Positions 1-54,617 of a DNA stretch of 54,617 bases are shown here, one piece after another. A program made the translations under genes and the position numbers. The stretch's first letter is position 1; the number at the start of each line of letters is the position of its first letter. The stretch is from the NCBI GenBank assembly GCA_016787285.1, contig JAEUUV010000052.1, positions 1 to 54,617 of the forward strand. Direction: 5' to 3'. The stretch is from Saprospiraceae bacterium (GTDB lineage: Bacteria > Bacteroidota > Bacteroidia > Chitinophagales > Saprospiraceae). The notes below the pieces were generated by a model that saw only the letters and a program-made list of their open reading frames with translations, did not search any database and was not told the DNA's origin.

Positions 1-108
1 GGGTGGTTGTTGTGGGTTTTGTTTTTGCCGACACCGCTTTTTTGTTTGGAAATCGTATTGATATTTCTATTTTTCTTGTGGTTAAGTCTTGTTTTTGGGG
101 GTGGCGGT

Positions 109-140
109 GTTTTATAAAACCTTTTGGTTTTTTTAAACCA
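109..140. promoter_or_regulatory. two palindromes upstream of parA
   Basis: The 176 bases before parA are T-rich on the plus strand and carry no convincing gene. They hold a perfect 12-bp palindrome, GTTTTATAAAAC (109-120), and a 6-bp inverted repeat TGGTTT-tttt-AAACCA (125-140). Their position just upstream of parA would suit an autoregulatory operator or a leader hairpin. That role is inferred only; no parS-like site is seen here. Confidence 0.3.
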
Positions 141-176
141 CGGCCTCCCCGAAATCGAAGACTTACCATCAAGAAT

Positions 177-944
177 ATGAGCAAGATCATTACGATTGCC
201 AATCAAAAAGGCGGTGTCGGCAAAACCACTACCGCCATCAACCTCGCCGCATCGCTGGCTATTCTGGAAAAACGCGTGTTGCTGATTGACGCCGATCCGC
301 AGTCCAACGCCTCCTCCGGCGTAGGCGTGATGACCGACGAGGAAACGGTCAGCCTGTACGACTGCCTCGTCAGCGATGTGGATCCGCGCAAGGCCATCAT
401 CGCGACCGAAACGCCCAACCTCTGGCTGCTGCCCTCCAGCATCAACCTCGTGGGCGCCGATGTGGAATTAGTCGGCAAACCCGAGCGCGAATACATCCTG
501 CGCAAATTGGTGCGCCAGGTGAGCAAGGACTACGATTTCATTTTCATTGACTGCCTGCCCTCGCTCGGCCTCATCACCGTGAACGCCCTTGTAGCCGCCG
601 ACACGGTGCTCATTCCCGTGCAGTGCGAGATGTTCTCGTTCGAGGGTTTGTCCAAACTCAAAAACACCATCGCGCTGGTGAAGCAGGGCTACAACCCCGA
701 CTTGCAGGTGGAAGGGCTGCTCATTTCCATGTACGACAGCCGCCTGCGCCTCGCCAACGCCATCGTGGAGGAAGTGCGCAACAGCAGCAACGACTACGTG
801 TTTGAAACCATCATCCATCGTAATTCGCGTGTGGCCGAAGCGCCCATGCAGCACGTTCCGGTAGCCATGTACGACGTGAGCAGCAAAGGCGCCGTGAATT
901 TTTTCAACCTCGCAGAAGAGTTTCTCCGCCGAAACGCCAACTAA
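177..944 (+). CDS. parA: ParA family chromosome-partitioning ATPase
   Basis: This is a 255-residue Walker-type partition ATPase (ParA/Soj) that acts with ParB to segregate the origin region. The deviant Walker A motif KGGVGKTT lies at residues 11-18, the switch segment [11 protein letters not shown] at 34-44 and Walker [12 protein letters not shown] at 119-129, all within the short chromosomal ParA form with no N-terminal DNA-binding extension. The frame is open 58 codons further upstream, but that stretch is low-complexity and hydrophobic. The family normally starts [17 protein letters not shown], so the ATG at 177 is chosen. parB follows after 7 nt, so the two are surely cotranscribed. In many bacteria this pair lies near oriC; no DnaA boxes were identified here. 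Confidence 0.96.
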
Positions 945-951
945 AACAATT

Positions 952-1860
952 ATGGCAAAAAAGTTAGAAAAAGCCGAATTCGGAAAGGGCATTCGCGCCC
1001 TTTTAGCCAATCCGAAACAACTGGAACAGGCCGTGCAGGAAAACCCGCAGGAAGTGGTGCGCGAACTGACGCACACGGTGGCTATGCTGCCCATTTCCCA
1101 GATTGAAGCCAACCCCTTCCAGCCCCGCACCGAGTTTGACCAGACCGCCCTCGACGAACTGGCCGACAGCATCCGCGTGCATGGACTTATCCAGCCCGTC
1201 ACGGTGCGCCGCCTGCACGACAAGGCCTACCAACTCATTTCCGGCGAACGCCGCTTCCGCGCCAGCCAAATGGCCGGCCTCCACGAGATACCCGCCTACG
1301 TCCGCCTCGCCGACGACCAGCAAATGCTGGAAATGGCGCTCATCGAAAACATCCAGCGCCAGGACCTGAACGCCATCGAGGTGGCCATTTCCTACCAGCG
1401 TCTCAAGGAAGAGTGCAGCCTGACCGACGAATTGCTCTCCGAACGCGTGGGCAAACAGCGCAGCACCATCACCAACTACCTGCGCCTGCTCAAACTGCCC
1501 GTAGATGTGCAGCAGGCCATCAAAGACGGCGAACTGAGCATGGGCCATGCCCGCGCACTGGCCGGCGTGAACGACATTGCGTTCCAGCTCTCCCTGCTTC
1601 GCCAGATCCGCCAGGAAGACCTGTCGGTGCGCACCGTGGAAGTACTCATCGCCCGCCACCAGGAAGAACGCCTCGGCAAAAAAGGCCGCACCGACAAACG
1701 TATGCCCGACCACCTGCGCGGCATTCAGGACCAGTTCCGCGCCTACTTCGGCGCCAAAGTGGACCTCAAGCGCAGCGACAAGGGCAAAGGCCAGATCGTC
1801 ATCAAGTTCGAAAACGACGGAGAACTGAACCGGCTGATTGACTTGATTGAAGGGAAATGA
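952..1860 (+). CDS. parB: ParB/Spo0J family partition protein
   Basis: This 302-residue ParB is the CTP-dependent DNA clamp that loads at parS and stimulates ParA. The N-terminal boxes are complete: NPFQPR at 54-59, GERRFRA at 98-104 (CTP binding) and ALIENIQRQDLN at 119-130. A helix-turn-helix follows at about 145-170 (LLSERVGKQRSTITNYLRLL), and the C-terminal dimerisation segment occupies about 275-302. The length is normal for a chromosomal ParB. The stop codon overlaps the start of the next gene in an ATGA arrangement, implying translational coupling. No full parS palindrome was noticed in the window; only a half-match near 42583 was seen and rejected. Confidence 0.96.
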   Translation: MAKKLEKAEFGKGIRALLANPKQLEQAVQENPQEVVRELTHTVAMLPISQIEANPFQPRTEFDQTALDELADSIRVHGLIQPVTVRRLHDKAYQLISGERRFRASQMAGLHEIPAYVRLADDQQMLEMALIENIQRQDLNAIEVAISYQRLKEECSLTDELLSERVGKQRSTITNYLRLLKLPVDVQQAIKDGELSMGHARALAGVNDIAFQLSLLRQIRQEDLSVRTVEVLIARHQEERLGKKGRTDKRMPDHLRGIQDQFRAYFGAKVDLKRSDKGKGQIVIKFENDGELNRLIDLIEGK

Positions 1861-2822
1861 TTCTTCACTGCCTCCGTGCCCTCTGGAATCCCGACATGTA
1901 CCACGGCTGGGGTCGCACACGGCGCTACTTCGAGGGCTGGTACTTCAAACTCGTCAGCGCCGACGAGTCTGCCGCCCTTGCCGTCATCCCCGGTGTTTCG
2001 ATGGATGCACAAGGCAAGCGCCACGCGTTCGTGCAGGTCATGGACGGCAAAGCCTGCACCGCCACGTACCACCGGTTCGACGCCTCTGAGTTCCGGCCTT
2101 CCGCCCACCGGTTCGAGGTGCAACTCGGCCCTAATTTTTTCTCTGCGGAAAAAATCGTGCTCGACCTGCCCGGGCTTTCCGGCGAGGTACGGTTCCAAAA
2201 CACAACGCCCTGGCCCAAAATGCTCGGAGCGCCCGGCATTATGGGCTGGTACTCCTTCGTGCCGTTCATGGAGTGTTTCCACGGCGTGGTCAGCCTGAAC
2301 CACGGGCTAAGCGGCAAATTGCAACTCGGCAACCAGTCAATTGACCTGAGCGGCGGCAAAGGCTACATCGAAAAAGACTGGGGCCGCTCGTTCCCCCGCG
2401 CCTACGTGTGGATGCAAACAAACCACTTCGACACACACGACCGTGCTTCCATGCTGGCATCCGTAGCGCATATTCCCTGGCTGACGGGGCATTTCATCGG
2501 TTTCATCAGCGGCTTTTGGCTCGACGGGCGCCTGTTCCGGTTTGCCACCTACACCGGCGCCCGCAAGCACCTCGAACTCGGCGCCGACTCGGTGACGCTC
2601 GTTTTCAAGAACCCGCGTACGGAACTGCGCCTGCAGGCCCGGCAAGCCGCCGGAACGACGCTCGTGTCGCCCATTTCCGGGGAAATGACCGGCAAAATCA
2701 ACGAAAGCCTGCAAGCGACCATTCACGTAGAACTGCTCGAAAACGGCAGCCGTATTTTCGAAGGAACCGCCCGGACCGCAGGGCTGGAAGTAGCCGGCGC
2801 AGTCGAGCTGCTGGAAAGGTAG
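1857..2822 (+). CDS. tocopherol cyclase-like protein
   Basis: This 321-residue soluble protein resembles the tocopherol cyclase family: an N-terminal WNPDMYHGWGRTRRYFEGWYFK block (near residues 10-31), a central GYIEKDWGRSFPRAYVWMQTNH block (near 167-188) and an aromatic-rich beta-sandwich C terminus. Plant and cyanobacterial members cyclise phytyl-benzoquinols to chromanols; bacterial homologues outside phototrophs have no settled reaction. No signal peptide is evident. The start codon overlaps the parB stop (ATGA), so it is probably the third gene of the parAB operon. Since a heterotroph would not be expected to make tocopherol, a related lipocalin-like or carotenoid/quinone-binding role is as likely as cyclisation. 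Family assignment is confident; the reaction is not. Confidence 0.8.
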   Translation: MILHCLRALWNPDMYHGWGRTRRYFEGWYFKLVSADESAALAVIPGVSMDAQGKRHAFVQVMDGKACTATYHRFDASEFRPSAHRFEVQLGPNFFSAEKIVLDLPGLSGEVRFQNTTPWPKMLGAPGIMGWYSFVPFMECFHGVVSLNHGLSGKLQLGNQSIDLSGGKGYIEKDWGRSFPRAYVWMQTNHFDTHDRASMLASVAHIPWLTGHFIGFISGFWLDGRLFRFATYTGARKHLELGADSVTLVFKNPRTELRLQARQAAGTTLVSPISGEMTGKINESLQATIHVELLENGSRIFEGTARTAGLEVAGAVELLER

Positions 2823-2943
2823 ACACCGCGCTATAAGTCAAAATGTACAAGGCACCATAGCAACTGCCAATTCAAGCTGACGTGGACAAAGGCGGCTCCG
2901 GGCTGTCAAAAAAAGCAAAACTTTAAACCCAACTTTACTCTGT

Positions 2944-4494
2944 ATGCCTATGCGTCTGTCCTCGTTTCCTCCGTCGCTTATACAAATTTGCTTTTTCTGG
3001 GCACTTGTTTTTGTTGCCCCGAAAAATTCGGTTGCCAACGACACTATCCTGCGACCGGCGCGAGGGAATAGTGTTCTTACTTTCGAATTTTCCCCTCTGG
3101 CCCGGGATGCCTACCGGAAAATTTTCAGCCTGCGCCTGAGCGAGGCTACCACGACGTTGGCCGAACTGCGCCGCCGCGAGCCGAACAACCTGATTGCTCC
3201 TTTGGTGGAAAACTACCATGATTTCCTGACCGTACTGGTGAACGACGATCGGGCCGAGTTCAACCGGCTGGCCAGAAACATGGAACCGCGCCTGGCGCGT
3301 ATTTCCCGTGGCGACCGCAAGTCGCCCTGGTACCTGTTTTCGCAAGCCGAGATTCGCCTTCAGTGGGCGGTGCTGAACGGCAAGTACAACGCGTACCTGT
3401 CCAGCCTGAGCGACATCAAACAGGCTTATGCTCTGCTGGAGCAAAACCGCAAGGAGCATCCTGATTTTATGCCCAATCTCAAAAGTCTCGGGGTGATTCA
3501 CGCGCTGGTGGGCGCGGTGCCGGAGGAGTTTCGCTGGACCGTGAAGGCTATGAGCGGCATACAGGGAACGGTGGAACAAGGCATGCGCGAACTGCGAAGC
3601 GTGCTGGAACATGCCGGGCGGCACGATTTTGTATTCGAAGACGAGGTGCGCGTGACCGTCGCGTTCTTGCAATTGAACCTGGAAAACGAACGAGCCGAAG
3701 CATGGAGCATCCTGTCGTCCGGCAAACTGGAACCGGCTAAAAACCCGGTTGCCGCCCTTGCCATGGCCAGCCTGGCCATGCGCACCGGACGCAACGACGA
3801 GGCGATACGCCTGCTGGAGTCCAGTCCGGAGGGAGGCGCCTATCATCCGTTTCCCTACCGCCATTTTTTGCTCGGCATAGCCAAACTAAACCGCCTTGAC
3901 CCGGACGCCGACAAACCCCTGCTGACATTTTTGAAAAAATTGAAAGGTGAAAGCGGCGTCAAGGAGGCGTATCAGAAGTTGGCCTGGCATCAGGTAGTGC
4001 AGGGCAATGAAACCGGCTACCGAAACTACATGAAGCAGGTGAAATCCGTTGGGAATGACCGCTCGGAGTCGGACAAGGCTGCCCTGCAGGAGGCGTTGCG
4101 CGACGAAGTACCCGACACACGTCTGCTTCGCACCCGCTTGCTGTTCGACGGCGGATACTACCAACGCGCATGGGACTTGCTCCGGGATGCCGGCGGCGCC
4201 TACTCCGGCAAGCAGGCACTGGAATACGGCTATCGCCTCGGGCGCATCGCACACGAACTCGGCAAAACCGAACAAGCCGAACGGCTGTACATGCAAACTA
4301 TCGAAGCCGGGGCAAAAGATCCCGTGTATTTTGCCTGCAATGCCGCCCTGCAACTAGGCATCCTGCACGAAGAGCAGGGCAACAAGGCCAAGGCTGCAGA
4401 TGCCTACCGGAGGTGCCTGGAGTTAAAGCCGGAGGAATACCGCGCCGGCCTGCACGCCAAAGCAAAGGCAGGGTTGGAAAGGATCAGGTCTTAA
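2944..4494 (+). CDS. secreted TPR-repeat protein
   Basis: This 516-residue protein has an N-terminal signal peptide (hydrophobic stretch about residues 10-26, then NSVANDT) and is largely helical. Several TPR-like helical pairs are visible, clearest near the C terminus (ALEYGYRLGRIAHELGKTEQAERLY, then the NKAKAADAYRRCLELKPEEYR unit, about residues 425-500). No catalytic motif is recognised. It is probably a periplasmic or outer-membrane-associated scaffold. A 121-nt gap without a clear terminator separates it from the tocopherol-cyclase-like gene, so readthrough is possible. It faces rny convergently, and its TAA is immediately followed by a 7-nt repeat array. Confidence 0.8.
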   Translation: MPMRLSSFPPSLIQICFFWALVFVAPKNSVANDTILRPARGNSVLTFEFSPLARDAYRKIFSLRLSEATTTLAELRRREPNNLIAPLVENYHDFLTVLVNDDRAEFNRLARNMEPRLARISRGDRKSPWYLFSQAEIRLQWAVLNGKYNAYLSSLSDIKQAYALLEQNRKEHPDFMPNLKSLGVIHALVGAVPEEFRWTVKAMSGIQGTVEQGMRELRSVLEHAGRHDFVFEDEVRVTVAFLQLNLENERAEAWSILSSGKLEPAKNPVAALAMASLAMRTGRNDEAIRLLESSPEGGAYHPFPYRHFLLGIAKLNRLDPDADKPLLTFLKKLKGESGVKEAYQKLAWHQVVQGNETGYRNYMKQVKSVGNDRSESDKAALQEALRDEVPDTRLLRTRLLFDGGYYQRAWDLLRDAGGAYSGKQALEYGYRLGRIAHELGKTEQAERLYMQTIEAGAKDPVYFACNAALQLGILHEEQGNKAKAADAYRRCLELKPEEYRAGLHAKAKAGLERIRS

Positions 4495-4526
4495 AGTTTT
4501 GAGTTTTGGGTTTTGAGTTTTGAGTT
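4495..4526 (+). repeat. heptanucleotide array (AGTTTTG)n after stop codon
   Basis: Four and a half tandem copies of AGTTTTG (third copy GGTTTTG) begin on the very next base after the TAA of the TPR gene. Their T-rich strand is in sense orientation. The same unit recurs at 29756-29780, 45507-45546 and 45646-45679, each time just past a stop codon. Confidence 0.85.
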
Positions 4527-4556
4527 AGTCGGACTTCGAGCAGGTGCTCCCATATG

Positions 4557-4584
4557 CATCACTCATCGTTCATCGCTCATCACT
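4557..4584 (-). repeat. heptanucleotide array (GNGATGA)n after rny stop
   Basis: Read on the minus strand, the rny TAA is followed by TA and then the heptads GTGATGA, GCGATGA, ACGATGA and GTGATG. The unit differs from the AGTTTTG arrays, but the 7-nt period and the position directly after a stop codon are the same. Two convergent genes thus each end in their own array. Confidence 0.7.
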
Positions 4585-4585
4585 A

Positions 4586-6268
4586 TTATCGTGCGTAGGC
4601 CACTGCCCGTTTTTCGCGGATGACCGTCACCCGGATTTGACCCGGGTACTGCATTTCGTCCTGAATTTTTTGCGAAATCATAAACGACAGATCGTCGGCA
4701 TACTGGTCGGTCACTTTGTCGGCTTCCACGATCACGCGCAGTTCGCGGCCCGCTTGCATAGCGAATGCTTTGGCCACACCCTCGTAGCTCATGGCGAGGT
4801 CTTCGAGTTCGCCGATACGCTTGAGGTAGTTTTCCAGAATCTCGCGGCGGGCACCGGGGCGGGCGCCGGAGATGGCGTCGCAAGCCTGCACGATGGGCGA
4901 GATGAGGTTGTTCATCTCGATTTCGTCGTGGTGGGCGCCTACGGCGTTGATAATGACCGGGTGTTCGCCGTGCTGTTCGCAGAGTTTCATGCCCACGAGT
5001 GCGTGCGAGAGTTCCGTTTCCTCTTCGGCTACTTTACCGATGTCGTGTAGCAGGCCGGCGCGTTTGGCCATTTTGATCTGCTTGGGATTGAGACCGAGTT
5101 CGGCGGCCATCGTGGCGCAGAGGTTGGCCGTTTCGATGGAGTGCTTGAGCAGGTTTTGACCGTAAGACGAGCGGAAACGCATGCGGCCCACCATGCGCAC
5201 GAGCGCGGCGTTTAGGCCGTGGATGTTCAGTTCGATGACCGTACGCTCGCCGATTTCGATGATTTGCTCTTCGAGTTGTTTGCGCACTTTGGCCACCACT
5301 TCCTCGATACGGGCGGGGTGGATACGACCGTCGGCGGTGAGGCGCTGGAGCGACAGGCGCGCCACCTCGCGGCGAATGGGGTCGAACGAGGATATGACAA
5401 TGGCTTCAGGCGTGTCGTCCACGATAATCTCGACACCGGTAGCGGCTTCGAGGGCGCGAATGTTCCGGCCTTCGCGACCGATGATCTGGCCCTTCATGTC
5501 GTCGTTTTCCAGGTTGAATACCGACACGGTATTTTCGATAGTAAACTCGGCGGCAGTGCGCTGGATGGTCTGAATGACGATTTTTTTGGCTTCTTTGCTG
5601 GCGTTGAGTTTGGCCTGAGTAATGGCGTCTTTCACGATGGATAGCACCTCGCTCTCGCTCTTGGCGCGTACGGCTTCGAGCAACTGGTCTTTGGCGTCCT
5701 GCTGGCTGAGTTGAGAAATTTTTTCCAGCATCTTGATGCGCTCCTCATTGGCGGCATCCAGTTCCTCTTTCTTCTTCTGCACGATTTTCAGTTGCTTGTC
5801 CAGGTTCTCGCGCAGCACTTCAATTTCCAGTTCCTTGTTTTCTACTTCCGATTTTTTGGCATTGAATTCGTTCAGACGTACCTGAAACAGGTCCTGTTCC
5901 ACCTGAAGGTCTTTCTGCTTGCTGACGACCTCCATTTCCATTTCCTTCAGGCTGATCTGATGCTGGGCTTTTTCAGTATCAAACTGGCTGCGCATCTGGG
6001 CGTAACGCTCTTTGGCCTCCTGAATTTTTTGTTGTTTGATACGCTCGTTTTCGGCTTCAGCCTTTCCGATAACCTTTTCAGCCTGTACCGCTGCTTCATC
6101 GGTGATGCGCTTGGCAGTGAGGCGGGCCTCCTGAATGGCAAGGTCGGCCTGGCGGTTGCCTTCTTCGATAACTTTCTGATTCGTGGCTTGATTGGCGCGG
6201 CTCGCGATCAGGTATACCACGATACCGCCAACCACTACTCCTATGACGATTCCTATTGTTATATCCAT
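4586..6268 (-). CDS. rny: ribonuclease Y
   Basis: This 560-residue protein has the full RNase Y architecture: one N-terminal transmembrane helix (residues about 3-22), a long charged coiled coil (about 30-200), a KH RNA-binding domain with [10 protein letters not shown] at 262-271, and an HD phosphohydrolase domain with H376, the HD pair H408-D409 and HH at 446-447. It is the membrane-bound endonuclease that initiates mRNA decay. The length is slightly above the usual 520 residues because of the coiled coil. It lies 64 nt downstream of pheT on the same strand, so cotranscription is likely. In many Bacteroidota a small zapA gene sits between pheT and rny; the gap here is too short for it. Confidence 0.96.
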
Positions 6269-6332
6269 TGTTGGTTTGCATTAATTGTGAGTAATAAAAG
6301 ACTTGGCAGTCCATGTTGACCGGGCTGCCGGT

Positions 6333-8780
6333 TTATTTTCGAATACTTGCATTCAATTTTTGCTCGAACGCCTGTTGCAATTGCTGCATCAGCGCGTCAA
6401 TTTCCTTGTCTTGCAGGGTCTTTTGCGGGTCTTCGAACAGAAAACTCACCGCATACGACTTTTTCCCGGCGCCTAATTTGGCTTCGTCCTCGAACACGTC
6501 GAAGAGGTTGACTTCTTTCAGCAGTTTTTTGGCGGTTTTGGCGGCCAGTTGGCGGATTTCCCCAAAGGTCACCGACTGGTTGAGCACCAAGGCCAGATCG
6601 CGGCGCACCACCGGGAATTTACTCAGTTCCTGGAATTGAATTCGATTGCCGGCCAAAGCCGCCAGCACGTTGTCGAAGTTGAAATCGGCGAAAAAGACGG
6701 AATTTTTGATGTCCATCTTTTTGGAAATGGCCGGGGCAACTTGCCCGAGCGTCACCAATTCTTTCGGCCCGCGGTGGTAGCGCAGAGCATAGCGAAAAGG
6801 CGTTTCCTGCAATGCCGTTTCCTGAAAACCGCTGATACCGAGGCGGGTGAGCAGGTTTTGTACATATACTTTCAGCGTGAAAAAGTCGGCGTCTGCTTTT
6901 GCCGCAGGCTGCCAACTTTCGGGGCTGTGTGCGCCGGTAAGGAAAATGCCGAGGCGCCCCGTTTCGGAACCTTCGCCGAGCGGCGCCTGGTATGTTTTCC
7001 CGAATTCGTACAGCCGCAGGTCGGCGTTTTGCCGGTTCTGGTTGTGGCGGATGGTTTCGAGGCCGCTGAACAGGAGTGTGGGGCGCAGGCAGTCGAGGCC
7101 CTGATTGGCGGTGTTGTGTACGAAAACCAGCGACTCCCTGGGCATGGGCAGAAGTGCGTTTTCGCCGACGTGGTAGCCGGAATTTGACAGCGAGAGGCTC
7201 ATGCACTCGAAAAAGCCGTTGGCCGACAGAAAATCCGCAACGAGATTCCGCACGGCATCCGGGTTGGGCCGCTGCGTGATTTCCATGCTGGTGCGCATGC
7301 GCGCGGGCATGGGCACGGAGTCGAGGCCGTGTACGCGCAGAATTTCCTCGATGACGTCGGCTTCACGGGTCACGTCGGGTTTGTTGGTGGGGATGACGGC
7401 TGTGAAGCCACCGTCTGTTTCGTTTTCGATGCCGATTTGCAGGGCGGTCAGGATGTTTTTGACCGTAGCCTTCGGTAGCGCTTCGCCGATCAGGGCATTT
7501 ACCCGCTCGTAGTTCATGTCTACGCGGGTGGGCAGCACAGGGGTCGGGTAAATATCGGTGATGCCGGAAGCGATTTCGCCGCCGGCCAGTTCAAGCACGA
7601 GGGCGGCGGCGCGGTGGAGTGCCGTCAGGCAGCCGTTGGGGTCCACGCCTTTTTCAAAGGTCCAGGCCGCGTCGGTGCGCAGGCTGTGGCGGAGCATGGA
7701 GCGGCGAATCCAGACGGGATTGAAGCGGGCACTTTCGAGAAATACACTGGTGGTACCGGTGGTAACGCCGCTGGTGGCGCCACCAAATACGCCGCCGATA
7801 CACATCGGGTTGGATTCAGCGTCGCAGATCATCAGGTCCTGGTCGGACAGTTTCCGCTCGACCTCGTCGAGGCTTTTGAACACGGTGCCCTCGGGCAAGG
7901 TTTTGACGACGATTTTGTTGCCGCGAATCTGGTTGGCATCGAAGGCGTGCAGGGGTTGGCCGAGTTCGAGTCGGACGAGGTTGGTCACGTCCACCACGTT
8001 GTTGATCGGGCGTTGACCGAGTGCCAGCAGGCGATCCTTGAGCCAGCCGGGGCTTTCGCCCACCTGTACGCCCCGGATCAGTACGCCGGTGTAGCGGTGG
8101 CAGGCTTCGGTATTTTCCACCTCCACGGCATACTTCGTACCTCGAACTTCGTCAATCGTACTCCGCAAGTCGTGTTTCAGTTCGGCCTGCGGGTTTTCGT
8201 GGTGGCGCACCCAGGCCAGCAGATCGCGGGCGATGCCAAGGTGGTTGGTGGCGTCGGCACGGTTGGGGGTGAGGCCGATTTCGTAGACGATGTCGGAGTG
8301 GAGATTGAGGTACTCGGAGGCTCGTATTCCGAGCGGCGTGTTGTCGGGCAAAACCAGGATACCGGAGTGGTCATGCCCGATGCCGAGTTCGTCTTCGGCG
8401 CAGATCATACCCTGGGAGGGCACGCCGCGCACTTTGCGTTCGCCGATCTGGAAAAGTTGTCCGTCTTTGCTGAAAACCGTGGCGCCGGGCAGGGCAACGA
8501 GGACGTGTTGTCCCACAGCCACATTGGGCGCGCCGCACACAATGGAGCGCACCGTCCCATCGCCCACATCCACCCGGGTAGCCGAGAGGTGGTCGGTATC
8601 GGGAATACGCGTGCATTCGAGCACCCGTCCGGTCAGTACGTTATCCAAATCAACCGGAGAGGGTTTTACCGCGTCCCATCCTTCCACTTCAAGACCCAGC
8701 GAGGTTAGTATGTCGGCGATTTCTTCGGGTGTTTTATTTAAGTCGAGAAATTCTCGAATCCAATTCAGCGAAACCTTCAT
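6333..8780 (-). CDS. pheT: phenylalanyl-tRNA synthetase beta subunit
   Basis: This is the 815-residue beta subunit of the alpha2-beta2 phenylalanyl-tRNA synthetase, which carries the editing site for mischarged Tyr-tRNA(Phe). It starts with the typical MKVSLNWIREFLDL, followed by an EMAP/tRNA-binding OB fold (about 40-150), the B3/B4 editing domain (about 210-400), the B5 domain (about 400-480), a catalytic-like core, and a ferredoxin-fold anticodon-binding domain ending near SVTFGEIRQLAAK and its RDLALV strand. The length is typical. pheS is not in the window. A weak TACCTTAG element lies about 60 nt upstream on the minus strand. Gene order then continues into rny. Confidence 0.96.
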   Translation of the reverse strand: MKVSLNWIREFLDLNKTPEEIADILTSLGLEVEGWDAVKPSPVDLDNVLTGRVLECTRIPDTDHLSATRVDVGDGTVRSIVCGAPNVAVGQHVLVALPGATVFSKDGQLFQIGERKVRGVPSQGMICAEDELGIGHDHSGILVLPDNTPLGIRASEYLNLHSDIVYEIGLTPNRADATNHLGIARDLLAWVRHHENPQAELKHDLRSTIDEVRGTKYAVEVENTEACHRYTGVLIRGVQVGESPGWLKDRLLALGQRPINNVVDVTNLVRLELGQPLHAFDANQIRGNKIVVKTLPEGTVFKSLDEVERKLSDQDLMICDAESNPMCIGGVFGGATSGVTTGTTSVFLESARFNPVWIRRSMLRHSLRTDAAWTFEKGVDPNGCLTALHRAAALVLELAGGEIASGITDIYPTPVLPTRVDMNYERVNALIGEALPKATVKNILTALQIGIENETDGGFTAVIPTNKPDVTREADVIEEILRVHGLDSVPMPARMRTSMEITQRPNPDAVRNLVADFLSANGFFECMSLSLSNSGYHVGENALLPMPRESLVFVHNTANQGLDCLRPTLLFSGLETIRHNQNRQNADLRLYEFGKTYQAPLGEGSETGRLGIFLTGAHSPESWQPAAKADADFFTLKVYVQNLLTRLGISGFQETALQETPFRYALRYHRGPKELVTLGQVAPAISKKMDIKNSVFFADFNFDNVLAALAGNRIQFQELSKFPVVRRDLALVLNQSVTFGEIRQLAAKTAKKLLKEVNLFDVFEDEAKLGAGKKSYAVSFLFEDPQKTLQDKEIDALMQQLQQAFEQKLNASIRK

Positions 8781-8887
8781 TTGCTCTGAAAATCAATCGG
8801 ATTATTTGTGTTTGTTTTCGGGTAAATCGGGCTTTGTTCAGAGCTAAGGTAGCGAGGTTTCGGAAAAATACAGCCTTTGGTTTTTTC

Positions 8888-8919
8888 TTTGGGTGTGCGC
8901 CGAAGATGTTGCACTTTTG
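8888..8919 (+). promoter_or_regulatory. possible promoter for the glycosyltransferase gene
   Basis: TTTG (8888-8891) is followed after 20 nt by CACTTTTG (8912-8919), one mismatch from the Bacteroidota -7 consensus TAnnTTTG. It would give a leader of roughly 45 nt before the ATG at 8970. Confidence 0.35.
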
Positions 8920-8969
8920 CAGGCCCTCGCTTTACCCTTTTTCAAACCTTAATCCTGCGTTTGTTTGCC

Positions 8970-10019
8970 ATGAAAATACTGCTGGTACTAAACAGCCGAA
9001 TTCCGACTTCGAACTACGACGATGCAGAACGTGTGTTCTGGTGGCAGGCCCGCCAATTGCATGAAATGGGACACGAGCCGGTTGTTCTGGTGAAACAGGG
9101 TTCCATGTGCGATTTTGCTCCTGTGCTGGTTCTCGACGAGAAAAAAGCCCTTGCCGCACAGGTGCCGGAAGGGGTGGATATCGTGCACTTTTTTTATCGG
9201 CCGGCTGCAAAATATCTCGCAGAGTTTCCCAAACCCTACCTGATTACCAACTTCGACAACAGCACCAAAGCCGACGCCTTTGACCCCAACACGGTTTTTC
9301 TTTCGGCCAACCACGCCGCCCGGCATGAAGCCGAAGTGTATGTGTACCCCGGCATGGATTTTCGCGATTACGGAAATGTGCTGCTGGATTTTCCCCGCAA
9401 CTATTTTCATTTCCTCGGCGATGCCGCCTGGCGTGGCCGAAATGTGCGGGGCGCCATTGACCTGGCTTCCCGAACCGGCACCCGGCTGCATGTGATCGGC
9501 GGGTCGAGGATCAATTTCCGGAAGGGGCTTCGCATTTCACTCAGTCCCAGTGCCCGGTTCCACGGAGTGCTCAGCAGCGATGGACGCAACATGATGCTCA
9601 ACGGTTCCCGCGGGCTGCTTTTTCCGGTGCTCTGGCACGAGCCTTTCGGCCTGCCCGTAATCGAAAGCCTGTATTTCGGTTGTCCGGTGTTCGGCACGCC
9701 CTTCGGCGCCCTGCCCGAACTGCTGTGCCGAAAAGTGAATAACGACGGGCGCAAGTGGACCGGGCAGGTGGATGCCTGTTTTTCGGAATTCGGCTGCCTG
9801 TCGGTCAAGCGATCCGAACTTCTGGAAGCCATTCGCCACGCCCACGGTTTTTCGCCCGAGCGCTGCACGGAGTACGCGACCGACTGTTTTTCTGCTGCGC
9901 GTATGGCTCGCGACTATGTGCATCTGTACGAACGGGTACTCAACGGCGAAGCGCTGCACGCCTATGCCCCTACCCTGAAGGAGGCGCCCGGGAATAAGTT
10001 GTTGAGTATGGAGGAGTGA
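8970..10019 (+). CDS. glycosyltransferase, GT4-like
   Basis: This 349-residue protein begins MKILLVLNSRIPTSNYDD, a Rossmann-like N terminus. In the C-terminal half it carries HEPFGLPVIESLYFGCPVFG, the E-x7-E donor-binding motif of family 4 (GT-B fold) glycosyltransferases. The acceptor and sugar donor cannot be read from sequence. The frame is open upstream of 8970, but that stretch has no family resemblance and the ATG at 8970 gives the canonical start. It is divergent from pheT and stands alone, with no neighbouring cell-envelope gene on its strand. A Bacteroidota-like -7 element lies about 50 nt upstream. Confidence 0.85.
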   Translation: MKILLVLNSRIPTSNYDDAERVFWWQARQLHEMGHEPVVLVKQGSMCDFAPVLVLDEKKALAAQVPEGVDIVHFFYRPAAKYLAEFPKPYLITNFDNSTKADAFDPNTVFLSANHAARHEAEVYVYPGMDFRDYGNVLLDFPRNYFHFLGDAAWRGRNVRGAIDLASRTGTRLHVIGGSRINFRKGLRISLSPSARFHGVLSSDGRNMMLNGSRGLLFPVLWHEPFGLPVIESLYFGCPVFGTPFGALPELLCRKVNNDGRKWTGQVDACFSEFGCLSVKRSELLEAIRHAHGFSPERCTEYATDCFSAARMARDYVHLYERVLNGEALHAYAPTLKEAPGNKLLSMEE

Positions 10020-10152
10020 GAGCGTCGGGCGCTGAGGTTAAGCGCAGTAGGACACTTCAACGGGCAGATTTTTTTGGTTGTTTCCTGAAATTATTATAAT
10101 TATTTCTGATTACAACTTGAAAAATTCAAATTTGCCTCAAAATACATACCCT

Positions 10153-11286
10153 ATGTGGATTGATCGTATTCTTTTGTCAATAGTTGAAGAGCATCTTGAG
10201 GGAGGCAAGGCAGTCATACTCATCGGGCCACGGCAGGTGGGAAAAACAACCCTGCTGGAAAAAATAACAGAGCGATTTAAAGGCACGTTGATTTGGATGG
10301 ATTGTGATGAACCTGATGTGCGGCAACGATTGACCAATGCGACCTCGACGGAGTTGAAAGCCTGGGCAGGAGATGCCGTATTAGTGGTGATTGATGAGGC
10401 TCAGCGGGTGAAAAACATCGGCCTTACGTTGAAACTGTTTACCGATAAAATCAAATCGGTCAAGTTATTGGTCACAGGGTCTTCTTCGCTCGATATCGCA
10501 AACGAAATTAACGAACCGCTTACGGGCCGCAAGTGGGAGTTCATGCTTTTGCCGATTTCCACGGAAGAGATGATACAGTATCATGGCGCAAACGAAGAAA
10601 AGCGGTTGCTGACACACCGATTGGTCTATGGAATGTACCCTGAAATTATCAATCGTCCGGGCAAAGAAGAAGCCCTGCTTCGGCAACTGAGCGGCAGTTA
10701 TCTTTACAAGGACATTTTTACATTTTACGACATCCGAAAGCCCGAAGTATTGGAGAAGTTGCTCCAATCGCTGGCTCTCCAACTCGGCAGCGAAGTCAAT
10801 TATCATGAGCTTGCCCAATTGGTCGGTACCGATCAGGCGACGGTGCAACGTTACCTCGACCTGCTCGAAAAAGCCTTTGTAGTGTTTCGCTTGCCGGCCT
10901 TCAGCCGCAATGTGCGCAACGAACTAAAAAAAAGCAGAAAAGTCTACTTTTACGACAATGGTATTCGAAACGCCATTCTAAACAGTTTCAAACCGGTAGA
11001 TATGCGTACAGACACCGGCGCTCTTTGGGAAAACTTCCTTGTGAGTGAACGTGTCAAATGGCTGGGTAACCATCAATACGCTGCAAATCGCTTTTTTTGG
11101 CGCACCACCCAACAGCAGGAAATTGACTACATTGAGGAAAAAGACGGAGTTTTGTCTGCTTTTGAATTCAAATGGAGCCCAACTGCACGCGTTTCTTTTC
11201 CAAAGACTTTTTTGAATGCATACGACAACGTGCAAACCGCCGTCATTACCCCCGAAAACTACCTTTCCTTCATCGCACCAGCGTGA
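10153..11286 (+). CDS. AAA ATPase with DUF4143 domain
   Basis: This 377-residue protein has an AAA_14-type ATPase core: Walker A GPRQVGKTT at 25-33, Walker B VLVVIDEAQ at 76-84 and a VTGSSS sensor at 107-112. A winged-helix segment follows (about 210-250). The C-terminal DUF4143 domain has a PD-(D/E)xK-like signature (EIDY, then AFEFKW near residues 330-345). Such proteins are common, patchily distributed and of unknown role; defence, mobile-element or DNA-repair functions have been suggested. Base composition of the gene and of its 130-nt upstream region is visibly AT-richer than its neighbours, suggesting acquisition. Its 3' end overlaps the convergent T9SS gene by 17 bp. The ATG at 10153 fits the family start better than the upstream alternative at 10078. 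Confidence 0.88.
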   Translation: MWIDRILLSIVEEHLEGGKAVILIGPRQVGKTTLLEKITERFKGTLIWMDCDEPDVRQRLTNATSTELKAWAGDAVLVVIDEAQRVKNIGLTLKLFTDKIKSVKLLVTGSSSLDIANEINEPLTGRKWEFMLLPISTEEMIQYHGANEEKRLLTHRLVYGMYPEIINRPGKEEALLRQLSGSYLYKDIFTFYDIRKPEVLEKLLQSLALQLGSEVNYHELAQLVGTDQATVQRYLDLLEKAFVVFRLPAFSRNVRNELKKSRKVYFYDNGIRNAILNSFKPVDMRTDTGALWENFLVSERVKWLGNHQYAANRFFWRTTQQQEIDYIEEKDGVLSAFEFKWSPTARVSFPKTFLNAYDNVQTAVITPENYLSFIAPA

Positions 11287-12613
11287 CGTCGCCTTGCAAA
11301 AGCAACTCACGCCCGTCATTGTACAACAATACCGCGCGCCACAGGTACACCCCGGCCGGCGCTTCGGCGGCTTCGTGTGTGCCGGCCCAACCGGCAGCAG
11401 GGTCGTTGACGGCGAAGTTGCGGTTCTCGAACCAGAGCCGGCCGAAACGGTCGTACACCCGAAGTGAGGACACCGTTTTGATACCCTCCCCGCCATACAC
11501 CGAGAAGACCTGGTTTTCGGTCAGGTCTGCCATTTCCGGCGCAAAAACGTTCGGCACGTATACGTCGCGCTCACGCTTGACCTCCACATGCAGTTCGTCC
11601 GTGGCCATGCAGCCGTCGGCGTTGATGGCCGTCACCTGATAGGTCAGGCTGTATTCCGGAGCGAGCAGGTAACTGTTGGGTGAAATTTTCTGCACACCGT
11701 AGTCCGGTTGCCAGATCAGGGTATCGGCGGGCGGGTTCACTTCCACCAGGCGGGACAGGGTGTCGCCGGAAAAAATGGTGGTATCGGGGCCCAGGTCGAA
11801 GATGAGTTCCAGGCCGCTGGGCAACAAAACCACTCGCGCAAACTCACATCCGGCGGCGTCTTCCATTTTAACAAAATAAACCCCGGGCTGGAGATTGTCC
11901 CAGGTGCGTTTAGCACTTTGAATGCCGCCGTTGAGGGAAAACAGATACGGGGGGATGCCGCCGGCAGGAGCGCTCAGGTGAATACTCCCGCTATTTTGGC
12001 CAAAACAGGTCTCGCCCTCGGCATCCACCTGAGCAGAAAGCGGGTCCGGAACAGACAGGGTGGTATCCATTACAATGGAACAACCACGGGCATCCGTCAC
12101 CGTGACGGACAAGGGGCCTGAACCGAGGCTGTCGGCGCGGACATCCACATCGCCGTTCGACCAGGCGATCTGGTACGGGGGGGTGCCGCCGGCAGGCTCA
12201 AATACCGTCACTCCGTTCATGCCATACGAGCACGCCACGGGAAAACCGCCGAAATTGGTCAGAATAAACAGGTCCCCGCCCAGCGGCACAGGGTTGTTAA
12301 TTGTTTGTGTCGAGATGGAATCCAGGCCATTTGCTCCCGTGAGCGTAATGCGGTACAAGCCGTGGGCAAGCCCGCTCAGTACGAACGGTTGTCCGTATTG
12401 GGTCAGTTGCCCGGTACCAGAGGCGCCGGAACTCGTGTTTACCCAAAGCATGGACACAGGCAGGGCGCCACTCAGAAGGGTCAGTTGGATACGTCCGTCC
12501 TGAGCGCCGGTACAAGATACGTCAGTGACGGAAAATTGCGCCGATGGTTTGCCGCTCTGGGCCCCTGCTCCCGTTGCGACCAACCACGCCAGCGCGAACA
12601 GCATGGTTTTCAT
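11270..12613 (-). CDS. T9SS type B sorted protein with gliding-motility C-terminal domain
   Basis: This 447-residue exported protein has a signal peptide (MKTMLFALAWLVATGAGAQS). It contains SprB-like or immunoglobulin-like repeats with GGTPPYQIAWSNGD (about residues 130-145) and GGIPPYLFSLNGG (about 213-225). The C-terminal domain of about 95 residues starts at YVPNVFAPE and holds SLRVYDRFGRLWFEN, the gliding-motility-associated (CHU_C) signature of type B cargo of the type IX system. Mature protein is expected at the cell surface or secreted. It follows the thioesterase gene by 61 nt on the same strand. The stop lies inside the convergent ATPase gene. Much shorter than typical SprB adhesins. 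Confidence 0.9.
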   Translation of the reverse strand: MKTMLFALAWLVATGAGAQSGKPSAQFSVTDVSCTGAQDGRIQLTLLSGALPVSMLWVNTSSGASGTGQLTQYGQPFVLSGLAHGLYRITLTGANGLDSISTQTINNPVPLGGDLFILTNFGGFPVACSYGMNGVTVFEPAGGTPPYQIAWSNGDVDVRADSLGSGPLSVTVTDARGCSIVMDTTLSVPDPLSAQVDAEGETCFGQNSGSIHLSAPAGGIPPYLFSLNGGIQSAKRTWDNLQPGVYFVKMEDAAGCEFARVVLLPSGLELIFDLGPDTTIFSGDTLSRLVEVNPPADTLIWQPDYGVQKISPNSYLLAPEYSLTYQVTAINADGCMATDELHVEVKRERDVYVPNVFAPEMADLTENQVFSVYGGEGIKTVSSLRVYDRFGRLWFENRNFAVNDPAAGWAGTHEAAEAPAGVYLWRAVLLYNDGRELLLQGDVTLVR

Positions 12614-12674
12614 GTTTTCTCAGTATGTTAGCAATCGTAAATCGTCCTTCGCAAATCGAACTTTTAAACTTCCC

Positions 12675-13085
12675 TCATGCCCACTCCCGCTGTTTCCGGT
12701 AGGCTACTCCTCTGAAAAAAGCGACCGGTGTTCCGTCTTCCCGAATGACCCGAATGGCATAATTGGACAAGCTGTTGCCCAGGTTTTCTTCCGTGGCCGT
12801 CGCCGTCAGCACATCGCCGGCGCGAACCGGTGCTACGTGTTCAATGGTGCAATGGATAGATAAAGCATGCCGGCCATGCGAATTGCAGGCAAACGCAAAA
12901 GCACTGTCGGCCAGCGAAAATGTGATACCGCCGTGCGCGACTCCAAACCCGTTGAGCATTTCGTTCCGCACGGACATCCGCAACGTGCACGTCCCCGCTC
13001 CTACCGCTACAAGTTCCATGCCCATCCATTGGCTGAACGGGTCGTTGTCGAACATTCGGTGGAAGATTTCGGTGGGCGTAAGCAC
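12675..13085 (-). CDS. paaI: PaaI family hotdog thioesterase
   Basis: This 136-residue single hotdog-fold protein matches PaaI, the hydroxyphenylacetyl-CoA thioesterase. The diagnostic segments are MLNGFGVAHGGITFSLADSA (residues 44-63) with the HGG loop, AFACNS (65-70) and VAFFRGVAYR near the end. PaaI hydrolyses ring-hydroxylated or stalled aryl-CoA intermediates of phenylacetate degradation, but homologues act on diverse acyl-CoAs. The start is GTG at 13085; no ATG lies upstream in frame, and a TATATTTG -7 element at 13120 gives a leader of about 28 nt. A PaaE-type reductase lies 3 kb away (16064), but no other paa genes are present, so a complete pathway cannot be claimed. Confidence 0.9.
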   Translation of the reverse strand: MLTPTEIFHRMFDNDPFSQWMGMELVAVGAGTCTLRMSVRNEMLNGFGVAHGGITFSLADSAFAFACNSHGRHALSIHCTIEHVAPVRAGDVLTATATEENLGNSLSNYAIRVIREDGTPVAFFRGVAYRKQREWA

Positions 13086-13119
13086 GTTCAGGTTCCTGTT
13101 TTTTTGTTTATTCGGGGCA

Positions 13120-13127
13120 CAAATATA
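13120..13127 (-). promoter_or_regulatory. -7 element upstream of paaI
   Basis: On the minus strand TATATTTG matches the Bacteroidota -7 consensus TAnnTTTG and lies 35 nt before the GTG start of the thioesterase gene. No TTG is seen at the -33 position. Confidence 0.4.
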
Positions 13128-13200
13128 GGCGGCAATCTGCTTCCTGTACGCACTTCGATGTGTTTACGTGTCGGGGACCGGCTCAAGGGGCAATTCCTGT

Positions 13201-13830
13201 TTAACAAATCCTTGCCAATTTTTGTCGGCAGCGTATCAAAACAAAAGCCCCCGCACCAGCCAGCACATCGGGTATCGAATGGTTTCCGGTACTCAGGCAG
13301 CTCAGTGAGATGAGTACGGCCAGAGCGTACCAAATCCATCGCCATTTTGGAAAACTGATGGAGAAATACTGTGCCGACAGAAAGGCCCAGATGACGTGAA
13401 AGGAAGGTAGTGCACAGGTTTCGCCGTCCATGGATCGCTCCAGCAGCAGCAACTCGCCCGCCCATGTTTGTGGATCAAAATCCCGCTGGTGTACGGCAAA
13501 CGGGAACATCAGGTAAAGGAAACCCACGAGTGCGGTGCCGAACGTCGAATCAAAGAAGAGCCTGCGCAGGGAATGTTTCGTTTTCAGGACAAACGGAACT
13601 AACAGCGCAAACGGATAGGCAAGGTCGTACACGATTTGCGTCCATTCCCAAACCGGCCAGGTTTCTTCAAAAGGAAGGTTGGTGTAAACGGCGCAATCCG
13701 GCGTGCCTTGGCGGATAAAGTATTCGTACACACATGCATAGGGTACAAAAACCAGCAAAAAAACCGCAACTCGTTCCCGCCACGCGGGGGATTCGGCAGT
13801 TGAAGCGGGAATCGGGACGAGTATTTTCAT
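13201..13830 (-). CDS. PAP2 superfamily membrane protein
   Basis: This 209-residue polytopic membrane protein has about five hydrophobic segments (near 20-38, 65-83, 97-112, 143-160 and 165-182). The two recognisable PAP2 signatures are ALPSFHVIWAF with H145 and STGNHSIPDVLAG with H184 and D188. This resembles the inositolphosphotransferase/Aur1 branch of the phosphatidic-acid phosphatase superfamily, so lipid phosphate hydrolysis or phosphoalcohol transfer at the membrane is likely. The KxxxxxxRP first motif of canonical PAP2 is not obvious. The ATG at 13830 is preferred to an upstream start at 13869, because MKIL followed by a polar stretch fits better. A 162-bp inverted repeat lies upstream. 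Confidence 0.75.
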   Translation of the reverse strand: MKILVPIPASTAESPAWRERVAVFLLVFVPYACVYEYFIRQGTPDCAVYTNLPFEETWPVWEWTQIVYDLAYPFALLVPFVLKTKHSLRRLFFDSTFGTALVGFLYLMFPFAVHQRDFDPQTWAGELLLLERSMDGETCALPSFHVIWAFLSAQYFSISFPKWRWIWYALAVLISLSCLSTGNHSIPDVLAGAGAFVLIRCRQKLARIC

Positions 13831-13888
13831 AGGACAGACACAAAAAAACTGCGCTAAAGTCAGATACATTTTTCATCAGGGGTGTTTA

Positions 13889-14050
13889 AGAGGCTATTTG
13901 AATTTCAGTCACCGGGCTACAAGCGACCAATTTTGCTTCATGCTGCGTTAAAATTTTCGCCATAGGCCCCCGGCTATGCCTGCAAATTTTGCCTTGCCTG
14001 AATCAAAATTTGCTCGATTTCGCCTCGGCACTGAAACTCAAACAGCCTCT
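13889..14050. repeat. 162-bp structured inverted-repeat element
   Basis: The terminal 21-nt arms (13889-13909 and 14030-14050, beginning AGAGGCT and ending AGCCTCT) match at 19 of 21 positions. Read as minus-strand RNA, both mismatches become G-U pairs. Inside are a perfect 10-bp stem GCAAATTTTG/CAAAATTTGC (13982-13991, 14004-14013), AATTTT/AAAATT (13929-13934, 13950-13955) and CATAG/CTATG (13961-13965, 13974-13978). No gene is seen in the 330-nt intergenic region holding it. It could be a MITE-like element or a structured RNA. Confidence 0.75.
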
Positions 14051-14121
14051 CAGAGGCGTCAAATTTCGCAGGCACCAAATTCCGGCAAAACCGACACAGC
14101 CACTTCTTGCCGTGGATACCG

Positions 14122-14129
14122 TACCTTTG
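14122..14129 (+). promoter_or_regulatory. -7 element upstream of purF
   Basis: TACCTTTG matches TAnnTTTG and lies 32 nt before the ATG at 14162, a typical leader length. No well-placed TTG is visible 19-20 nt upstream. Confidence 0.4.
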
Positions 14130-14161
14130 CGCCACCGCCTTCCAATTCTTCTCCACATACG

Positions 14162-16063
14162 ATGAGTGACCAGATTCAGCACGAGTGCGGCATCGCCGTT
14201 TTGCGACTGCTCAAACCCCTTGATTTTTACCACAAAAAATACGGGACGGCGTTTTACGGCATCCAGAAACTCCAGTTGCTCCTGCAAAAAATGCGCAACC
14301 GCGGGCAGGACGGCGCCGGTATCGCCACCATCAAACTCAACCCTGCGCCCGGCGAACGCTACATCAGCCGCAAACGCAGCAACACGCCGAATACCTACCT
14401 GACCGACCTGTTCGAGATGGTGTGGTCACGCGTCCGCGAAATCCCGCCCGAACGCCTTGGCGACACTGCCTGGCTCAAATCCAACGCCCCCTACGCAGGG
14501 GAAGTGCTCATGGGCCACCTGCGCTACGGCACCCACGGCGACAACAGCATCGAGCGCGTACACCCGTTTCACCGCCAGAACAACTGGATCAACCGGAACC
14601 TCCTGCTGGCCGGGAACTTCAACATGACCAACGTGGACGAACTGTTCCAGGAGCTCGTAGACCTCGGGCAGTACCCCAAGGAAAAAAGCGACACCGTCAC
14701 CGTGCTCGAAAAAATGGGCCACTTCCTCGACGACGAAGTGCAGCGGCTCCACACCTGGTACAAACCCGACGGCTACTCCAACCAGGACATCAACAAACTC
14801 ATTTTCGAAAGCCTCGACATCCAGCGCCTGCTGCGCCGCGCCTGCAAAAAATTCGACGGCGGCTATGTGCTCGGCGGCCTCATCGGCCACGGCGATGCGT
14901 TCCTGATCCGCGACCCCAACGGCATCCGCCCGGCCTACTGGTATCAGGACGACGAGGTGGTGGTGGCTGCCTCCGAACGCGCCGCCATCCAGACGGTGTT
15001 CAACGTGCGCTTCAACACCGTCAGGGAACTCAAACCCGGTCATGCGCTCATCGTCAAGTGCCACGGTACGGTGAGCGAACAGCCCTACGCCGACCCGCGC
15101 GAAACGCGGGCCTGCTCGTTCGAGCGCATCTACTTCAGCCGCGGAAACGACCGGGAAATTTATCAGGAACGCAAAAAACTCGGCCGGTTGCTGGCCCGCC
15201 CGGTACTTGATGCGGTTAATTTTGATCTGGAACACACCGTGTTCTCGTTCATCCCGAATACTGCCGAGGTGGCTTTTCAGGGTTTGGCCGAAGGCCTCGA
15301 TCATGAACTCAACCTCTGGAAACAAGAGCATATCCTGCAACTCCAGGAGAGCAAGGAACTTAATCCGGAAAAACTCCAGGCCATTCTCGAACGCCGTCCG
15401 CGGGTGGAAAAATTAGTACACAAGGATGAAAAACAACGCACGTTCATCGCCGACATCAAAAGCCGGCACAACATGGTGAGCTACGTGTACGACGTCACCT
15501 ACGGCCTGGTGGAAAACAACAAGGATACCCTTGTGCTGCTCGACGACTCCATCGTGCGCGGCACCACTCTGCGCGACAGCATTGTGACCATCACCGCCCG
15601 ACTCAACCCAAAGAAAATCATCGTGTTGTCCAGTGCCCCCCAGATCAGGTTTCCCGACTGCTACGGCATTGACATGAGCAAAATGAAGGACTTTGTGGCC
15701 TTTCAGGCGCTGGTCGAACTCCTGCACGAAACCGGTCGCGACAAACTCCTCGACGAAGCGTACAAGCGCTGCAAGGCTTCCGAAAACCTGCCCGTGGAAA
15801 TGATCCAGAACGAAGTGGCGCCGCTGTACAACCACTTCGAGTACTGCGAAATCAGCGCCCGCATCGCCAAACTGATTACCCCGCCGGGAATCAAATCCGA
15901 GGTGCAGGTTATTTTCCAGACGCTCGACGGCCTGCACACGGCCTGCCCCAAAAACCGGGGCGACTGGTACTTCTCCGGGCGCTACCCCACCCCCGGCGGC
16001 AATCGGGTGGTGAACCGCGCGTTTGTGAATTTTATGGAGGATCGGGACGAGCGGGCGTACTGA
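14162..16063 (+). CDS. purF: amidophosphoribosyltransferase, long Bacteroidota form
   Basis: This 633-residue class II glutamine amidotransferase fused to a phosphoribosyltransferase fold catalyses, by homology, the first step of purine synthesis (PRPP + Gln to phosphoribosylamine). The start MSDQIQHECGIAVL leaves an 8-residue propeptide before C9, the expected N-terminal nucleophile after processing. NRGQDGAGIA (near 48-57) and GHLRYGTHGD (near 119-128) are glutaminase motifs. The PRPP loop DDSIVRGTT lies at 461-469. The protein is over 100 residues longer than canonical PurF, with extra sequence between the domains; Bacteroidota often carry this form beside a normal PurF, so a specialised role is possible. 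The start at 14162 is chosen since upstream codons fall inside the inverted repeat. The stop abuts the convergent reductase stop with no intervening base. Confidence 0.9.
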   Translation: MSDQIQHECGIAVLRLLKPLDFYHKKYGTAFYGIQKLQLLLQKMRNRGQDGAGIATIKLNPAPGERYISRKRSNTPNTYLTDLFEMVWSRVREIPPERLGDTAWLKSNAPYAGEVLMGHLRYGTHGDNSIERVHPFHRQNNWINRNLLLAGNFNMTNVDELFQELVDLGQYPKEKSDTVTVLEKMGHFLDDEVQRLHTWYKPDGYSNQDINKLIFESLDIQRLLRRACKKFDGGYVLGGLIGHGDAFLIRDPNGIRPAYWYQDDEVVVAASERAAIQTVFNVRFNTVRELKPGHALIVKCHGTVSEQPYADPRETRACSFERIYFSRGNDREIYQERKKLGRLLARPVLDAVNFDLEHTVFSFIPNTAEVAFQGLAEGLDHELNLWKQEHILQLQESKELNPEKLQAILERRPRVEKLVHKDEKQRTFIADIKSRHNMVSYVYDVTYGLVENNKDTLVLLDDSIVRGTTLRDSIVTITARLNPKKIIVLSSAPQIRFPDCYGIDMSKMKDFVAFQALVELLHETGRDKLLDEAYKRCKASENLPVEMIQNEVAPLYNHFEYCEISARIAKLITPPGIKSEVQVIFQTLDGLHTACPKNRGDWYFSGRYPTPGGNRVVNRAFVNFMEDRDERAY

Positions 16064-17170
16064 TCACACATCATACGACACCTCCACGACCTCCGTCTCC
16101 GGCCGCGCCTGGCAGGTAAGGCAGTAGCCGGCCTTCACCTCCTCGTCGTCAAGCGCGTAGCAGGCGTCCATTTTTACCTTGCCATTCAGCACCTTGGCCA
16201 TGCAGGTCGAGCAGGCGCCGGCGGTGCAGGAATACGGCGCGTCGTGTTTCTCCTTCACCATGACATCCAGAATGGTCGCACCGGGCGGGATGCTGGTCTC
16301 AATGCGTTTGCCGTTGAGGTGCACGATCAGTTTGGCGCCCGCCCCGCTCGCCGCTTCACTGAATTCGCCCGGGGTGTGTGAAGCGTTGACAAAGTGCTCG
16401 GTGTGAATTTGTTTTTCGGAAATGCCTCGGGCGAGCAGGGCGGATTTGACCGAATCGGTCATCCCACCTGGGCCGCACACGAAGTAGTGGCAGTCGCCTT
16501 CCGGGCCGTGCGGCATGTTTTCGTCCAGGAAAGTAGTCGCTGCGCGCGCGTCAATCCGGCCTGTTTTGCCGTTCCAGTTGGAACTGTATTTTTTAAACAA
16601 ACCAAGGAAGCTGCCTGTGGCTTCTTTTTTCGGGCGACTCAGGATGTGCTCCACGAAAAGTTGACCGGTATAGCGCTCGGACAGGCGATCCAGTTCGTCG
16701 CGAAAGATGATATTCTCCTCGTCGCGGCTGCCGTAAAGCAGGAAAACGGCACTCATCGGCTCGGCCTCCAGCGTGGTTTTCAGGATGGACATAAGCGGCG
16801 TGATGCCGCTGCCGGCGCCAAAAACGTAGTAGGTGCGGCGTTTGTCAGGGTCAAGTTTGACAAAAAAACGCCCGTCGGGCGGAGCCACTTCGAGCGTGTC
16901 GCCGGGCTTGAGCGAGTCGTGTAAAAACGCCGACATCCGGCCACCGGCCACCTTTTTTACCGTGACGGCAAATCGCTCTTCCAGCGGACTGGACGACATG
17001 GAGTACGAACGCCGTACCTCGTGCCCGCCGATATCGTGCCGAACGGTAATGTGCTGGCCCTGCGTGTACGCGAACGCATCGCGCAGGTTCTCCGGGATTT
17101 GAAATTCCAGTGTGACGGCGTCGGGAGTTTCCGGGGTAATCTTGCTGATTATGAGTTTATGAAAATCCAT
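16064..17170 (-). CDS. PaaE-type ferredoxin/flavin oxidoreductase
   Basis: This 368-residue protein has three modules: an FAD-binding domain with RRSYSMSS (53-60), an NAD(P)-binding domain with FGAGSGITP (117-125) and CGPGGM (about 233-238), and a C-terminal plant-type 2Fe-2S ferredoxin with C315, C320, C323 and C353. This is the PaaE/PaaK architecture, which passes electrons from NADPH to the phenylacetyl-CoA epoxidase. Relatives serve other oxygenases or act as general ferredoxin reductases. The oxygenase subunits PaaABCD are absent here, so the partner is unknown; the nearby PaaI thioesterase is suggestive only. The final codon abuts the purF stop. Confidence 0.88.
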
Positions 17171-17187
17171 GTTAAAGCAGGTTGGGC

Positions 17188-17487
17188 GGGTTGAGCGGGT
17201 TGAGCGGGTTGAGCGGGTTTAACGGGTTGAGTAAGTTGAGTTTGAAAGCCCCGAAGGGGCGCCATATCCGAAAGCAGGGCAGCGCCCTGCTTTTCTACGA
17301 CATCTCGACGGGAAGCCCTGAAAGGGCGCTATATCCTCACACGCGGCTGTGTTATGCCGCCCTTTCAGGGCTTATTCGCAGGGCAGGACTTTATAAGCAG
17401 GGCGCTGCCCTGCTTTCGGGTCTGGCGCCCCTTCGGGGCTTTCAAACTAAACTTACCCAACCCGTTAAACCCGTTAAACCCGTTAAA
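17188..17487. repeat. 300-bp nested inverted-repeat block (REP-like cluster)
   Basis: The left side has five 9-nt units (GGGTTGAGC x3, GGGTTTAAC, GGGTTGAGT; 17188-17232). It continues into a 21-nt segment (17244-17264, GAAAGCCCCGAAGGGGC...) whose exact reverse complement is at 17423-17443. The right side ends in three CCCGTTAAA units (17461-17487). Nested hairpins include AAAGCAGGGC-agc-GCCCTGCTTT (17271-17293) and its counterpart AAGCAGGGC-gct-GCCCTGCTT (17395-17415). Inverted copies of AAGCCCTGAAAGGGCG lie near 17313 and 17357. Open frames across it look like by-products of the repeats. Confidence 0.85.
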
Positions 17488-17498
17488 CCTCCTTGTCC

Positions 17499-20042
17499 TT
17501 AATCCGGTTCAAAACCGAGTACAATATTAAACTTGGCAAATTGGGACCAGCCGGCGCCCGAGTTGATGAGCGAGGGTTTGTCGAAGCCGTAGCCGTAGTC
17601 GAAACCGAGGGTGCCGAACATGGGCAGGAATACACGCAGACCAAAACCGGCGGAACGGCGCAGGTCAAACGGATTGAAGTCTTTGGCCGACTGCCAGGCA
17701 TTGCCGCCCTGCGCAAACGCCGTAACAAAAATTGTGCTGGAAGGGTTGAGCGAGATCGGGTAGCGGAGTTCGACGGTGTACTTGTTGAACACGCCGGCGC
17801 CACCAGGGAATGGGGCCATGATGTCGGACACCTCGTAGCCGCGCATGCTGATGATGCTACGGCCGAAAAAGCCGAAGTTTTGGTTGTTCAGGCCGTCGCC
17901 GCCGAGGTCGAAACGCTCGAAGGGGCTGAGGCCGGTTTTGTCCGTCCAACCGTCGAGGATACCAATTTTAGCCTGTGTTTTCAGCACGAGTTTGCCCACG
18001 AGGGTAGTGTACCATTCGGCATCGAAGCGCCACTTCACGTACTCGATGTAGCGGTAAATGTCCTGCACGTTGTCGCTTTCGTAAAACGATTTTTCCTTGA
18101 ACCAGGAATACGGCGGGGTAGCCTTGACGGTGAGCGACACGAGCGAACCGGTTTTCGGGAAAATCGGGTCATTGATGCTGTTACGCGCCAGGGTTAAACT
18201 AAAACTGTAGTTGTGGTAAATACCCTGATTGACGACGCGCCCCTTGTCGTCGCGGAAACTTGTCCAGTTGTTGATGTTCAGGTTTTGCATGTCGAGGTTG
18301 GCGCGGAAGACGAAGTTGTCGTCCGGCCACTTCAGTCGTGTACCGAAACCAACGGAACCTTGCAAAATGGTAAGTTGCTGATACGTGGACGAACCCTCGA
18401 AACCACTGGAAATTTTGTTGTAAAACCCGGCTACGGTGAGCGAATTGGGTTTCTTGCCGCCCAGCCAGGGTTCAGTGAAGGACACGTTGTAGGACTGGAA
18501 GTTTTGTCCCGAAGTTTGGCCGCGCAGGCTGAAGCGCTGGCCGTCGCCTTGAGGTAAGGGGTTCCAGGCTTCCCGGTTTTTGATGTTGCGCAGCGAAAAG
18601 TTGTTGAACGTGACGCCCAGCGTACCGATGACCCCGCCGCGGGAGAATGCCGTACTGGGCTGGTAACCTGCCGAGAGTTCGAGCTGGTCGGAAGGCTTTT
18701 CCTCCACGGTGTACTCAATGTCCACGGTGCCCCGCTCGGGGTTTACCGGAGTGTTGATGCTGAGCGCTTCCGGGTTAAAATAGCCGAGGTTGACGATTTC
18801 GCGCTGCGAGCGGATGATGTCGGAACGGCTGAACTTGTCGCCCGGACGGGTGTACAATTCCCGGCGGATGACGTGCTCGTGGGTGCGGTCGTTGCCCTTG
18901 ATGACTACGCGGTCAATGGTAGCTTGCGGGCCTTCGTAGATGCGGATTTCGAGGTCAATGGAGTCATTTTCGATGGAGGTTTCCACCGGATCGGCCCGGA
19001 AAAACAGGTAGCCGTTGTCGAGGTACAGCGAGGAAATATCGCGCCCGTCCTGGCTGAACGACAAGCGGGTGGTGAGCAATTCCTGGTTGAATACATCGCC
19101 TTTGTTGATGCCGAGTACCTGGTCGAGCGCCCGGTTTTCGTAGATGGTGTTGCCTTTCCAGGCGATGTTTCGGAAGTAGTAGCGGTTGCCCTCCTGAATG
19201 TCGAGTTGCAGGACAACATCGCCCTTGGGCGTGCGCCAGATGCTGTCGCGCAGCACGCGGGCATCGCGGAAGCCGATGGAGTTATAGTATTTTTCAATGG
19301 CGTACTTGTCGTCCTCGTAGTCGCTTTCCACGAGTTTGGACTTTTTGAAAATCTTGCCCTTGCGCTTCGTGTTTTCCATTTTCTTGCGCAGGGTTTTGGC
19401 TTTTACCTGTTTATTGCCGACGAACCGGATGTCGCTGATCTTGATACGCGGGCCGGGATCCACGACAAACTCAATGACGGCGCCGTTGGTGGCGCGTTCG
19501 TCGGGATTCACTTTCAGGGTGACGTTGGCATCGAGGTAGCCCTTCTCAATGAAGTATTTCTCCATGCCGTGTTTGATGGACAGCTTGCTGTGTTCGGTCA
19601 GGATGGTTCCTTTTTGAAGGAACTTGTTCACGATGGCGTTCAGGTCTTCGTGTTTGCCTTTTTTCACGCCGGAGAAAAAGTGCCGGGTATATCGGGGCAG
19701 TTCCTTGACGGCGATTTCAAGGAAAATTACGTTGCCCTGTGTGCGTTCGCGGATGATTTGCACGTCGGTGAACAGGCGCAGGCCCCAAAGCGCCTGCAGG
19801 GCCTTGGCCACCGCCGGCCCGGGAATGCGCAACTTATCGCCCACGCGGAGGCCGGAAATGGACACGAGCGCCTGCGGGTCGGCAAATTGAGCGCCGGTGA
19901 CGCGCACGCCGCCGATCTCGTAATCGGTCGGTTTGTCGTAGGTCATTATGGGCAGCGTGGAATCGGCGGGGCTTTGGGCCTGTGCTGCAGCCGCACCGAG
20001 TGCGAGCAGGACAAGGCCGAGAAAAGGCAATTTCATGGACAT
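17499..20042 (-). CDS. bamA: outer membrane protein assembly factor BamA
   Basis: This 847-residue Omp85 protein inserts beta-barrel proteins into the outer membrane. A signal peptide (to about residue 22, AAAAQAQS) is followed by POTRA repeats (about 35-430), where glycine- and DPGPRIKISDIRFVGN-type strands recur. A C-terminal 16-strand barrel (about 450-847) ends in an aromatic-rich strand, KFNIVLGFEPD. The lid-lock motif region shows FDLGGDGL (near 710). A second ATG lies two codons in. It follows surA after a 35-nt gap in what looks like a three-gene outer-membrane biogenesis operon, and its 3' end runs into the nested inverted-repeat block. Confidence 0.95.
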   Translation of the reverse strand: MSMKLPFLGLVLLALGAAAAQAQSPADSTLPIMTYDKPTDYEIGGVRVTGAQFADPQALVSISGLRVGDKLRIPGPAVAKALQALWGLRLFTDVQIIRERTQGNVIFLEIAVKELPRYTRHFFSGVKKGKHEDLNAIVNKFLQKGTILTEHSKLSIKHGMEKYFIEKGYLDANVTLKVNPDERATNGAVIEFVVDPGPRIKISDIRFVGNKQVKAKTLRKKMENTKRKGKIFKKSKLVESDYEDDKYAIEKYYNSIGFRDARVLRDSIWRTPKGDVVLQLDIQEGNRYYFRNIAWKGNTIYENRALDQVLGINKGDVFNQELLTTRLSFSQDGRDISSLYLDNGYLFFRADPVETSIENDSIDLEIRIYEGPQATIDRVVIKGNDRTHEHVIRRELYTRPGDKFSRSDIIRSQREIVNLGYFNPEALSINTPVNPERGTVDIEYTVEEKPSDQLELSAGYQPSTAFSRGGVIGTLGVTFNNFSLRNIKNREAWNPLPQGDGQRFSLRGQTSGQNFQSYNVSFTEPWLGGKKPNSLTVAGFYNKISSGFEGSSTYQQLTILQGSVGFGTRLKWPDDNFVFRANLDMQNLNINNWTSFRDDKGRVVNQGIYHNYSFSLTLARNSINDPIFPKTGSLVSLTVKATPPYSWFKEKSFYESDNVQDIYRYIEYVKWRFDAEWYTTLVGKLVLKTQAKIGILDGWTDKTGLSPFERFDLGGDGLNNQNFGFFGRSIISMRGYEVSDIMAPFPGGAGVFNKYTVELRYPISLNPSSTIFVTAFAQGGNAWQSAKDFNPFDLRRSAGFGLRVFLPMFGTLGFDYGYGFDKPSLINSGAGWSQFAKFNIVLGFEPD

Positions 20043-20077
20043 CAGTTGACGTGTGTTTGAATGGGCAGTTTAGCGAA

Positions 20078-21490
20078 TCAGGGGCGTACGGTGCGACCGG
20101 CTTTGATCATTTCCTGCAGGTTGGGGCAGGTATCGAACGGATCGCCGATGGTCATGTAGGTGCTGCGGAGTTTTTCCAGTACCCATTTTTCGAGGTAGTC
20201 GCCCTTTTTCTGTTCGAGCGCTGCCACCTGTATTTTATTGTAATCCTGCTTCAGGTCGGCTTTGTGGGGTTTGGAACGGCTTTGTAATTGTACAAGTCGG
20301 AATCGGCGGGTACCGTCGGGAGCGCGGTAGGGGATTGGTTCGGTCACTTCGCCGGGCGAGATGCCGTCAATAGCAAAGAAGATGTTGGTGTCGAGGTCGG
20401 CCACCTCGAAAAATGTGTTTCCGGTGCGCGGGTTGGCCACGCGCCCGTCGTTGTTGTAGCTGGCCACGTTTTTGTCGCCGAATTGTTTGACGGCAATCGT
20501 GAAGGTCATGTCGCCGCTGGTGATGAGTTGGCGGATGGAGTCGAGTTTGGCCTCAGCCATCTCGAAGTCTTTTTCAGTGATTTCAGGTTTGATCAGGATG
20601 TGGCGGGCGTGCACGAGGTTGCCACGGCGTTCGAGCAGCTGGATCAGGTGAAAGCCGAATTCGGTTTCGATGAGCGGGCTGATCTGGTTGGGGTCGAGTT
20701 TGTACACGGCTGCTTCGAATTCGGCCACGAAGGTGCCGCGCTTTTGCCAGCCGAGGTCGCCGCCTTTGCTGCCGCTGCCGGGGTCGGCGCTGTGTTTTTT
20801 AGCGAGGTCGGCAAAACTCTCGCCGCCTTCGACAATGCGACGGCGCAGGTCTTCCAGAAATTCGCGGGCTTTGGCCTTTTCCTCCGCGTTCACAGGCGGG
20901 TTGTACACGAGCTCGCGCACTTCCACTTCGGAGTTGAAATACGGCAGGGAGTCTTTCGGAATTTTATTGAAAAATGCCTGAACCTCTAAGGGCGAAACGG
21001 TCGCCTTCCCCGTAATTTCACCCTGCATACGTTCAGACAGGAGTTGGCTGCGCATGTCGTTGCGCATCTGGTCTTTGATCTCGTTGACGGTTTGGCCGTA
21101 ATATTCCTCAATAGCCTTTTCATCCTGATTGAAATACACCCGCAGTCGCTCGACGCGGGCTTCCAACTGGTTTTCCACCTCTTCGTCCTTGAGCGGGATG
21201 GAGTCAATTTTTGCTTGATTGACGAGCAGTTTTTGCGCCAGCAGGTTTTGCATGGCAATGCAAACGTGGTCGGGAGGCAGGTTAGGGTCTTGCTGTTTCA
21301 AGTATGCCAGTTGTTCCTGGACTTCGCTCAGCAGGATGACCTCTCCGCCTACCGTGGCGACGACCTTGTCAATGATGGCTCTTTCGTTTTGTGAAAATAC
21401 CGGAGCCGACAGGAGCAGTAAAGCCGGCAACAGCCGGATTCCGGTGCAGGTTTGGTTCAAACGGTTGAATATCATGGTTGAAAAATTCAT
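20078..21490 (-). CDS. surA: SurA-like periplasmic peptidyl-prolyl isomerase
   Basis: This 470-residue parvulin-type chaperone is expected to escort unfolded outer-membrane proteins to BamA. A signal peptide ends near APVFSQ. A SurA N-terminal helical domain (VVATVGGEVILLSEVQEQ, about 40-60 onward) is followed by two parvulin-like modules. The first contains GGDLGWQKRGTFVAEFEAAV and the second HARHILIKPEITEKDFEMA. The ATG at 21490 is chosen because it gives a normal signal peptide; an in-frame ATG at 21529 would leave only 4 nt to the upstream gene but a long polar leader. Located directly between a SurA-like lipoprotein gene and bamA. Confidence 0.92.
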   Translation of the reverse strand: MNFSTMIFNRLNQTCTGIRLLPALLLLSAPVFSQNERAIIDKVVATVGGEVILLSEVQEQLAYLKQQDPNLPPDHVCIAMQNLLAQKLLVNQAKIDSIPLKDEEVENQLEARVERLRVYFNQDEKAIEEYYGQTVNEIKDQMRNDMRSQLLSERMQGEITGKATVSPLEVQAFFNKIPKDSLPYFNSEVEVRELVYNPPVNAEEKAKAREFLEDLRRRIVEGGESFADLAKKHSADPGSGSKGGDLGWQKRGTFVAEFEAAVYKLDPNQISPLIETEFGFHLIQLLERRGNLVHARHILIKPEITEKDFEMAEAKLDSIRQLITSGDMTFTIAVKQFGDKNVASYNNDGRVANPRTGNTFFEVADLDTNIFFAIDGISPGEVTEPIPYRAPDGTRRFRLVQLQSRSKPHKADLKQDYNKIQVAALEQKKGDYLEKWVLEKLRSTYMTIGDPFDTCPNLQEMIKAGRTVRP

Positions 21491-21533
21491 AGTCCTGTTT
21501 TTGTTTGCAGGTTTGGTTTCCCAAAGCACTACC

Positions 21534-22391
21534 CTACTGAAGTATCTGGATATTCTGGCGTCGGAGTTCCTGTTGGTAAAGTTCTTCTTTCCAGCGTTCG
21601 AGCAATTCCAGTTTGCGTTTGTGCAGGATAACCTTGGAGGCTTGTTCTTTCACATACTCGAATGGGGCGGTTTCTTTGCCTTTGACGGTTTCGACGACGC
21701 GGTAGTAGTACCGGAAATCGCCGTCGCTGAGGGTACCTTCCCGCCGAGTGCTCACGTTGTCGGAACTTAACGTTCCTTTGGGCAAAAGCGCGGCTATTTC
21801 CTCCAACTTATACCACTTTTCGGTATCGAGCAGGGCGAGAGCGGCCCATTGTTTGGCGTAGTTGCGCAGTTTGGCGGCATCGGTGGCCGTGCGGCCATAC
21901 CAGAGTTTGTTGAGTTCGTTTTGTGGCGCGTTGGACGGGAGTTTGAGGAGTTGGCACTTCAGGATGGTGCTCTCCAGCTGGAACTGATCCATGTTGTTTT
22001 CGTAAAATGCCTTCAGTTCTACCTCCGAGACGGTACTATCCAATTTTTCGGCAATGATTTGCTCTTCGAAATTGAAGCGCACGAGGCTCGCCCGGTAGTC
22101 ACGCACCAATTTGTCAATATTCAGGTCTTTGGGGATATTTCGCTCCGCTTCGTACATGAGCAGCTGGTCGCGAATCCAGCGCTGCACAAATGCCGATACC
22201 ATCAGCGCGCTGTCGCCGGGAGTGGTGTTTTCCGGTACGATACCGTCCAGTTCCGAGAGGTACAGGCTTTTGTTGTACACCTTGGCCAACTGCCGGTCGC
22301 CTTCTCCTCCGGGCGGGTTGTCGGGCGAGCCGCAATGCCAGAGGGAAAAAATGCACCAAATGAAGAAAGGAAAGGTCAGAATACGCGCCAT
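21534..22391 (-). CDS. SurA/PrsA-like lipoprotein chaperone without clear PPIase domain
   Basis: This protein of about 285 residues begins with a hydrophobic segment ending in a cysteine (SLWHCGS), a loose lipobox. It then has a SurA_N-like helical region (LYLSELDGIVPEN through QIIAEKLDSTVSEVELKAFYEN, about 35-140) and ends in a charged helix. The parvulin core motifs GGDLGW and HIL are not visible, so it may be a foldase-like chaperone that lost or never had isomerase activity. It is the first gene of the SurA-BamA operon. A hairpin with a U7 tract sits immediately upstream of its ATG. Upstream ATGs at 22406 and 22442 would encode part of that hairpin and are disfavoured. Confidence 0.75.
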   Translation of the reverse strand: MARILTFPFFIWCIFSLWHCGSPDNPPGGEGDRQLAKVYNKSLYLSELDGIVPENTTPGDSALMVSAFVQRWIRDQLLMYEAERNIPKDLNIDKLVRDYRASLVRFNFEEQIIAEKLDSTVSEVELKAFYENNMDQFQLESTILKCQLLKLPSNAPQNELNKLWYGRTATDAAKLRNYAKQWAALALLDTEKWYKLEEIAALLPKGTLSSDNVSTRREGTLSDGDFRYYYRVVETVKGKETAPFEYVKEQASKVILHKRKLELLERWKEELYQQELRRQNIQILQ

Positions 22392-22396
22392 GTAGC

Positions 22397-22431
22397 AAAA
22401 AAACATATCCGGGCACCTGAGCGGTGCCCGG
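22397..22431 (-). terminator. hairpin plus U7 tract in the leader of the SurA/BamA operon
   Basis: On the minus strand CCGGGCACC-loop-GGTGCCCGG (22409-22431) forms a perfect 9-bp stem with a 5-nt loop, then ATATG and seven T residues (22397-22403), ending 5 nt before the ATG at 22391. It can act as the terminator of the upstream DUF4783 gene, as an attenuator of the chaperone operon, or both. Confidence 0.65.
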
Positions 22432-22439
22432 AAACGGCG

Positions 22440-22447
22440 CAAATGTA
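22440..22447 (-). promoter_or_regulatory. -7 element upstream of the SurA/BamA operon
   Basis: On the minus strand TACATTTG matches TAnnTTTG and lies just upstream of the hairpin and U-tract. Transcripts starting here would therefore carry the terminator-like structure in their leader. No TTG is seen at the -33 position. Confidence 0.45.
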
Positions 22448-22500
22448 GGCGAAAAATAAGGTTGGTTGGTACGATTGCGTACCTTGGCTTTATGCGGGAA

Positions 22501-22890
22501 TTATCCTTTGTCGAAGCGGATTTCCTGAATGGAGGCAGAACCGCCGCCTACTTTCAGGTAAATGTACACCCGGTAGGTGCCTGTGCCTGCCGACAGATTA
22601 CCGATGCAATATTGATCGCTGTTCTCCCGGCTGGTGCCCTGGTGTATCTGGCTAAAACCTTTGGGCTTGTTGGCGTCAAAAAAGGATTGAAGCAACCCTG
22701 TGGCCTTGGTTCGTGAACACGATTGTTCTTTATCCAGAATGGACACCTCCACGTTGTCGGCCAGATACTGGGACAACGCGTTGGCATCGCCGCTGCCAAG
22801 CGCCCTCGAAATGGCTTCGAGCGTCGGATTGCCTTGATCGGCAAACAGGGCAACGGGGGCAAAAAGCAGCAAAAAAAGCATGTTCCTCAT
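22501..22890 (-). CDS. DUF4783 domain exported protein
   Basis: This small exported protein of about 129 residues starts MRNMLFLLLFAPVALFADQG (signal peptide). It has an NTF2/cystatin-like DUF4783 fold: GDANALSQYLADNVEVSI, then LLQSFFDANKPKGFSQIHQG, then beta strands ending SIQEIRFDKG. The family is largely confined to Bacteroidota and has no assigned function. The ATG at 22890 gives a standard signal peptide, whereas the longer frame to 22938 does not. A small GGTACG/CGTACC stem (22468-22483) and the U-tract hairpin at 22397-22431 lie downstream. Divergent from the patatin gene. Confidence 0.8.
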   Translation of the reverse strand: MRNMLFLLLFAPVALFADQGNPTLEAISRALGSGDANALSQYLADNVEVSILDKEQSCSRTKATGLLQSFFDANKPKGFSQIHQGTSRENSDQYCIGNLSAGTGTYRVYIYLKVGGGSASIQEIRFDKG

Positions 22891-23058
22891 GGTATTGTTA
22901 GTTTGGTCAAGTTGAATGCACACTTGATACGCATGCATTTACCAAGGAAACTGCCAAAAACGATTCTTTAGTGTTAATGCGGCGTTAAAGAAATTGTACA
23001 GCCCTTTATTTGGCGATTTGGGCCTGCTGTTCGTTACTTGTGTACCGTTTTCCGCGCC

Positions 23059-25296
23059 ATGAAACGTACACGTTTGTTGCTCTACTACGCCTTCCCCGTC
23101 CGGCTGCTTGTGCTGCACGTACGCAACCACGTGATGCTGGTTGCGCTCTGGGTATTTCTGGCCCTGCTAATGACCGGCAAAATCGGCCATTTTTTCGGCG
23201 TGTATTACCTGCTGCTCATGCCCGAGTACCACGGGGAGGTCAACTTCTGGAGTTTTTTCCTGACGGGCGCGGCTTGTGGCGCTTTTTTCCTGATCTGGAA
23301 CCTGACTACTTACCTGCTTTGTGCCAGCCGGTTTCCGTTTCTGGCTACCCTGAGCGCGCCGTTCACCAAATTCGGGCTGAACAACGGCATCATTCCCTTT
23401 GCATTTTTGCTGACCTACCTGGCGGCTTCAATTTGGTTTCAGGCACACGATGAATTGGCAGGAGCAGTGGAAATTCTGCGCAACGTGGCAGGATTTCTGA
23501 CAGGATTAGTGGCCATTATTGTGGCAGTGGCCGCTTACCTGCACCTGACGAACAAAGATCTTGCCTCCATATTACAACCCGGCCATTTTACCCCACGCCC
23601 GGGAAGCCGGTTGCTGGCTCCCGGGGCACATGTGCCGACCATTCGGGAGATTCGCAAAGGAGCCGCCCGCTGGCGAGTGGATACATACATGACCGAGCGG
23701 CTGCGGCTGCGCCCTGTGCGCAGCGTGGAGCACTACAACAAGGAAATTCTGGAAAAGGTATTCCGTCAAAACCACCTGAACGCTGTGGTAGTACAACTTG
23801 CCGCTGTGCTCCTGCTCATGTTTCTGGGGCTATTTATGGAGCAACCCTGGGCACGGATACCTACCGGCGCTACAATTTTTTTGCTGGCAAGTATGGCTAT
23901 GGCCCTGTTCGGAGCCATCGTGTACTGGTTTCGGCGCTGGGCCTTGCTGGTTTTTTTGTTGCTTCTGGTTACCATCAATTTCGTCACCGGCATGGGCCTG
24001 TTTCACTACCGAAATCGGGCTTATGGCCTGGATTATTCCGAAAAAACACAGGCCGAGTATTCCTACAAATCCTTTGAGGCCATCTGCCACCCTGATACGG
24101 TAGCGCTGGATATTGCCCGGACAAAAAAAATCCTCGAAAACTGGCTGGCCAAAAACCGCGCAGCAGGTGTGGAACGCCCGAAATTGGTGTTCGTCTGCGT
24201 GAGTGGCGGCGGTATGCGTTCTTCCGTCTGGACCATGCAAACCCTCCAGCGGGCCGATGAAGCCACGGACGGGCGACTCTTGCGCCAGACGGCGCTCATT
24301 TCCGGCGCTTCCGGGGGCATGGTGGGTGCGGCGTATTTGCGGGAATTGTGCCTGCGCCGACAGGAAGGTGCGCCGATTTCGGTACACGACACGGCCTACC
24401 TGGCCGATATGGGACTTGACCTGCTCAACCCGGTCAGTTTTGCCATTATCTCCAATGACCTGTTTTTTCCCTTCGGCACCTTTCACGCTGCGGGCCACCG
24501 GTACCGCAAGGATCGCGGGTATTTGTTTGAGCACCAGCTCAACGAGAACTGCCGCGGCTTGCTGGATCGGCGTCTGGCCGATTACCGCCAACCTGAAGCC
24601 GAGGCCCGGATTCCCATGCTGCTCGTGTCGCCTTTTTTGCTCAACGACGCACGCCGGCTACTCATTAGTCCGCAAGGGGTATCCTACCTGATGCGCCCGC
24701 CGGGCAGCATCCCCACGGATGTAGACGGCGTGGATTTCCGGCGCCTGTTTGCCCGGCAGCAGGCCGACAGCCTGTCTTTCACCACGGCGCTGCGCATGAA
24801 CTGTTCGTATCCGCTCATCCTGCCCCCGACCTGGCTGCCCTCCCAACCGGCTACGGAAGTGATGGATGCAGGATTTCGCGACAACTATGGCATTGCCACG
24901 GCTGTGCGCTTTGCCCAAACGTTCCGAGACTGGATAACGGAAAATACCGGAGGCATCGTCATCGTGCAGGTGCGCTGTTGGGAAAAGCAGCGCCCCATCA
25001 AAGAACGCGACTCGAAAGGCATCGTGGAAAACCTGTTCTCGCCGTTCAGTGCGGCAGCCAGTTTGACGTCTATGCAGGATTTTGAGCAGGATAATGCGCT
25101 TTCCTTGTTGAACAATGTGCTGGATAGCAACCAACTACAGGTAATCCGGTTTGTGTACCGCCCGTTGAAAAAAGAAAACGAAGCCTCCATGAGCCTGCAC
25201 CTGAGCAAACGGGAAAAACGGGACATCATCGCCGCATTCTACCAGCCGGACATCCAACGAAATCTGGAGGAACTGAAATGCGCACTCAAGGAATAG
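23059..25296 (+). CDS. membrane-anchored patatin-like phospholipase
   Basis: This 745-residue protein joins an N-terminal membrane region to a patatin-like lipase domain. There are about six hydrophobic helices between residues 15-170 and 230-320. The lipase domain has the oxyanion loop VSGGGMRSS (about 380-388), the nucleophile elbow G416-A-S418-G-G and the catalytic aspartate in DAGFRDN (D603). Patatins hydrolyse acyl esters of membrane lipids with a Ser-Asp dyad. Membrane-embedded fusions of this size are unusual and their substrate is unknown. The ATG at 23059 is preferred; seven further codons are open upstream. A 24-nt gap to the alkaline phosphatase gene suggests one transcript. By topology the catalytic domain is probably cytoplasmic, but this is uncertain. 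Confidence 0.85.
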   Translation: MKRTRLLLYYAFPVRLLVLHVRNHVMLVALWVFLALLMTGKIGHFFGVYYLLLMPEYHGEVNFWSFFLTGAACGAFFLIWNLTTYLLCASRFPFLATLSAPFTKFGLNNGIIPFAFLLTYLAASIWFQAHDELAGAVEILRNVAGFLTGLVAIIVAVAAYLHLTNKDLASILQPGHFTPRPGSRLLAPGAHVPTIREIRKGAARWRVDTYMTERLRLRPVRSVEHYNKEILEKVFRQNHLNAVVVQLAAVLLLMFLGLFMEQPWARIPTGATIFLLASMAMALFGAIVYWFRRWALLVFLLLLVTINFVTGMGLFHYRNRAYGLDYSEKTQAEYSYKSFEAICHPDTVALDIARTKKILENWLAKNRAAGVERPKLVFVCVSGGGMRSSVWTMQTLQRADEATDGRLLRQTALISGASGGMVGAAYLRELCLRRQEGAPISVHDTAYLADMGLDLLNPVSFAIISNDLFFPFGTFHAAGHRYRKDRGYLFEHQLNENCRGLLDRRLADYRQPEAEARIPMLLVSPFLLNDARRLLISPQGVSYLMRPPGSIPTDVDGVDFRRLFARQQADSLSFTTALRMNCSYPLILPPTWLPSQPATEVMDAGFRDNYGIATAVRFAQTFRDWITENTGGIVIVQVRCWEKQRPIKERDSKGIVENLFSPFSAAASLTSMQDFEQDNALSLLNNVLDSNQLQVIRFVYRPLKKENEASMSLHLSKREKRDIIAAFYQPDIQRNLEELKCALKE

Positions 25297-25320
25297 GGTT
25301 GGAAACCTTAATTTTGGCGC

Positions 25321-26439
25321 ATGAAACAACTCGTATTTCTGCTAACGGCCTTTGTTTTCGGATTTCAGAGCAACCGTACCGCCGCAGTCTATCAGGCACC
25401 GGAGCCGGCCAAAACGCCCAAAAACATCATCCTGATGATCGGCGACGGGATGGGGCTTGCACAGGTCACTGCCGGCCTGTATGCCCAACCGGAAGGTCTG
25501 AATCTGGAGCGTTTTCCGGCAACGGGTTTGATCAAAACGCATTCGGCCAAAAACCTGATCACCGACTCGGCGGCGGGCGCCACGGCATTTGCCTGCGGCT
25601 GCAAAACCTACAACGGTGCCATCGGGATGACGGCACAAAAGAAACCGTGTTATACCATCCTCGAAGAGGCCGAGGCATTCGGTTTGGCTACAGGCCTGGT
25701 CACCTCATCCAGCATTACGCACGCCACGCCGGCAGCATTTATTGCACACGCCCGCGACCGCACGTACATGGAAGAAATTGCTGCATATTTCCTGAAAACA
25801 GACATTGACCTGTTTGTCGGCGGCGGCATGCACTACTTTACAGACCGAGCCACTGACAGCCGCAACCTGATCCGGGAACTTGTGGAAAAAGGCTACGTGA
25901 CAGGCGACTTTACGCAAAAGCCACTGGCGCAATATTCCCCTGACCCCCAACAGCCGTTTGTATGGTTTTCTGCTCTGAAAGAGCCGGAATCGGTGGTGGA
26001 TGGACGAGATTATCTGCCCCTGGCGGCTCGCTTGGCGCCGGAGTTTCTGGCACGCCGCAGCGACAAAGGCTTTTTCCTGATGATCGAGGGCGCGCAAATT
26101 GACTGGGCCTGCCACAGCAACAAGGACACTATGGCCGTGCAGGAAATGCTGGATTTCGACAGGGCTATTGGCGAGGTACTGCGTTTTGCCGAACAGGACG
26201 GCAATACGCTTGTCATTGTGACTGCCGACCACGAGACCGGAGGCATGGCCCTGCTCCGGGGCGCCGACAGAAAATCGCTGAAAATCAAGTTTACTACCGA
26301 CTACCACACGCCCGTTCTCGTGCCGGTGTTCGCCTACGGCCCCGGCGCCGAACAGTTCAACGGCCTGTACGACAACACGGATATTTATTTCAAAATGCGC
26401 GCCTTGTTCGGGTTTCCTCCAGGCGAGGAGGCCAGATAA
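25321..26439 (+). CDS. alkaline phosphatase, PhoA family
   Basis: This 372-residue exported metallophosphatase has a signal peptide (about 1-20) and the complete alkaline phosphatase signature: D42 in IGDGMG, catalytic S83 in TDSAAGATA, H134 in ITHATPAAF, E256 and D261/H265 in IEGAQIDWACHS, D303-H304-E305 in TADHETGG and H329. It should release inorganic phosphate from phosphomonoesters in the periplasm. It is smaller than E. coli PhoA and lacks a large crown domain. The gene lies 24 nt after the patatin gene. A TAATTTTG motif at 25309-25316, inside that gap, could be a -7 element but would give an essentially leaderless transcript. Confidence 0.93.
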   Translation: MKQLVFLLTAFVFGFQSNRTAAVYQAPEPAKTPKNIILMIGDGMGLAQVTAGLYAQPEGLNLERFPATGLIKTHSAKNLITDSAAGATAFACGCKTYNGAIGMTAQKKPCYTILEEAEAFGLATGLVTSSSITHATPAAFIAHARDRTYMEEIAAYFLKTDIDLFVGGGMHYFTDRATDSRNLIRELVEKGYVTGDFTQKPLAQYSPDPQQPFVWFSALKEPESVVDGRDYLPLAARLAPEFLARRSDKGFFLMIEGAQIDWACHSNKDTMAVQEMLDFDRAIGEVLRFAEQDGNTLVIVTADHETGGMALLRGADRKSLKIKFTTDYHTPVLVPVFAYGPGAEQFNGLYDNTDIYFKMRALFGFPPGEEAR

Positions 26440-26443
26440 CAAA

Positions 26444-26470
26444 ACAGGGCCGGCGAATAGCCGGCCCTGT
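26444..26470 (+). terminator. hairpin after the alkaline phosphatase gene
   Basis: ACAGGGCCGGC-gaata-GCCGGCCCTGT is a perfect 11-bp stem beginning 4 nt after the stop codon. No T-run follows it on the plus strand; A residues precede it. It is likely a transcript 3' end or barrier, with moderate certainty. Confidence 0.55.
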
Positions 26471-26797
26471 CAAAGTTCACACCTTAAAATCGGGTATTAA
26501 ATTGTGGTGAGGAGACCAGCCCTACCCCCCAGCGGACTGGTCCCTCCCCACGGGCTTAAGGCCACATTTGACCTTAATATTCTTCATGGAATTTTTTCCG
26601 ATGCCTGTAAAAACCAACCGATTGCTTTTGTTCGGTTGCCGCTCGTTGGCGACACTGCACATTTGCAAGGACTGTGCCAACATGGTTTGCCGGGCATGGG
26701 AAATTCCAAAGCCGATGCCGTGTCGTATCCGAAACCGGGTAGTTTATGCGTCATTTTGTCAGCCAAGCGACGGATGGCACGCGCTTTGGAAGCCAGG
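26471..26797. other. intergenic region without a recognised gene
   Basis: This stretch between the alkaline phosphatase hairpin and the palindrome before htpG has short open frames on both strands. None has a signal peptide, conserved motif or convincing start. A loose imperfect symmetry, ACCAGCCC...GGACTGGTCCC, lies near 26515-26550. I see nothing else I can support. Confidence 0.5.
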
Positions 26798-26830
26798 AAC
26801 GTCGGTGAGGTTTGAAACCTCACCGACGTT
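26798..26830. repeat. perfect 33-nt palindrome upstream of htpG
   Basis: AACGTCGGTGAGGTTT (26798-26813), a single G, then its exact reverse complement (26815-26830). The 16-bp perfect arms end 23 nt before the htpG start codon. The form resembles a dispersed REP-type palindrome more than an operator. As RNA it would be a very stable hairpin beside the ribosome-binding region. Confidence 0.85.
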
Positions 26831-26853
26831 TAGAAATAAAACCGTCCCGACTT

Positions 26854-28728
26854 ATGCAAAAAGGTACCATTTCCGTCCAGACCGAGAACATCTTCCCTAT
26901 CATCAAAAAATTCCTCTACTCCGACCACGAGATTTTCCTGCGCGAACTCGTGTCGAATGCCGTAGACGCCACTACCAAACTTCAGGTGCTGGCCCAGCGC
27001 GGCGAGGTGAAAGGCGAAATCGGCGATACCACCATTCAAATTTTACTCGAACAGGAAAACAAACGACTGATCGTGCGCGACCGCGGCATCGGCATGACCG
27101 AGGAGGAGGTACAGAAATACCTGAACCAGATCGCGTTCAGCAGCGCCACCGACTTTCTTGAAAAATACGAAGCCGGCGGCATTATCGGCCACTTCGGCCT
27201 CGGGTTCTATTCGGCATTTATGGTAGCCGACAAAGTAGAGGTCGTCACCCGTTCCTGGCAACCGGATGCACATGCTGTGCGCTGGACCTGCGAAGGCTCG
27301 CCCGAGTTTGTCCTCGAAAAAATTGAAAAAGACGCGCGCGGCACCGACATCATCCTCTACATCAACGAGGAAAATCAGGATTTCCTTGAAAAACACCGGA
27401 TCGAAGACCTGCTGGAGAAATACTGCAAATTTTTGCCGGTGCCCATTCAGTTCGGCACGCGTACCGAATACGAAACCGTGGGCGAGGGCGATGAGGCCAA
27501 AGAAGAAAAAAGCGAAGTGGCCAACATTATCAACGAAACCCGCCCGCTCTGGAAAAAAACACCCACCGAACTCAAGGATGAGGACTACCTCGACTTTTAC
27601 CGTTCCCTGTACCCCATGGCAGCGGAACCCATGTTCTGGATTCACCTGAATATTGACTACCCGTTCAACCTGACCGGCGTCCTGTATTTTCCGAAACTCG
27701 GAAATGCCGTGGAGGTTTCCCGGAACAAAATCCACCTGTATAGCAACCAGGTATTCGTGACCGACGACGTCCGCGAGATCGTACCTGAGTGGCTCCTGCT
27801 GCTACACGGGGTCATTGACTCGCCCGATATCCCGCTCAACGTGTCGCGCTCCTACCTGCAAAGCGATGCCAACGTCAAGAAAATCAGTGAGTACATCGCC
27901 AAAAAAGTAGCTGACAAACTGCACGAACTGTTCAAGGCCGACCGCACGGCATTCGAGCAGAAATGGCGCGACCTCGGGGTGTTTGTGAAGTACGGCATGG
28001 TTTCCGATCAAAAATTCCAGGAGCGGGCCATGAACTTCGCCCTGGTGGAAAACACCGCCGGTGAATTCCACCTTCTCGCCGATTACAAGGAAAAAATCAA
28101 GGCCAACCAGACCGACAAACACCAGAAGGTCGTCTGCATCTACACCCAGGACCCGGAAGGGCACGACGCGATCGTGAAAGCAGCCGAAAATCGCGGCTAC
28201 GACGTCCTGAGAATGGATACCGTGCTCGACAACCACTGGATGCAACACCTGGAATACCGCTCGAATCTGGACCTTCTGTTTGTGCGCATTGATTCCGACA
28301 CGCTGGACAATCTGGTGCAAAAAGAGGAACAAAAAACCTCGGTACTCAGCGAGCAGGAAATCCAATCGGTGAAATCGGTTTTTGAAAAAACTGTCGGCGC
28401 CAAAACTTCCGGCGGGCGTGTGGAATGCGCCGCGCTGGCGCCCGACGATGCGCCAGTGACCATCACACGGCCCGAATTTTTGCGCCGCATGAAAGAAATG
28501 CAGGCCCTGCAAGGTATGGGCGCCGGTGGCGGAGATTTTCTCGATTCGTACAACGTAGTGGTGAACACCAACCACCCCTTAGTGGCCGGCAAGTTGGTCA
28601 AAACCGAAAACGAAGCCGACCAGACCGCTCTGGCCCAATACCTGTTCGACGTGGCGCTGCTCCAGCAAGGTATGCTGCGCGGCGCGGCGCTGACGAAGTT
28701 TGTGGAAACAACGCTGGGGAGGTTGTGA
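26854..28728 (+). CDS. htpG: molecular chaperone HtpG (Hsp90)
   Basis: This 624-residue bacterial Hsp90 has the GHKL ATPase domain with E31, N35 and D38 in RELVSNAVDATT, DRGIGMT (76-82) and the lid GHFGLGFYSAFMV (112-124). The middle domain contains YLQSDANVKKISEYIAKK, with client and catalytic-arginine segments, and a C-terminal dimerisation domain follows. Length and order are canonical. The ATG at 26854 starts at MQKGTISVQTENIF, which matches the family start; upstream codons overlap the 33-nt palindrome. It converges on the bestrophin gene, with a strong hairpin between them. Confidence 0.97.
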   Translation: MQKGTISVQTENIFPIIKKFLYSDHEIFLRELVSNAVDATTKLQVLAQRGEVKGEIGDTTIQILLEQENKRLIVRDRGIGMTEEEVQKYLNQIAFSSATDFLEKYEAGGIIGHFGLGFYSAFMVADKVEVVTRSWQPDAHAVRWTCEGSPEFVLEKIEKDARGTDIILYINEENQDFLEKHRIEDLLEKYCKFLPVPIQFGTRTEYETVGEGDEAKEEKSEVANIINETRPLWKKTPTELKDEDYLDFYRSLYPMAAEPMFWIHLNIDYPFNLTGVLYFPKLGNAVEVSRNKIHLYSNQVFVTDDVREIVPEWLLLLHGVIDSPDIPLNVSRSYLQSDANVKKISEYIAKKVADKLHELFKADRTAFEQKWRDLGVFVKYGMVSDQKFQERAMNFALVENTAGEFHLLADYKEKIKANQTDKHQKVVCIYTQDPEGHDAIVKAAENRGYDVLRMDTVLDNHWMQHLEYRSNLDLLFVRIDSDTLDNLVQKEEQKTSVLSEQEIQSVKSVFEKTVGAKTSGGRVECAALAPDDAPVTITRPEFLRRMKEMQALQGMGAGGGDFLDSYNVVVNTNHPLVAGKLVKTENEADQTALAQYLFDVALLQQGMLRGAALTKFVETTLGRL

Positions 28729-28778
28729 AAAAGTTTCTGGTTGGAGGGTTTCTGGTTGGAAACCCTCCAACCAGAAAC
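28728..28778 (-). terminator. 19-bp hairpin between htpG and the bestrophin gene
   Basis: A perfect 19-bp stem (28733-28751 with 28760-28778, starting GTTTCTGGTTGGAGGG) with an 8-nt loop abuts the bestrophin stop codon. On the minus strand it is followed by TTTTT (28728-28732), the form of an intrinsic terminator. It may also stop htpG transcripts. The segment TTTCTGGTTGGA occurs twice in direct orientation inside it. Confidence 0.7.
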
Positions 28779-29657
28779 CTAAATTATCTCGTGAATATGC
28801 GCCTGGATGCTCTGTGCCATACGGCTTAGGGGCAGGTCGTTTTCGTCGGCGCCAAACGGTTCCTCAATTTCTTCGGCAATCAGTTCCAGACTTGCGAGTA
28901 CGAAAAAGATGAACGCCACCATCGGCACCACATAGTAGCCGAGGTTGAAGACGTAGCCAAAGGGCAGGGTGGCCACGTACACGATGATGAATTTTTTGAT
29001 AAACACGCTGTACGAGTACGGGATCGGTGTGTTTTTGATGCGCTCGCAACCGCCGCAGATGTCGGTGAACGACTGGAGTTCGGCGTTGATGAACAACAGT
29101 TGCTCGCCGGTGATTTTTTTGTCCTGCAGCATTTCCTGCGCGCGGCGGTACATGAGGGCGGCCACCTGATTGGGCACGTGTTTTTCGAGGTCGAGGGTAT
29201 GCCGGGCGTGTTCGGGTAGGTCGTCGAACATTTCAATCCGGACATTTTCGCTGCGCAGATGATTTTTCAGGGCAGTTGCGTAGGCGGGTATCAGAATGCG
29301 GAAGTAGCCCCGATTCGGGTCGTCTTCGGGCAGCATAGCGGCCAATTTCATGGCTAAGTTCCGGCTGCTGTTTGTCAGCGCGCCCCAGAGTTTTCGCCCT
29401 TCCCACCAGCGCTCGTAGGCGGTATTGGTGCGAAAAACCAGGGCAAAGGAGATGACAAACCCGAGCAGCGTGTGCATCAGCGAAATATTCCGAACGAGGC
29501 TGTTTTCCCCTAACTTCCAGTACTCTAACTCCAGCCACGCCACAAATGCCGAGTAGATGCAGACCCCGATTATCCAGGGAAAAAGGCGTCGCATCGTGTC
29601 GGAACGATGAAAGTGAAACGGCGGCTGAAACCACTCTTTCGGGTTATGGGCAATCAT
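28779..29657 (-). CDS. bestrophin family ion channel
   Basis: This 292-residue membrane protein has the bacterial bestrophin pattern: MIAHNPKEWF start, two N-terminal helices (about 22-42 and 60-80) with GFVISFALVFRTNTAYERWWEGRKLWG (around 60-86), a cytosolic helical region, a second pair of helices (about 210-260) and EIEEPFGADENDLPL near the C terminus. The EEPFG-DENDLP segment corresponds to the conserved Ca-clasp-like and gating region of the family. Such proteins form pentameric anion or cation channels. The start at 29657 is chosen over 29750, which adds a non-conserved leader. It follows the LolC/E-like gene across a 7-nt repeat array. Confidence 0.9.
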   Translation of the reverse strand: MIAHNPKEWFQPPFHFHRSDTMRRLFPWIIGVCIYSAFVAWLELEYWKLGENSLVRNISLMHTLLGFVISFALVFRTNTAYERWWEGRKLWGALTNSSRNLAMKLAAMLPEDDPNRGYFRILIPAYATALKNHLRSENVRIEMFDDLPEHARHTLDLEKHVPNQVAALMYRRAQEMLQDKKITGEQLLFINAELQSFTDICGGCERIKNTPIPYSYSVFIKKFIIVYVATLPFGYVFNLGYYVVPMVAFIFFVLASLELIAEEIEEPFGADENDLPLSRMAQSIQAHIHEII

Positions 29658-29755
29658 GTTGTATCGCGGTTGTTTGTTCTTAAAAACAGAGAATGCTATT
29701 CGGCCAATAACCGGATGGACGGTTGACAATCTTTTGATCGCAAGCCACATACTTT

Positions 29756-29780
29756 AACTCAAAACTCAAAACTCAAAACT
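29756..29780 (-). repeat. heptanucleotide array (AGTTTTG)n after permease stop
   Basis: On the minus strand the TAA of the permease gene is followed by GT and then about three and a half copies of AGTTTTG. The unit, strand and placement after a stop are as at 4495-4526. Confidence 0.85.
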
Positions 29781-29782
29781 AC

Positions 29783-31000
29783 TTACTCTTCCCGTAAATA
29801 AGCAGGCACCCGTACCGCACGAGCAGCCGGCGCCAGCGAGGCAAGCAGCCCGATGCCCAGCACCGTAGCAGTGACGGGCACAAAATCCTGGATACGCATG
29901 GAGATGGGGTAACTTTCCACCAGAAAGCCTTGCGGGATCGTGACGATACCCCAGGTTTTTTGCGCAAAATACAGCCCAACTGCCAGCACCATGCCGATAC
30001 CCATACCAAGTGCCGTGAGCAGTAGGCCTTCTCCCAAAAATATGCGCCGGATTGTCTGGGCGTCGGCGCCCATGCTTTTCAGGATGGAAATATCTTTTTG
30101 CTTATCCAGGACAATCATCCACAGCGCGCCTACCATGTTGAATGCCATGAGCAGCAGCATGAGGGTGGTGATGGCGAAGCCCATCCATTTTTCGAGGCGC
30201 ATGACTTTGAAAAACGCCTCGTTTTGTTCGTAGCGATCGCGCAAAACGTATCCGTCGCCGAGTACCGCAGCGACGGCTTGTTTGACGGAAGCCGGGTTGG
30301 TCCCCGACGCACAACGTATTTCCAGAGCAGATACCGTACCGGGCGGCGCCTCCAGCAGATCGCGCATAAAGCCGAGGTTGGTCAGCACATACTGGTTGTC
30401 AAAATCCTGTTGGATGGAAAAGGCGCCTTTGGGGTAAGCATACCGCACCGAGAACGAATTATCGAGCACTGCCGCTTTTTCCTTGGGCATGTACACCCGG
30501 AGTACGGCAATAGGGTTGTCCAGATTGACACTGAGCTTGTTCCGCATTCCCGCCCCCAGGACGGCGCAGTTGCGGTCGTCCTCCTCCAGGCGGTATTTGC
30601 CTTCGCGTATGGTCGAGTCAATATCGTTGACGCGGGCGAAATACCCATCCACACCTTTCAGCACACCGAAATCCTGCGAGCCTTCGTATTCGAAGAATGC
30701 AATCTCTTCGAGGGTTTCGCTTACGACGAAAACGCCGGGCAGACTGCGAATTTTTTCGAGGGTCAAACTGTCTACCTCAAACGTTTTGCCTTTGGCGGCC
30801 GTGATTTTAATCTCGGGATTGAAATACCCGAACAAGCCCGACAGCAGGTCTTCAAACCCGTTGAACACCGACAGGATCAGGATCAGCGCCGCCGTACCCA
30901 CCGAAATGCCAAACACCGAAATGCCGGCGATGATGTTGATGGCATTCGTGCTGCGTCGGGCAAAGAGATATCGTCGGGCAAAGAGGAACGGGATGTTCAC
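29783..31000 (-). CDS. LolC/E-type lipoprotein-releasing permease (FtsX-like)
   Basis: This 405-residue ABC permease has the MacB/FtsX layout: one N-terminal helix (about 22-45, GISVFGISVGTAALILILSVFNGF), a large periplasmic domain (about 46-270) and three C-terminal helices (about 275-300, 325-350 and 375-395). The LFARRYLFARR start and GISVGT-ALILILSVFNGFE segment are typical of LolC/LolE, which extract lipoproteins from the inner membrane with the ATPase LolD. LolD is not in the window. The start codon is GTG at 31000; no better in-frame ATG exists. It lies 21 nt downstream of the CNNM/CBS gene, so they are probably cotranscribed. Confidence 0.9.
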   Translation of the reverse strand: MNIPFLFARRYLFARRSTNAINIIAGISVFGISVGTAALILILSVFNGFEDLLSGLFGYFNPEIKITAAKGKTFEVDSLTLEKIRSLPGVFVVSETLEEIAFFEYEGSQDFGVLKGVDGYFARVNDIDSTIREGKYRLEEDDRNCAVLGAGMRNKLSVNLDNPIAVLRVYMPKEKAAVLDNSFSVRYAYPKGAFSIQQDFDNQYVLTNLGFMRDLLEAPPGTVSALEIRCASGTNPASVKQAVAAVLGDGYVLRDRYEQNEAFFKVMRLEKWMGFAITTLMLLLMAFNMVGALWMIVLDKQKDISILKSMGADAQTIRRIFLGEGLLLTALGMGIGMVLAVGLYFAQKTWGIVTIPQGFLVESYPISMRIQDFVPVTATVLGIGLLASLAPAARAVRVPAYLREE

Positions 31001-31021
31001 GGATGCGGCGGTGTGGTTGGT

Positions 31022-32308
31022 TTAGGTGGAGGCTACATGTTTAAAAATCAAAACCTTGTCAATTTTGCTTTTGTCCATGTCCACAATTTCAAAGCGATAA
31101 CCCTCGGCGTCGAAGTAGTCACCGGCCTGCGGGATTTCGCTCATCTTGTGCAGAATGAAGCCGGCAAGTGTGGCGTAATCGGTTTCGTCCGCATCAAATT
31201 CGGCAACATGCACGGTGTCGCGCAGTTCGTCAATGAGGATACCGCCCTCCACAAGCAGGCTGCCGTCTTCGCGGGTAACGATTGCCGGGTACTCAATATC
31301 GTCCACGTCCGGAAGGGCCCCGAAGATATTTTCGGTCAGGTCGTGCAACGTGATGATTCCCTGAATGGAGCCATATTCGTCCACCACAATGGCGAAGTAG
31401 TTGCGCTCCTTGCGGAAACGTTCCAGAATTTTCAAGGCGTTCATGGTCTCGGGCACATACAGTGGGGGCGCCAGAATGCTTCTCAAGTCAAACCCGGGTT
31501 TGTCCCGGTTGTCAATGTAATCGCGCAGCCGGAGCACCCCCAGAATATTTTCGATGGAACCGTCGCAAACCAGAAATTTGGTATAGCCGCTTTCCCGAAC
31601 GATGCGCTCTGTTTCTTCTGCCGGTGCATGTATATCCAGCCAGACCAGATCATTCCGATGCGTCATGACCGAGTACGCGTCCCGGTCGGAAAAACGCAGG
31701 ATATTTTGAATAAACTCACTTTCTTTTTTCTCTAAAACCCCCTGCTGGTTGGCCTTGCGCACCATTTGTTTGATTTCTTCCTCAGAAATGTGCTGTTCTT
31801 CCCGGGGTTTGATCAGGAACAATCGGAGGATAAGTCGGGTAAGCAGGTTCAGGGAAAACGAAAGCGGACGGATGATGAATGCAACGGCGCGCAGTACCGG
31901 TGTCAAGGCCATCATCAGGGTTTCGGCATGGCGGACGGCAATGTGTTTTGGGGCCAGTTCGCCGACGGCAATGACGCATCCTGCGGCAAGGACAATTGCC
32001 AGCGCCATGGCCAATTGGCCGGCATAAGGCTCAAAAATCGGCACGTTCCCCAGCACAGGCGCAAGGTGTCCGCCGAATTTCACACCGACAAATGCCCCTT
32101 CGATGAGCGTCAGCAATGAAATCCCTACGCGCATTGTCAGGAGAAAACTCTCTTTGCCCGCCAGCAGTGCGAGGGCAGTACCGGCCCCCGGGTTCCCTTT
32201 CGCTTGTTCGCTTTCGAGACCGGTTCGTTTCGCAGCGATCAGGGCAGTTTCGCCCAATACTAGGAAACTGTGGAGGGCGAGCAGTAGAATAAGTATGGCT
32301 ATGTCCAT
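31022..32308 (-). CDS. CNNM/CBS-domain membrane protein (HlyC/CorC family)
   Basis: This protein of about 428 residues has an N-terminal CNNM (DUF21) domain with four hydrophobic segments (to about 160), two CBS domains (about 195-320; VMTHRNDLVWL, then FAIVVDEYGSIQGIITLHDL) and a C-terminal CorC/HlyC transporter-associated domain (about 335-415). Members are linked to Mg2+ or Co2+ efflux; the Bacteroidota gliding protein GldE belongs to the same family, so a role in gliding or lipoprotein stability is possible but not shown. A TTG start 5 codons upstream (32323) is possible; the ATG at 32308 is preferred. Confidence 0.88.
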   Translation of the reverse strand: MDIAILILLLALHSFLVLGETALIAAKRTGLESEQAKGNPGAGTALALLAGKESFLLTMRVGISLLTLIEGAFVGVKFGGHLAPVLGNVPIFEPYAGQLAMALAIVLAAGCVIAVGELAPKHIAVRHAETLMMALTPVLRAVAFIIRPLSFSLNLLTRLILRLFLIKPREEQHISEEEIKQMVRKANQQGVLEKKESEFIQNILRFSDRDAYSVMTHRNDLVWLDIHAPAEETERIVRESGYTKFLVCDGSIENILGVLRLRDYIDNRDKPGFDLRSILAPPLYVPETMNALKILERFRKERNYFAIVVDEYGSIQGIITLHDLTENIFGALPDVDDIEYPAIVTREDGSLLVEGGILIDELRDTVHVAEFDADETDYATLAGFILHKMSEIPQAGDYFDAEGYRFEIVDMDKSKIDKVLIFKHVAST

Positions 32309-32410
32309 GAAAGATTGCTGCAAAAGTATCGCAAGAAGCCGTAACCTTGCAGGGTTTTTATGCGGGTTGCCTGAATGGTTGTTAAAAAATGTTAAAGCAG
32401 GGCATATTTT

Positions 32411-32440
32411 TTGCTCAAATACAACAACGGCCTACTTTTG
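32411..32440 (+). promoter_or_regulatory. Bacteroidota-type promoter for the sigma factor gene
   Basis: TTG (32411-32413), a 19-nt spacer and TACTTTTG (32433-32440) match the primary sigma consensus TTG-N19-TAnnTTTG exactly. Transcription should begin near 32446, giving a leader of about 125 nt before the ATG at 32571. Confidence 0.7.
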
Positions 32441-32570
32441 GCTCCGCAATACAGACGCACTATCAACTTTTCATTCATCCAAATTTTCTTTGCGTATCGG
32501 CTAAAACTTGTACACCATTTAAATGCTCTTGTTAATTTAACTGGTAAAACAGCAAAACACTCCTTTGCTC

Positions 32571-33158
32571 ATGCAAGTTATGCCGATGTTGATCAACGAT
32601 CACGAACTGATCGCCCGTTACGTGGATGGTGACGAAAGTGCTTTCGAAACGCTACTCCAGCGGTACAAATCCAAAATTTACACATCTATTTACCTGTTTG
32701 TCAAAGATCAGGCCCTTGCGGAGGACATCTTCCAGGAGGTTTTCATCAAGATCATTGACACCCTGCGCAAAGGAAAATACAACCACGAAGGCAAATTCGT
32801 GCAGTGGGCCATGCGTATTGCCTACAACATGTGCGTGGACTACCACCGCCGCAACAAACGCCGCTCGCACATCAACCCCACGGAAGATTTCGACATTTTC
32901 GAAGTCCTGCGCTTGAGCGACGACGGCCCGGACACCGACATCATTCGCAGCGAAATGCACACCCGCATCCGCTATTTGGTGGACGCCCTCCCCGAAGAGC
33001 AACGCGAGGTGGTCATTCTGAGGCACTATGCCGACATGAGTTTCAAGGAGATCGCGGCGCTTACACGCGTGAGCATCAACACGGCTCTGGGTCGGATGCG
33101 TTACGCCCTTATCAACATCCGCAAGATGATGGCGGAAAAAGATATCGTACTTCAATAG
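32571..33158 (+). CDS. RNA polymerase sigma factor, ECF type
   Basis: This 195-residue sigma-70 family factor has region 2 (ELIARYVDGDESAFETLLQRY, then the core-binding DQALAEDIFQEVFIKI and FVQWAMRIAYNMCVDYHRR) and region 4 (LPEEQREVVILRHYADMSFKEIAALTRVSINTALGRMRYAL), with the short linker typical of extracytoplasmic-function factors. No anti-sigma gene is adjacent, so its control is not evident. This monocistronic, widely conserved Bacteroidota type is often regarded as a housekeeping-like ECF. Start ATGs occur at 32571 and a few codons later; the first is used. The gene has an exact Bacteroidota promoter upstream. Confidence 0.9.
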   Translation: MQVMPMLINDHELIARYVDGDESAFETLLQRYKSKIYTSIYLFVKDQALAEDIFQEVFIKIIDTLRKGKYNHEGKFVQWAMRIAYNMCVDYHRRNKRRSHINPTEDFDIFEVLRLSDDGPDTDIIRSEMHTRIRYLVDALPEEQREVVILRHYADMSFKEIAALTRVSINTALGRMRYALINIRKMMAEKDIVLQ

Positions 33159-33218
33159 ACGCCCCGGCACCTTTTCCTGTTTCGACTTTTCAGCAGTAAC
33201 CAGCCGGAAAAGCCGAAA

Positions 33219-33249
33219 TTGTCATCCCGACAAGAGTTCCCTACCTTTG
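33219..33249 (+). promoter_or_regulatory. Bacteroidota-type promoter for the family 2 glycosyltransferase
   Basis: TTG (33219-33221), 20 nt, TACCTTTG (33242-33249), then the ATG at 33280. An imperfect inverted repeat TTCGACTTTTC/GAAAAGCCGAA (33181-33217) just upstream may mark the end of the sigma factor transcript. Confidence 0.6.
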
Positions 33250-33279
33250 GCTGTGAATTTGTCATTTTGACCAACCTGC

Positions 33280-34026
33280 ATGGAAAAGGCCCGCGTCAGC
33301 ATCATCATTCCAACCAAAAACGAAGGCAAGTATATCGGCCCCACCATCGAACAGTATCGCCACCTGTTGGAGCCGTTCAACCTGGAAATCATCGTTTCCG
33401 ATGCAAACAGCACGGACGAAACCGCCGATATCGTCCGGCGCTACCAGTCCGAATGGGGCGAACACCGGGTCAAATTAGTACAGGCTCAAGGGAAACAGAA
33501 CATTGCCATCGGTCGGAATCTGGGCGCGGCAGCAGCCGTCGGCGACATCCTGTTTCACTCCGACGCCGACGTGCATATTCCTAACCCGGAGATATTTTTC
33601 AACAAAATTCTGGCGGCGTTTGACAATCCTAAAGTGGTAGCCGCCACCTCTCCCATCTGGGTTTACCCGCAGGAAGCGAGTTTGTCTGACAAGGCCTACC
33701 ACGTTCTGATGAACCTGGTTATTCGGCTCTCCTTCACCTTTGGAGTATATCTGGCGAAGGGCGAATGTCAGTTCGTCCGCCGATCCAAATTTGAGCAGAT
33801 CGAAGGCTACAACGAGAAGATCGTAGCCGGTGAAGACTGCAACCTGTTTTTTCGTTTGCACAAAATTGGAAAAATCGCCTACCTCTACCACCTCAAGGTG
33901 TACCACTCGCCGCGGCGGTTCCGGCAGTATGGCTACATCCGGGTAAACTTGATCTACCTCCGGGAGGGTCTTTCGCTGCTGTTTTTGGGCAAATCGTATG
34001 TGGAGGAATGGAAGCAGATCCGGTAG
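33280..34026 (+). CDS. family 2 glycosyltransferase
   Basis: This 248-residue GT-A glycosyltransferase has SIIIPTKNEGKYI (7-19), the nucleotide-binding DANSTDE (41-47), the metal-binding DAD at 95-97 in LFHSDADVHIPN, and a C-terminal GEDCNLFFRLHKIG acceptor/catalytic segment (about 180-195). No transmembrane segments are evident. The donor and acceptor are not deducible; dolichol-phosphate or cell-surface polysaccharide synthesis is typical for the family. It is a single gene with its own promoter and a terminator hairpin facing the tRNA gene. Confidence 0.9.
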   Translation: MEKARVSIIIPTKNEGKYIGPTIEQYRHLLEPFNLEIIVSDANSTDETADIVRRYQSEWGEHRVKLVQAQGKQNIAIGRNLGAAAAVGDILFHSDADVHIPNPEIFFNKILAAFDNPKVVAATSPIWVYPQEASLSDKAYHVLMNLVIRLSFTFGVYLAKGECQFVRRSKFEQIEGYNEKIVAGEDCNLFFRLHKIGKIAYLYHLKVYHSPRRFRQYGYIRVNLIYLREGLSLLFLGKSYVEEWKQIR

Positions 34027-34041
34027 GGGGTGATAAATATA

Positions 34042-34080
34042 AAAGCGACTTACCCGCTCTTCGCGCATAAGTCGCTTTAT
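34042..34080. terminator. bidirectional terminator between glycosyltransferase and tRNA
   Basis: AAAGCGACTTA (34042-34052) and TAAGTCGCTTT (34068-34078) form a perfect 11-bp stem with a 15-nt loop, followed by ATTT on the plus strand. On the minus strand it is followed by a T-rich tail (TTTATATTTA). It can serve both the glycosyltransferase gene and the convergent tRNA gene. Confidence 0.65.
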
Positions 34081-34088
34081 TTCCCATG

Positions 34089-34162
34089 TGGGCCCGGCAG
34101 GAATTGAACCCGCGACCGTCTGATTATGAGTCAGCTGCTCTAACCACCTGAGCTACGGGCCC
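34089..34162 (-). tRNA. tRNA with CAU anticodon, probably tRNA-Ile2
   Basis: On the minus strand a complete 74-nt cloverleaf is present. It has acceptor GGGCCCG/CGGGCCC, D-arm AGCTCAGGTGGTTAGAGC, anticodon loop CTCATAA (anticodon CAT) closed by CTGA/TCAG, T-arm GCGGGTTCAATTCCTGC and discriminator A. CCA is not encoded. A CAU anticodon with the CTCATAA loop and a non-initiator acceptor could be elongator Met or the lysidine-modified Ile2. The acceptor and anticodon-stem pattern favours Ile2, but sequence alone does not settle it. It has its own promoter at 34193-34222. Confidence 0.95.
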
Positions 34163-34192
34163 GCGCGCACACGAGGTGTGGCGTTTGCGGGG

Positions 34193-34222
34193 CAAATGTA
34201 CGCCTATTTTGTTTGCGGGCAA
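34193..34222 (-). promoter_or_regulatory. Bacteroidota-type promoter for the tRNA gene
   Basis: Read on the minus strand: TTG (34220-34222), exactly 19 nt, TACATTTG (34193-34200), an exact consensus. It lies 31 nt before the mature tRNA 5' end and starts just after the stop of the DUF3108 gene. Confidence 0.7.
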
Positions 34223-34235
34223 GGCTTGCGGCAGA

Positions 34236-35084
34236 TCAGTCTACTTTTGCTTTGAACGGATACTTAAGTCCTTCGTACTCTTTCAGGATCATCTTTACGG
34301 AGCCTACCGATACAGGCGTTTCCAGCATGATCGGAATCCTGTTTTCATCATCCGAAACCCAAACGGTCATCTTCGCTTCGTCTTTGAACACATTGCCCAC
34401 GATGACCTGCGGCTCGAATTTCAGCGTATTGTAACGCCCCATCCCGCGCACTTTTTTTCGGCCTTCCTTGCCCATGTAGCGCATCTTGAGGGGGAATTCT
34501 TCCTGATCCATGAAGATTCGGAAGGGCTCTTCTGCGCCTTTGTTTTTGGCCGCAAAGTCAATGGTGCGCAGGAAGTACAGGCTGGAGAGGATGTCGTGTA
34601 CCTTATCTTTTACGGGATGCTCGGTTTTTGTCTCTGGTTCGCCGCGTTTCGGAGCACGCCACACGGTAGTGCTTTGGGCCGCCTGATCAAAGGATATCCG
34701 CTCGAAAATCTGATACTTGCCTTCGTGGATGCTTCGTTCGGAGCGGGTTGGCAGCATGGTGGTTTTGTCTACCCAGGAATCATATCTGTCTTCGGCCTTG
34801 AAAAACCACTCGTACGAATCGTAGGTCGCGCCATAGGCCTGATAATGGTAATGTTTGTCTTCGTCAAACACCTTAAACGTTACCTCCCCGGCAGCCAGCC
34901 AGACGAAATTCCAGTTGTAAAAAATCTTGTAGGTGATTTTTTCACCGTGCTGAAAGGCGCCGTTAGCGGCTCGTATGGAGTCGGTCGCAGGCTGCGCAGT
35001 GACCGGGCTTGGAGGCAAATTCGGCGAAAAAAACGGGAAAACGGCCAGACAAAGGCTCAGTACAGATAATTTGATTCCTTTCAT
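34236..35084 (-). CDS. DUF3108 exported protein
   Basis: This exported beta-rich protein of about 282 residues has a signal peptide (MKGIKLSVLSLCLAVFPFFS) and the DUF3108 pattern: GEKITYKIFYNWNFVWLAAGE near the mature N terminus, DSYEWFFKAEDRYDSWVDKTTMLP in the middle and KMTVWVSDDENRIPIMLE near the C terminus. DUF3108 proteins are periplasmic and possibly lipid-binding; no activity is established. The ATG at 35084 is preferred; an earlier ATG at 35102 adds six residues. Downstream is the tRNA promoter. Confidence 0.85.
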   Translation of the reverse strand: MKGIKLSVLSLCLAVFPFFSPNLPPSPVTAQPATDSIRAANGAFQHGEKITYKIFYNWNFVWLAAGEVTFKVFDEDKHYHYQAYGATYDSYEWFFKAEDRYDSWVDKTTMLPTRSERSIHEGKYQIFERISFDQAAQSTTVWRAPKRGEPETKTEHPVKDKVHDILSSLYFLRTIDFAAKNKGAEEPFRIFMDQEEFPLKMRYMGKEGRKKVRGMGRYNTLKFEPQVIVGNVFKDEAKMTVWVSDDENRIPIMLETPVSVGSVKMILKEYEGLKYPFKAKVD

Positions 35085-35177
35085 ATTGAGTTGCTTTGGC
35101 ATTGCAGACGCGAAAAAGCAAAAAAGTACCTCTAAACGAGCACAGGTTTTTCTTTAGTATTCGCGGGGTCGAGACAT

Positions 35178-35214
35178 AAAAATGGGCAACTACCGGAGTG
35201 CGGCAGTTGCCCAT
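35178..35214 (-). terminator. terminator of the OmpA-family gene
   Basis: On the minus strand ATGGGCAACT (35205-35214) and AGTTGCCCAT (35182-35191) pair perfectly over 10 bp with an internal CCG/CGG. They are followed by TTTTATG. The structure lies about 60 nt after the ompA-family stop codon. Confidence 0.7.
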
Positions 35215-35271
35215 AATGTTATGCGCGGTGCTCAATGAACAGGATTCATTGGCCTCGTCATTAAAATCAAA

Positions 35272-36756
35272 TTAGAAACCGGAGGCTTTATTGCCCATGA
35301 AGCGGCCTTTGCCGGCATCCGGACCTTCGGGGCGAGCCTTGTCGGCTTCACCGGATTTAGCCACGCGGAAATCCGCACGGCGGTTCATCTCGGAGGAGCC
35401 TTTGGCCGGAACCAGTGCGCTGCCTTCGCCGGCGTAGTCCAGCACGAGGCGATCGCGCGAGATGCCATGCTGGTTCACGAGGAACTCGATAGCAGCCATG
35501 GCGCGGTTGTAGGACAAGACGTTGTTGTAGCCTTCCGAACCGACAGCATCCGTGTGGCCGGTAACGGCAACGCGAACTTTCGAGTTGTTTTTCAGCACCT
35601 GAGCTATCTGGTAGAGTTTTTCGTACTCACCATAGCCGATGTTGTAGCTGTTCGAGCTGAAGTTGATGATCGGCAGGAACCAGTCAGACAGGCCTTCCTG
35701 CACCGGCAGTTTGAAGTTGGCCAGTTTGGCGTCTATGAGTCGGTTCACGTCGTTTTCGGTGATCGGCTTCGGCACCTGAGCCACGCCGTTTGCATCAACC
35801 AGGTAGCCGGGAGGCGAGAACGGCTCTTTATCTTTGTAGTCCATTACCTTGTCCATGTCGCTGTCCAGGGTTACGCCACGCGGATCCACACGGGCGCCTG
35901 CGGGGCTTTCTTTTTCCTGGTCAATCATGTCAATCACGCCGTCGCTATCAGTGTCGGTCGGATCGTACACCGGACGGGCTTCGAGCGCGGAAATGGCATC
36001 GCTGACCTGCGCCAGCGGGTTTGCCCAGTAGAGCGGCTCCGATTTGGCTGCGCCGTTTTTGTCTTTGCCGCCGAGGTTGAAGTTCAGCGTCAGGTGCGGG
36101 TAGTGGAGGAAGTCGCTGTACGACGTAGCGGAACCACCATCGCGGTAGTTCTCGTCGCCGTCCAGAATGTCGCCATTGCCACCCAGTACAGAAGTCATGG
36201 TCCACTCCAGGCCGATGTTGAATTTCGGGCTGACACGGTATGCGAGGCCGATACCGGCATCGAACGTAGCGCCGCTGCCGTCAATGCTACCGGCTGCGGC
36301 GGGCGAGCCACGCTTCGGATCTTGTTCAATGTTTGTGTAGTCCGTTGTGAAACTGGTGTAACCGAGACCGGCGAACAGGTTCACGCCGAGTTTGCGGTAA
36401 GGCTTGTCGAAACGGAAGTTGTTGACCGTAACCACCAACTGAGCCGAACCGGAAATCCAGCTCATTTCGGCAGTGCTGGGGTCTACTTCGTTTTTGGTCT
36501 TGGCATAAAGACCGCCGACGCGTACGGAGAAGATGTGGTCGAGCGCTTTGCGCACGTGCAAACCACCACCGAAGCCGAGTTTGCCGTCAAGATCGCCCGA
36601 AACAAACGGAACACCGGCGTGGAGGCCCAATTCCCATTGGTCTGCGGGTGTGAAGGAGCGGTATGCACCGCCGGCAGGCGCAGCTGCATCTTGAGCCGAA
36701 AGGCTAAAGGTGGCGCACATAAAGAGAACAGCGAATACTAAGTTTCTAACTGTCAT
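35272..36756 (-). CDS. OmpA family outer membrane protein
   Basis: This 494-residue outer-membrane protein has a signal peptide (ATFSLSAQ), an N-terminal beta-barrel of the OprF-like or porin-family kind (about 30-235), two thrombospondin type 3-like calcium repeats (DTDSDGVIDMIDQE and DSDMDKVMDYKDKE, about 265-315) and a C-terminal OmpA peptidoglycan-binding domain (VTGHTDAVGSEGYNN near 395-410, then MNRRADFRV). It anchors the outer membrane to the cell wall. It is a single gene, well expressed by the look of its terminator and long leader. In gliding Bacteroidota similar proteins lie in T9SS operons, but this one stands alone. Confidence 0.93.
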   Translation of the reverse strand: MTVRNLVFAVLFMCATFSLSAQDAAAPAGGAYRSFTPADQWELGLHAGVPFVSGDLDGKLGFGGGLHVRKALDHIFSVRVGGLYAKTKNEVDPSTAEMSWISGSAQLVVTVNNFRFDKPYRKLGVNLFAGLGYTSFTTDYTNIEQDPKRGSPAAAGSIDGSGATFDAGIGLAYRVSPKFNIGLEWTMTSVLGGNGDILDGDENYRDGGSATSYSDFLHYPHLTLNFNLGGKDKNGAAKSEPLYWANPLAQVSDAISALEARPVYDPTDTDSDGVIDMIDQEKESPAGARVDPRGVTLDSDMDKVMDYKDKEPFSPPGYLVDANGVAQVPKPITENDVNRLIDAKLANFKLPVQEGLSDWFLPIINFSSNSYNIGYGEYEKLYQIAQVLKNNSKVRVAVTGHTDAVGSEGYNNVLSYNRAMAAIEFLVNQHGISRDRLVLDYAGEGSALVPAKGSSEMNRRADFRVAKSGEADKARPEGPDAGKGRFMGNKASGF

Positions 36757-37221
36757 AGGGTCACTGCATTTAGATTTAAAAAATGTTAACAGTTTAGTTC
36801 AACGCTTTTGAATTGGCGTAATTATGAAAATACAAATTATGATTTGTTTTTTCGGGTGCAAATGTCGTTTGTTTTTTGGAAAAAACCACAAGCGCGGTTT
36901 ATTGCGGGTCAAATATAGCGCAATCGAAGAAACATTATTTGGAGCCGGAGTATTTTTTCTCCCTGTCTCGAATTGGGGCGATTGCTTCTGGAAACATTTC
37001 GAAAATTTTCTTGCCACCAGCGACTACCGTACCTCCGAGAAATTGTTTGCGCACAGTTAATTCCGACACTTGCCGGAAAGACGCCGCAAAAGTAGCAAAA
37101 ATAGTATTGGATTTGTTGCTAACCGAAAAAGACTTGTTACCGGTTTGCTTTTTCTGAAGCGATATTTTTGCGTTCATTCCCGGACAAAGCCCGTTTTTTG
37201 CTGCCGAAACAAGTACATTCT
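36757..37221. other. 465-nt divergent promoter region
   Basis: This AT-rich region separates the OmpA-family gene (minus) from the arginase-fold gene (plus). -7-like elements: TATATTTG on the minus strand (36910-36917) and near-match GACATTTG (36859-36866) for the OmpA gene, and TATTTTTG on the plus strand (37163-37170) for the arginase-fold gene. None has a well-placed TTG. No gene or RNA was recognised. Confidence 0.4.
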
Positions 37222-38334
37222 ATGTTGCAAAACTGGCTTAAGCCGCTGCCCACTTCGTTGCGGAAGTCTTTTGACTCGTTCGAAACGTATTCATTTGGGA
37301 AAAATATCCGCTCGCACAGCGACGATTTTCCCGACTTGAAGGACGTACGCGTGGTGCTGGTAGGCGTTCGGGAAAAAGAAGCAAATGCCGTGCGGGAGGC
37401 ACTTTATCGGACCGCTTTCCCATTTCCGAAAGATTCGGTAGCGGACCTCGGCAACCTCCGGCGCGCCGATGCGGCCGCGTTGATTCCGGTTCTGTTCGAG
37501 TTGCTAAGCGGGAAAGTGGTACCTGTGGTACTTGGAGGCAGCGATGAACTGGCTGCAGCACAATTTCTGGCCTATCAGGAATCCAAATCGCTGGTCAATC
37601 TCGCAGTGGTGGATGAATCGCTGCTTTTATCCGAAGGCCAAGCAGCCCCAAGGCAAAAGCCGGTGTACGCACCGTTGCTTTCGCCGCGCCACCCCCTGCT
37701 GTTTCATTTCGGTTTAGTGGGTTTTCAATCCCACCAAACCCCACCCGGAGTCGTGGATTTTTTGCAACAAAACAATTTTGACGCAGTTCGCCTGGGAAAA
37801 TCCAGAACGGCGATGGAGGATACCGAACCTGTGCTTCGGGATGCCGATCTGCTGACATTTCACCTGCGCGCGCTGAAACAAGCCGAGGCGCCGGGCGTGG
37901 AATACCCTTCGCCTTCCGGTTTTTTTGTAGAAGAAGCCTGCCAACTTTGCCGGTATGCAGGCATGAGCGACAAACTAACCTCCTTCGGGGTTTATGGCCA
38001 TCAACTCGACCGCGATCCCGAGATGCAAACAGCCCAGGCCATCAGCCAGATGCTGTGGTATTTCCTCGACGGCTATTTCAACCGGAAAAATGACTTTCCG
38101 GCCAATACAGACGGGTTAAACGAGTACATTGTGGATTTTCGCCAACTGCAGTATCAGCTCACTTTCTGGAAAAGTACACGCAGTGGTCGCTGGTGGATGC
38201 AAACGCCGGTATCTTCCAAAAAGAAACACCAGCGGCACTACCTGATCCCATGCTCTTTTCAGGACTATCAGGCTGCCTGCCGGGAAGAGTTGCCGGATCG
38301 GCTCTTGCAGGCTTTGCGTCGTTTTGGCGGCTAA
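37222..38334 (+). CDS. arginase/formimidoylglutamase-fold protein, probable pseudoenzyme
   Basis: This 370-residue protein resembles the ureohydrolase-fold family annotated as formimidoylglutamase in Bacteroidota: VVLGGSDELAAAQF (about 105-118), EPVLRDADLLTFHLRAL (about 200-216) and CRYAGMSDKLTSFGVYG (about 247-263). The canonical Mn ligands of arginases (GGxHS and DxHxD) are not evident; the corresponding segment is GGSDE and the next is VVDESLLL. Hydrolase activity is therefore doubtful. The ATG at 37222 is used; a TTG start 18 codons earlier is unlikely. In some Bacteroidota the family neighbours gliding genes. Its TAA and the murF stop overlap in CTAA. Confidence 0.75.
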   Translation: MLQNWLKPLPTSLRKSFDSFETYSFGKNIRSHSDDFPDLKDVRVVLVGVREKEANAVREALYRTAFPFPKDSVADLGNLRRADAAALIPVLFELLSGKVVPVVLGGSDELAAAQFLAYQESKSLVNLAVVDESLLLSEGQAAPRQKPVYAPLLSPRHPLLFHFGLVGFQSHQTPPGVVDFLQQNNFDAVRLGKSRTAMEDTEPVLRDADLLTFHLRALKQAEAPGVEYPSPSGFFVEEACQLCRYAGMSDKLTSFGVYGHQLDRDPEMQTAQAISQMLWYFLDGYFNRKNDFPANTDGLNEYIVDFRQLQYQLTFWKSTRSGRWWMQTPVSSKKKHQRHYLIPCSFQDYQAACREELPDRLLQALRRFGG

Positions 38335-39650
38335 TCTGCCACCACACGCTCCAAACCGATTCCTCTGGACGCTTTGATCAGGATAAATGCATCCTGAAAT
38401 GCTTGCTGATCCAGCCAAACCTTCGCGGATCCGGCATCAGGGAAATGTAACACACCTGTTGAAGTGCTTGTGCAACGCGCAAATTCAGTACCGACAACAA
38501 CCAGACAATCCAGTCCAAGCCGGGAGGCGTGGCGCAGAATATCCCGGTGTTCCCGTCCACTTTCGGCGCCCAGTTCGAGCATGTCGCCCAGTATGGCTAC
38601 TTTTTGTTTGGCAGGCACCGACCGGAGGGTTTCCAAAGCCGCCCGCATGCTGGACGGATTGGCATTATAGGCATCGAGAAAAATGGTATTCCCGTCTTTT
38701 GTCAGCAGCTGCGAACGGTTGTTCGTCGGCTCGTACTGTTCAATGGCGGCCTTGATTTTTGCAGACGGCACTTTGAAATACACGCCAAGCGCCACCGCCG
38801 TCATGATGTTGTGGAAATTGTGCCGCCCGATGAGCCGAGACTGCAGTTCCACCGGCTTATTTTTTTCCGATAAAAACGCCACCTGCACAAATGGTGCACC
38901 TGGTAGTAGCTTGACATCAATAAACTGATCCTGCGGATGCAATTCTTCTGATTCCAGATAAAAAACCCGTTTGGAAACTGCCCGGGACATGGATTTCAGA
39001 TACTTCTCCGAGGCATTCACGAACGCGCATCCGTGGTGGCGAGCCAGATACTCGAACAGTTCGCCTTCGGCTTTTTTTACGCCGTCGAGGTTGCCGAAGC
39101 CTTCGAGGTGTTCTTTGCCGATATTGGTGAGCAGGCCGTGAGTCGGCGCGGCAATTTCGCACAATTGCTCGATGTCACCTGCGCGATTCGTACCCATTTC
39201 AACAATCGCAACTTCTGTATCCATCGGCATATCCAGAAGCGTCAGCGGCACGCCGATATGGTTGTTCAGGTTGCCCTTGGTGCTGTGGCAGGGATAATGG
39301 CTGCTCAGTACAGCGGTTACCAGTTCTTTGGTGGTGGTTTTTCCGTTTGAGCCGCCAATGGCAAGCACCGGAATATCGAATTGCCGACGATGGTATGTTG
39401 CCAGATGCTGCAAGGCATCCAGCACATCGGGCACGCGCAAACACTGTGGTGATGCTGCAAGATCGGCAGGAGGCGCATCCGTGACGGCGAACGCCGCCCC
39501 ATCGGATAGCGCTTGCCCGACAAACTGATTGCCGTCAAACTTGTCGCCTTTCAAAGCAAAAAACAGACACCCCGGTGTGACTTTCCGGGAGTCGGTACAC
39601 ACGGTCGGGTGTTGAAGAAATATCGAATAAAGGTTTTCCAAAGAAACCAT
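38331..39650 (-). CDS. murF: UDP-N-acetylmuramoyl-tripeptide--D-Ala-D-Ala ligase
   Basis: This 439-residue Mur ligase adds D-Ala-D-Ala to UDP-MurNAc-tripeptide, the last cytoplasmic step of peptidoglycan precursor synthesis. It shows the N-terminal substrate domain (CTDSRKVTPGCLFFALKGDKFDG), the ATP loop GGSNGKTTT (99-107), the conserved EMGTNRAGDIEQL and NIGKEHLEGFG of the central domain, and DAYNANPSSMRAAL in the C-terminal domain. The ATG at 39650 is used; a GTG at 39704 lies in the terminator of gldJ and is rejected. It follows gldJ on the same strand, the arrangement I recall from Flavobacterium, and overlaps the convergent arginase-fold gene by 4 bp. Confidence 0.96.
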   Translation of the reverse strand: MVSLENLYSIFLQHPTVCTDSRKVTPGCLFFALKGDKFDGNQFVGQALSDGAAFAVTDAPPADLAASPQCLRVPDVLDALQHLATYHRRQFDIPVLAIGGSNGKTTTKELVTAVLSSHYPCHSTKGNLNNHIGVPLTLLDMPMDTEVAIVEMGTNRAGDIEQLCEIAAPTHGLLTNIGKEHLEGFGNLDGVKKAEGELFEYLARHHGCAFVNASEKYLKSMSRAVSKRVFYLESEELHPQDQFIDVKLLPGAPFVQVAFLSEKNKPVELQSRLIGRHNFHNIMTAVALGVYFKVPSAKIKAAIEQYEPTNNRSQLLTKDGNTIFLDAYNANPSSMRAALETLRSVPAKQKVAILGDMLELGAESGREHRDILRHASRLGLDCLVVVGTEFARCTSTSTGVLHFPDAGSAKVWLDQQAFQDAFILIKASRGIGLERVVAD

Positions 39651-39685
39651 TGTGGGCGCCGGCGTTGATTTGAACTTGTTGCAAC

Positions 39686-39718
39686 AAAAAAACGGGAGGG
39701 ACACGAGGCCCTCCCGTT
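39686..39718 (-). terminator. intrinsic terminator between gldJ and murF
   Basis: On the minus strand AACGGGAGGG and CCCTCCCGTT (39691-39700 with 39709-39718) form a perfect 10-bp stem with an 8-nt loop, followed by a T-run (39686-39692). It should stop most gldJ transcripts before murF, or tune the ratio of the two. Confidence 0.78.
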
Positions 39719-39748
39719 CTCAGGAGTAATATCGCAGTGCAAACGTAT

Positions 39749-41257
39749 TTATTTGTACTTGCGCTTCACGGATTTTTTCTTCACTTTGAACTCGTTCCCC
39801 GAAGGAGCATCGTTTCCGGTCGGCGAGCCTACGCGGGTCATGGCACAACGGAAGCCCACAGCCCTGCTGGCTTTGTCTTCTTCGAGGAAGCGGCGGGCGC
39901 CGGGCGAAAGCCACCAGGCGCGGTCGGCCCACGAACCACCTTTGATCACGCGTGCTTTGTCGCTGATCAGCGTGCTGATACCGTATTTGTAGTCCACCTC
40001 CGACTCAATGTCACCGTCGAGGTAGTTGTACACTTCAGGGCGCTTGTAGTTGTCGCGAAGTGCCGTTGAGGTGGTATCCATCAGTTCATAATTCAGGCGG
40101 CCAAGGCTGTCTTTGGTAACAGGCGCTCCGGTTTCCTGATCCATTACCTTGGTCATAAACTTGTTACCGCGAAACGGGCTGAGATCCATGTTATCTGCGT
40201 CAACCAGGTCGGTGGACGTAAGCGGGCGGTACAAGTCGGCAGTCCATTCGTTCACGTTGCCGGCCATGTTGTACAGGCCATAGTCGTTCGGCCAGTTGCT
40301 GCGCACCGGTGCGGGCGAGAACGCGTTATCGTTCAGGGCGCCGGCCATACCGGCATAGTCACCGGCGCTGCGCTTGAAGTTGGCGAGAATCTTGCCCTGG
40401 TAGCGGTTGCGTTTCTGGTAGCGAACCGTGTTGCCGTCCCAGGAATAGATGCGGCGGTCGGTGATCAACTCATCCTTACTGGCAGCCTGGTTTCCGACGA
40501 GCGAAAGTGCGGCGTATTCCCATTCGGCTTCCGTCGGAAGGCGGTAAATCGGAAGCAGGATACCGTCTTCCTGACGTACGGGGCGTTCGCCACCGGTACG
40601 GCGATCGGGCAGGTTTTTGCGAACAGTACCTTCGTACTGGCCCACGAGGTAAGCCTCCGTGTTGAAGTTGTTTTCGTTCTTCTGATCGGGCGTATTTTCG
40701 AGAATACCGCGCTCGATGAGGATCATTTCGTTGACGCGGTCGGTACGCCACTTGCAATACTCGCCGGCCTGAAGCCAGTTGACACCTACCACGGGGTAGT
40801 CGTCATAAGCCGGGTGGCGGAAGTAGTTCTCTACGAAAGGCTCGTTGTAAGCCAATTCTTCCCGCCATACCAACGTATCGGGAAGGGCGCGACGCCAGAC
40901 TTCCGGATAAGTAGCTCCCCAGGTGTTTTCTACCCAGTAGAGGTATTCGCGGTAGTCAGTGTTGGCTACCTCTGTTTCATCCATGTAAAACGTAGGCACC
41001 GTCACACGGCGGGGAACGTTGTTCCATTCGAATGTGACATCCTGATCCGTAAGGCCCTGGGTAAACGTACCGCCTTCGACCAGCACCAGATTCGGGCCGG
41101 TAGCCTGTCCTTCGTAGTCAAGTTTTTCGAAACCACCCCATTTTTGATCATTGTACTTCCAGTTGGTGGTCGAAGAGCGGTCGTTTTTCCGGCCGCAGCT
41201 GGCCACCATCAGGCCAAGTAAAAGCAAGACAAACCCGTGAATGAGTGTTTTTTTCAT
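39749..41257 (-). CDS. gldJ: gliding motility lipoprotein GldJ
   Basis: This 502-residue lipoprotein has lipobox cysteine C21 (MVASCGRK) and a formylglycine-generating-enzyme-like (SUMF1) domain from about 55 to 490: LVEGGTFTQG, PVVGVNWLQAGEYCKWR, YRLPTEAEWEYAAL, YNMAGNVNEWTADLY and KGGSWADRAWWLSPGARRFL. GldJ and GldK share this domain. The TNWKYNDQKWGGFEKLDYEGQ N terminus, FEWNNVPRRVTVPTFYMDETEV segment and adjacency to murF fit GldJ as I know it from Flavobacterium. GldJ is needed for gliding and for stability of the T9SS protein GldK. The gldLMN genes are not here. A TACATTTG -7 element lies about 40 nt upstream. Confidence 0.88.
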   Translation of the reverse strand: MKKTLIHGFVLLLLGLMVASCGRKNDRSSTTNWKYNDQKWGGFEKLDYEGQATGPNLVLVEGGTFTQGLTDQDVTFEWNNVPRRVTVPTFYMDETEVANTDYREYLYWVENTWGATYPEVWRRALPDTLVWREELAYNEPFVENYFRHPAYDDYPVVGVNWLQAGEYCKWRTDRVNEMILIERGILENTPDQKNENNFNTEAYLVGQYEGTVRKNLPDRRTGGERPVRQEDGILLPIYRLPTEAEWEYAALSLVGNQAASKDELITDRRIYSWDGNTVRYQKRNRYQGKILANFKRSAGDYAGMAGALNDNAFSPAPVRSNWPNDYGLYNMAGNVNEWTADLYRPLTSTDLVDADNMDLSPFRGNKFMTKVMDQETGAPVTKDSLGRLNYELMDTTSTALRDNYKRPEVYNYLDGDIESEVDYKYGISTLISDKARVIKGGSWADRAWWLSPGARRFLEEDKASRAVGFRCAMTRVGSPTGNDAPSGNEFKVKKKSVKRKYK

Positions 41258-41297
41258 TTTATTAAAATTAGTATAGCAGGTTTTGAAAAAAGAGCAG

Positions 41298-41305
41298 CAA
41301 ATGTA
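41298..41305 (-). promoter_or_regulatory. -7 element upstream of gldJ
   Basis: On the minus strand TACATTTG matches TAnnTTTG and lies 41 nt before the gldJ start codon. The -33 TTG is not evident. Confidence 0.45.
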
Positions 41306-41414
41306 GGCAAATAAAACATTTCACTATGGAGCGTCCGCCAAATTTAACGAAAGGAGAAAAATTTCGTCGCCTTTTGTCTTTCCGCCCATATTGTGTAAAT
41401 TAAACGCACAGAAT

Positions 41415-42398
41415 TCAATGGAACATTTTGGTGCAATCGTTCAGGTCGTGCGAACGCTTCCGTCCTTTGTCAAAAAAGAGGCCCAAGGTCAGCTCAAATG
41501 TACTGCCTGATGTGCCGGCAAGACCCGAAACCGTGTGGTCATAACTCAGCCCGATCTTGAACAAATCCTGCCGGAATCCGAACATCAGGATAGCCGCATC
41601 CGCATTTCCGAACGTGTGTCTTAGCCAAACTCCTCCGAAAACAGGCCCGGCGGCAGCATAGGCTCCGAGATTCAGTTGTTTGTACGGCCCTTGCGACACG
41701 AACAAAAAATTCGGGGAGATAAACGAGCCTTGATTTTGTTTATTGCCTCTCTTAACAGACAGTTCCGTGCCCCCGCTCAGCGTATACCGCAGGGGCAAGC
41801 CGCCGGAGAGGTTGTCATTGGCCAGCAGAAACCCTCGATCGGGGCTGTTCAGGTGTTTCAGCGACAGCCCGAGCCAGAACCGGTTGCTCACGAGCAACAA
41901 CCCGGAAGACAGGTCGAGCACCGTCTTGTTTAATTGATCCGGGCGAGTTTCCGTTGTCGTAAGCGTAGGGCCGGCCCAGGGGTCGAGTTGATCCGGGAAT
42001 ACTAATTTTTCCCAGTCAAGCGCCGTTTGCAAAAAACCGCCTTCCACCCCGATTTTCACCGCAAGGCCGTCCGATATTTTCAGGCGATAGGCATAGTTTG
42101 CCGAAAAACGGGTAGCGCGAAGGATGCCGTTGCCGGCGTCATCGCCCTCCAACTGAAACCCGATGCCGCTGTTCAGCCGCTCAATGCTTTGTTCGTAAAA
42201 TACCGCGTAGGTACGGTAGGCCGTGTTGAAGCCCGTCCATTGATTGCGGTAAGCAGCGCCGGCCCTCGGGGCGTAGCTGCTGCCGGCAAATGCCGGATTC
42301 AATTGCAGCGGCGTAGCGTAGAATTGTGAAAATATCGGATCCTGCGCCGCACCGCGCAATGCCAATAGGGCCAGAACGGCCAACAACACGTTTCTCAT
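41415..42398 (-). CDS. PorP/SprF family type IX secretion membrane protein
   Basis: This 327-residue outer-membrane protein of the PorP/SprF family has a signal peptide ending ALRGAAQ, then the diagnostic mature start DPIFSQFYATPLQLNPAFAGSS and AAYRNQW. A predicted barrel follows to the C terminus (FELTLGLFFD). Family members assist export or surface anchoring of particular T9SS cargo, such as SprB by SprF, and are often paired with an adhesin gene; here it sits upstream of gldJ on the same strand. The long upstream extension of the frame (to 42575) is not conserved and is rejected. Divergent from fni across 235 nt. Confidence 0.9.
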   Translation of the reverse strand: MRNVLLAVLALLALRGAAQDPIFSQFYATPLQLNPAFAGSSYAPRAGAAYRNQWTGFNTAYRTYAVFYEQSIERLNSGIGFQLEGDDAGNGILRATRFSANYAYRLKISDGLAVKIGVEGGFLQTALDWEKLVFPDQLDPWAGPTLTTTETRPDQLNKTVLDLSSGLLLVSNRFWLGLSLKHLNSPDRGFLLANDNLSGGLPLRYTLSGGTELSVKRGNKQNQGSFISPNFLFVSQGPYKQLNLGAYAAAGPVFGGVWLRHTFGNADAAILMFGFRQDLFKIGLSYDHTVSGLAGTSGSTFELTLGLFFDKGRKRSHDLNDCTKMFH

Positions 42399-42633
42399 AG
42401 AGCAGCAAAAATGTATGGCAAACAATATCGGTAGCACAGAACGCAACTTTCGGGGCGCAAGTTGAAGGGTTTTTTCCGGGAATCGCAAAAAGAACGCCGC
42501 CAACGGTAGGCAATTGCCCAAACTGGACAATCCGAAACAGGCGGGCACCTGAAGTTTTTGCAAAACCATGCACACATTCTGCTTGTTTCACGGGCACAAA
42601 ACCTGATCTTGCATCCACTTTTTCCTTCCGTGC

Positions 42634-43668
42634 ATGAATGCTGAACAAACGACACCCGAAGATCCAACGGCAGTTTCCCGAAAAAAAGACCACATCGAAC
42701 TGGCTTTTCGCAGTCAGGTGGGACGTCTCGCACTGGACAACCGCTTTTTTTACGAACCGGTGCTGGCAGCCCACCCCAAACCCGGCAGCCTGCCGCCGGT
42801 CAATTTTCTCGGAAAAACCCTGAGAACGCCCATTTGGGTGTCGTCCATGACTGGGGGCACGGCACTCGCCCGCACCATCAACCGGAATCTCGCCCGGGCC
42901 TGCGCCGAATTCGGCATGGGCATGGGCCTTGGCTCCTGCCGGCAGTTGCTGTACAGCGACGAGTATCTGCCCGACTTTGACGTGCGCGACATCATCGGCA
43001 CCGAACTCCCCCTGTACGCCAACCTCGGTATCGCGCAAGTGGAAAACCTGCTGCGCAACCGCCAATCGCCGGTTATCCGCGACTTGCTGAACCGGCTCCG
43101 CGCCGACGGCCTGATCGTCCACATCAATCCGCTTCAGGAAGCGATGCAACCCGAAGGTGATTTTTTTGAACGCCCGCCGCTGGACACCCTGGCGGAATTG
43201 CTTCGGGTGGCCGACTACCCCGTCATCGCCAAGGAGGTCGGCCAGGGCATGGGGCCTGCCAGTTTGCGCGCCTTGCTTCAACTTCCTTTGGCCGCCATCG
43301 AGTTTGCGGCAGCAGGCGGTACCAACTTCGCCAAACTCGAACTGCTGCGCAGCAGCCCGGAAAAGCAGGAGATTTTTAAAAAATTTGCCCACGTCGGCCA
43401 CTCCGCCGAGGAAATGGTGGAATTCGCCAACAGAATATTTACCGAACCGGATAGCCTGCACAAGGTGAACAACCTGATTCTTTCCGGCGGGGTTGGCGAC
43501 TTCATGGACGGCTACTACCTGATTCGCCGCTCGACGGTCCCGGCAGTTTACGGCCAGGCTTCGGGATTTTTGCGGCATGCGCAAGGCGAATACGCCGAGT
43601 TGCACGCATACGTATCGGCTCAGGTACGCGGTCTGGAACTGGCGAATGCATTTTTAAAAGTCCGCTAA
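42634..43668 (+). CDS. fni: isopentenyl-diphosphate delta-isomerase, type 2
   Basis: This 344-residue FMN-dependent TIM-barrel isomerase interconverts IPP and DMAPP. Motifs: RKKDH (16-20), SSMTGG (70-75), GMGLGSCRQLL (about 95-105), IVHINPLQEAMQPEGD (about 165-180), VIAKEVGQGM (about 200-210), AAAGGTNFAKLE (about 230-240) and NLILSGGV (near 280). The fold resembles IMP dehydrogenase. The length matches the bacterial type 2 enzyme. Isoprenoids here would supply menaquinone and carotenoids. It is a single gene, weakly terminated by TTCGGG/CCCGAA (43674-43690). No -7 element was convincing. Confidence 0.92.
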   Translation: MNAEQTTPEDPTAVSRKKDHIELAFRSQVGRLALDNRFFYEPVLAAHPKPGSLPPVNFLGKTLRTPIWVSSMTGGTALARTINRNLARACAEFGMGMGLGSCRQLLYSDEYLPDFDVRDIIGTELPLYANLGIAQVENLLRNRQSPVIRDLLNRLRADGLIVHINPLQEAMQPEGDFFERPPLDTLAELLRVADYPVIAKEVGQGMGPASLRALLQLPLAAIEFAAAGGTNFAKLELLRSSPEKQEIFKKFAHVGHSAEEMVEFANRIFTEPDSLHKVNNLILSGGVGDFMDGYYLIRRSTVPAVYGQASGFLRHAQGEYAELHAYVSAQVRGLELANAFLKVR

Positions 43669-43712
43669 AGTTCTTCGGGATTCGCCCGAAAGTGACCGTG
43701 TGACTCGAAGTT

Positions 43713-44546
43713 TCATCCATTTTTGTTAGCAAACTCCAGCAAAGCCGTTGCGTCTTTTTGGCGGCGGTGACCGGCATTGGCGGCGATTTCTCGCAACAAT
43801 TCGGAGGCTTTTTCCGCATCCCCCGCTTTCAGATATGCCAGGGCGGTGTACCACCGGCCTTCCTGGTATGGCCCGGCTGCTGCAGGGGGGATTTCCTGAA
43901 ATGCAGCAATTGCCGCTGCGACATCTCCCGAATCGAGCAAACAAGTACCCCGAAGCAGGAGGGCCATAGGCCGGTATTCAAATTTTTCGTCGGCCAGCAC
44001 CCGATCCAGATTGCGCAGCGCCTCCAAACAGTTTCGCGCGGCGTACTGTTGGCGCGCCAGGTTATACAACGTGTCGGTATCGGCGCCGCCCAGTGTATTG
44101 GACAGGTCGTAGTATTTAAAATAGGTGTTGTAGGCGATTTTTACTTTTTCTTTAGGCACCGCCAATGGTTTCGGCGCTGCCGGCGCATCCGGCGACACGA
44201 AAATTTTCAGGGCCAGGTATCCGAGCATAATTACTGCCAAGGCTGTTCCGGCGACAAATCCCCAGCGAATTTTGCTACTGCCGTCGGGGTTGGTCCGCAC
44301 AAACGCATCCTGAATGTTCCACCACCAGGAGCGCCACCGCAGTTTTTGCTGGCCACGCCGGTAGAGTGACTCCCGCCGGTCGAGCAGGGCCTGTACTTGC
44401 ACGGCTGCCCGTGCGGCTTGATGCAGCCGGAGTTCGGCAGCCAGTTCCGGTTCGGCGGCCAGCCGGGCTTCAAACTCCCGGCGCTGCTCGGGCGGCATGG
44501 CGCCGTCGAGGTATTGTTCGATTGGTGAAAGAAGCGGGTTTTCCAT
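43713..44546 (-). CDS. membrane protein with anti-sigma-like N terminus and TPR-like periplasmic domain
   Basis: This 277-residue protein has a cytoplasmic N terminus (IEQYLDGAMPPEQRREFEARLAAEPELAAELRLH), which resembles the anti-sigma helical segment that commonly starts such Bacteroidota proteins, but without a zinc finger. A single transmembrane helix lies at about 96-117. The periplasmic helical repeats look TPR-like (YNLARQQYAARNCLEALRNLDRVL, then RWYTALAYLKAGDAEKASELL). The start at 44546 is 8 nt after the sigma factor stop, and the pair is clearly cotranscribed. A membrane anti-sigma that senses an envelope signal through TPRs is inferred. Confidence 0.75.
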   Translation of the reverse strand: MENPLLSPIEQYLDGAMPPEQRREFEARLAAEPELAAELRLHQAARAAVQVQALLDRRESLYRRGQQKLRWRSWWWNIQDAFVRTNPDGSSKIRWGFVAGTALAVIMLGYLALKIFVSPDAPAAPKPLAVPKEKVKIAYNTYFKYYDLSNTLGGADTDTLYNLARQQYAARNCLEALRNLDRVLADEKFEYRPMALLLRGTCLLDSGDVAAAIAAFQEIPPAAAGPYQEGRWYTALAYLKAGDAEKASELLREIAANAGHRRQKDATALLEFANKNG

Positions 44547-44554
44547 GATTATTG

Positions 44555-45235
44555 CTAAAGTTGGTTTTTGCGGTTGAGCCAGGCGCACAGGTCGCGGCAT
44601 ACAGGCTCTCCCTGTTGACAAAGATTTTTCAATGCCTCGCGCAAGCTGTCCATGCCCCGGGATACCATTTCGTGGGCCACCCGGGCGGTTTTGAACCCGT
44701 GGAGCTCGGTAAGTTCCTCGTAGTCGTAACCGTCGAGTTTGTTCACGAGCAGCGCGCGCCGTTTTTTCGGCATTTCATCCAGCGCCTTGAGCACGCATGC
44801 GGTGATGCGGTTCTGGCGCTGGCGGCGCTCGTTCTCGTTGTCGTGCTCCAGGAGACGATTCAGGACATGGTCGCTGTCGGAGTTTTGCAAGGCATCCAGA
44901 AACCAGTCGGGCAGTTCGATCGTGTTGGATGAATTTCCCAACGGGTCTGTACCGGTCTTTGTCGTGCGCTTTCGGATGGTGTCAACTCCGCGGCGGTGGG
45001 TGAGGGTGTACAGCATCTTGCCCAATTCTTCGAACGACTCACCGTGGCGAATTTTCCAGTCCAGTTCAGTGAGTGCATCGGAGAATGCCATGAGGGCGTC
45101 GTCGTACGAAAGGCGTTGCTGGCGCACACCGATCTGCCGGATCAGGTAAAAATATTTGTCTTGCAGGTAACGTCCGGCGCGTTCGCGGGAGATGCCGCCT
45201 TGCCGGATCATCCGGATCAGTTGATCGTCGTTCAT
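44555..45235 (-). CDS. RNA polymerase sigma factor, ECF-like
   Basis: This 226-residue factor has a region 2-like N terminus (DDQLIRMIRQGGISRERAGRYLQDKYFYLI, then DDALMAFSDALTELDWKI and LGKMLYTLTHRRGVDTIRKR). A region 4-like C terminus follows (ALDEMPKKRRALLVNKLDGYDYEELTELHGFKTARVAHEMVSRGMDSLREAL). It is a divergent ECF-type factor. The adjacent downstream gene is its likely membrane anti-sigma factor. The ATG at 45235 fits; the longer frame to 45388 has no family resemblance. A TATATTTG -7 element lies about 50 nt upstream. Confidence 0.8.
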   Translation of the reverse strand: MNDDQLIRMIRQGGISRERAGRYLQDKYFYLIRQIGVRQQRLSYDDALMAFSDALTELDWKIRHGESFEELGKMLYTLTHRRGVDTIRKRTTKTGTDPLGNSSNTIELPDWFLDALQNSDSDHVLNRLLEHDNENERRQRQNRITACVLKALDEMPKKRRALLVNKLDGYDYEELTELHGFKTARVAHEMVSRGMDSLREALKNLCQQGEPVCRDLCAWLNRKNQL

Positions 45236-45280
45236 GAAATTGTTTCGAAGGCGCCGGGGAAAATGAGGTGGAATACCCGG

Positions 45281-45288
45281 CAAATATA
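45281..45288 (-). promoter_or_regulatory. -7 element upstream of the sigma/anti-sigma pair
   Basis: On the minus strand TATATTTG matches TAnnTTTG, giving a leader of about 40 nt. The -33 position is A-rich without TTG. The intergenic region 45236-45405 otherwise holds a short palindrome GTTTTTC-a-GAAAAAC near 45312. Confidence 0.42.
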
Positions 45289-45405
45289 CAGGCTCAAATT
45301 TTTTTTCGGGTTTTTCAGAAAAACAGTTGAGACCCGGAAACGTCCCGCGACAGATTATGCCGTAAACCAACGCAACGAAAACATCCAACCAAACCGATCA
45401 ATACC

Positions 45406-45504
45406 ATGCACAGCACAAGTAACCAAATGTCCCGCTCCCCGTTCTGCCTTGAGGCCCAAAGCATCGTTGAAAACCGACTTAATCCGTACAACCAGCCGCC
45501 GTAG
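45406..45504 (+). CDS. possible small protein (32 residues)
   Basis: An ATG at 45406 opens a 32-codon frame (MHSTSNQMSR...QSIVENRLNPYNQPP) ending in TAG at 45504. I recognise no family, signal peptide or membrane segment. What supports it is placement: the T-rich (AGTTTTG)n array that elsewhere follows stop codons of real genes begins 3 nt after this TAG, on the same strand. It is divergent from the sigma factor gene. No ribosome-binding site or promoter is convincing, so this may equally be chance. Confidence 0.28.
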   Translation: MHSTSNQMSRSPFCLEAQSIVENRLNPYNQPP

Positions 45505-45506
45505 GT

Positions 45507-45546
45507 AGTTTTGAGTTTTGAGTTTTGAGTTTTGAGTTTTGAGTTG
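45507..45546 (+). repeat. heptanucleotide array (AGTTTTG)5
   Basis: Five full copies of AGTTTTG plus a partial AGTTG, with no variation between copies, starting 3 nt after the TAG of the possible small gene. It forms an inverted pair with the array at 45646-45679, separated by 99 nt. The 448-nt stretch 45236-45683 holds no recognised larger gene. Confidence 0.88.
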
Positions 45547-45645
45547 AGTTTCTCCTGGCTCGAAACTGTCGCTTCTCAATTGTAATCCTTTGAACAAACT
45601 TAATCTCAGGTGTCCCACAAACCCCAAAACCATTTGAAAACGAGA

Positions 45646-45679
45646 AAAACTCAAAACCCAAAACCCAAAACTCAAAACT
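45646..45679 (-). repeat. heptanucleotide array (AGTTTTG)n after permease stop
   Basis: On the minus strand the TGA of the MacB-like permease is followed by TGGC, then AGTTTTG units, two of them with GGG in place of GAG. It is inverted relative to the array at 45507-45546. Confidence 0.85.
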
Positions 45680-45683
45680 GCCA

Positions 45684-46922
45684 TCATTCATACCGGAGCG
45701 CCTCAATCGGATCCAGCCTCGACGCTTTCATGGCCGGGTAAAAGCCCGACACAATTCCGACGATCATGCACAGCGTAAAACCGAGTATCATCCAGCCCCA
45801 GGGCACGAGAAAGGTGCCGCCAAGCAGCGGAGTGACGATGTTGCCGACCAGAATACCCAGCAAAATACCCACGATGCCGCCGATCTGGCAGATCACCACC
45901 GCCTCGCTCAGGAACTGGGCGAGAATACTTTTTCGCGTCGCCCCAAGGGCTTTGTAAATGCCGATCTCGCGGGTGCGCTCGGTCACGCTTACCAGCATGA
46001 TGTTCATCAGGCCGATGGCGGCGCCGAGCAGGGTCATCAGGCCGATGGCGATGGTGGCCAGGCGCAGGTTGGTGGTATTTTCTTTCAAAATGGCCACCAG
46101 GCTGTCGCTGGCAAAAATTTCAAAATCGTCTTTTTCACTGGGCCGCAAGCCGCGAATTTGCCGAAACAGGCCCGTAGCCTCCGATTGGGCAGCCTCCAGA
46201 TCGGTGGCATTATGCACCGCCACCATAAGGTCGTAATCGGTGTCGGCGGTGCCGTAAATAGCGCGGGCATTGGCCAAGGGGACATACACGGCCCGGTCGC
46301 CCTGGTTGCCCATAGTGGCGCCTTTGGACGTAAGCACACCCACCACCCGGTAGCGGTGGCTACCCACCAACACAATCTGATCCAGTGCCCGCTCCGGTTT
46401 GTCGTCGAACAGGGTTTTGACAATATCCCGCCCGAGGATGATTTTCGCGTGGCCGTCCACCACCTCGCCTTTGGAAAAATTCCGCCCGTATTCGATGTCC
46501 ATGCCTTTCACGCCAAAGTAATTTTCGTCCACGCCGACAAAGCCGATGTTCGGGTTGGTCTTTTTCGTGGCCGTTTTAACCGATGCGAGGCTGGTTGCCC
46601 AGTGGGAAATGGACACGGTGGCCGGAAAGTCGAACCGTTCCTGAAAGTCCATCGCCTGTTCGTACCGAATCGGGTCGCCAGGTTTTTGGCGCCGCCCGCC
46701 CCGGTTGCTGCGCGTGTCGTTCCACTTGCGCGAGATGCTGAACGAATTGGCGCCGAGGCCCGAAAAATTGTCGTTCAGGGAATAGGCAATGGCGTCAATG
46801 GCCGTCAGAATACCCACTAAGGCCATGATGCCGAACGCAATGATCATCAGGGTCAGCACGGCCCGGAGCATATTGGCACGGATATTCTGAAACGCAAGGC
46901 GAAGAATTTCGGAAAACGGCAT
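45684..46922 (-). CDS. MacB-like ABC transporter permease (FtsX family)
   Basis: This 412-residue permease starts MPFSEILRLAFQNIRANMLRAVLTLMIIAFGIMALVGI, with the first helix at about 22-43. A large MacB_PCD periplasmic domain follows (about 45-280; GVDENYFGVKGMDIEYGRNF). Three C-terminal FtsX helices lie at about 290-315, 340-370 and 380-402 (SVTERTREIGIYKALGATRKSIL; FYPAMKASRLDPIEALRYE). With an ATPase partner, not in the window, such proteins drive efflux or mechanotransmission. The frame remains open about 500 nt upstream, but that part is non-conserved and overlaps pgeF. The ATG at 46922 is chosen. Confidence 0.9.
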   Translation of the reverse strand: MPFSEILRLAFQNIRANMLRAVLTLMIIAFGIMALVGILTAIDAIAYSLNDNFSGLGANSFSISRKWNDTRSNRGGRRQKPGDPIRYEQAMDFQERFDFPATVSISHWATSLASVKTATKKTNPNIGFVGVDENYFGVKGMDIEYGRNFSKGEVVDGHAKIILGRDIVKTLFDDKPERALDQIVLVGSHRYRVVGVLTSKGATMGNQGDRAVYVPLANARAIYGTADTDYDLMVAVHNATDLEAAQSEATGLFRQIRGLRPSEKDDFEIFASDSLVAILKENTTNLRLATIAIGLMTLLGAAIGLMNIMLVSVTERTREIGIYKALGATRKSILAQFLSEAVVICQIGGIVGILLGILVGNIVTPLLGGTFLVPWGWMILGFTLCMIVGIVSGFYPAMKASRLDPIEALRYE

Positions 46923-47049
46923 GGTTTGAAAATTACTTGAAATTTGAAGGCGGCCAAAAGTACCGACATTTGCCGCCCTTGTGCCCGCCATTTGAGCGGC
47001 GCCTGCGTTTTTTCGATCAAACCCCGCTTCGGGCGGATTTGCACCACAA

Positions 47050-47802
47050 ATGAACTTGTTTCGCACACCTGCCATTTTCTCCGGATACCCAGGCCTTGTG
47101 GCCGCCGAAAGCACCCGGCACGGTGGCGTCAGCCCGGCGCCCTGGCACTCCCTGAACCTCGGCAAAAATACCGCCGACGCCCCCGAAAACACCGCCGAAA
47201 ATCGCCGCCGCTTCTGTGCCGCACTCGGTTTTTTGCCCAACCAACTGGCATGGAGCAAGCAGGTGCATGGTGCGGAGGTGCTCGTAACCACCGCCCCGGG
47301 GGGCGCGGAAGGTTTCGATGCGCTGGCGACGCAAACGCCCGGCGTGTTCCTGTCCGTATCAGTGGCCGATTGTACGCCCGTGCTGGTGTTCGATCCGGTA
47401 CGCAGGGCTGTGGCGGCCATTCACGCGGGCTGGCGTGGCGCAGCAGCAGGCATTGTCGGCAAGACACTGCGTGTCATGGCTGAAAAATTCGGCACACGCG
47501 GCGCCGACTGCCGAGCGTACATCGGCACTTGCATTGACGAATGCTCGTTCGAAGTGGGCGCCGAAGTAGCCGCCGAATTCGACCCGGCGTTCAAGCGCTA
47601 CGACCCTGGGCGCGACCGGTTTTTTGTAGACCTGAAAAAAGTCTGCACGGTGCAGTTGCTGGATGCCGGCTTGGCCGCCGGACACATTGAGGTCTCGCCG
47701 TTTTCGACCGTACTGCACAACCGCGATTATTTTTCCCACCGCAAAGAGGGCGGCGTTACGGGCAGGATGCTCGCAGTGATCGGGGTTCGGGAAGGTGCTT
47801 GA
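47050..47802 (+). CDS. pgeF: peptidoglycan editing factor PgeF (YfiH family)
   Basis: This 250-residue laccase-domain/YfiH protein has the metal-site residues H73 (KQVHG), C108 (VADCTPVLV) and H125 (AIHAGWRG), with SLNLGKN near residue 34 and CIDECSFEVGAEV near 160. In E. coli YfiH/PgeF edits UDP-MurNAc peptides carrying L-Ser; related proteins have been called polyphenol oxidases or purine nucleoside phosphorylases. The C-terminal end DYFSHRKEGGVTGRMLAVIG is typical. The length is standard. It converges on the dihaem peroxidase gene, with only 3 nt between stops. Confidence 0.92.
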   Translation: MNLFRTPAIFSGYPGLVAAESTRHGGVSPAPWHSLNLGKNTADAPENTAENRRRFCAALGFLPNQLAWSKQVHGAEVLVTTAPGGAEGFDALATQTPGVFLSVSVADCTPVLVFDPVRRAVAAIHAGWRGAAAGIVGKTLRVMAEKFGTRGADCRAYIGTCIDECSFEVGAEVAAEFDPAFKRYDPGRDRFFVDLKKVCTVQLLDAGLAAGHIEVSPFSTVLHNRDYFSHRKEGGVTGRMLAVIGVREGA

Positions 47803-47805
47803 CGC

Positions 47806-48753
47806 TCATTTTTTCACGAAGCGGTCATCCGTCAGCGCGTGCAAAAACGCTTCCAGATCGGTTTTTTCCTGTTCCGTGAGGCCGAGCGGTCGGGCAAAAA
47901 GCGTGTCGCGGTTGATGCTGTGCGTCACGAATTTGTCGGGCTGATCGTAGTAATCAATCACTTCGCGCAGGGTGCGGAAGGAGCCGTTGTGCATGTACGG
48001 GGCCGACACGCCCACGTTGCGCAGACCGGGCACTTTGAACCGCCCGAGGTCGCTGGAGTCTTTGGAAATGGCAAAGCGTCCGGAGTCATTCAATTCCTTG
48101 CCGTCGAACAGACCTATGTTTCGGAACTCGTCGCCGGTGAAGTCGGGGCCAAAATGACAATCGAAACACTTGCCTTTTTCCATAAAAATTTTCCGCCCGC
48201 GCACAGCGGATGCGCTCATTGCCGGCTCTTCATCGCGCATCCAGCGGTCGAACGGCGTGTTGCCGGTTTCGAGCGTACGAACAAAGGAAGCAAGCGCATC
48301 AGCCAGGCTGAGCGAGTCGGGTTGTTTGCCATAAATGCTGCGGAAGTAGCCCTGGTACCGGGCGCTTTGGCGCAGCCGTTCGAGCGCGACGGGTAGCGGC
48401 AGGTTCATTTCTACCGGGTTTTCGATGGGTTGCAACACTTGGTGTTCCAGCGAAGGAGAGCGCCCATCCCAGAAAAAGGTCGAGCGAAAACTCATGTTGG
48501 TGATGGCCGGCGTGTTGCGCGTGCCTTTTTGGCCGCCAACCCCGAGGCTTACCGCCGAGGTGTCGCCAAAGGCAAACGCTGCGATATGGCAAGAGGCGCA
48601 GCTGATGCTATGGTCGGAAGACAGGATTTTGTCCTCAAAAAGTAGCCGCCCCAGGTCTTCGCTTGTCTGTGGCGTATTTCCCGAAGGCACAAATGCTGCG
48701 AGAAGAACACTCAGGCACGCAACCCAAAGCGCGGTTCGATACGTATGTTTCAT
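47806..48753 (-). CDS. dihaem cytochrome c peroxidase (CcpA/MauG family)
   Basis: This 315-residue periplasmic protein has a signal peptide (about 1-24) and two haem c sites: C52-A-S-C55-H56 and C196-F-D-C199-H200. Landmarks are FWDGR (about 94-98), LQPIENPVEM and YMHNGSFRTL (about 265-274). The fold reduces H2O2 in CcpA or catalyses long-range oxidations in MauG-type relatives; these classes cannot be separated with certainty by eye. The ATG at 48753 gives a clean signal peptide. It is divergent from a giant secreted protein whose mature N terminus also has CxxCH. Confidence 0.93.
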   Translation of the reverse strand: MKHTYRTALWVACLSVLLAAFVPSGNTPQTSEDLGRLLFEDKILSSDHSISCASCHIAAFAFGDTSAVSLGVGGQKGTRNTPAITNMSFRSTFFWDGRSPSLEHQVLQPIENPVEMNLPLPVALERLRQSARYQGYFRSIYGKQPDSLSLADALASFVRTLETGNTPFDRWMRDEEPAMSASAVRGRKIFMEKGKCFDCHFGPDFTGDEFRNIGLFDGKELNDSGRFAISKDSSDLGRFKVPGLRNVGVSAPYMHNGSFRTLREVIDYYDQPDKFVTHSINRDTLFARPLGLTEQEKTDLEAFLHALTDDRFVKK

Positions 48754-48936
48754 AAGCCCGATTTCAAAACGGCGCAAAAATAGAGCCGTATCGGGGAAAA
48801 CTTTTCGCCGGTCGGGCAATACGCATCACAACGTTTGGTGAATGTGGTCACTGCCTGTTTTTGATAAAATTTCACCCAGCCGGCAAAACGAAGGTGGCAT
48901 ATGGCCACAATTCGCCAAATCACTTGTGTTGTATTG

Positions 48937-48967
48937 TTTGGCGTGTGCCGGGACAGAATGATATTTG
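48937..48967 (+). promoter_or_regulatory. likely promoter for the large secreted protein
   Basis: TTTG (48937-48940), 19 nt, GATATTTG (48960-48967). The -7 element has one mismatch from TAnnTTTG. The spacing is exact and the leader is about 40 nt to the ATG at 49012. Confidence 0.5.
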
Positions 48968-49011
48968 CGCACCTACTTTTCATGTTCACTTACCAACTAT
49001 CACAATCTTCC

Positions 49012-52000
49012 ATGCATCACTTTCCACATTCCCGTCTCTTTCGAATTGCGGGTCTCTTGCTGGGTATTTTAACCTGGCTGGCCAATTCCAGCAACCCGCC
49101 CACCGGTCGCACCGGCGCGCCGTTCGACGGCAGTTGCAACGACTGCCACTCTGGCGGCGGCTTCAACGGTACCGTCGTGGTGGACGGCCTTCCGGGCACC
49201 ATTGAGCCTAACACCACCTACCCGCTCACTATGACCCTCACTGCCACCGGCGGCAATCCCGCGCGTGGCGGGTATCAGGTGGTGGTTGTGGACGGCAACA
49301 ACGTCAACGCAGGCGACCTGACTACCGTCAACGGCCAAAGCGGTACCGAGTTTTTTAGCGGCAGGGAATACATGGAACACCGCGGCTCGAAGCTCTTTAC
49401 CGGGGGCGTCGTTACCTGGGCGTTCAACTGGAAATCGCCGGTTTCGGCCAATGGGAATACGATCAAGGTGTACTGCATCGGTAACTTTGTCAACGGAAAC
49501 GGCAGCGATAACGGCGACAATGCCATTGAAGCATTCCAGCAATTTGACTTCTCCGGCCTGCCCCCTGTCACCGCAATGATGACCGACATCACCAACGTCT
49601 CCTGCTTCGGCGGCAACAACGGCAGCGCTACCGTGGAAGCATCCGGCGGTGCACCGCCATATACTTACCTGTGGTCGAATGGCCAAACCGGCCAAACCGC
49701 CAATAATCTGGCAGCCGGCACCTACACCGTGACGGTGACAGGTTCCAGCGGCTCGGGAACCGCTACGGCTACTGCCGTGGTTACCCAGCCGCCGCAACTC
49801 AATGCCAATATTTCGGTACAAGGCGTGCTCACCTGTATCAACCTGTCGGTAACTGCCACGGCCAACGTGTCGGGCGGTGTCGGGCCATACACCTACGAAT
49901 GGTCGGAAGGCCAAACCGGAAACCCGGCGCAACTGACCACGCCCGGCAGCCATATCGTCACGGTAACAGACAACAACGGCTGCACCAAAACAGCGCAAAC
50001 TACTGTGAACAGTAATCTCGTGCCGCCCAACGCAGAAGCCGGCCCGACCGTGACACTGACCTGTGCCCAGCCACAAAAAACCCTGAACGGCGCCGGCTCT
50101 TCGCAGGGACCAAATTTCTCCTACCAATGGACGGCTTCCAGCGGCGGCAATATCGTGTCGGGCGCCAACACCCTCACGCCTTTGGTGAATGCTGCCGGCA
50201 CATACACCCTGGTAGTCACCAACGCCACCAATGGTTGTACCTCGGAGGATGTGACAACGGCAAGCAGCAGTATTCAGCCGCCGACTGCTTCGGCTACCGG
50301 CGGGGTACTGAGCTGCGCCAACCTGACGGTCACACTCACATCTGCCACCAATGCAAGCAACCCGACCTTTGCCTGGTCCGGCCCCGGCGGGTATTCTTCC
50401 AACCAGCAAAACCCCTCGGCAAACACGGCAGGCACCTACACCGTGGTGATCACCAATACCGCCAACGGCTGCACCAACTCCGCCACGGCGTCGGTGACGC
50501 AAAACAGCACACCGCCTACCGCCTCGGCTGTCGCCGAAACACTCACCTGTGCGGACACGCTGGCGCAAATCACCACCACCACCAACGCCAACCCGGCTAC
50601 GTTTGCCTGGTCCGGGCCGAACAACTATAGTTCTACGGCGCAAAACCCGAATGTGAATACCGCCGGCACCTATACTGTAACGGTGACAAACAGCGCCAAC
50701 GGCTGCACCAACACGGCAACCGTGGTGGTAGCGCAAAACACCACGCCGCCCACCGCCTCGGCTGTCGCCGAAACGCTCACCTGTGCGGACACCTTGGCGC
50801 AAATTACGACCACCACCAATGCCAACCCGGCTACATTCGCCTGGGCCGGGCCGGGCGGATACAACTCCACAGCACAAAACCCGAATGTGAACACCGCCGG
50901 CACCTACACCGTCATGGTCACCAACGGACCAAACGGCTGTACCACAACCGCCACCGTTTCCGTCGCGCAAAACACCACACCGCCCACCGCATCGGCTGTC
51001 GCCGAAACGCTCACCTGTGCGGATACGCTGGCGCAAATCACCACCACCACAAACGCCAACCCGGCTACGTTCGCCTGGTCGGGGCCGGGCGGATTCAGTT
51101 CCACCGTTCAAAACCCGAATGTGGACACCGTTGGCGTGTACAGCGTAATTGTCACCAACGGCGGAAACGGCTGCACGAACACCGCCTCTGTAACGGTGAC
51201 GCAAAACACCACGCCGCCCGTAGCCGATATTGCCACGCCGGGGAACCTGAATTGCATCGTCACCGTCCTGCAACTCAACGGCACCCCCTCGTCGCAAGGG
51301 CCGAATTTTGATTACCAGTGGACCACGGCCAACGGCAATATCGTGTCGGGCGACACCACACTCACGCCCACTGTGGATGCGGCCGGCACCTATACGTTGC
51401 TGGTGACCAATACGGCCACCGGTTGCACCTCGACCGACAATGCCACCGTGGTGCAATCGCCGCCGGTAACTGCCTCGATACCCAGTGTATCGAACGTAAG
51501 CTGCAACGGCAGTCAGGACGGCTCGGCAACTGCCGCCGGCAGCGGCGGCTCCGGTTCCTTCACCTACGAATGGTCGAACGGCGACACCACGGCGACAACC
51601 GGAAACCTCGCTGCCGGTACCTATTTCGTGACGCTTACCGATTCGGAAAATTGCACGGCAACCGCCTCGGTGAACATCACCCAGCCCGCCCTGCTGAATG
51701 CCAATGCTTCCGCCACCGGCGAATCGGGCGCAGGTGCCAACGACGGCACCGCTACCGCCAACCCATCCGGCGGAACACCCGGTTATGAATACCTGTGGAG
51801 CAACGCCGAAACCACGCAGACGATCATCAACCTCGCCCCCGGAAACTACACGGTAGTGGTCACGGACGACAACGGCTGCACCGCTGTGCAAATCGTCACC
51901 GTCAACAGCTTCAACTGCACACTTTCGGCCAGCGCCACCACCACCAACGTCTCCTGTTTTGGTGCCGGCGACGGCACAGCCACGGTAACACTCACCGGAG

Positions 52001-53550
52001 CCGCCCTCCCAGCCACATACCTATGGTCGAACGGCGACAACACGGCTACTGCCGACAACCTCGCTCCCGGCACCTATACCGTCGAAATCGAAGACGCCAA
52101 CGGCTGCCCGGCCGAACTGACCGTCCAGATAACCGGCCCTGCCATACTGCTGGCCAACGCTACCTCCACGCACGAATCCGGTGTCGGGCAGAACAACGGC
52201 ACCGCCACCGCACAGCCGACCGGCGGTACCGCCCCCTACAGCTACCAGTGGAGCACTAACGCCACCACGCAGACCATCACCGGACTTGTCCCGGGCACGT
52301 ACACCGTCACCGTCACCGACGACAACGACTGCACCGCCGTACAATCCGTGACGGTCAATGCGTTCGGATGCGCCCTGAGCGCTACCATTTCGTCCGTCAA
52401 TGTACTTTGCAACGGCGGAAACACCGGTCAGGCGACGGCTGTACAAAGCGGTGGTATTGCCCCCGTCACCTACTTGTGGTCGAACAACGCCGTTACCGCT
52501 ACGGCATCCAACCTGACTGCCGGCACATACACCGTCACCCTCACCGACGGCGCCGGATGTCAAACGATTTCCACCACGACTATCACCGAGCCGGCGCCCA
52601 TTGAGGTGCAGGCAGCCGTCACGCCGGCTTCCTGTCCGCAGAGCACCGACGGCTCCATGACCGTTGCCATCAGTGGCGGCGCCGGTCCGTTCACCTTTTC
52701 ATTTCCGGGTGGCGGCAACGGTCAGGGTCTCGGCGTCGGCACTTACACCATTACTGCTACCGATGCCAACAGCTGCACGGTGCTGGAAACTGTCGAGGTG
52801 ACATCCAACGACACCATTGCACCAAGTGTCCTGTGCCCGCTCTTTGTTACTGGATGCGCCGGCGTGGCGCTCAATTTCCCGCCGGTAATTACTTCGGATA
52901 ACTGCGGATTCGGCGGTATTCAGGTGGAACAAACAGGTGGCCTGCCCAACGGCAGTGTGTTCCCCGTAGGCCTGACGGTACAGACCTTCCAGGCAAGAGA
53001 CGCGTCCGGCAACTCGGCGACCTGCTCGTTTACGGTAGCCGTGAGCCCGCCCATCCAAGTCCAACTGGATACGGCGATCAACGACGTCGGCAACGCCGGG
53101 CTGGGCAGCATAGAAATTACCGTAAGCGGTAGCATCGGAAACCTGATCTATGCCTGGCAGAAAGATGGTCAGTCGTTTTCGGACACTAAAAATTTGTCTG
53201 GTCTGACGAAAGGTGCCTACACGCTCATGGTTACCGACCAAAATGGCTGTACGAGGGCATTTGGCCCGGTCTTGATTGACAATACCGTGTCCACCGGAGC
53301 GCCGGATGCCGTGGTGTCGCTACGCATCGTGCCCAACCCGGCCAGCCGATTTATCCGCCTGGATATGCAAGGTATACAGCCGGAGGTGGTTCAATTGTTC
53401 GATGCAAAAGGGCGTCTGTTGCGGAACCTGACTCCGTCGGAATGGCAGGGACAAATCGAGGTGGATGCGTTGCCGGCCGGCCTGCACTACCTGTTGGTGC
53501 AGGATCGGAATGGCCGCTCGTACACGGCAAAATGGTTCAAAACGGAGTAA
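49012..53550 (+). CDS. T9SS type A secreted SprB-repeat protein with N-terminal CxxCH domain
   Basis: This is a 1512-residue secreted protein. Order: a signal peptide (about 1-25); an N-terminal choice-of-anchor V/Reeler-like domain opening NPPTGRTGAPFDGSCNDCHSG (about 28-48) with a CxxCH haem-like motif at C42-C45-H46; many SprB-like or immunoglobulin-like repeats with the GGxxPYTYxWSNG and GTYTVTVTDxNGC patterns (about 180-1260); a HYR-like domain (about 1265-1345); and a C-terminal type IX sorting domain (VSLRIVPNPASRF to SYTAKWFKTE, about 1435-1512). Three repeats in the centre are near-identical at 78 residues each. The earlier in-frame start at 48901 would bury the signal peptide. Expected location is the cell surface; adhesion is inferred. 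A strong terminator follows. Confidence 0.9.
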   Translation: MHHFPHSRLFRIAGLLLGILTWLANSSNPPTGRTGAPFDGSCNDCHSGGGFNGTVVVDGLPGTIEPNTTYPLTMTLTATGGNPARGGYQVVVVDGNNVNAGDLTTVNGQSGTEFFSGREYMEHRGSKLFTGGVVTWAFNWKSPVSANGNTIKVYCIGNFVNGNGSDNGDNAIEAFQQFDFSGLPPVTAMMTDITNVSCFGGNNGSATVEASGGAPPYTYLWSNGQTGQTANNLAAGTYTVTVTGSSGSGTATATAVVTQPPQLNANISVQGVLTCINLSVTATANVSGGVGPYTYEWSEGQTGNPAQLTTPGSHIVTVTDNNGCTKTAQTTVNSNLVPPNAEAGPTVTLTCAQPQKTLNGAGSSQGPNFSYQWTASSGGNIVSGANTLTPLVNAAGTYTLVVTNATNGCTSEDVTTASSSIQPPTASATGGVLSCANLTVTLTSATNASNPTFAWSGPGGYSSNQQNPSANTAGTYTVVITNTANGCTNSATASVTQNSTPPTASAVAETLTCADTLAQITTTTNANPATFAWSGPNNYSSTAQNPNVNTAGTYTVTVTNSANGCTNTATVVVAQNTTPPTASAVAETLTCADTLAQITTTTNANPATFAWAGPGGYNSTAQNPNVNTAGTYTVMVTNGPNGCTTTATVSVAQNTTPPTASAVAETLTCADTLAQITTTTNANPATFAWSGPGGFSSTVQNPNVDTVGVYSVIVTNGGNGCTNTASVTVTQNTTPPVADIATPGNLNCIVTVLQLNGTPSSQGPNFDYQWTTANGNIVSGDTTLTPTVDAAGTYTLLVTNTATGCTSTDNATVVQSPPVTASIPSVSNVSCNGSQDGSATAAGSGGSGSFTYEWSNGDTTATTGNLAAGTYFVTLTDSENCTATASVNITQPALLNANASATGESGAGANDGTATANPSGGTPGYEYLWSNAETTQTIINLAPGNYTVVVTDDNGCTAVQIVTVNSFNCTLSASATTTNVSCFGAGDGTATVTLTGAALPATYLWSNGDNTATADNLAPGTYTVEIEDANGCPAELTVQITGPAILLANATSTHESGVGQNNGTATAQPTGGTAPYSYQWSTNATTQTITGLVPGTYTVTVTDDNDCTAVQSVTVNAFGCALSATISSVNVLCNGGNTGQATAVQSGGIAPVTYLWSNNAVTATASNLTAGTYTVTLTDGAGCQTISTTTITEPAPIEVQAAVTPASCPQSTDGSMTVAISGGAGPFTFSFPGGGNGQGLGVGTYTITATDANSCTVLETVEVTSNDTIAPSVLCPLFVTGCAGVALNFPPVITSDNCGFGGIQVEQTGGLPNGSVFPVGLTVQTFQARDASGNSATCSFTVAVSPPIQVQLDTAINDVGNAGLGSIEITVSGSIGNLIYAWQKDGQSFSDTKNLSGLTKGAYTLMVTDQNGCTRAFGPVLIDNTVSTGAPDAVVSLRIVPNPASRFIRLDMQGIQPEVVQLFDAKGRLLRNLTPSEWQGQIEVDALPAGLHYLLVQDRNGRSYTAKWFKTE
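50521..51222 (+). repeat. three 234-bp tandem repeats within the secreted protein gene
   Basis: Copies begin at 50521, 50755 and 50989, a period of 234 bp (78 codons). Each starts near ASAVAETLTCADTLAQITTT and contains NANPATFAW and NTAGTYTVTVTN variants. A more diverged copy lies just before (about 50284-50520). Near identity at the DNA level suggests recent duplication and a site of copy-number change. Confidence 0.85.
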
Positions 53551-53571
53551 CCCGTTTCTTGTAAAAACATG

Positions 53572-53628
53572 GCAGCGCACAGGTTCAATCACTTGATTGT
53601 CAAACCCTGTGCGCTGCTGTTTCTTTTT
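53572..53628 (+). terminator. intrinsic terminator after the secreted protein gene
   Basis: GCAGCGCACAGG (53572-53583) pairs perfectly with CCTGTGCGCTGC (53606-53617). An inner CAATCA/TGATTG stem is included, and TGTTTCTTTTT follows. It begins 21 nt after the stop codon. Confidence 0.8.
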
Positions 53629-53752
53629 GCAAATACAGCATTTTTTTATGTAATAATAAATTAACAGGCGCGGTCCGGCCTTTTGCCCGATATTTACCGC
53701 CCGAACAAACACGTATCGGACAACCTACCTTATCACAATTCAGTACCAACTA

Positions 53753-54617
53753 ATGGAAGAGAAAAAGCGCCGCCCGCGCATCCAGAAACCAAATCAGGAG
53801 TTTCCGCTGAAAGAGCGCTCCTCATCAGAAGACCACGGCGATGAAAACATTCGCGAAGGATTTGACGATGAAAAAAAGCCCGACTTTGATCGGGAAAACA
53901 CCTTAGAGGGCCAAAAGAAATGGGACAATGACCGCCCCTACGACCGCGAACGCAAACCCTGGCAAGATCGCAATCAGGGCGAGGGCGGCGAGCGCAAGCC
54001 CTGGCAAGACCGCAACCGCGAAGGTGGCGGCGGCTACGAGCGCAAACCCTGGCAAGATCGCAATCAGGGCGAGAGCGGTGAGCGCAAGCCCTGGCAAGAC
54101 CGCAACCGCGAAGGTGGTGGCGGCTACGAACGCAAACCCTGGCAGGATCGCAACCAGGGCGAAGGCGGAGAGCGCAAACCCTGGCAAGATCGCAATCAGG
54201 GCGAAGGCGGAGAGCGCAAACCCTGGCAAGACCGCAACCGCGAAGGTGGCGGCGGCTATGAACGCAAACCCTGGCAGGATCGCAATCAGGGCGAGGGCGG
54301 CGAACGCAAACCCTGGCAAGACCGCAGTCAAGGCGGTGGATACGAGCGCAAACCCTGGCAAGATCGCAATCAGGGCGAGGGCGGTGAGCGCAAACCCTGG
54401 CAAGACCGCAACCGCGAAGGTGGCGGCGGCTACGAGCGCAAACCCTGGCAAGATCGAAATCAGGGTGAAGGCGGCGAACGCAAACCCTGGCAAGACCGCA
54501 ACCGCGAAGGTGGCGGCGGCTACGAACGCAAACCCTGGCAGGATCGCAATCAGGGCGAGGGCGGTGAGCGCAAACCCTGGCAAGACCGCAACCGCGAAGG
54601 TGGCGGCGGCTACGAGC
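53753..54617 (+). CDS. repeat-rich protein, N-terminal part only (runs off the window)
   Basis: An ATG at 53753 opens a frame that continues to the end of the window without a stop (288 codons so far). The N terminus is charged (MEEKKRRPRIQKPNQEFPLKE), with no signal peptide. From about residue 65 it is almost entirely alternating ERKPWQDRNQGEGG (14-residue) and ERKPWQDRNREGGGGY (16-residue) units, 15 copies of KPWQDR before truncation. Low-complexity basic/Gly extensions of this kind occur at the N terminus of Bacteroidota RsuA/RluB-type rRNA pseudouridine synthases, so that is my best guess. It could instead be another RNA-binding protein. The catalytic part, if any, lies beyond the window. 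Confidence 0.7.
   Translation, partial: MEEKKRRPRIQKPNQEFPLKERSSSEDHGDENIREGFDDEKKPDFDRENTLEGQKKWDNDRPYDRERKPWQDRNQGEGGERKPWQDRNREGGGGYERKPWQDRNQGESGERKPWQDRNREGGGGYERKPWQDRNQGEGGERKPWQDRNQGEGGERKPWQDRNREGGGGYERKPWQDRNQGEGGERKPWQDRSQGGGYERKPWQDRNQGEGGERKPWQDRNREGGGGYERKPWQDRNQGEGGERKPWQDRNREGGGGYERKPWQDRNQGEGGERKPWQDRNREGGGGYE
53946..54617 (+). repeat. coding tandem repeats of 42 and 48 bp
   Basis: Alternating 42-bp and 48-bp units share the core CGCAAACCCTGGCAAGA and run to the end of the window. Third-position differences between copies show partial homogenisation and drift. A long minus-strand frame through the array is an artefact of the same periodicity. Confidence 0.9.

What the first reader, a model, noticed from the sequence alone, without database searches (positions are those of the whole stretch)
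4495..45679. Heptanucleotide arrays placed immediately after stop codons
Five arrays with a 7-nt period occur at 4495-4526, 4557-4584, 29756-29780, 45507-45546 and 45646-45679. Four use AGTTTTG and one uses GNGATGA. Each starts 0-5 nt after a stop codon (TPR gene, rny, LolC/E-like permease, a possible 32-codon gene, MacB-like permease), with the same strand sense as the gene. Convergent genes at 4.5 kb each have their own array. Short heptanucleotide STRR repeats are known in cyanobacteria; a strict stop-codon association in Bacteroidota is, as far as I know, not described. It suggests a mark acting on mRNA 3' ends.
Basis: partly seen in the sequence, partly recalled or inferred. Interest (0 to 1): 0.72.

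Follow-up and report, generated by a model that had tools for sequence, protein, structure and literature searches.

The report
Outward-pointing heptamer repeats at gene borders
Short 7-letter DNA repeats really do sit right behind stop codons in this bacterium, but they sit just as tightly in front of start codons and beside tRNA genes, nearly always pointing away from the gene, which makes them a border-hugging repeat of a kind already seen in Xanthomonas and Nostoc rather than a special mark of mRNA ends.

Summary
The five arrays are real, but one (45507) follows no supported gene. An 889-kb sample of the genome holds 109 seven-nt arrays: 83 AGTTTTG, 20 GATGAGN, 6 other. The rule is wider than 'after stop codons': the G-strand reads outward from whichever gene border it touches. 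Of 57 arrays within 15 nt of one border, 56 point outward (34 stops, 22 starts), 1 inward. tRNA borders count too. Arrays inside genes keep the frame and seem to replace variable loops. Inverted pairs are common. AGTTTTG arrays of other taxa show the same polarity (26 outward, 0 inward); same-genus species carry other 7-8-nt units at the same borders. Spacers of one tRNA operon mostly keep a hairpin while sequence turns over. Rehm et al. 2015 (PMC4692102) reported this polarity for G4-forming heptamers; here the unit cannot form a G4. A 3'-end mark is not supported. Best reading: repeats that fill unconstrained DNA up to functional borders, orientation filtered by coding compatibility and pairing. 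Why the polarity is so strict remains open.

The parts
4495..4526 (+). AGTTTTG array, 4.6 units, begins 0 nt after the stop codon of the TPR gene (2944-4494, +); points outward
   Evidence: TRF; sequence; gene calls; TPR domains; rule
4557..4584 (-). GATGAGN array (TRF 4557-4581), 4 nt from the stop codon of rny (4586-6268, -); points outward; with 4495 it makes a mixed pair whose arms are of different families
   Evidence: TRF; pattern; RNase Y domains; position
29756..29780 (-). AGTTTTG array, 3.6 units, 2 nt after the TAA of the FtsX/MacB_PCD permease gene (29783-31000, -); five same-genus species show other G-rich repeats at this stop codon
   Evidence: orthologues by eye
45507..45545 (+). 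AGTTTTG array, 5.6 units, inside the intergenic region 45236-45683; left arm of an inverted pair with 45646; no supported gene ends at it
   Evidence: ORF score; pair
45646..45679 (-). AGTTTTG array, 4.9 units, 4 nt from the stop codon of the MacB-like permease gene (called 45684-46922, -); right arm of the pair
17176..17240 (+). nonamer array AGCGGGTTG, outward from the start border of gene 16064-17170 (-); left arm of a 328-nt hairpin that fills the intergenic region
   Evidence: TRF; sequence; fold -211 kcal/mol for 17171-17498
17459..17489 (-). nonamer array AACCCGTTA (G-strand on -), outward from the stop border of gene 17499-20042 (-); right arm of the same hairpin
   Evidence: TRF; sequence; fold

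Best explanation
The arrays are lineage-specific short tandem repeats (7-8 nt, sometimes 9) that spread and expand in DNA that selection does not hold, and are stopped at the borders of functional sequence (start codon, stop codon, tRNA end, terminator, conserved protein core). Shown here: hugging of borders, outward G-strand polarity, inverted pairing, in-frame arrays in the place of variable loops, different units in different species at the same border. Inferred: the polarity is mainly a filter. After a stop codon the AGTTTTG or GATGAGN sense copy carries TGA in every frame and can even supply the stop codon; in leaders and inside ORFs the opposite strand in sense is free of stop and start codons; between co-transcribed units the two arms pair into a hairpin that separates neighbours. 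A sequence-specific mRNA 3'-end mark is not needed.
For: Border hugging: 45 of 70 arrays within 8 nt of the outward border, 8.9 expected. Polarity 56 outward: 1 inward in the own genome, 41: 2 in six same-genus genomes with other units, 26: 0 for AGTTTTG in other taxa (13 cyanobacterial, 5 Bacteroidota, 8 other). In 18 of 37 stop-border arrays the stop codon overlaps the array; TAG is 14 of 37 against 119 of 587 stops of the sample. G-strand units carry a stop codon at 27 of 31 stop-border arrays of relatives (54 of 71 overall, shuffled mean 43.7, P 0.0025). In-gene arrays stand in loops of like length in an AMP-ligase, MnmE and FolC. The same stop codons carry different units in different species. 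Array length differs between the close pair G007/G009 at shared sites. tRNA-operon spacers fold in 48 of 74 cases (z below -3) with sequences that mostly look unrelated.
Against: A coding filter does not explain everything: 19 of 37 stop-border arrays begin after an intact stop codon, where orientation should not matter, yet only one array near a single stop border points inward; tRNA spacers, which are not translated, have the same G-first polarity (41 of 48); Xanthomonas GGGAATC has no stop codon on either strand (read from the unit) yet has the same rule. Array-free stop borders have no G/C skew, so arrays do not inherit polarity there. Simple neutral filling does not by itself predict a commonest length of 4.4 units (23 of 83) or the recurrent inner end AGT(G/T)G (42 of 83). 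30 of 52 array-bearing regions have one arm only, so pairing cannot be the whole reason. Three arrays touch both borders of a short region and are therefore inward for one of them.
Confidence: 0.45

Rival explanations
1. Selected RNA hairpins: the inverted arms are kept because a stable stem between neighbouring units of a transcript (CDS-CDS, CDS-tRNA, tRNA-tRNA) is useful, for instance as an RNase III type processing site or insulator; tandem repeats are merely the raw material of the arms.
For: Orthologous tRNA-operon spacers fold far better than shuffles in 48 of 74 cases although most sequences look unrelated between species. All three spacers of the own Thr-Tyr-Gly-Thr operon are AGTTTTG hairpins reaching to 0-7 nt of the mature tRNA ends. 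19 of 52 array-bearing intergenic regions hold a +/- pair (one more holds ++++-) and none a -/+ pair. Among regions of 40-160 nt without arrays, stable folds (z below -3) are commoner in co-directional and convergent than in divergent ones (28 of 127, 10 of 26, 3 of 30).
Against: 30 of 52 array-bearing regions have one arm only; singles obey the polarity as well (21 outward, 1 inward, 3 touching both borders, 5 neither); two pairs are of mixed families and cannot pair well (window 4495/4557 and, by eye, L180 18815-19170); arms of a pair are not clearly more alike than arms of different pairs (17 pairs, P 0.06); four genomes of 3.4-3.9 Mb (G002, G011, G026, G042) have tRNA spacers of only 13-39 nt with at most short stems.
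Confidence: 0.25
2. A mobile hairpin system: arms are REPIN-like elements moved by a Y1 (RAYT-type) or other enzyme whose polarity fixes the G-strand outward.
For: Inverted, G-first short repeats between genes recall REPINs (recalled); Y1_Tnp matches are present in 33 of 41 genomes, 9 in the own one. Among 30 genomes with matched loci, arrays occur in 1 of 7 without Y1_Tnp and 15 of 23 with it (Fisher P 0.03). One Y1 locus of G008 (L255) has arrays on both sides, of two different units.
Against: Arrays are not enriched at Y1_Tnp genes: 4 of 30 fetched Y1 loci hold any (5 arrays in 90.7 kb) against 73 arrays in 339 kb of other loci, and none of the 4 own-genome Y1 loci examined holds one. G046 has arrays but no Y1_Tnp match; array density follows genome size (rho 0.50, P 0.005) more than Y1 number (rho 0.24, not significant). 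In genes the arrays seem to replace loops instead of adding length.
Confidence: 0.15
3. One reading: a mark acting on mRNA 3' ends.
For: Strong same-sense association with stop codons (34 outward, 1 inward); for Xanthomonas, transcripts were reported to start or stop more often in putative G4 repeats than in control repeats.
Against: Equally tight at start codons, at tRNA 5' and 3' ends and in genes; no clear enrichment in convergent regions; unit not conserved at orthologous stop codons; behind rny a separate terminator-like stem follows the repeat in G029 and G047, and G046 and G036 have that stem without a repeat (by eye).
Confidence: 0.05

Closest known systems
G4-forming GGGAATC repeats of Xanthomonas and GGGGA(T/C)T repeats of Nostoc (Rehm et al. 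2015, PMC4692102; sections 10, 13, 15 and passages of others seen)
   Different: Here the units AGTTTTG and GATGAGN have no G-runs and cannot form a G-quadruplex, so the polarity does not need one; tRNA borders, loop replacement in proteins and different units at orthologous borders were not in what I read ('tRNA' does not occur in the main text)
TAACTGA heptamer repeats of Beggiatoaceae, Cyanobacteria and five Bacteroidetes (MacGregor 2015, PMC4679880; abstract and sections 3, 10, 24 read)
   Same: 7-nt direct repeats in intergenic DNA, also in Bacteroidetes, often within nucleotides of a gene border
   Different: Reported mainly upstream of start codons in one orientation and read as possible sites for translational control; no outward rule at both borders in what I read
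STRR sequences of filamentous cyanobacteria (recalled)
   Same: short heptamer tandem arrays in intergenic DNA; 58 of the 113 stretches found with four AGTTTTG units are cyanobacterial
   Different: polarity at gene borders is not part of the definition as I recall it
REP/BIME/REPIN elements with RAYT transposases (recalled; PMC2817692 seen only in a search listing)
   Same: extragenic, inverted pairs between genes; Y1 transposases present in most genomes here
   Different: here simple 7-8-nt tandems, not enriched at the Y1 genes; a conserved tetranucleotide was not looked for

Membership tests
Border-hugging G-strand heptamer repeats as in Rehm et al. 2015 | 7-nt unit, most often about four units | tested here: met
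   4.4 copies is the commonest length, 23 of 83 AGTTTTG arrays
Border-hugging G-strand heptamer repeats as in Rehm et al. 2015 | sense strand behind stop codons, antisense strand before start codons | tested here: met
   56 of 57 arrays near one border point outward
Border-hugging G-strand heptamer repeats as in Rehm et al. 2015 | convergent inverted pairs | tested here: met
   19 of 52 array-bearing intergenic regions +/-, 0 -/+
Border-hugging G-strand heptamer repeats as in Rehm et al. 2015 | G-runs able to form a G-quadruplex | tested here: not met
   consensus units AGTTTTG and GATGAGN have no run of three G; single variant units GGTTTTG give isolated GGG
REPIN / REP-RAYT | Y1 (RAYT-type) transposase in the genome | tested here: met
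   9 PF01797 matches in the own genome; whether they are RAYTs proper was not tested
REPIN / REP-RAYT | repeat copies flanking the transposase gene | tested here: inconclusive
   arrays in 4 of 30 Y1 loci, no enrichment, none in the 4 own-genome loci examined; one search used a less sensitive finder
REPIN / REP-RAYT | conserved palindromic 20-40-nt sequence with a GTAG-type tetranucleotide | not tested
   arms are simple tandems; the tetranucleotide is recalled and was not searched
Intrinsic terminator | stem followed at once by a T-run, preferred between convergent genes and avoided between divergent ones | tested here: inconclusive
   array-bearing regions follow the background of region types: co/conv/div 34/10/8 against 288/69/103; T-runs after arrays were not counted; separate terminator-like stems follow the repeats behind rny in G029 and G047 (by eye)

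The most novel reading that the evidence does not exclude
A widespread, sequence-independent process in bacteria adds short tandem repeats at the borders of functional DNA with the G-strand running 5'->3' away from the border, as a telomere-like 3'-end extension or another polar repair or copying enzyme would; every lineage writes its own 7-8-nt unit, and coding selection only trims the result.
Probability: 0.12. Interest if true: 0.85.

Novelty: new variant of a known kind. Interest (0 to 1): 0.55.

Why it matters
It turns a supposed stop-codon signal into a polarity rule for simple repeats at gene borders that holds in several phyla and for many unit sequences, including units that cannot form G-quadruplexes. 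So a G-quadruplex is not needed for the arrangement reported in Xanthomonas and Nostoc, and a sharp, testable question is left: is the polarity made by the mutational machinery or by selection? The tRNA-operon spacers, where a hairpin usually persists while its sequence changes, give a clean natural experiment.

Tried and rejected
Stop-codon-only rule: rejected by start, tRNA and in-gene arrays. Transcription terminator: array-bearing regions are not clearly enriched for convergent pairs, and behind rny a terminator-like stem stands with and without a repeat. Inheritance of local base composition: array-free stop borders have a G-C skew of about 0.01-0.03 over the first 45 nt (start borders 0.17-0.30). 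Fold-back copying of one arm from the other: arms of a pair are not significantly more alike than across pairs (P 0.06). Stop codons in the unit as sole reason for polarity: 27 of 31 stop-border units of relatives carry one, but 4 without one obey too. G-quadruplex: no G-run in the consensus units. The reversed-pattern control of the genome search is useless here because AGTTTTG reversed is a rotation of itself. Literature: searches listed no paper whose title or abstract start reports AGTTTTG arrays at bacterial gene borders; listings only, open-access library only.

Limits: gene calls come from my own hexamer-based caller, so start positions are approximate. 37 of 83 AGTTTTG and 9 of 20 GATGAGN arrays are not among the 57 (inside called genes 18, near both borders 3, near neither 25); the 6 arrays of other units are left out. 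In-gene orientation is biased because the G-strand of these units carries stop codons: 17 of 18 in-gene arrays of the own sample have the C-rich strand in sense, one (L164 55-78, in a hairpin near a contig end) does not; in relatives 7 of 8 in-gene 7-8-nt arrays (L320 4153 is the exception). The one inward array of the 57 is L186 17506, whose other flanking called gene is 2,236 nt away. A mended point: one search found no array at 22 Y1 loci, but its finder missed known arrays; TRF finds arrays in 4 of 30 Y1 loci.

Sampling: 60 stretches were taken; the 20 and 12 of the 20 were chosen because arrays were known there; the 20 were chosen by contig number alone and gave 12 AGTTTTG/GATGAGN arrays in about 262 kb (5 outward, 1 inward, 1 touching both borders, 2 near neither, 3 inside called genes).

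Full report
Observation. The tandem-repeat scan and the sequence confirm all five 7-nt arrays. Shuffled controls give 0.03 expected matches against 12 for AGTTTTG and 0.03 against 2 for the GNGATGA pattern. Neighbouring genes: TPR protein, RNase Y, two FtsX/MacB_PCD permeases. The array at 45507 follows only a 32-codon ORF with a hexamer coding score of about -1 and lies in the intergenic region 45236-45683.

Genome scale. The own genome (5.56 Mb, 345 contigs) has 545 hits of three AGTTTTG units with up to two mismatches, overlapping registers included. I read 60 stretches plus the window, 889 kb in all, called genes with a home-made hexamer model (625 genes) and found 109 seven-nt arrays of at least 2.9 copies: 83 AGTTTTG, 20 GATGAGN, 6 other. 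The 20 stretches chosen blind hold 12 AGTTTTG/GATGAGN arrays, about one per 22 kb.

The rule. Of 57 AGTTTTG or GATGAGN arrays within 15 nt of exactly one gene border, 34 are outward at a stop codon, 22 outward at a start codon, 1 inward at a stop codon, none inward at a start codon. The other 46 are 18 inside called genes, 3 near both borders and 25 near neither. With random placement in the same intergenic regions, 8.9 of 70 arrays would lie within 8 nt of the outward border; 45 do, and 1 lies within 8 nt of the inward border. Pairs are + then - in 19 of 52 array-bearing regions and never - then +. Singles obey the polarity as well: of 30, 21 outward, 1 inward, 3 both, 5 neither.

Not only coding borders. 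In one contig every spacer of the tRNA operon Thr-Tyr-Gly-Thr is an AGTTTTG hairpin whose arms end 0-7 nt from the tRNA ends, and a further arm ends 6 nt before tRNA-Trp. One array starts right after a terminator-like stem and T-run (L180 8475, by eye). Of the 9 tRNA genes found in the sample only the 5 of this contig have such neighbours in the lists.

Inside genes. Of 18 arrays in called genes, 17 have the C-rich strand in sense; the exception lies in a hairpin near a contig end. Several are in frame in recognisable genes (AMP-ligase, FolC-like Mur ligase, MnmE, ABC2 permease, M36 peptidase, GT2, UvrD_C and others). Two called as in-gene sit at what is probably the true start codon (L189, L178 11555). 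Alignment suggests replacement rather than addition: in the AMP-ligase the array aligns without a gap to a loop of the best solved relative; in MnmE and FolC it stands where relatives have other sequence of similar length, and one relative, G006, has a 7-nt array of another unit (ACTCACG) in the same MnmE loop.

Array anatomy. Read outward, the base before the array is C in 36 of 79, G, A or T in the rest; the commonest length is 4.4 units (23 of 83) and 42 of 83 end AGT(G/T)G. In 18 of 37 stop-border cases the stop codon overlaps the array.

Relatives. Of 19 relatives searched for the AGTTTTG 21-mer with one mismatch, 1 had a single hit; another same-genus genome, G029, has many matches to the repeat. 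Yet six same-genus genomes carry other units with the same polarity: of 76 intergenic 7-8-nt arrays, 41 outward, 2 inward, 2 both, 28 near neither (21 nearer their outward border), 3 without a flank (15 arrays in genes or of period 5-6 left out). Behind the same permease stop codon the own genome has AGTTTTG, G007 and G009 GAGGGTTT-type, G005 GCGGAAT, G029 GTTTGAA-like and G031 GAGGATGC repeats; in the other 11 relatives looked at by eye I see no clear repeat right there. In the close pair G007/G009 (about 95% identical) repeat length differs strongly at shared sites.

Other taxa. An exact scan for four AGTTTTG units returned 113 stretches before it stopped at its limit: 58 cyanobacterial, 22 Bacteroidota-like, 33 other by record title. 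In those of at least 1,500 nt (two dropped) there are 124 arrays: 26 outward, 0 inward, 1 both, 46 near neither (36 nearer their outward border), 22 at locus ends, 29 in genes, all 29 with CAAAACT in sense. The scan was for this unit, so it says nothing about how common the unit is.

Structure. The tRNA operon was compared in 30 genomes (own included) for which loci came back, of 41 searched. Of 86 spacers, 74 have 30 nt or more; 48 of these fold with z below -3, and in 41 of the 48 the 5' arm has more G than C, in 6 fewer, in 1 equal. By eye the sequences are unrelated except between close species; not all stems are tandem arrays. G002, G011, G026 and G042 (3.4-3.9 Mb) have spacers of 13-39 nt instead.

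Mechanism. A sequence-specific mark is unlikely because the unit changes while the site stays. I favour repeat expansion in unconstrained DNA, stopped at functional borders, with orientation filtered by what the sense strand tolerates and by pairing of arms. The filter is incomplete as an explanation: arrays behind intact stop codons, tRNA spacers and stop-free units keep the polarity, and array-free stop borders have almost no skew. A polar generating process therefore stays open.

Known work. Rehm et al. 2015 (PMC4692102; sections 10, 13, 15 and passages seen) reported for Xanthomonas and Nostoc heptamers the same two preferred positions, a four-unit mode and, in Xanthomonas, inverted pairs, studied them as potential G-quadruplexes and left the function open. 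MacGregor 2015 (PMC4679880; abstract, sections 3, 10, 24) reported TAACTGA heptamers, also in five Bacteroidetes. A 2025 survey of short tandem repeats (PMC12699852; one passage seen) notes a high repeat density in Bacteroidota. The present arrays are a G4-incapable variant with a clearer border rule.

Noticed in passing
window 17171-17498: The whole intergenic region is one giant nested hairpin (-211 kcal/mol for 328 nt) with nonamer arms AGCGGGTTG / AACCCGTTA at the gene borders.
   Followed up: partly
G007 stretches L263-L267 and L273-L277, e.g. A7 44439-44543: A 105-nt repeat with TATAC...GTATA ends, 10 near-full copies in 200 kb of G007, present/absent between G007 and G009 at five sites: looks like a recently active MITE.
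   Followed up: partly
L173 119-158, L156 8439-8466, L150 16437-16461 (near contig ends): AGTTTTG arrays near contig ends run into poly-G, perhaps an assembly or sequencing artefact.
   Followed up: no
window arrays: T+AGTTTTG matches the recalled Bacteroidota -7 promoter motif TAnnTTTG and the 7-nt period repeats TTTG upstream; outward promoter activity was not tested.
   Followed up: no
window 53946-54615 and 50422-51219: Long tandem repeats (42/90-nt and 234-nt units) inside called genes near the end of the window.
   Followed up: no
L147 11609-11941, L168 2677-2914, L192 7163-7439: Further inverted intergenic repeats with other motifs (CACAGAG..., CAGACGTTACGCAGA...), seen by eye.
   Followed up: no
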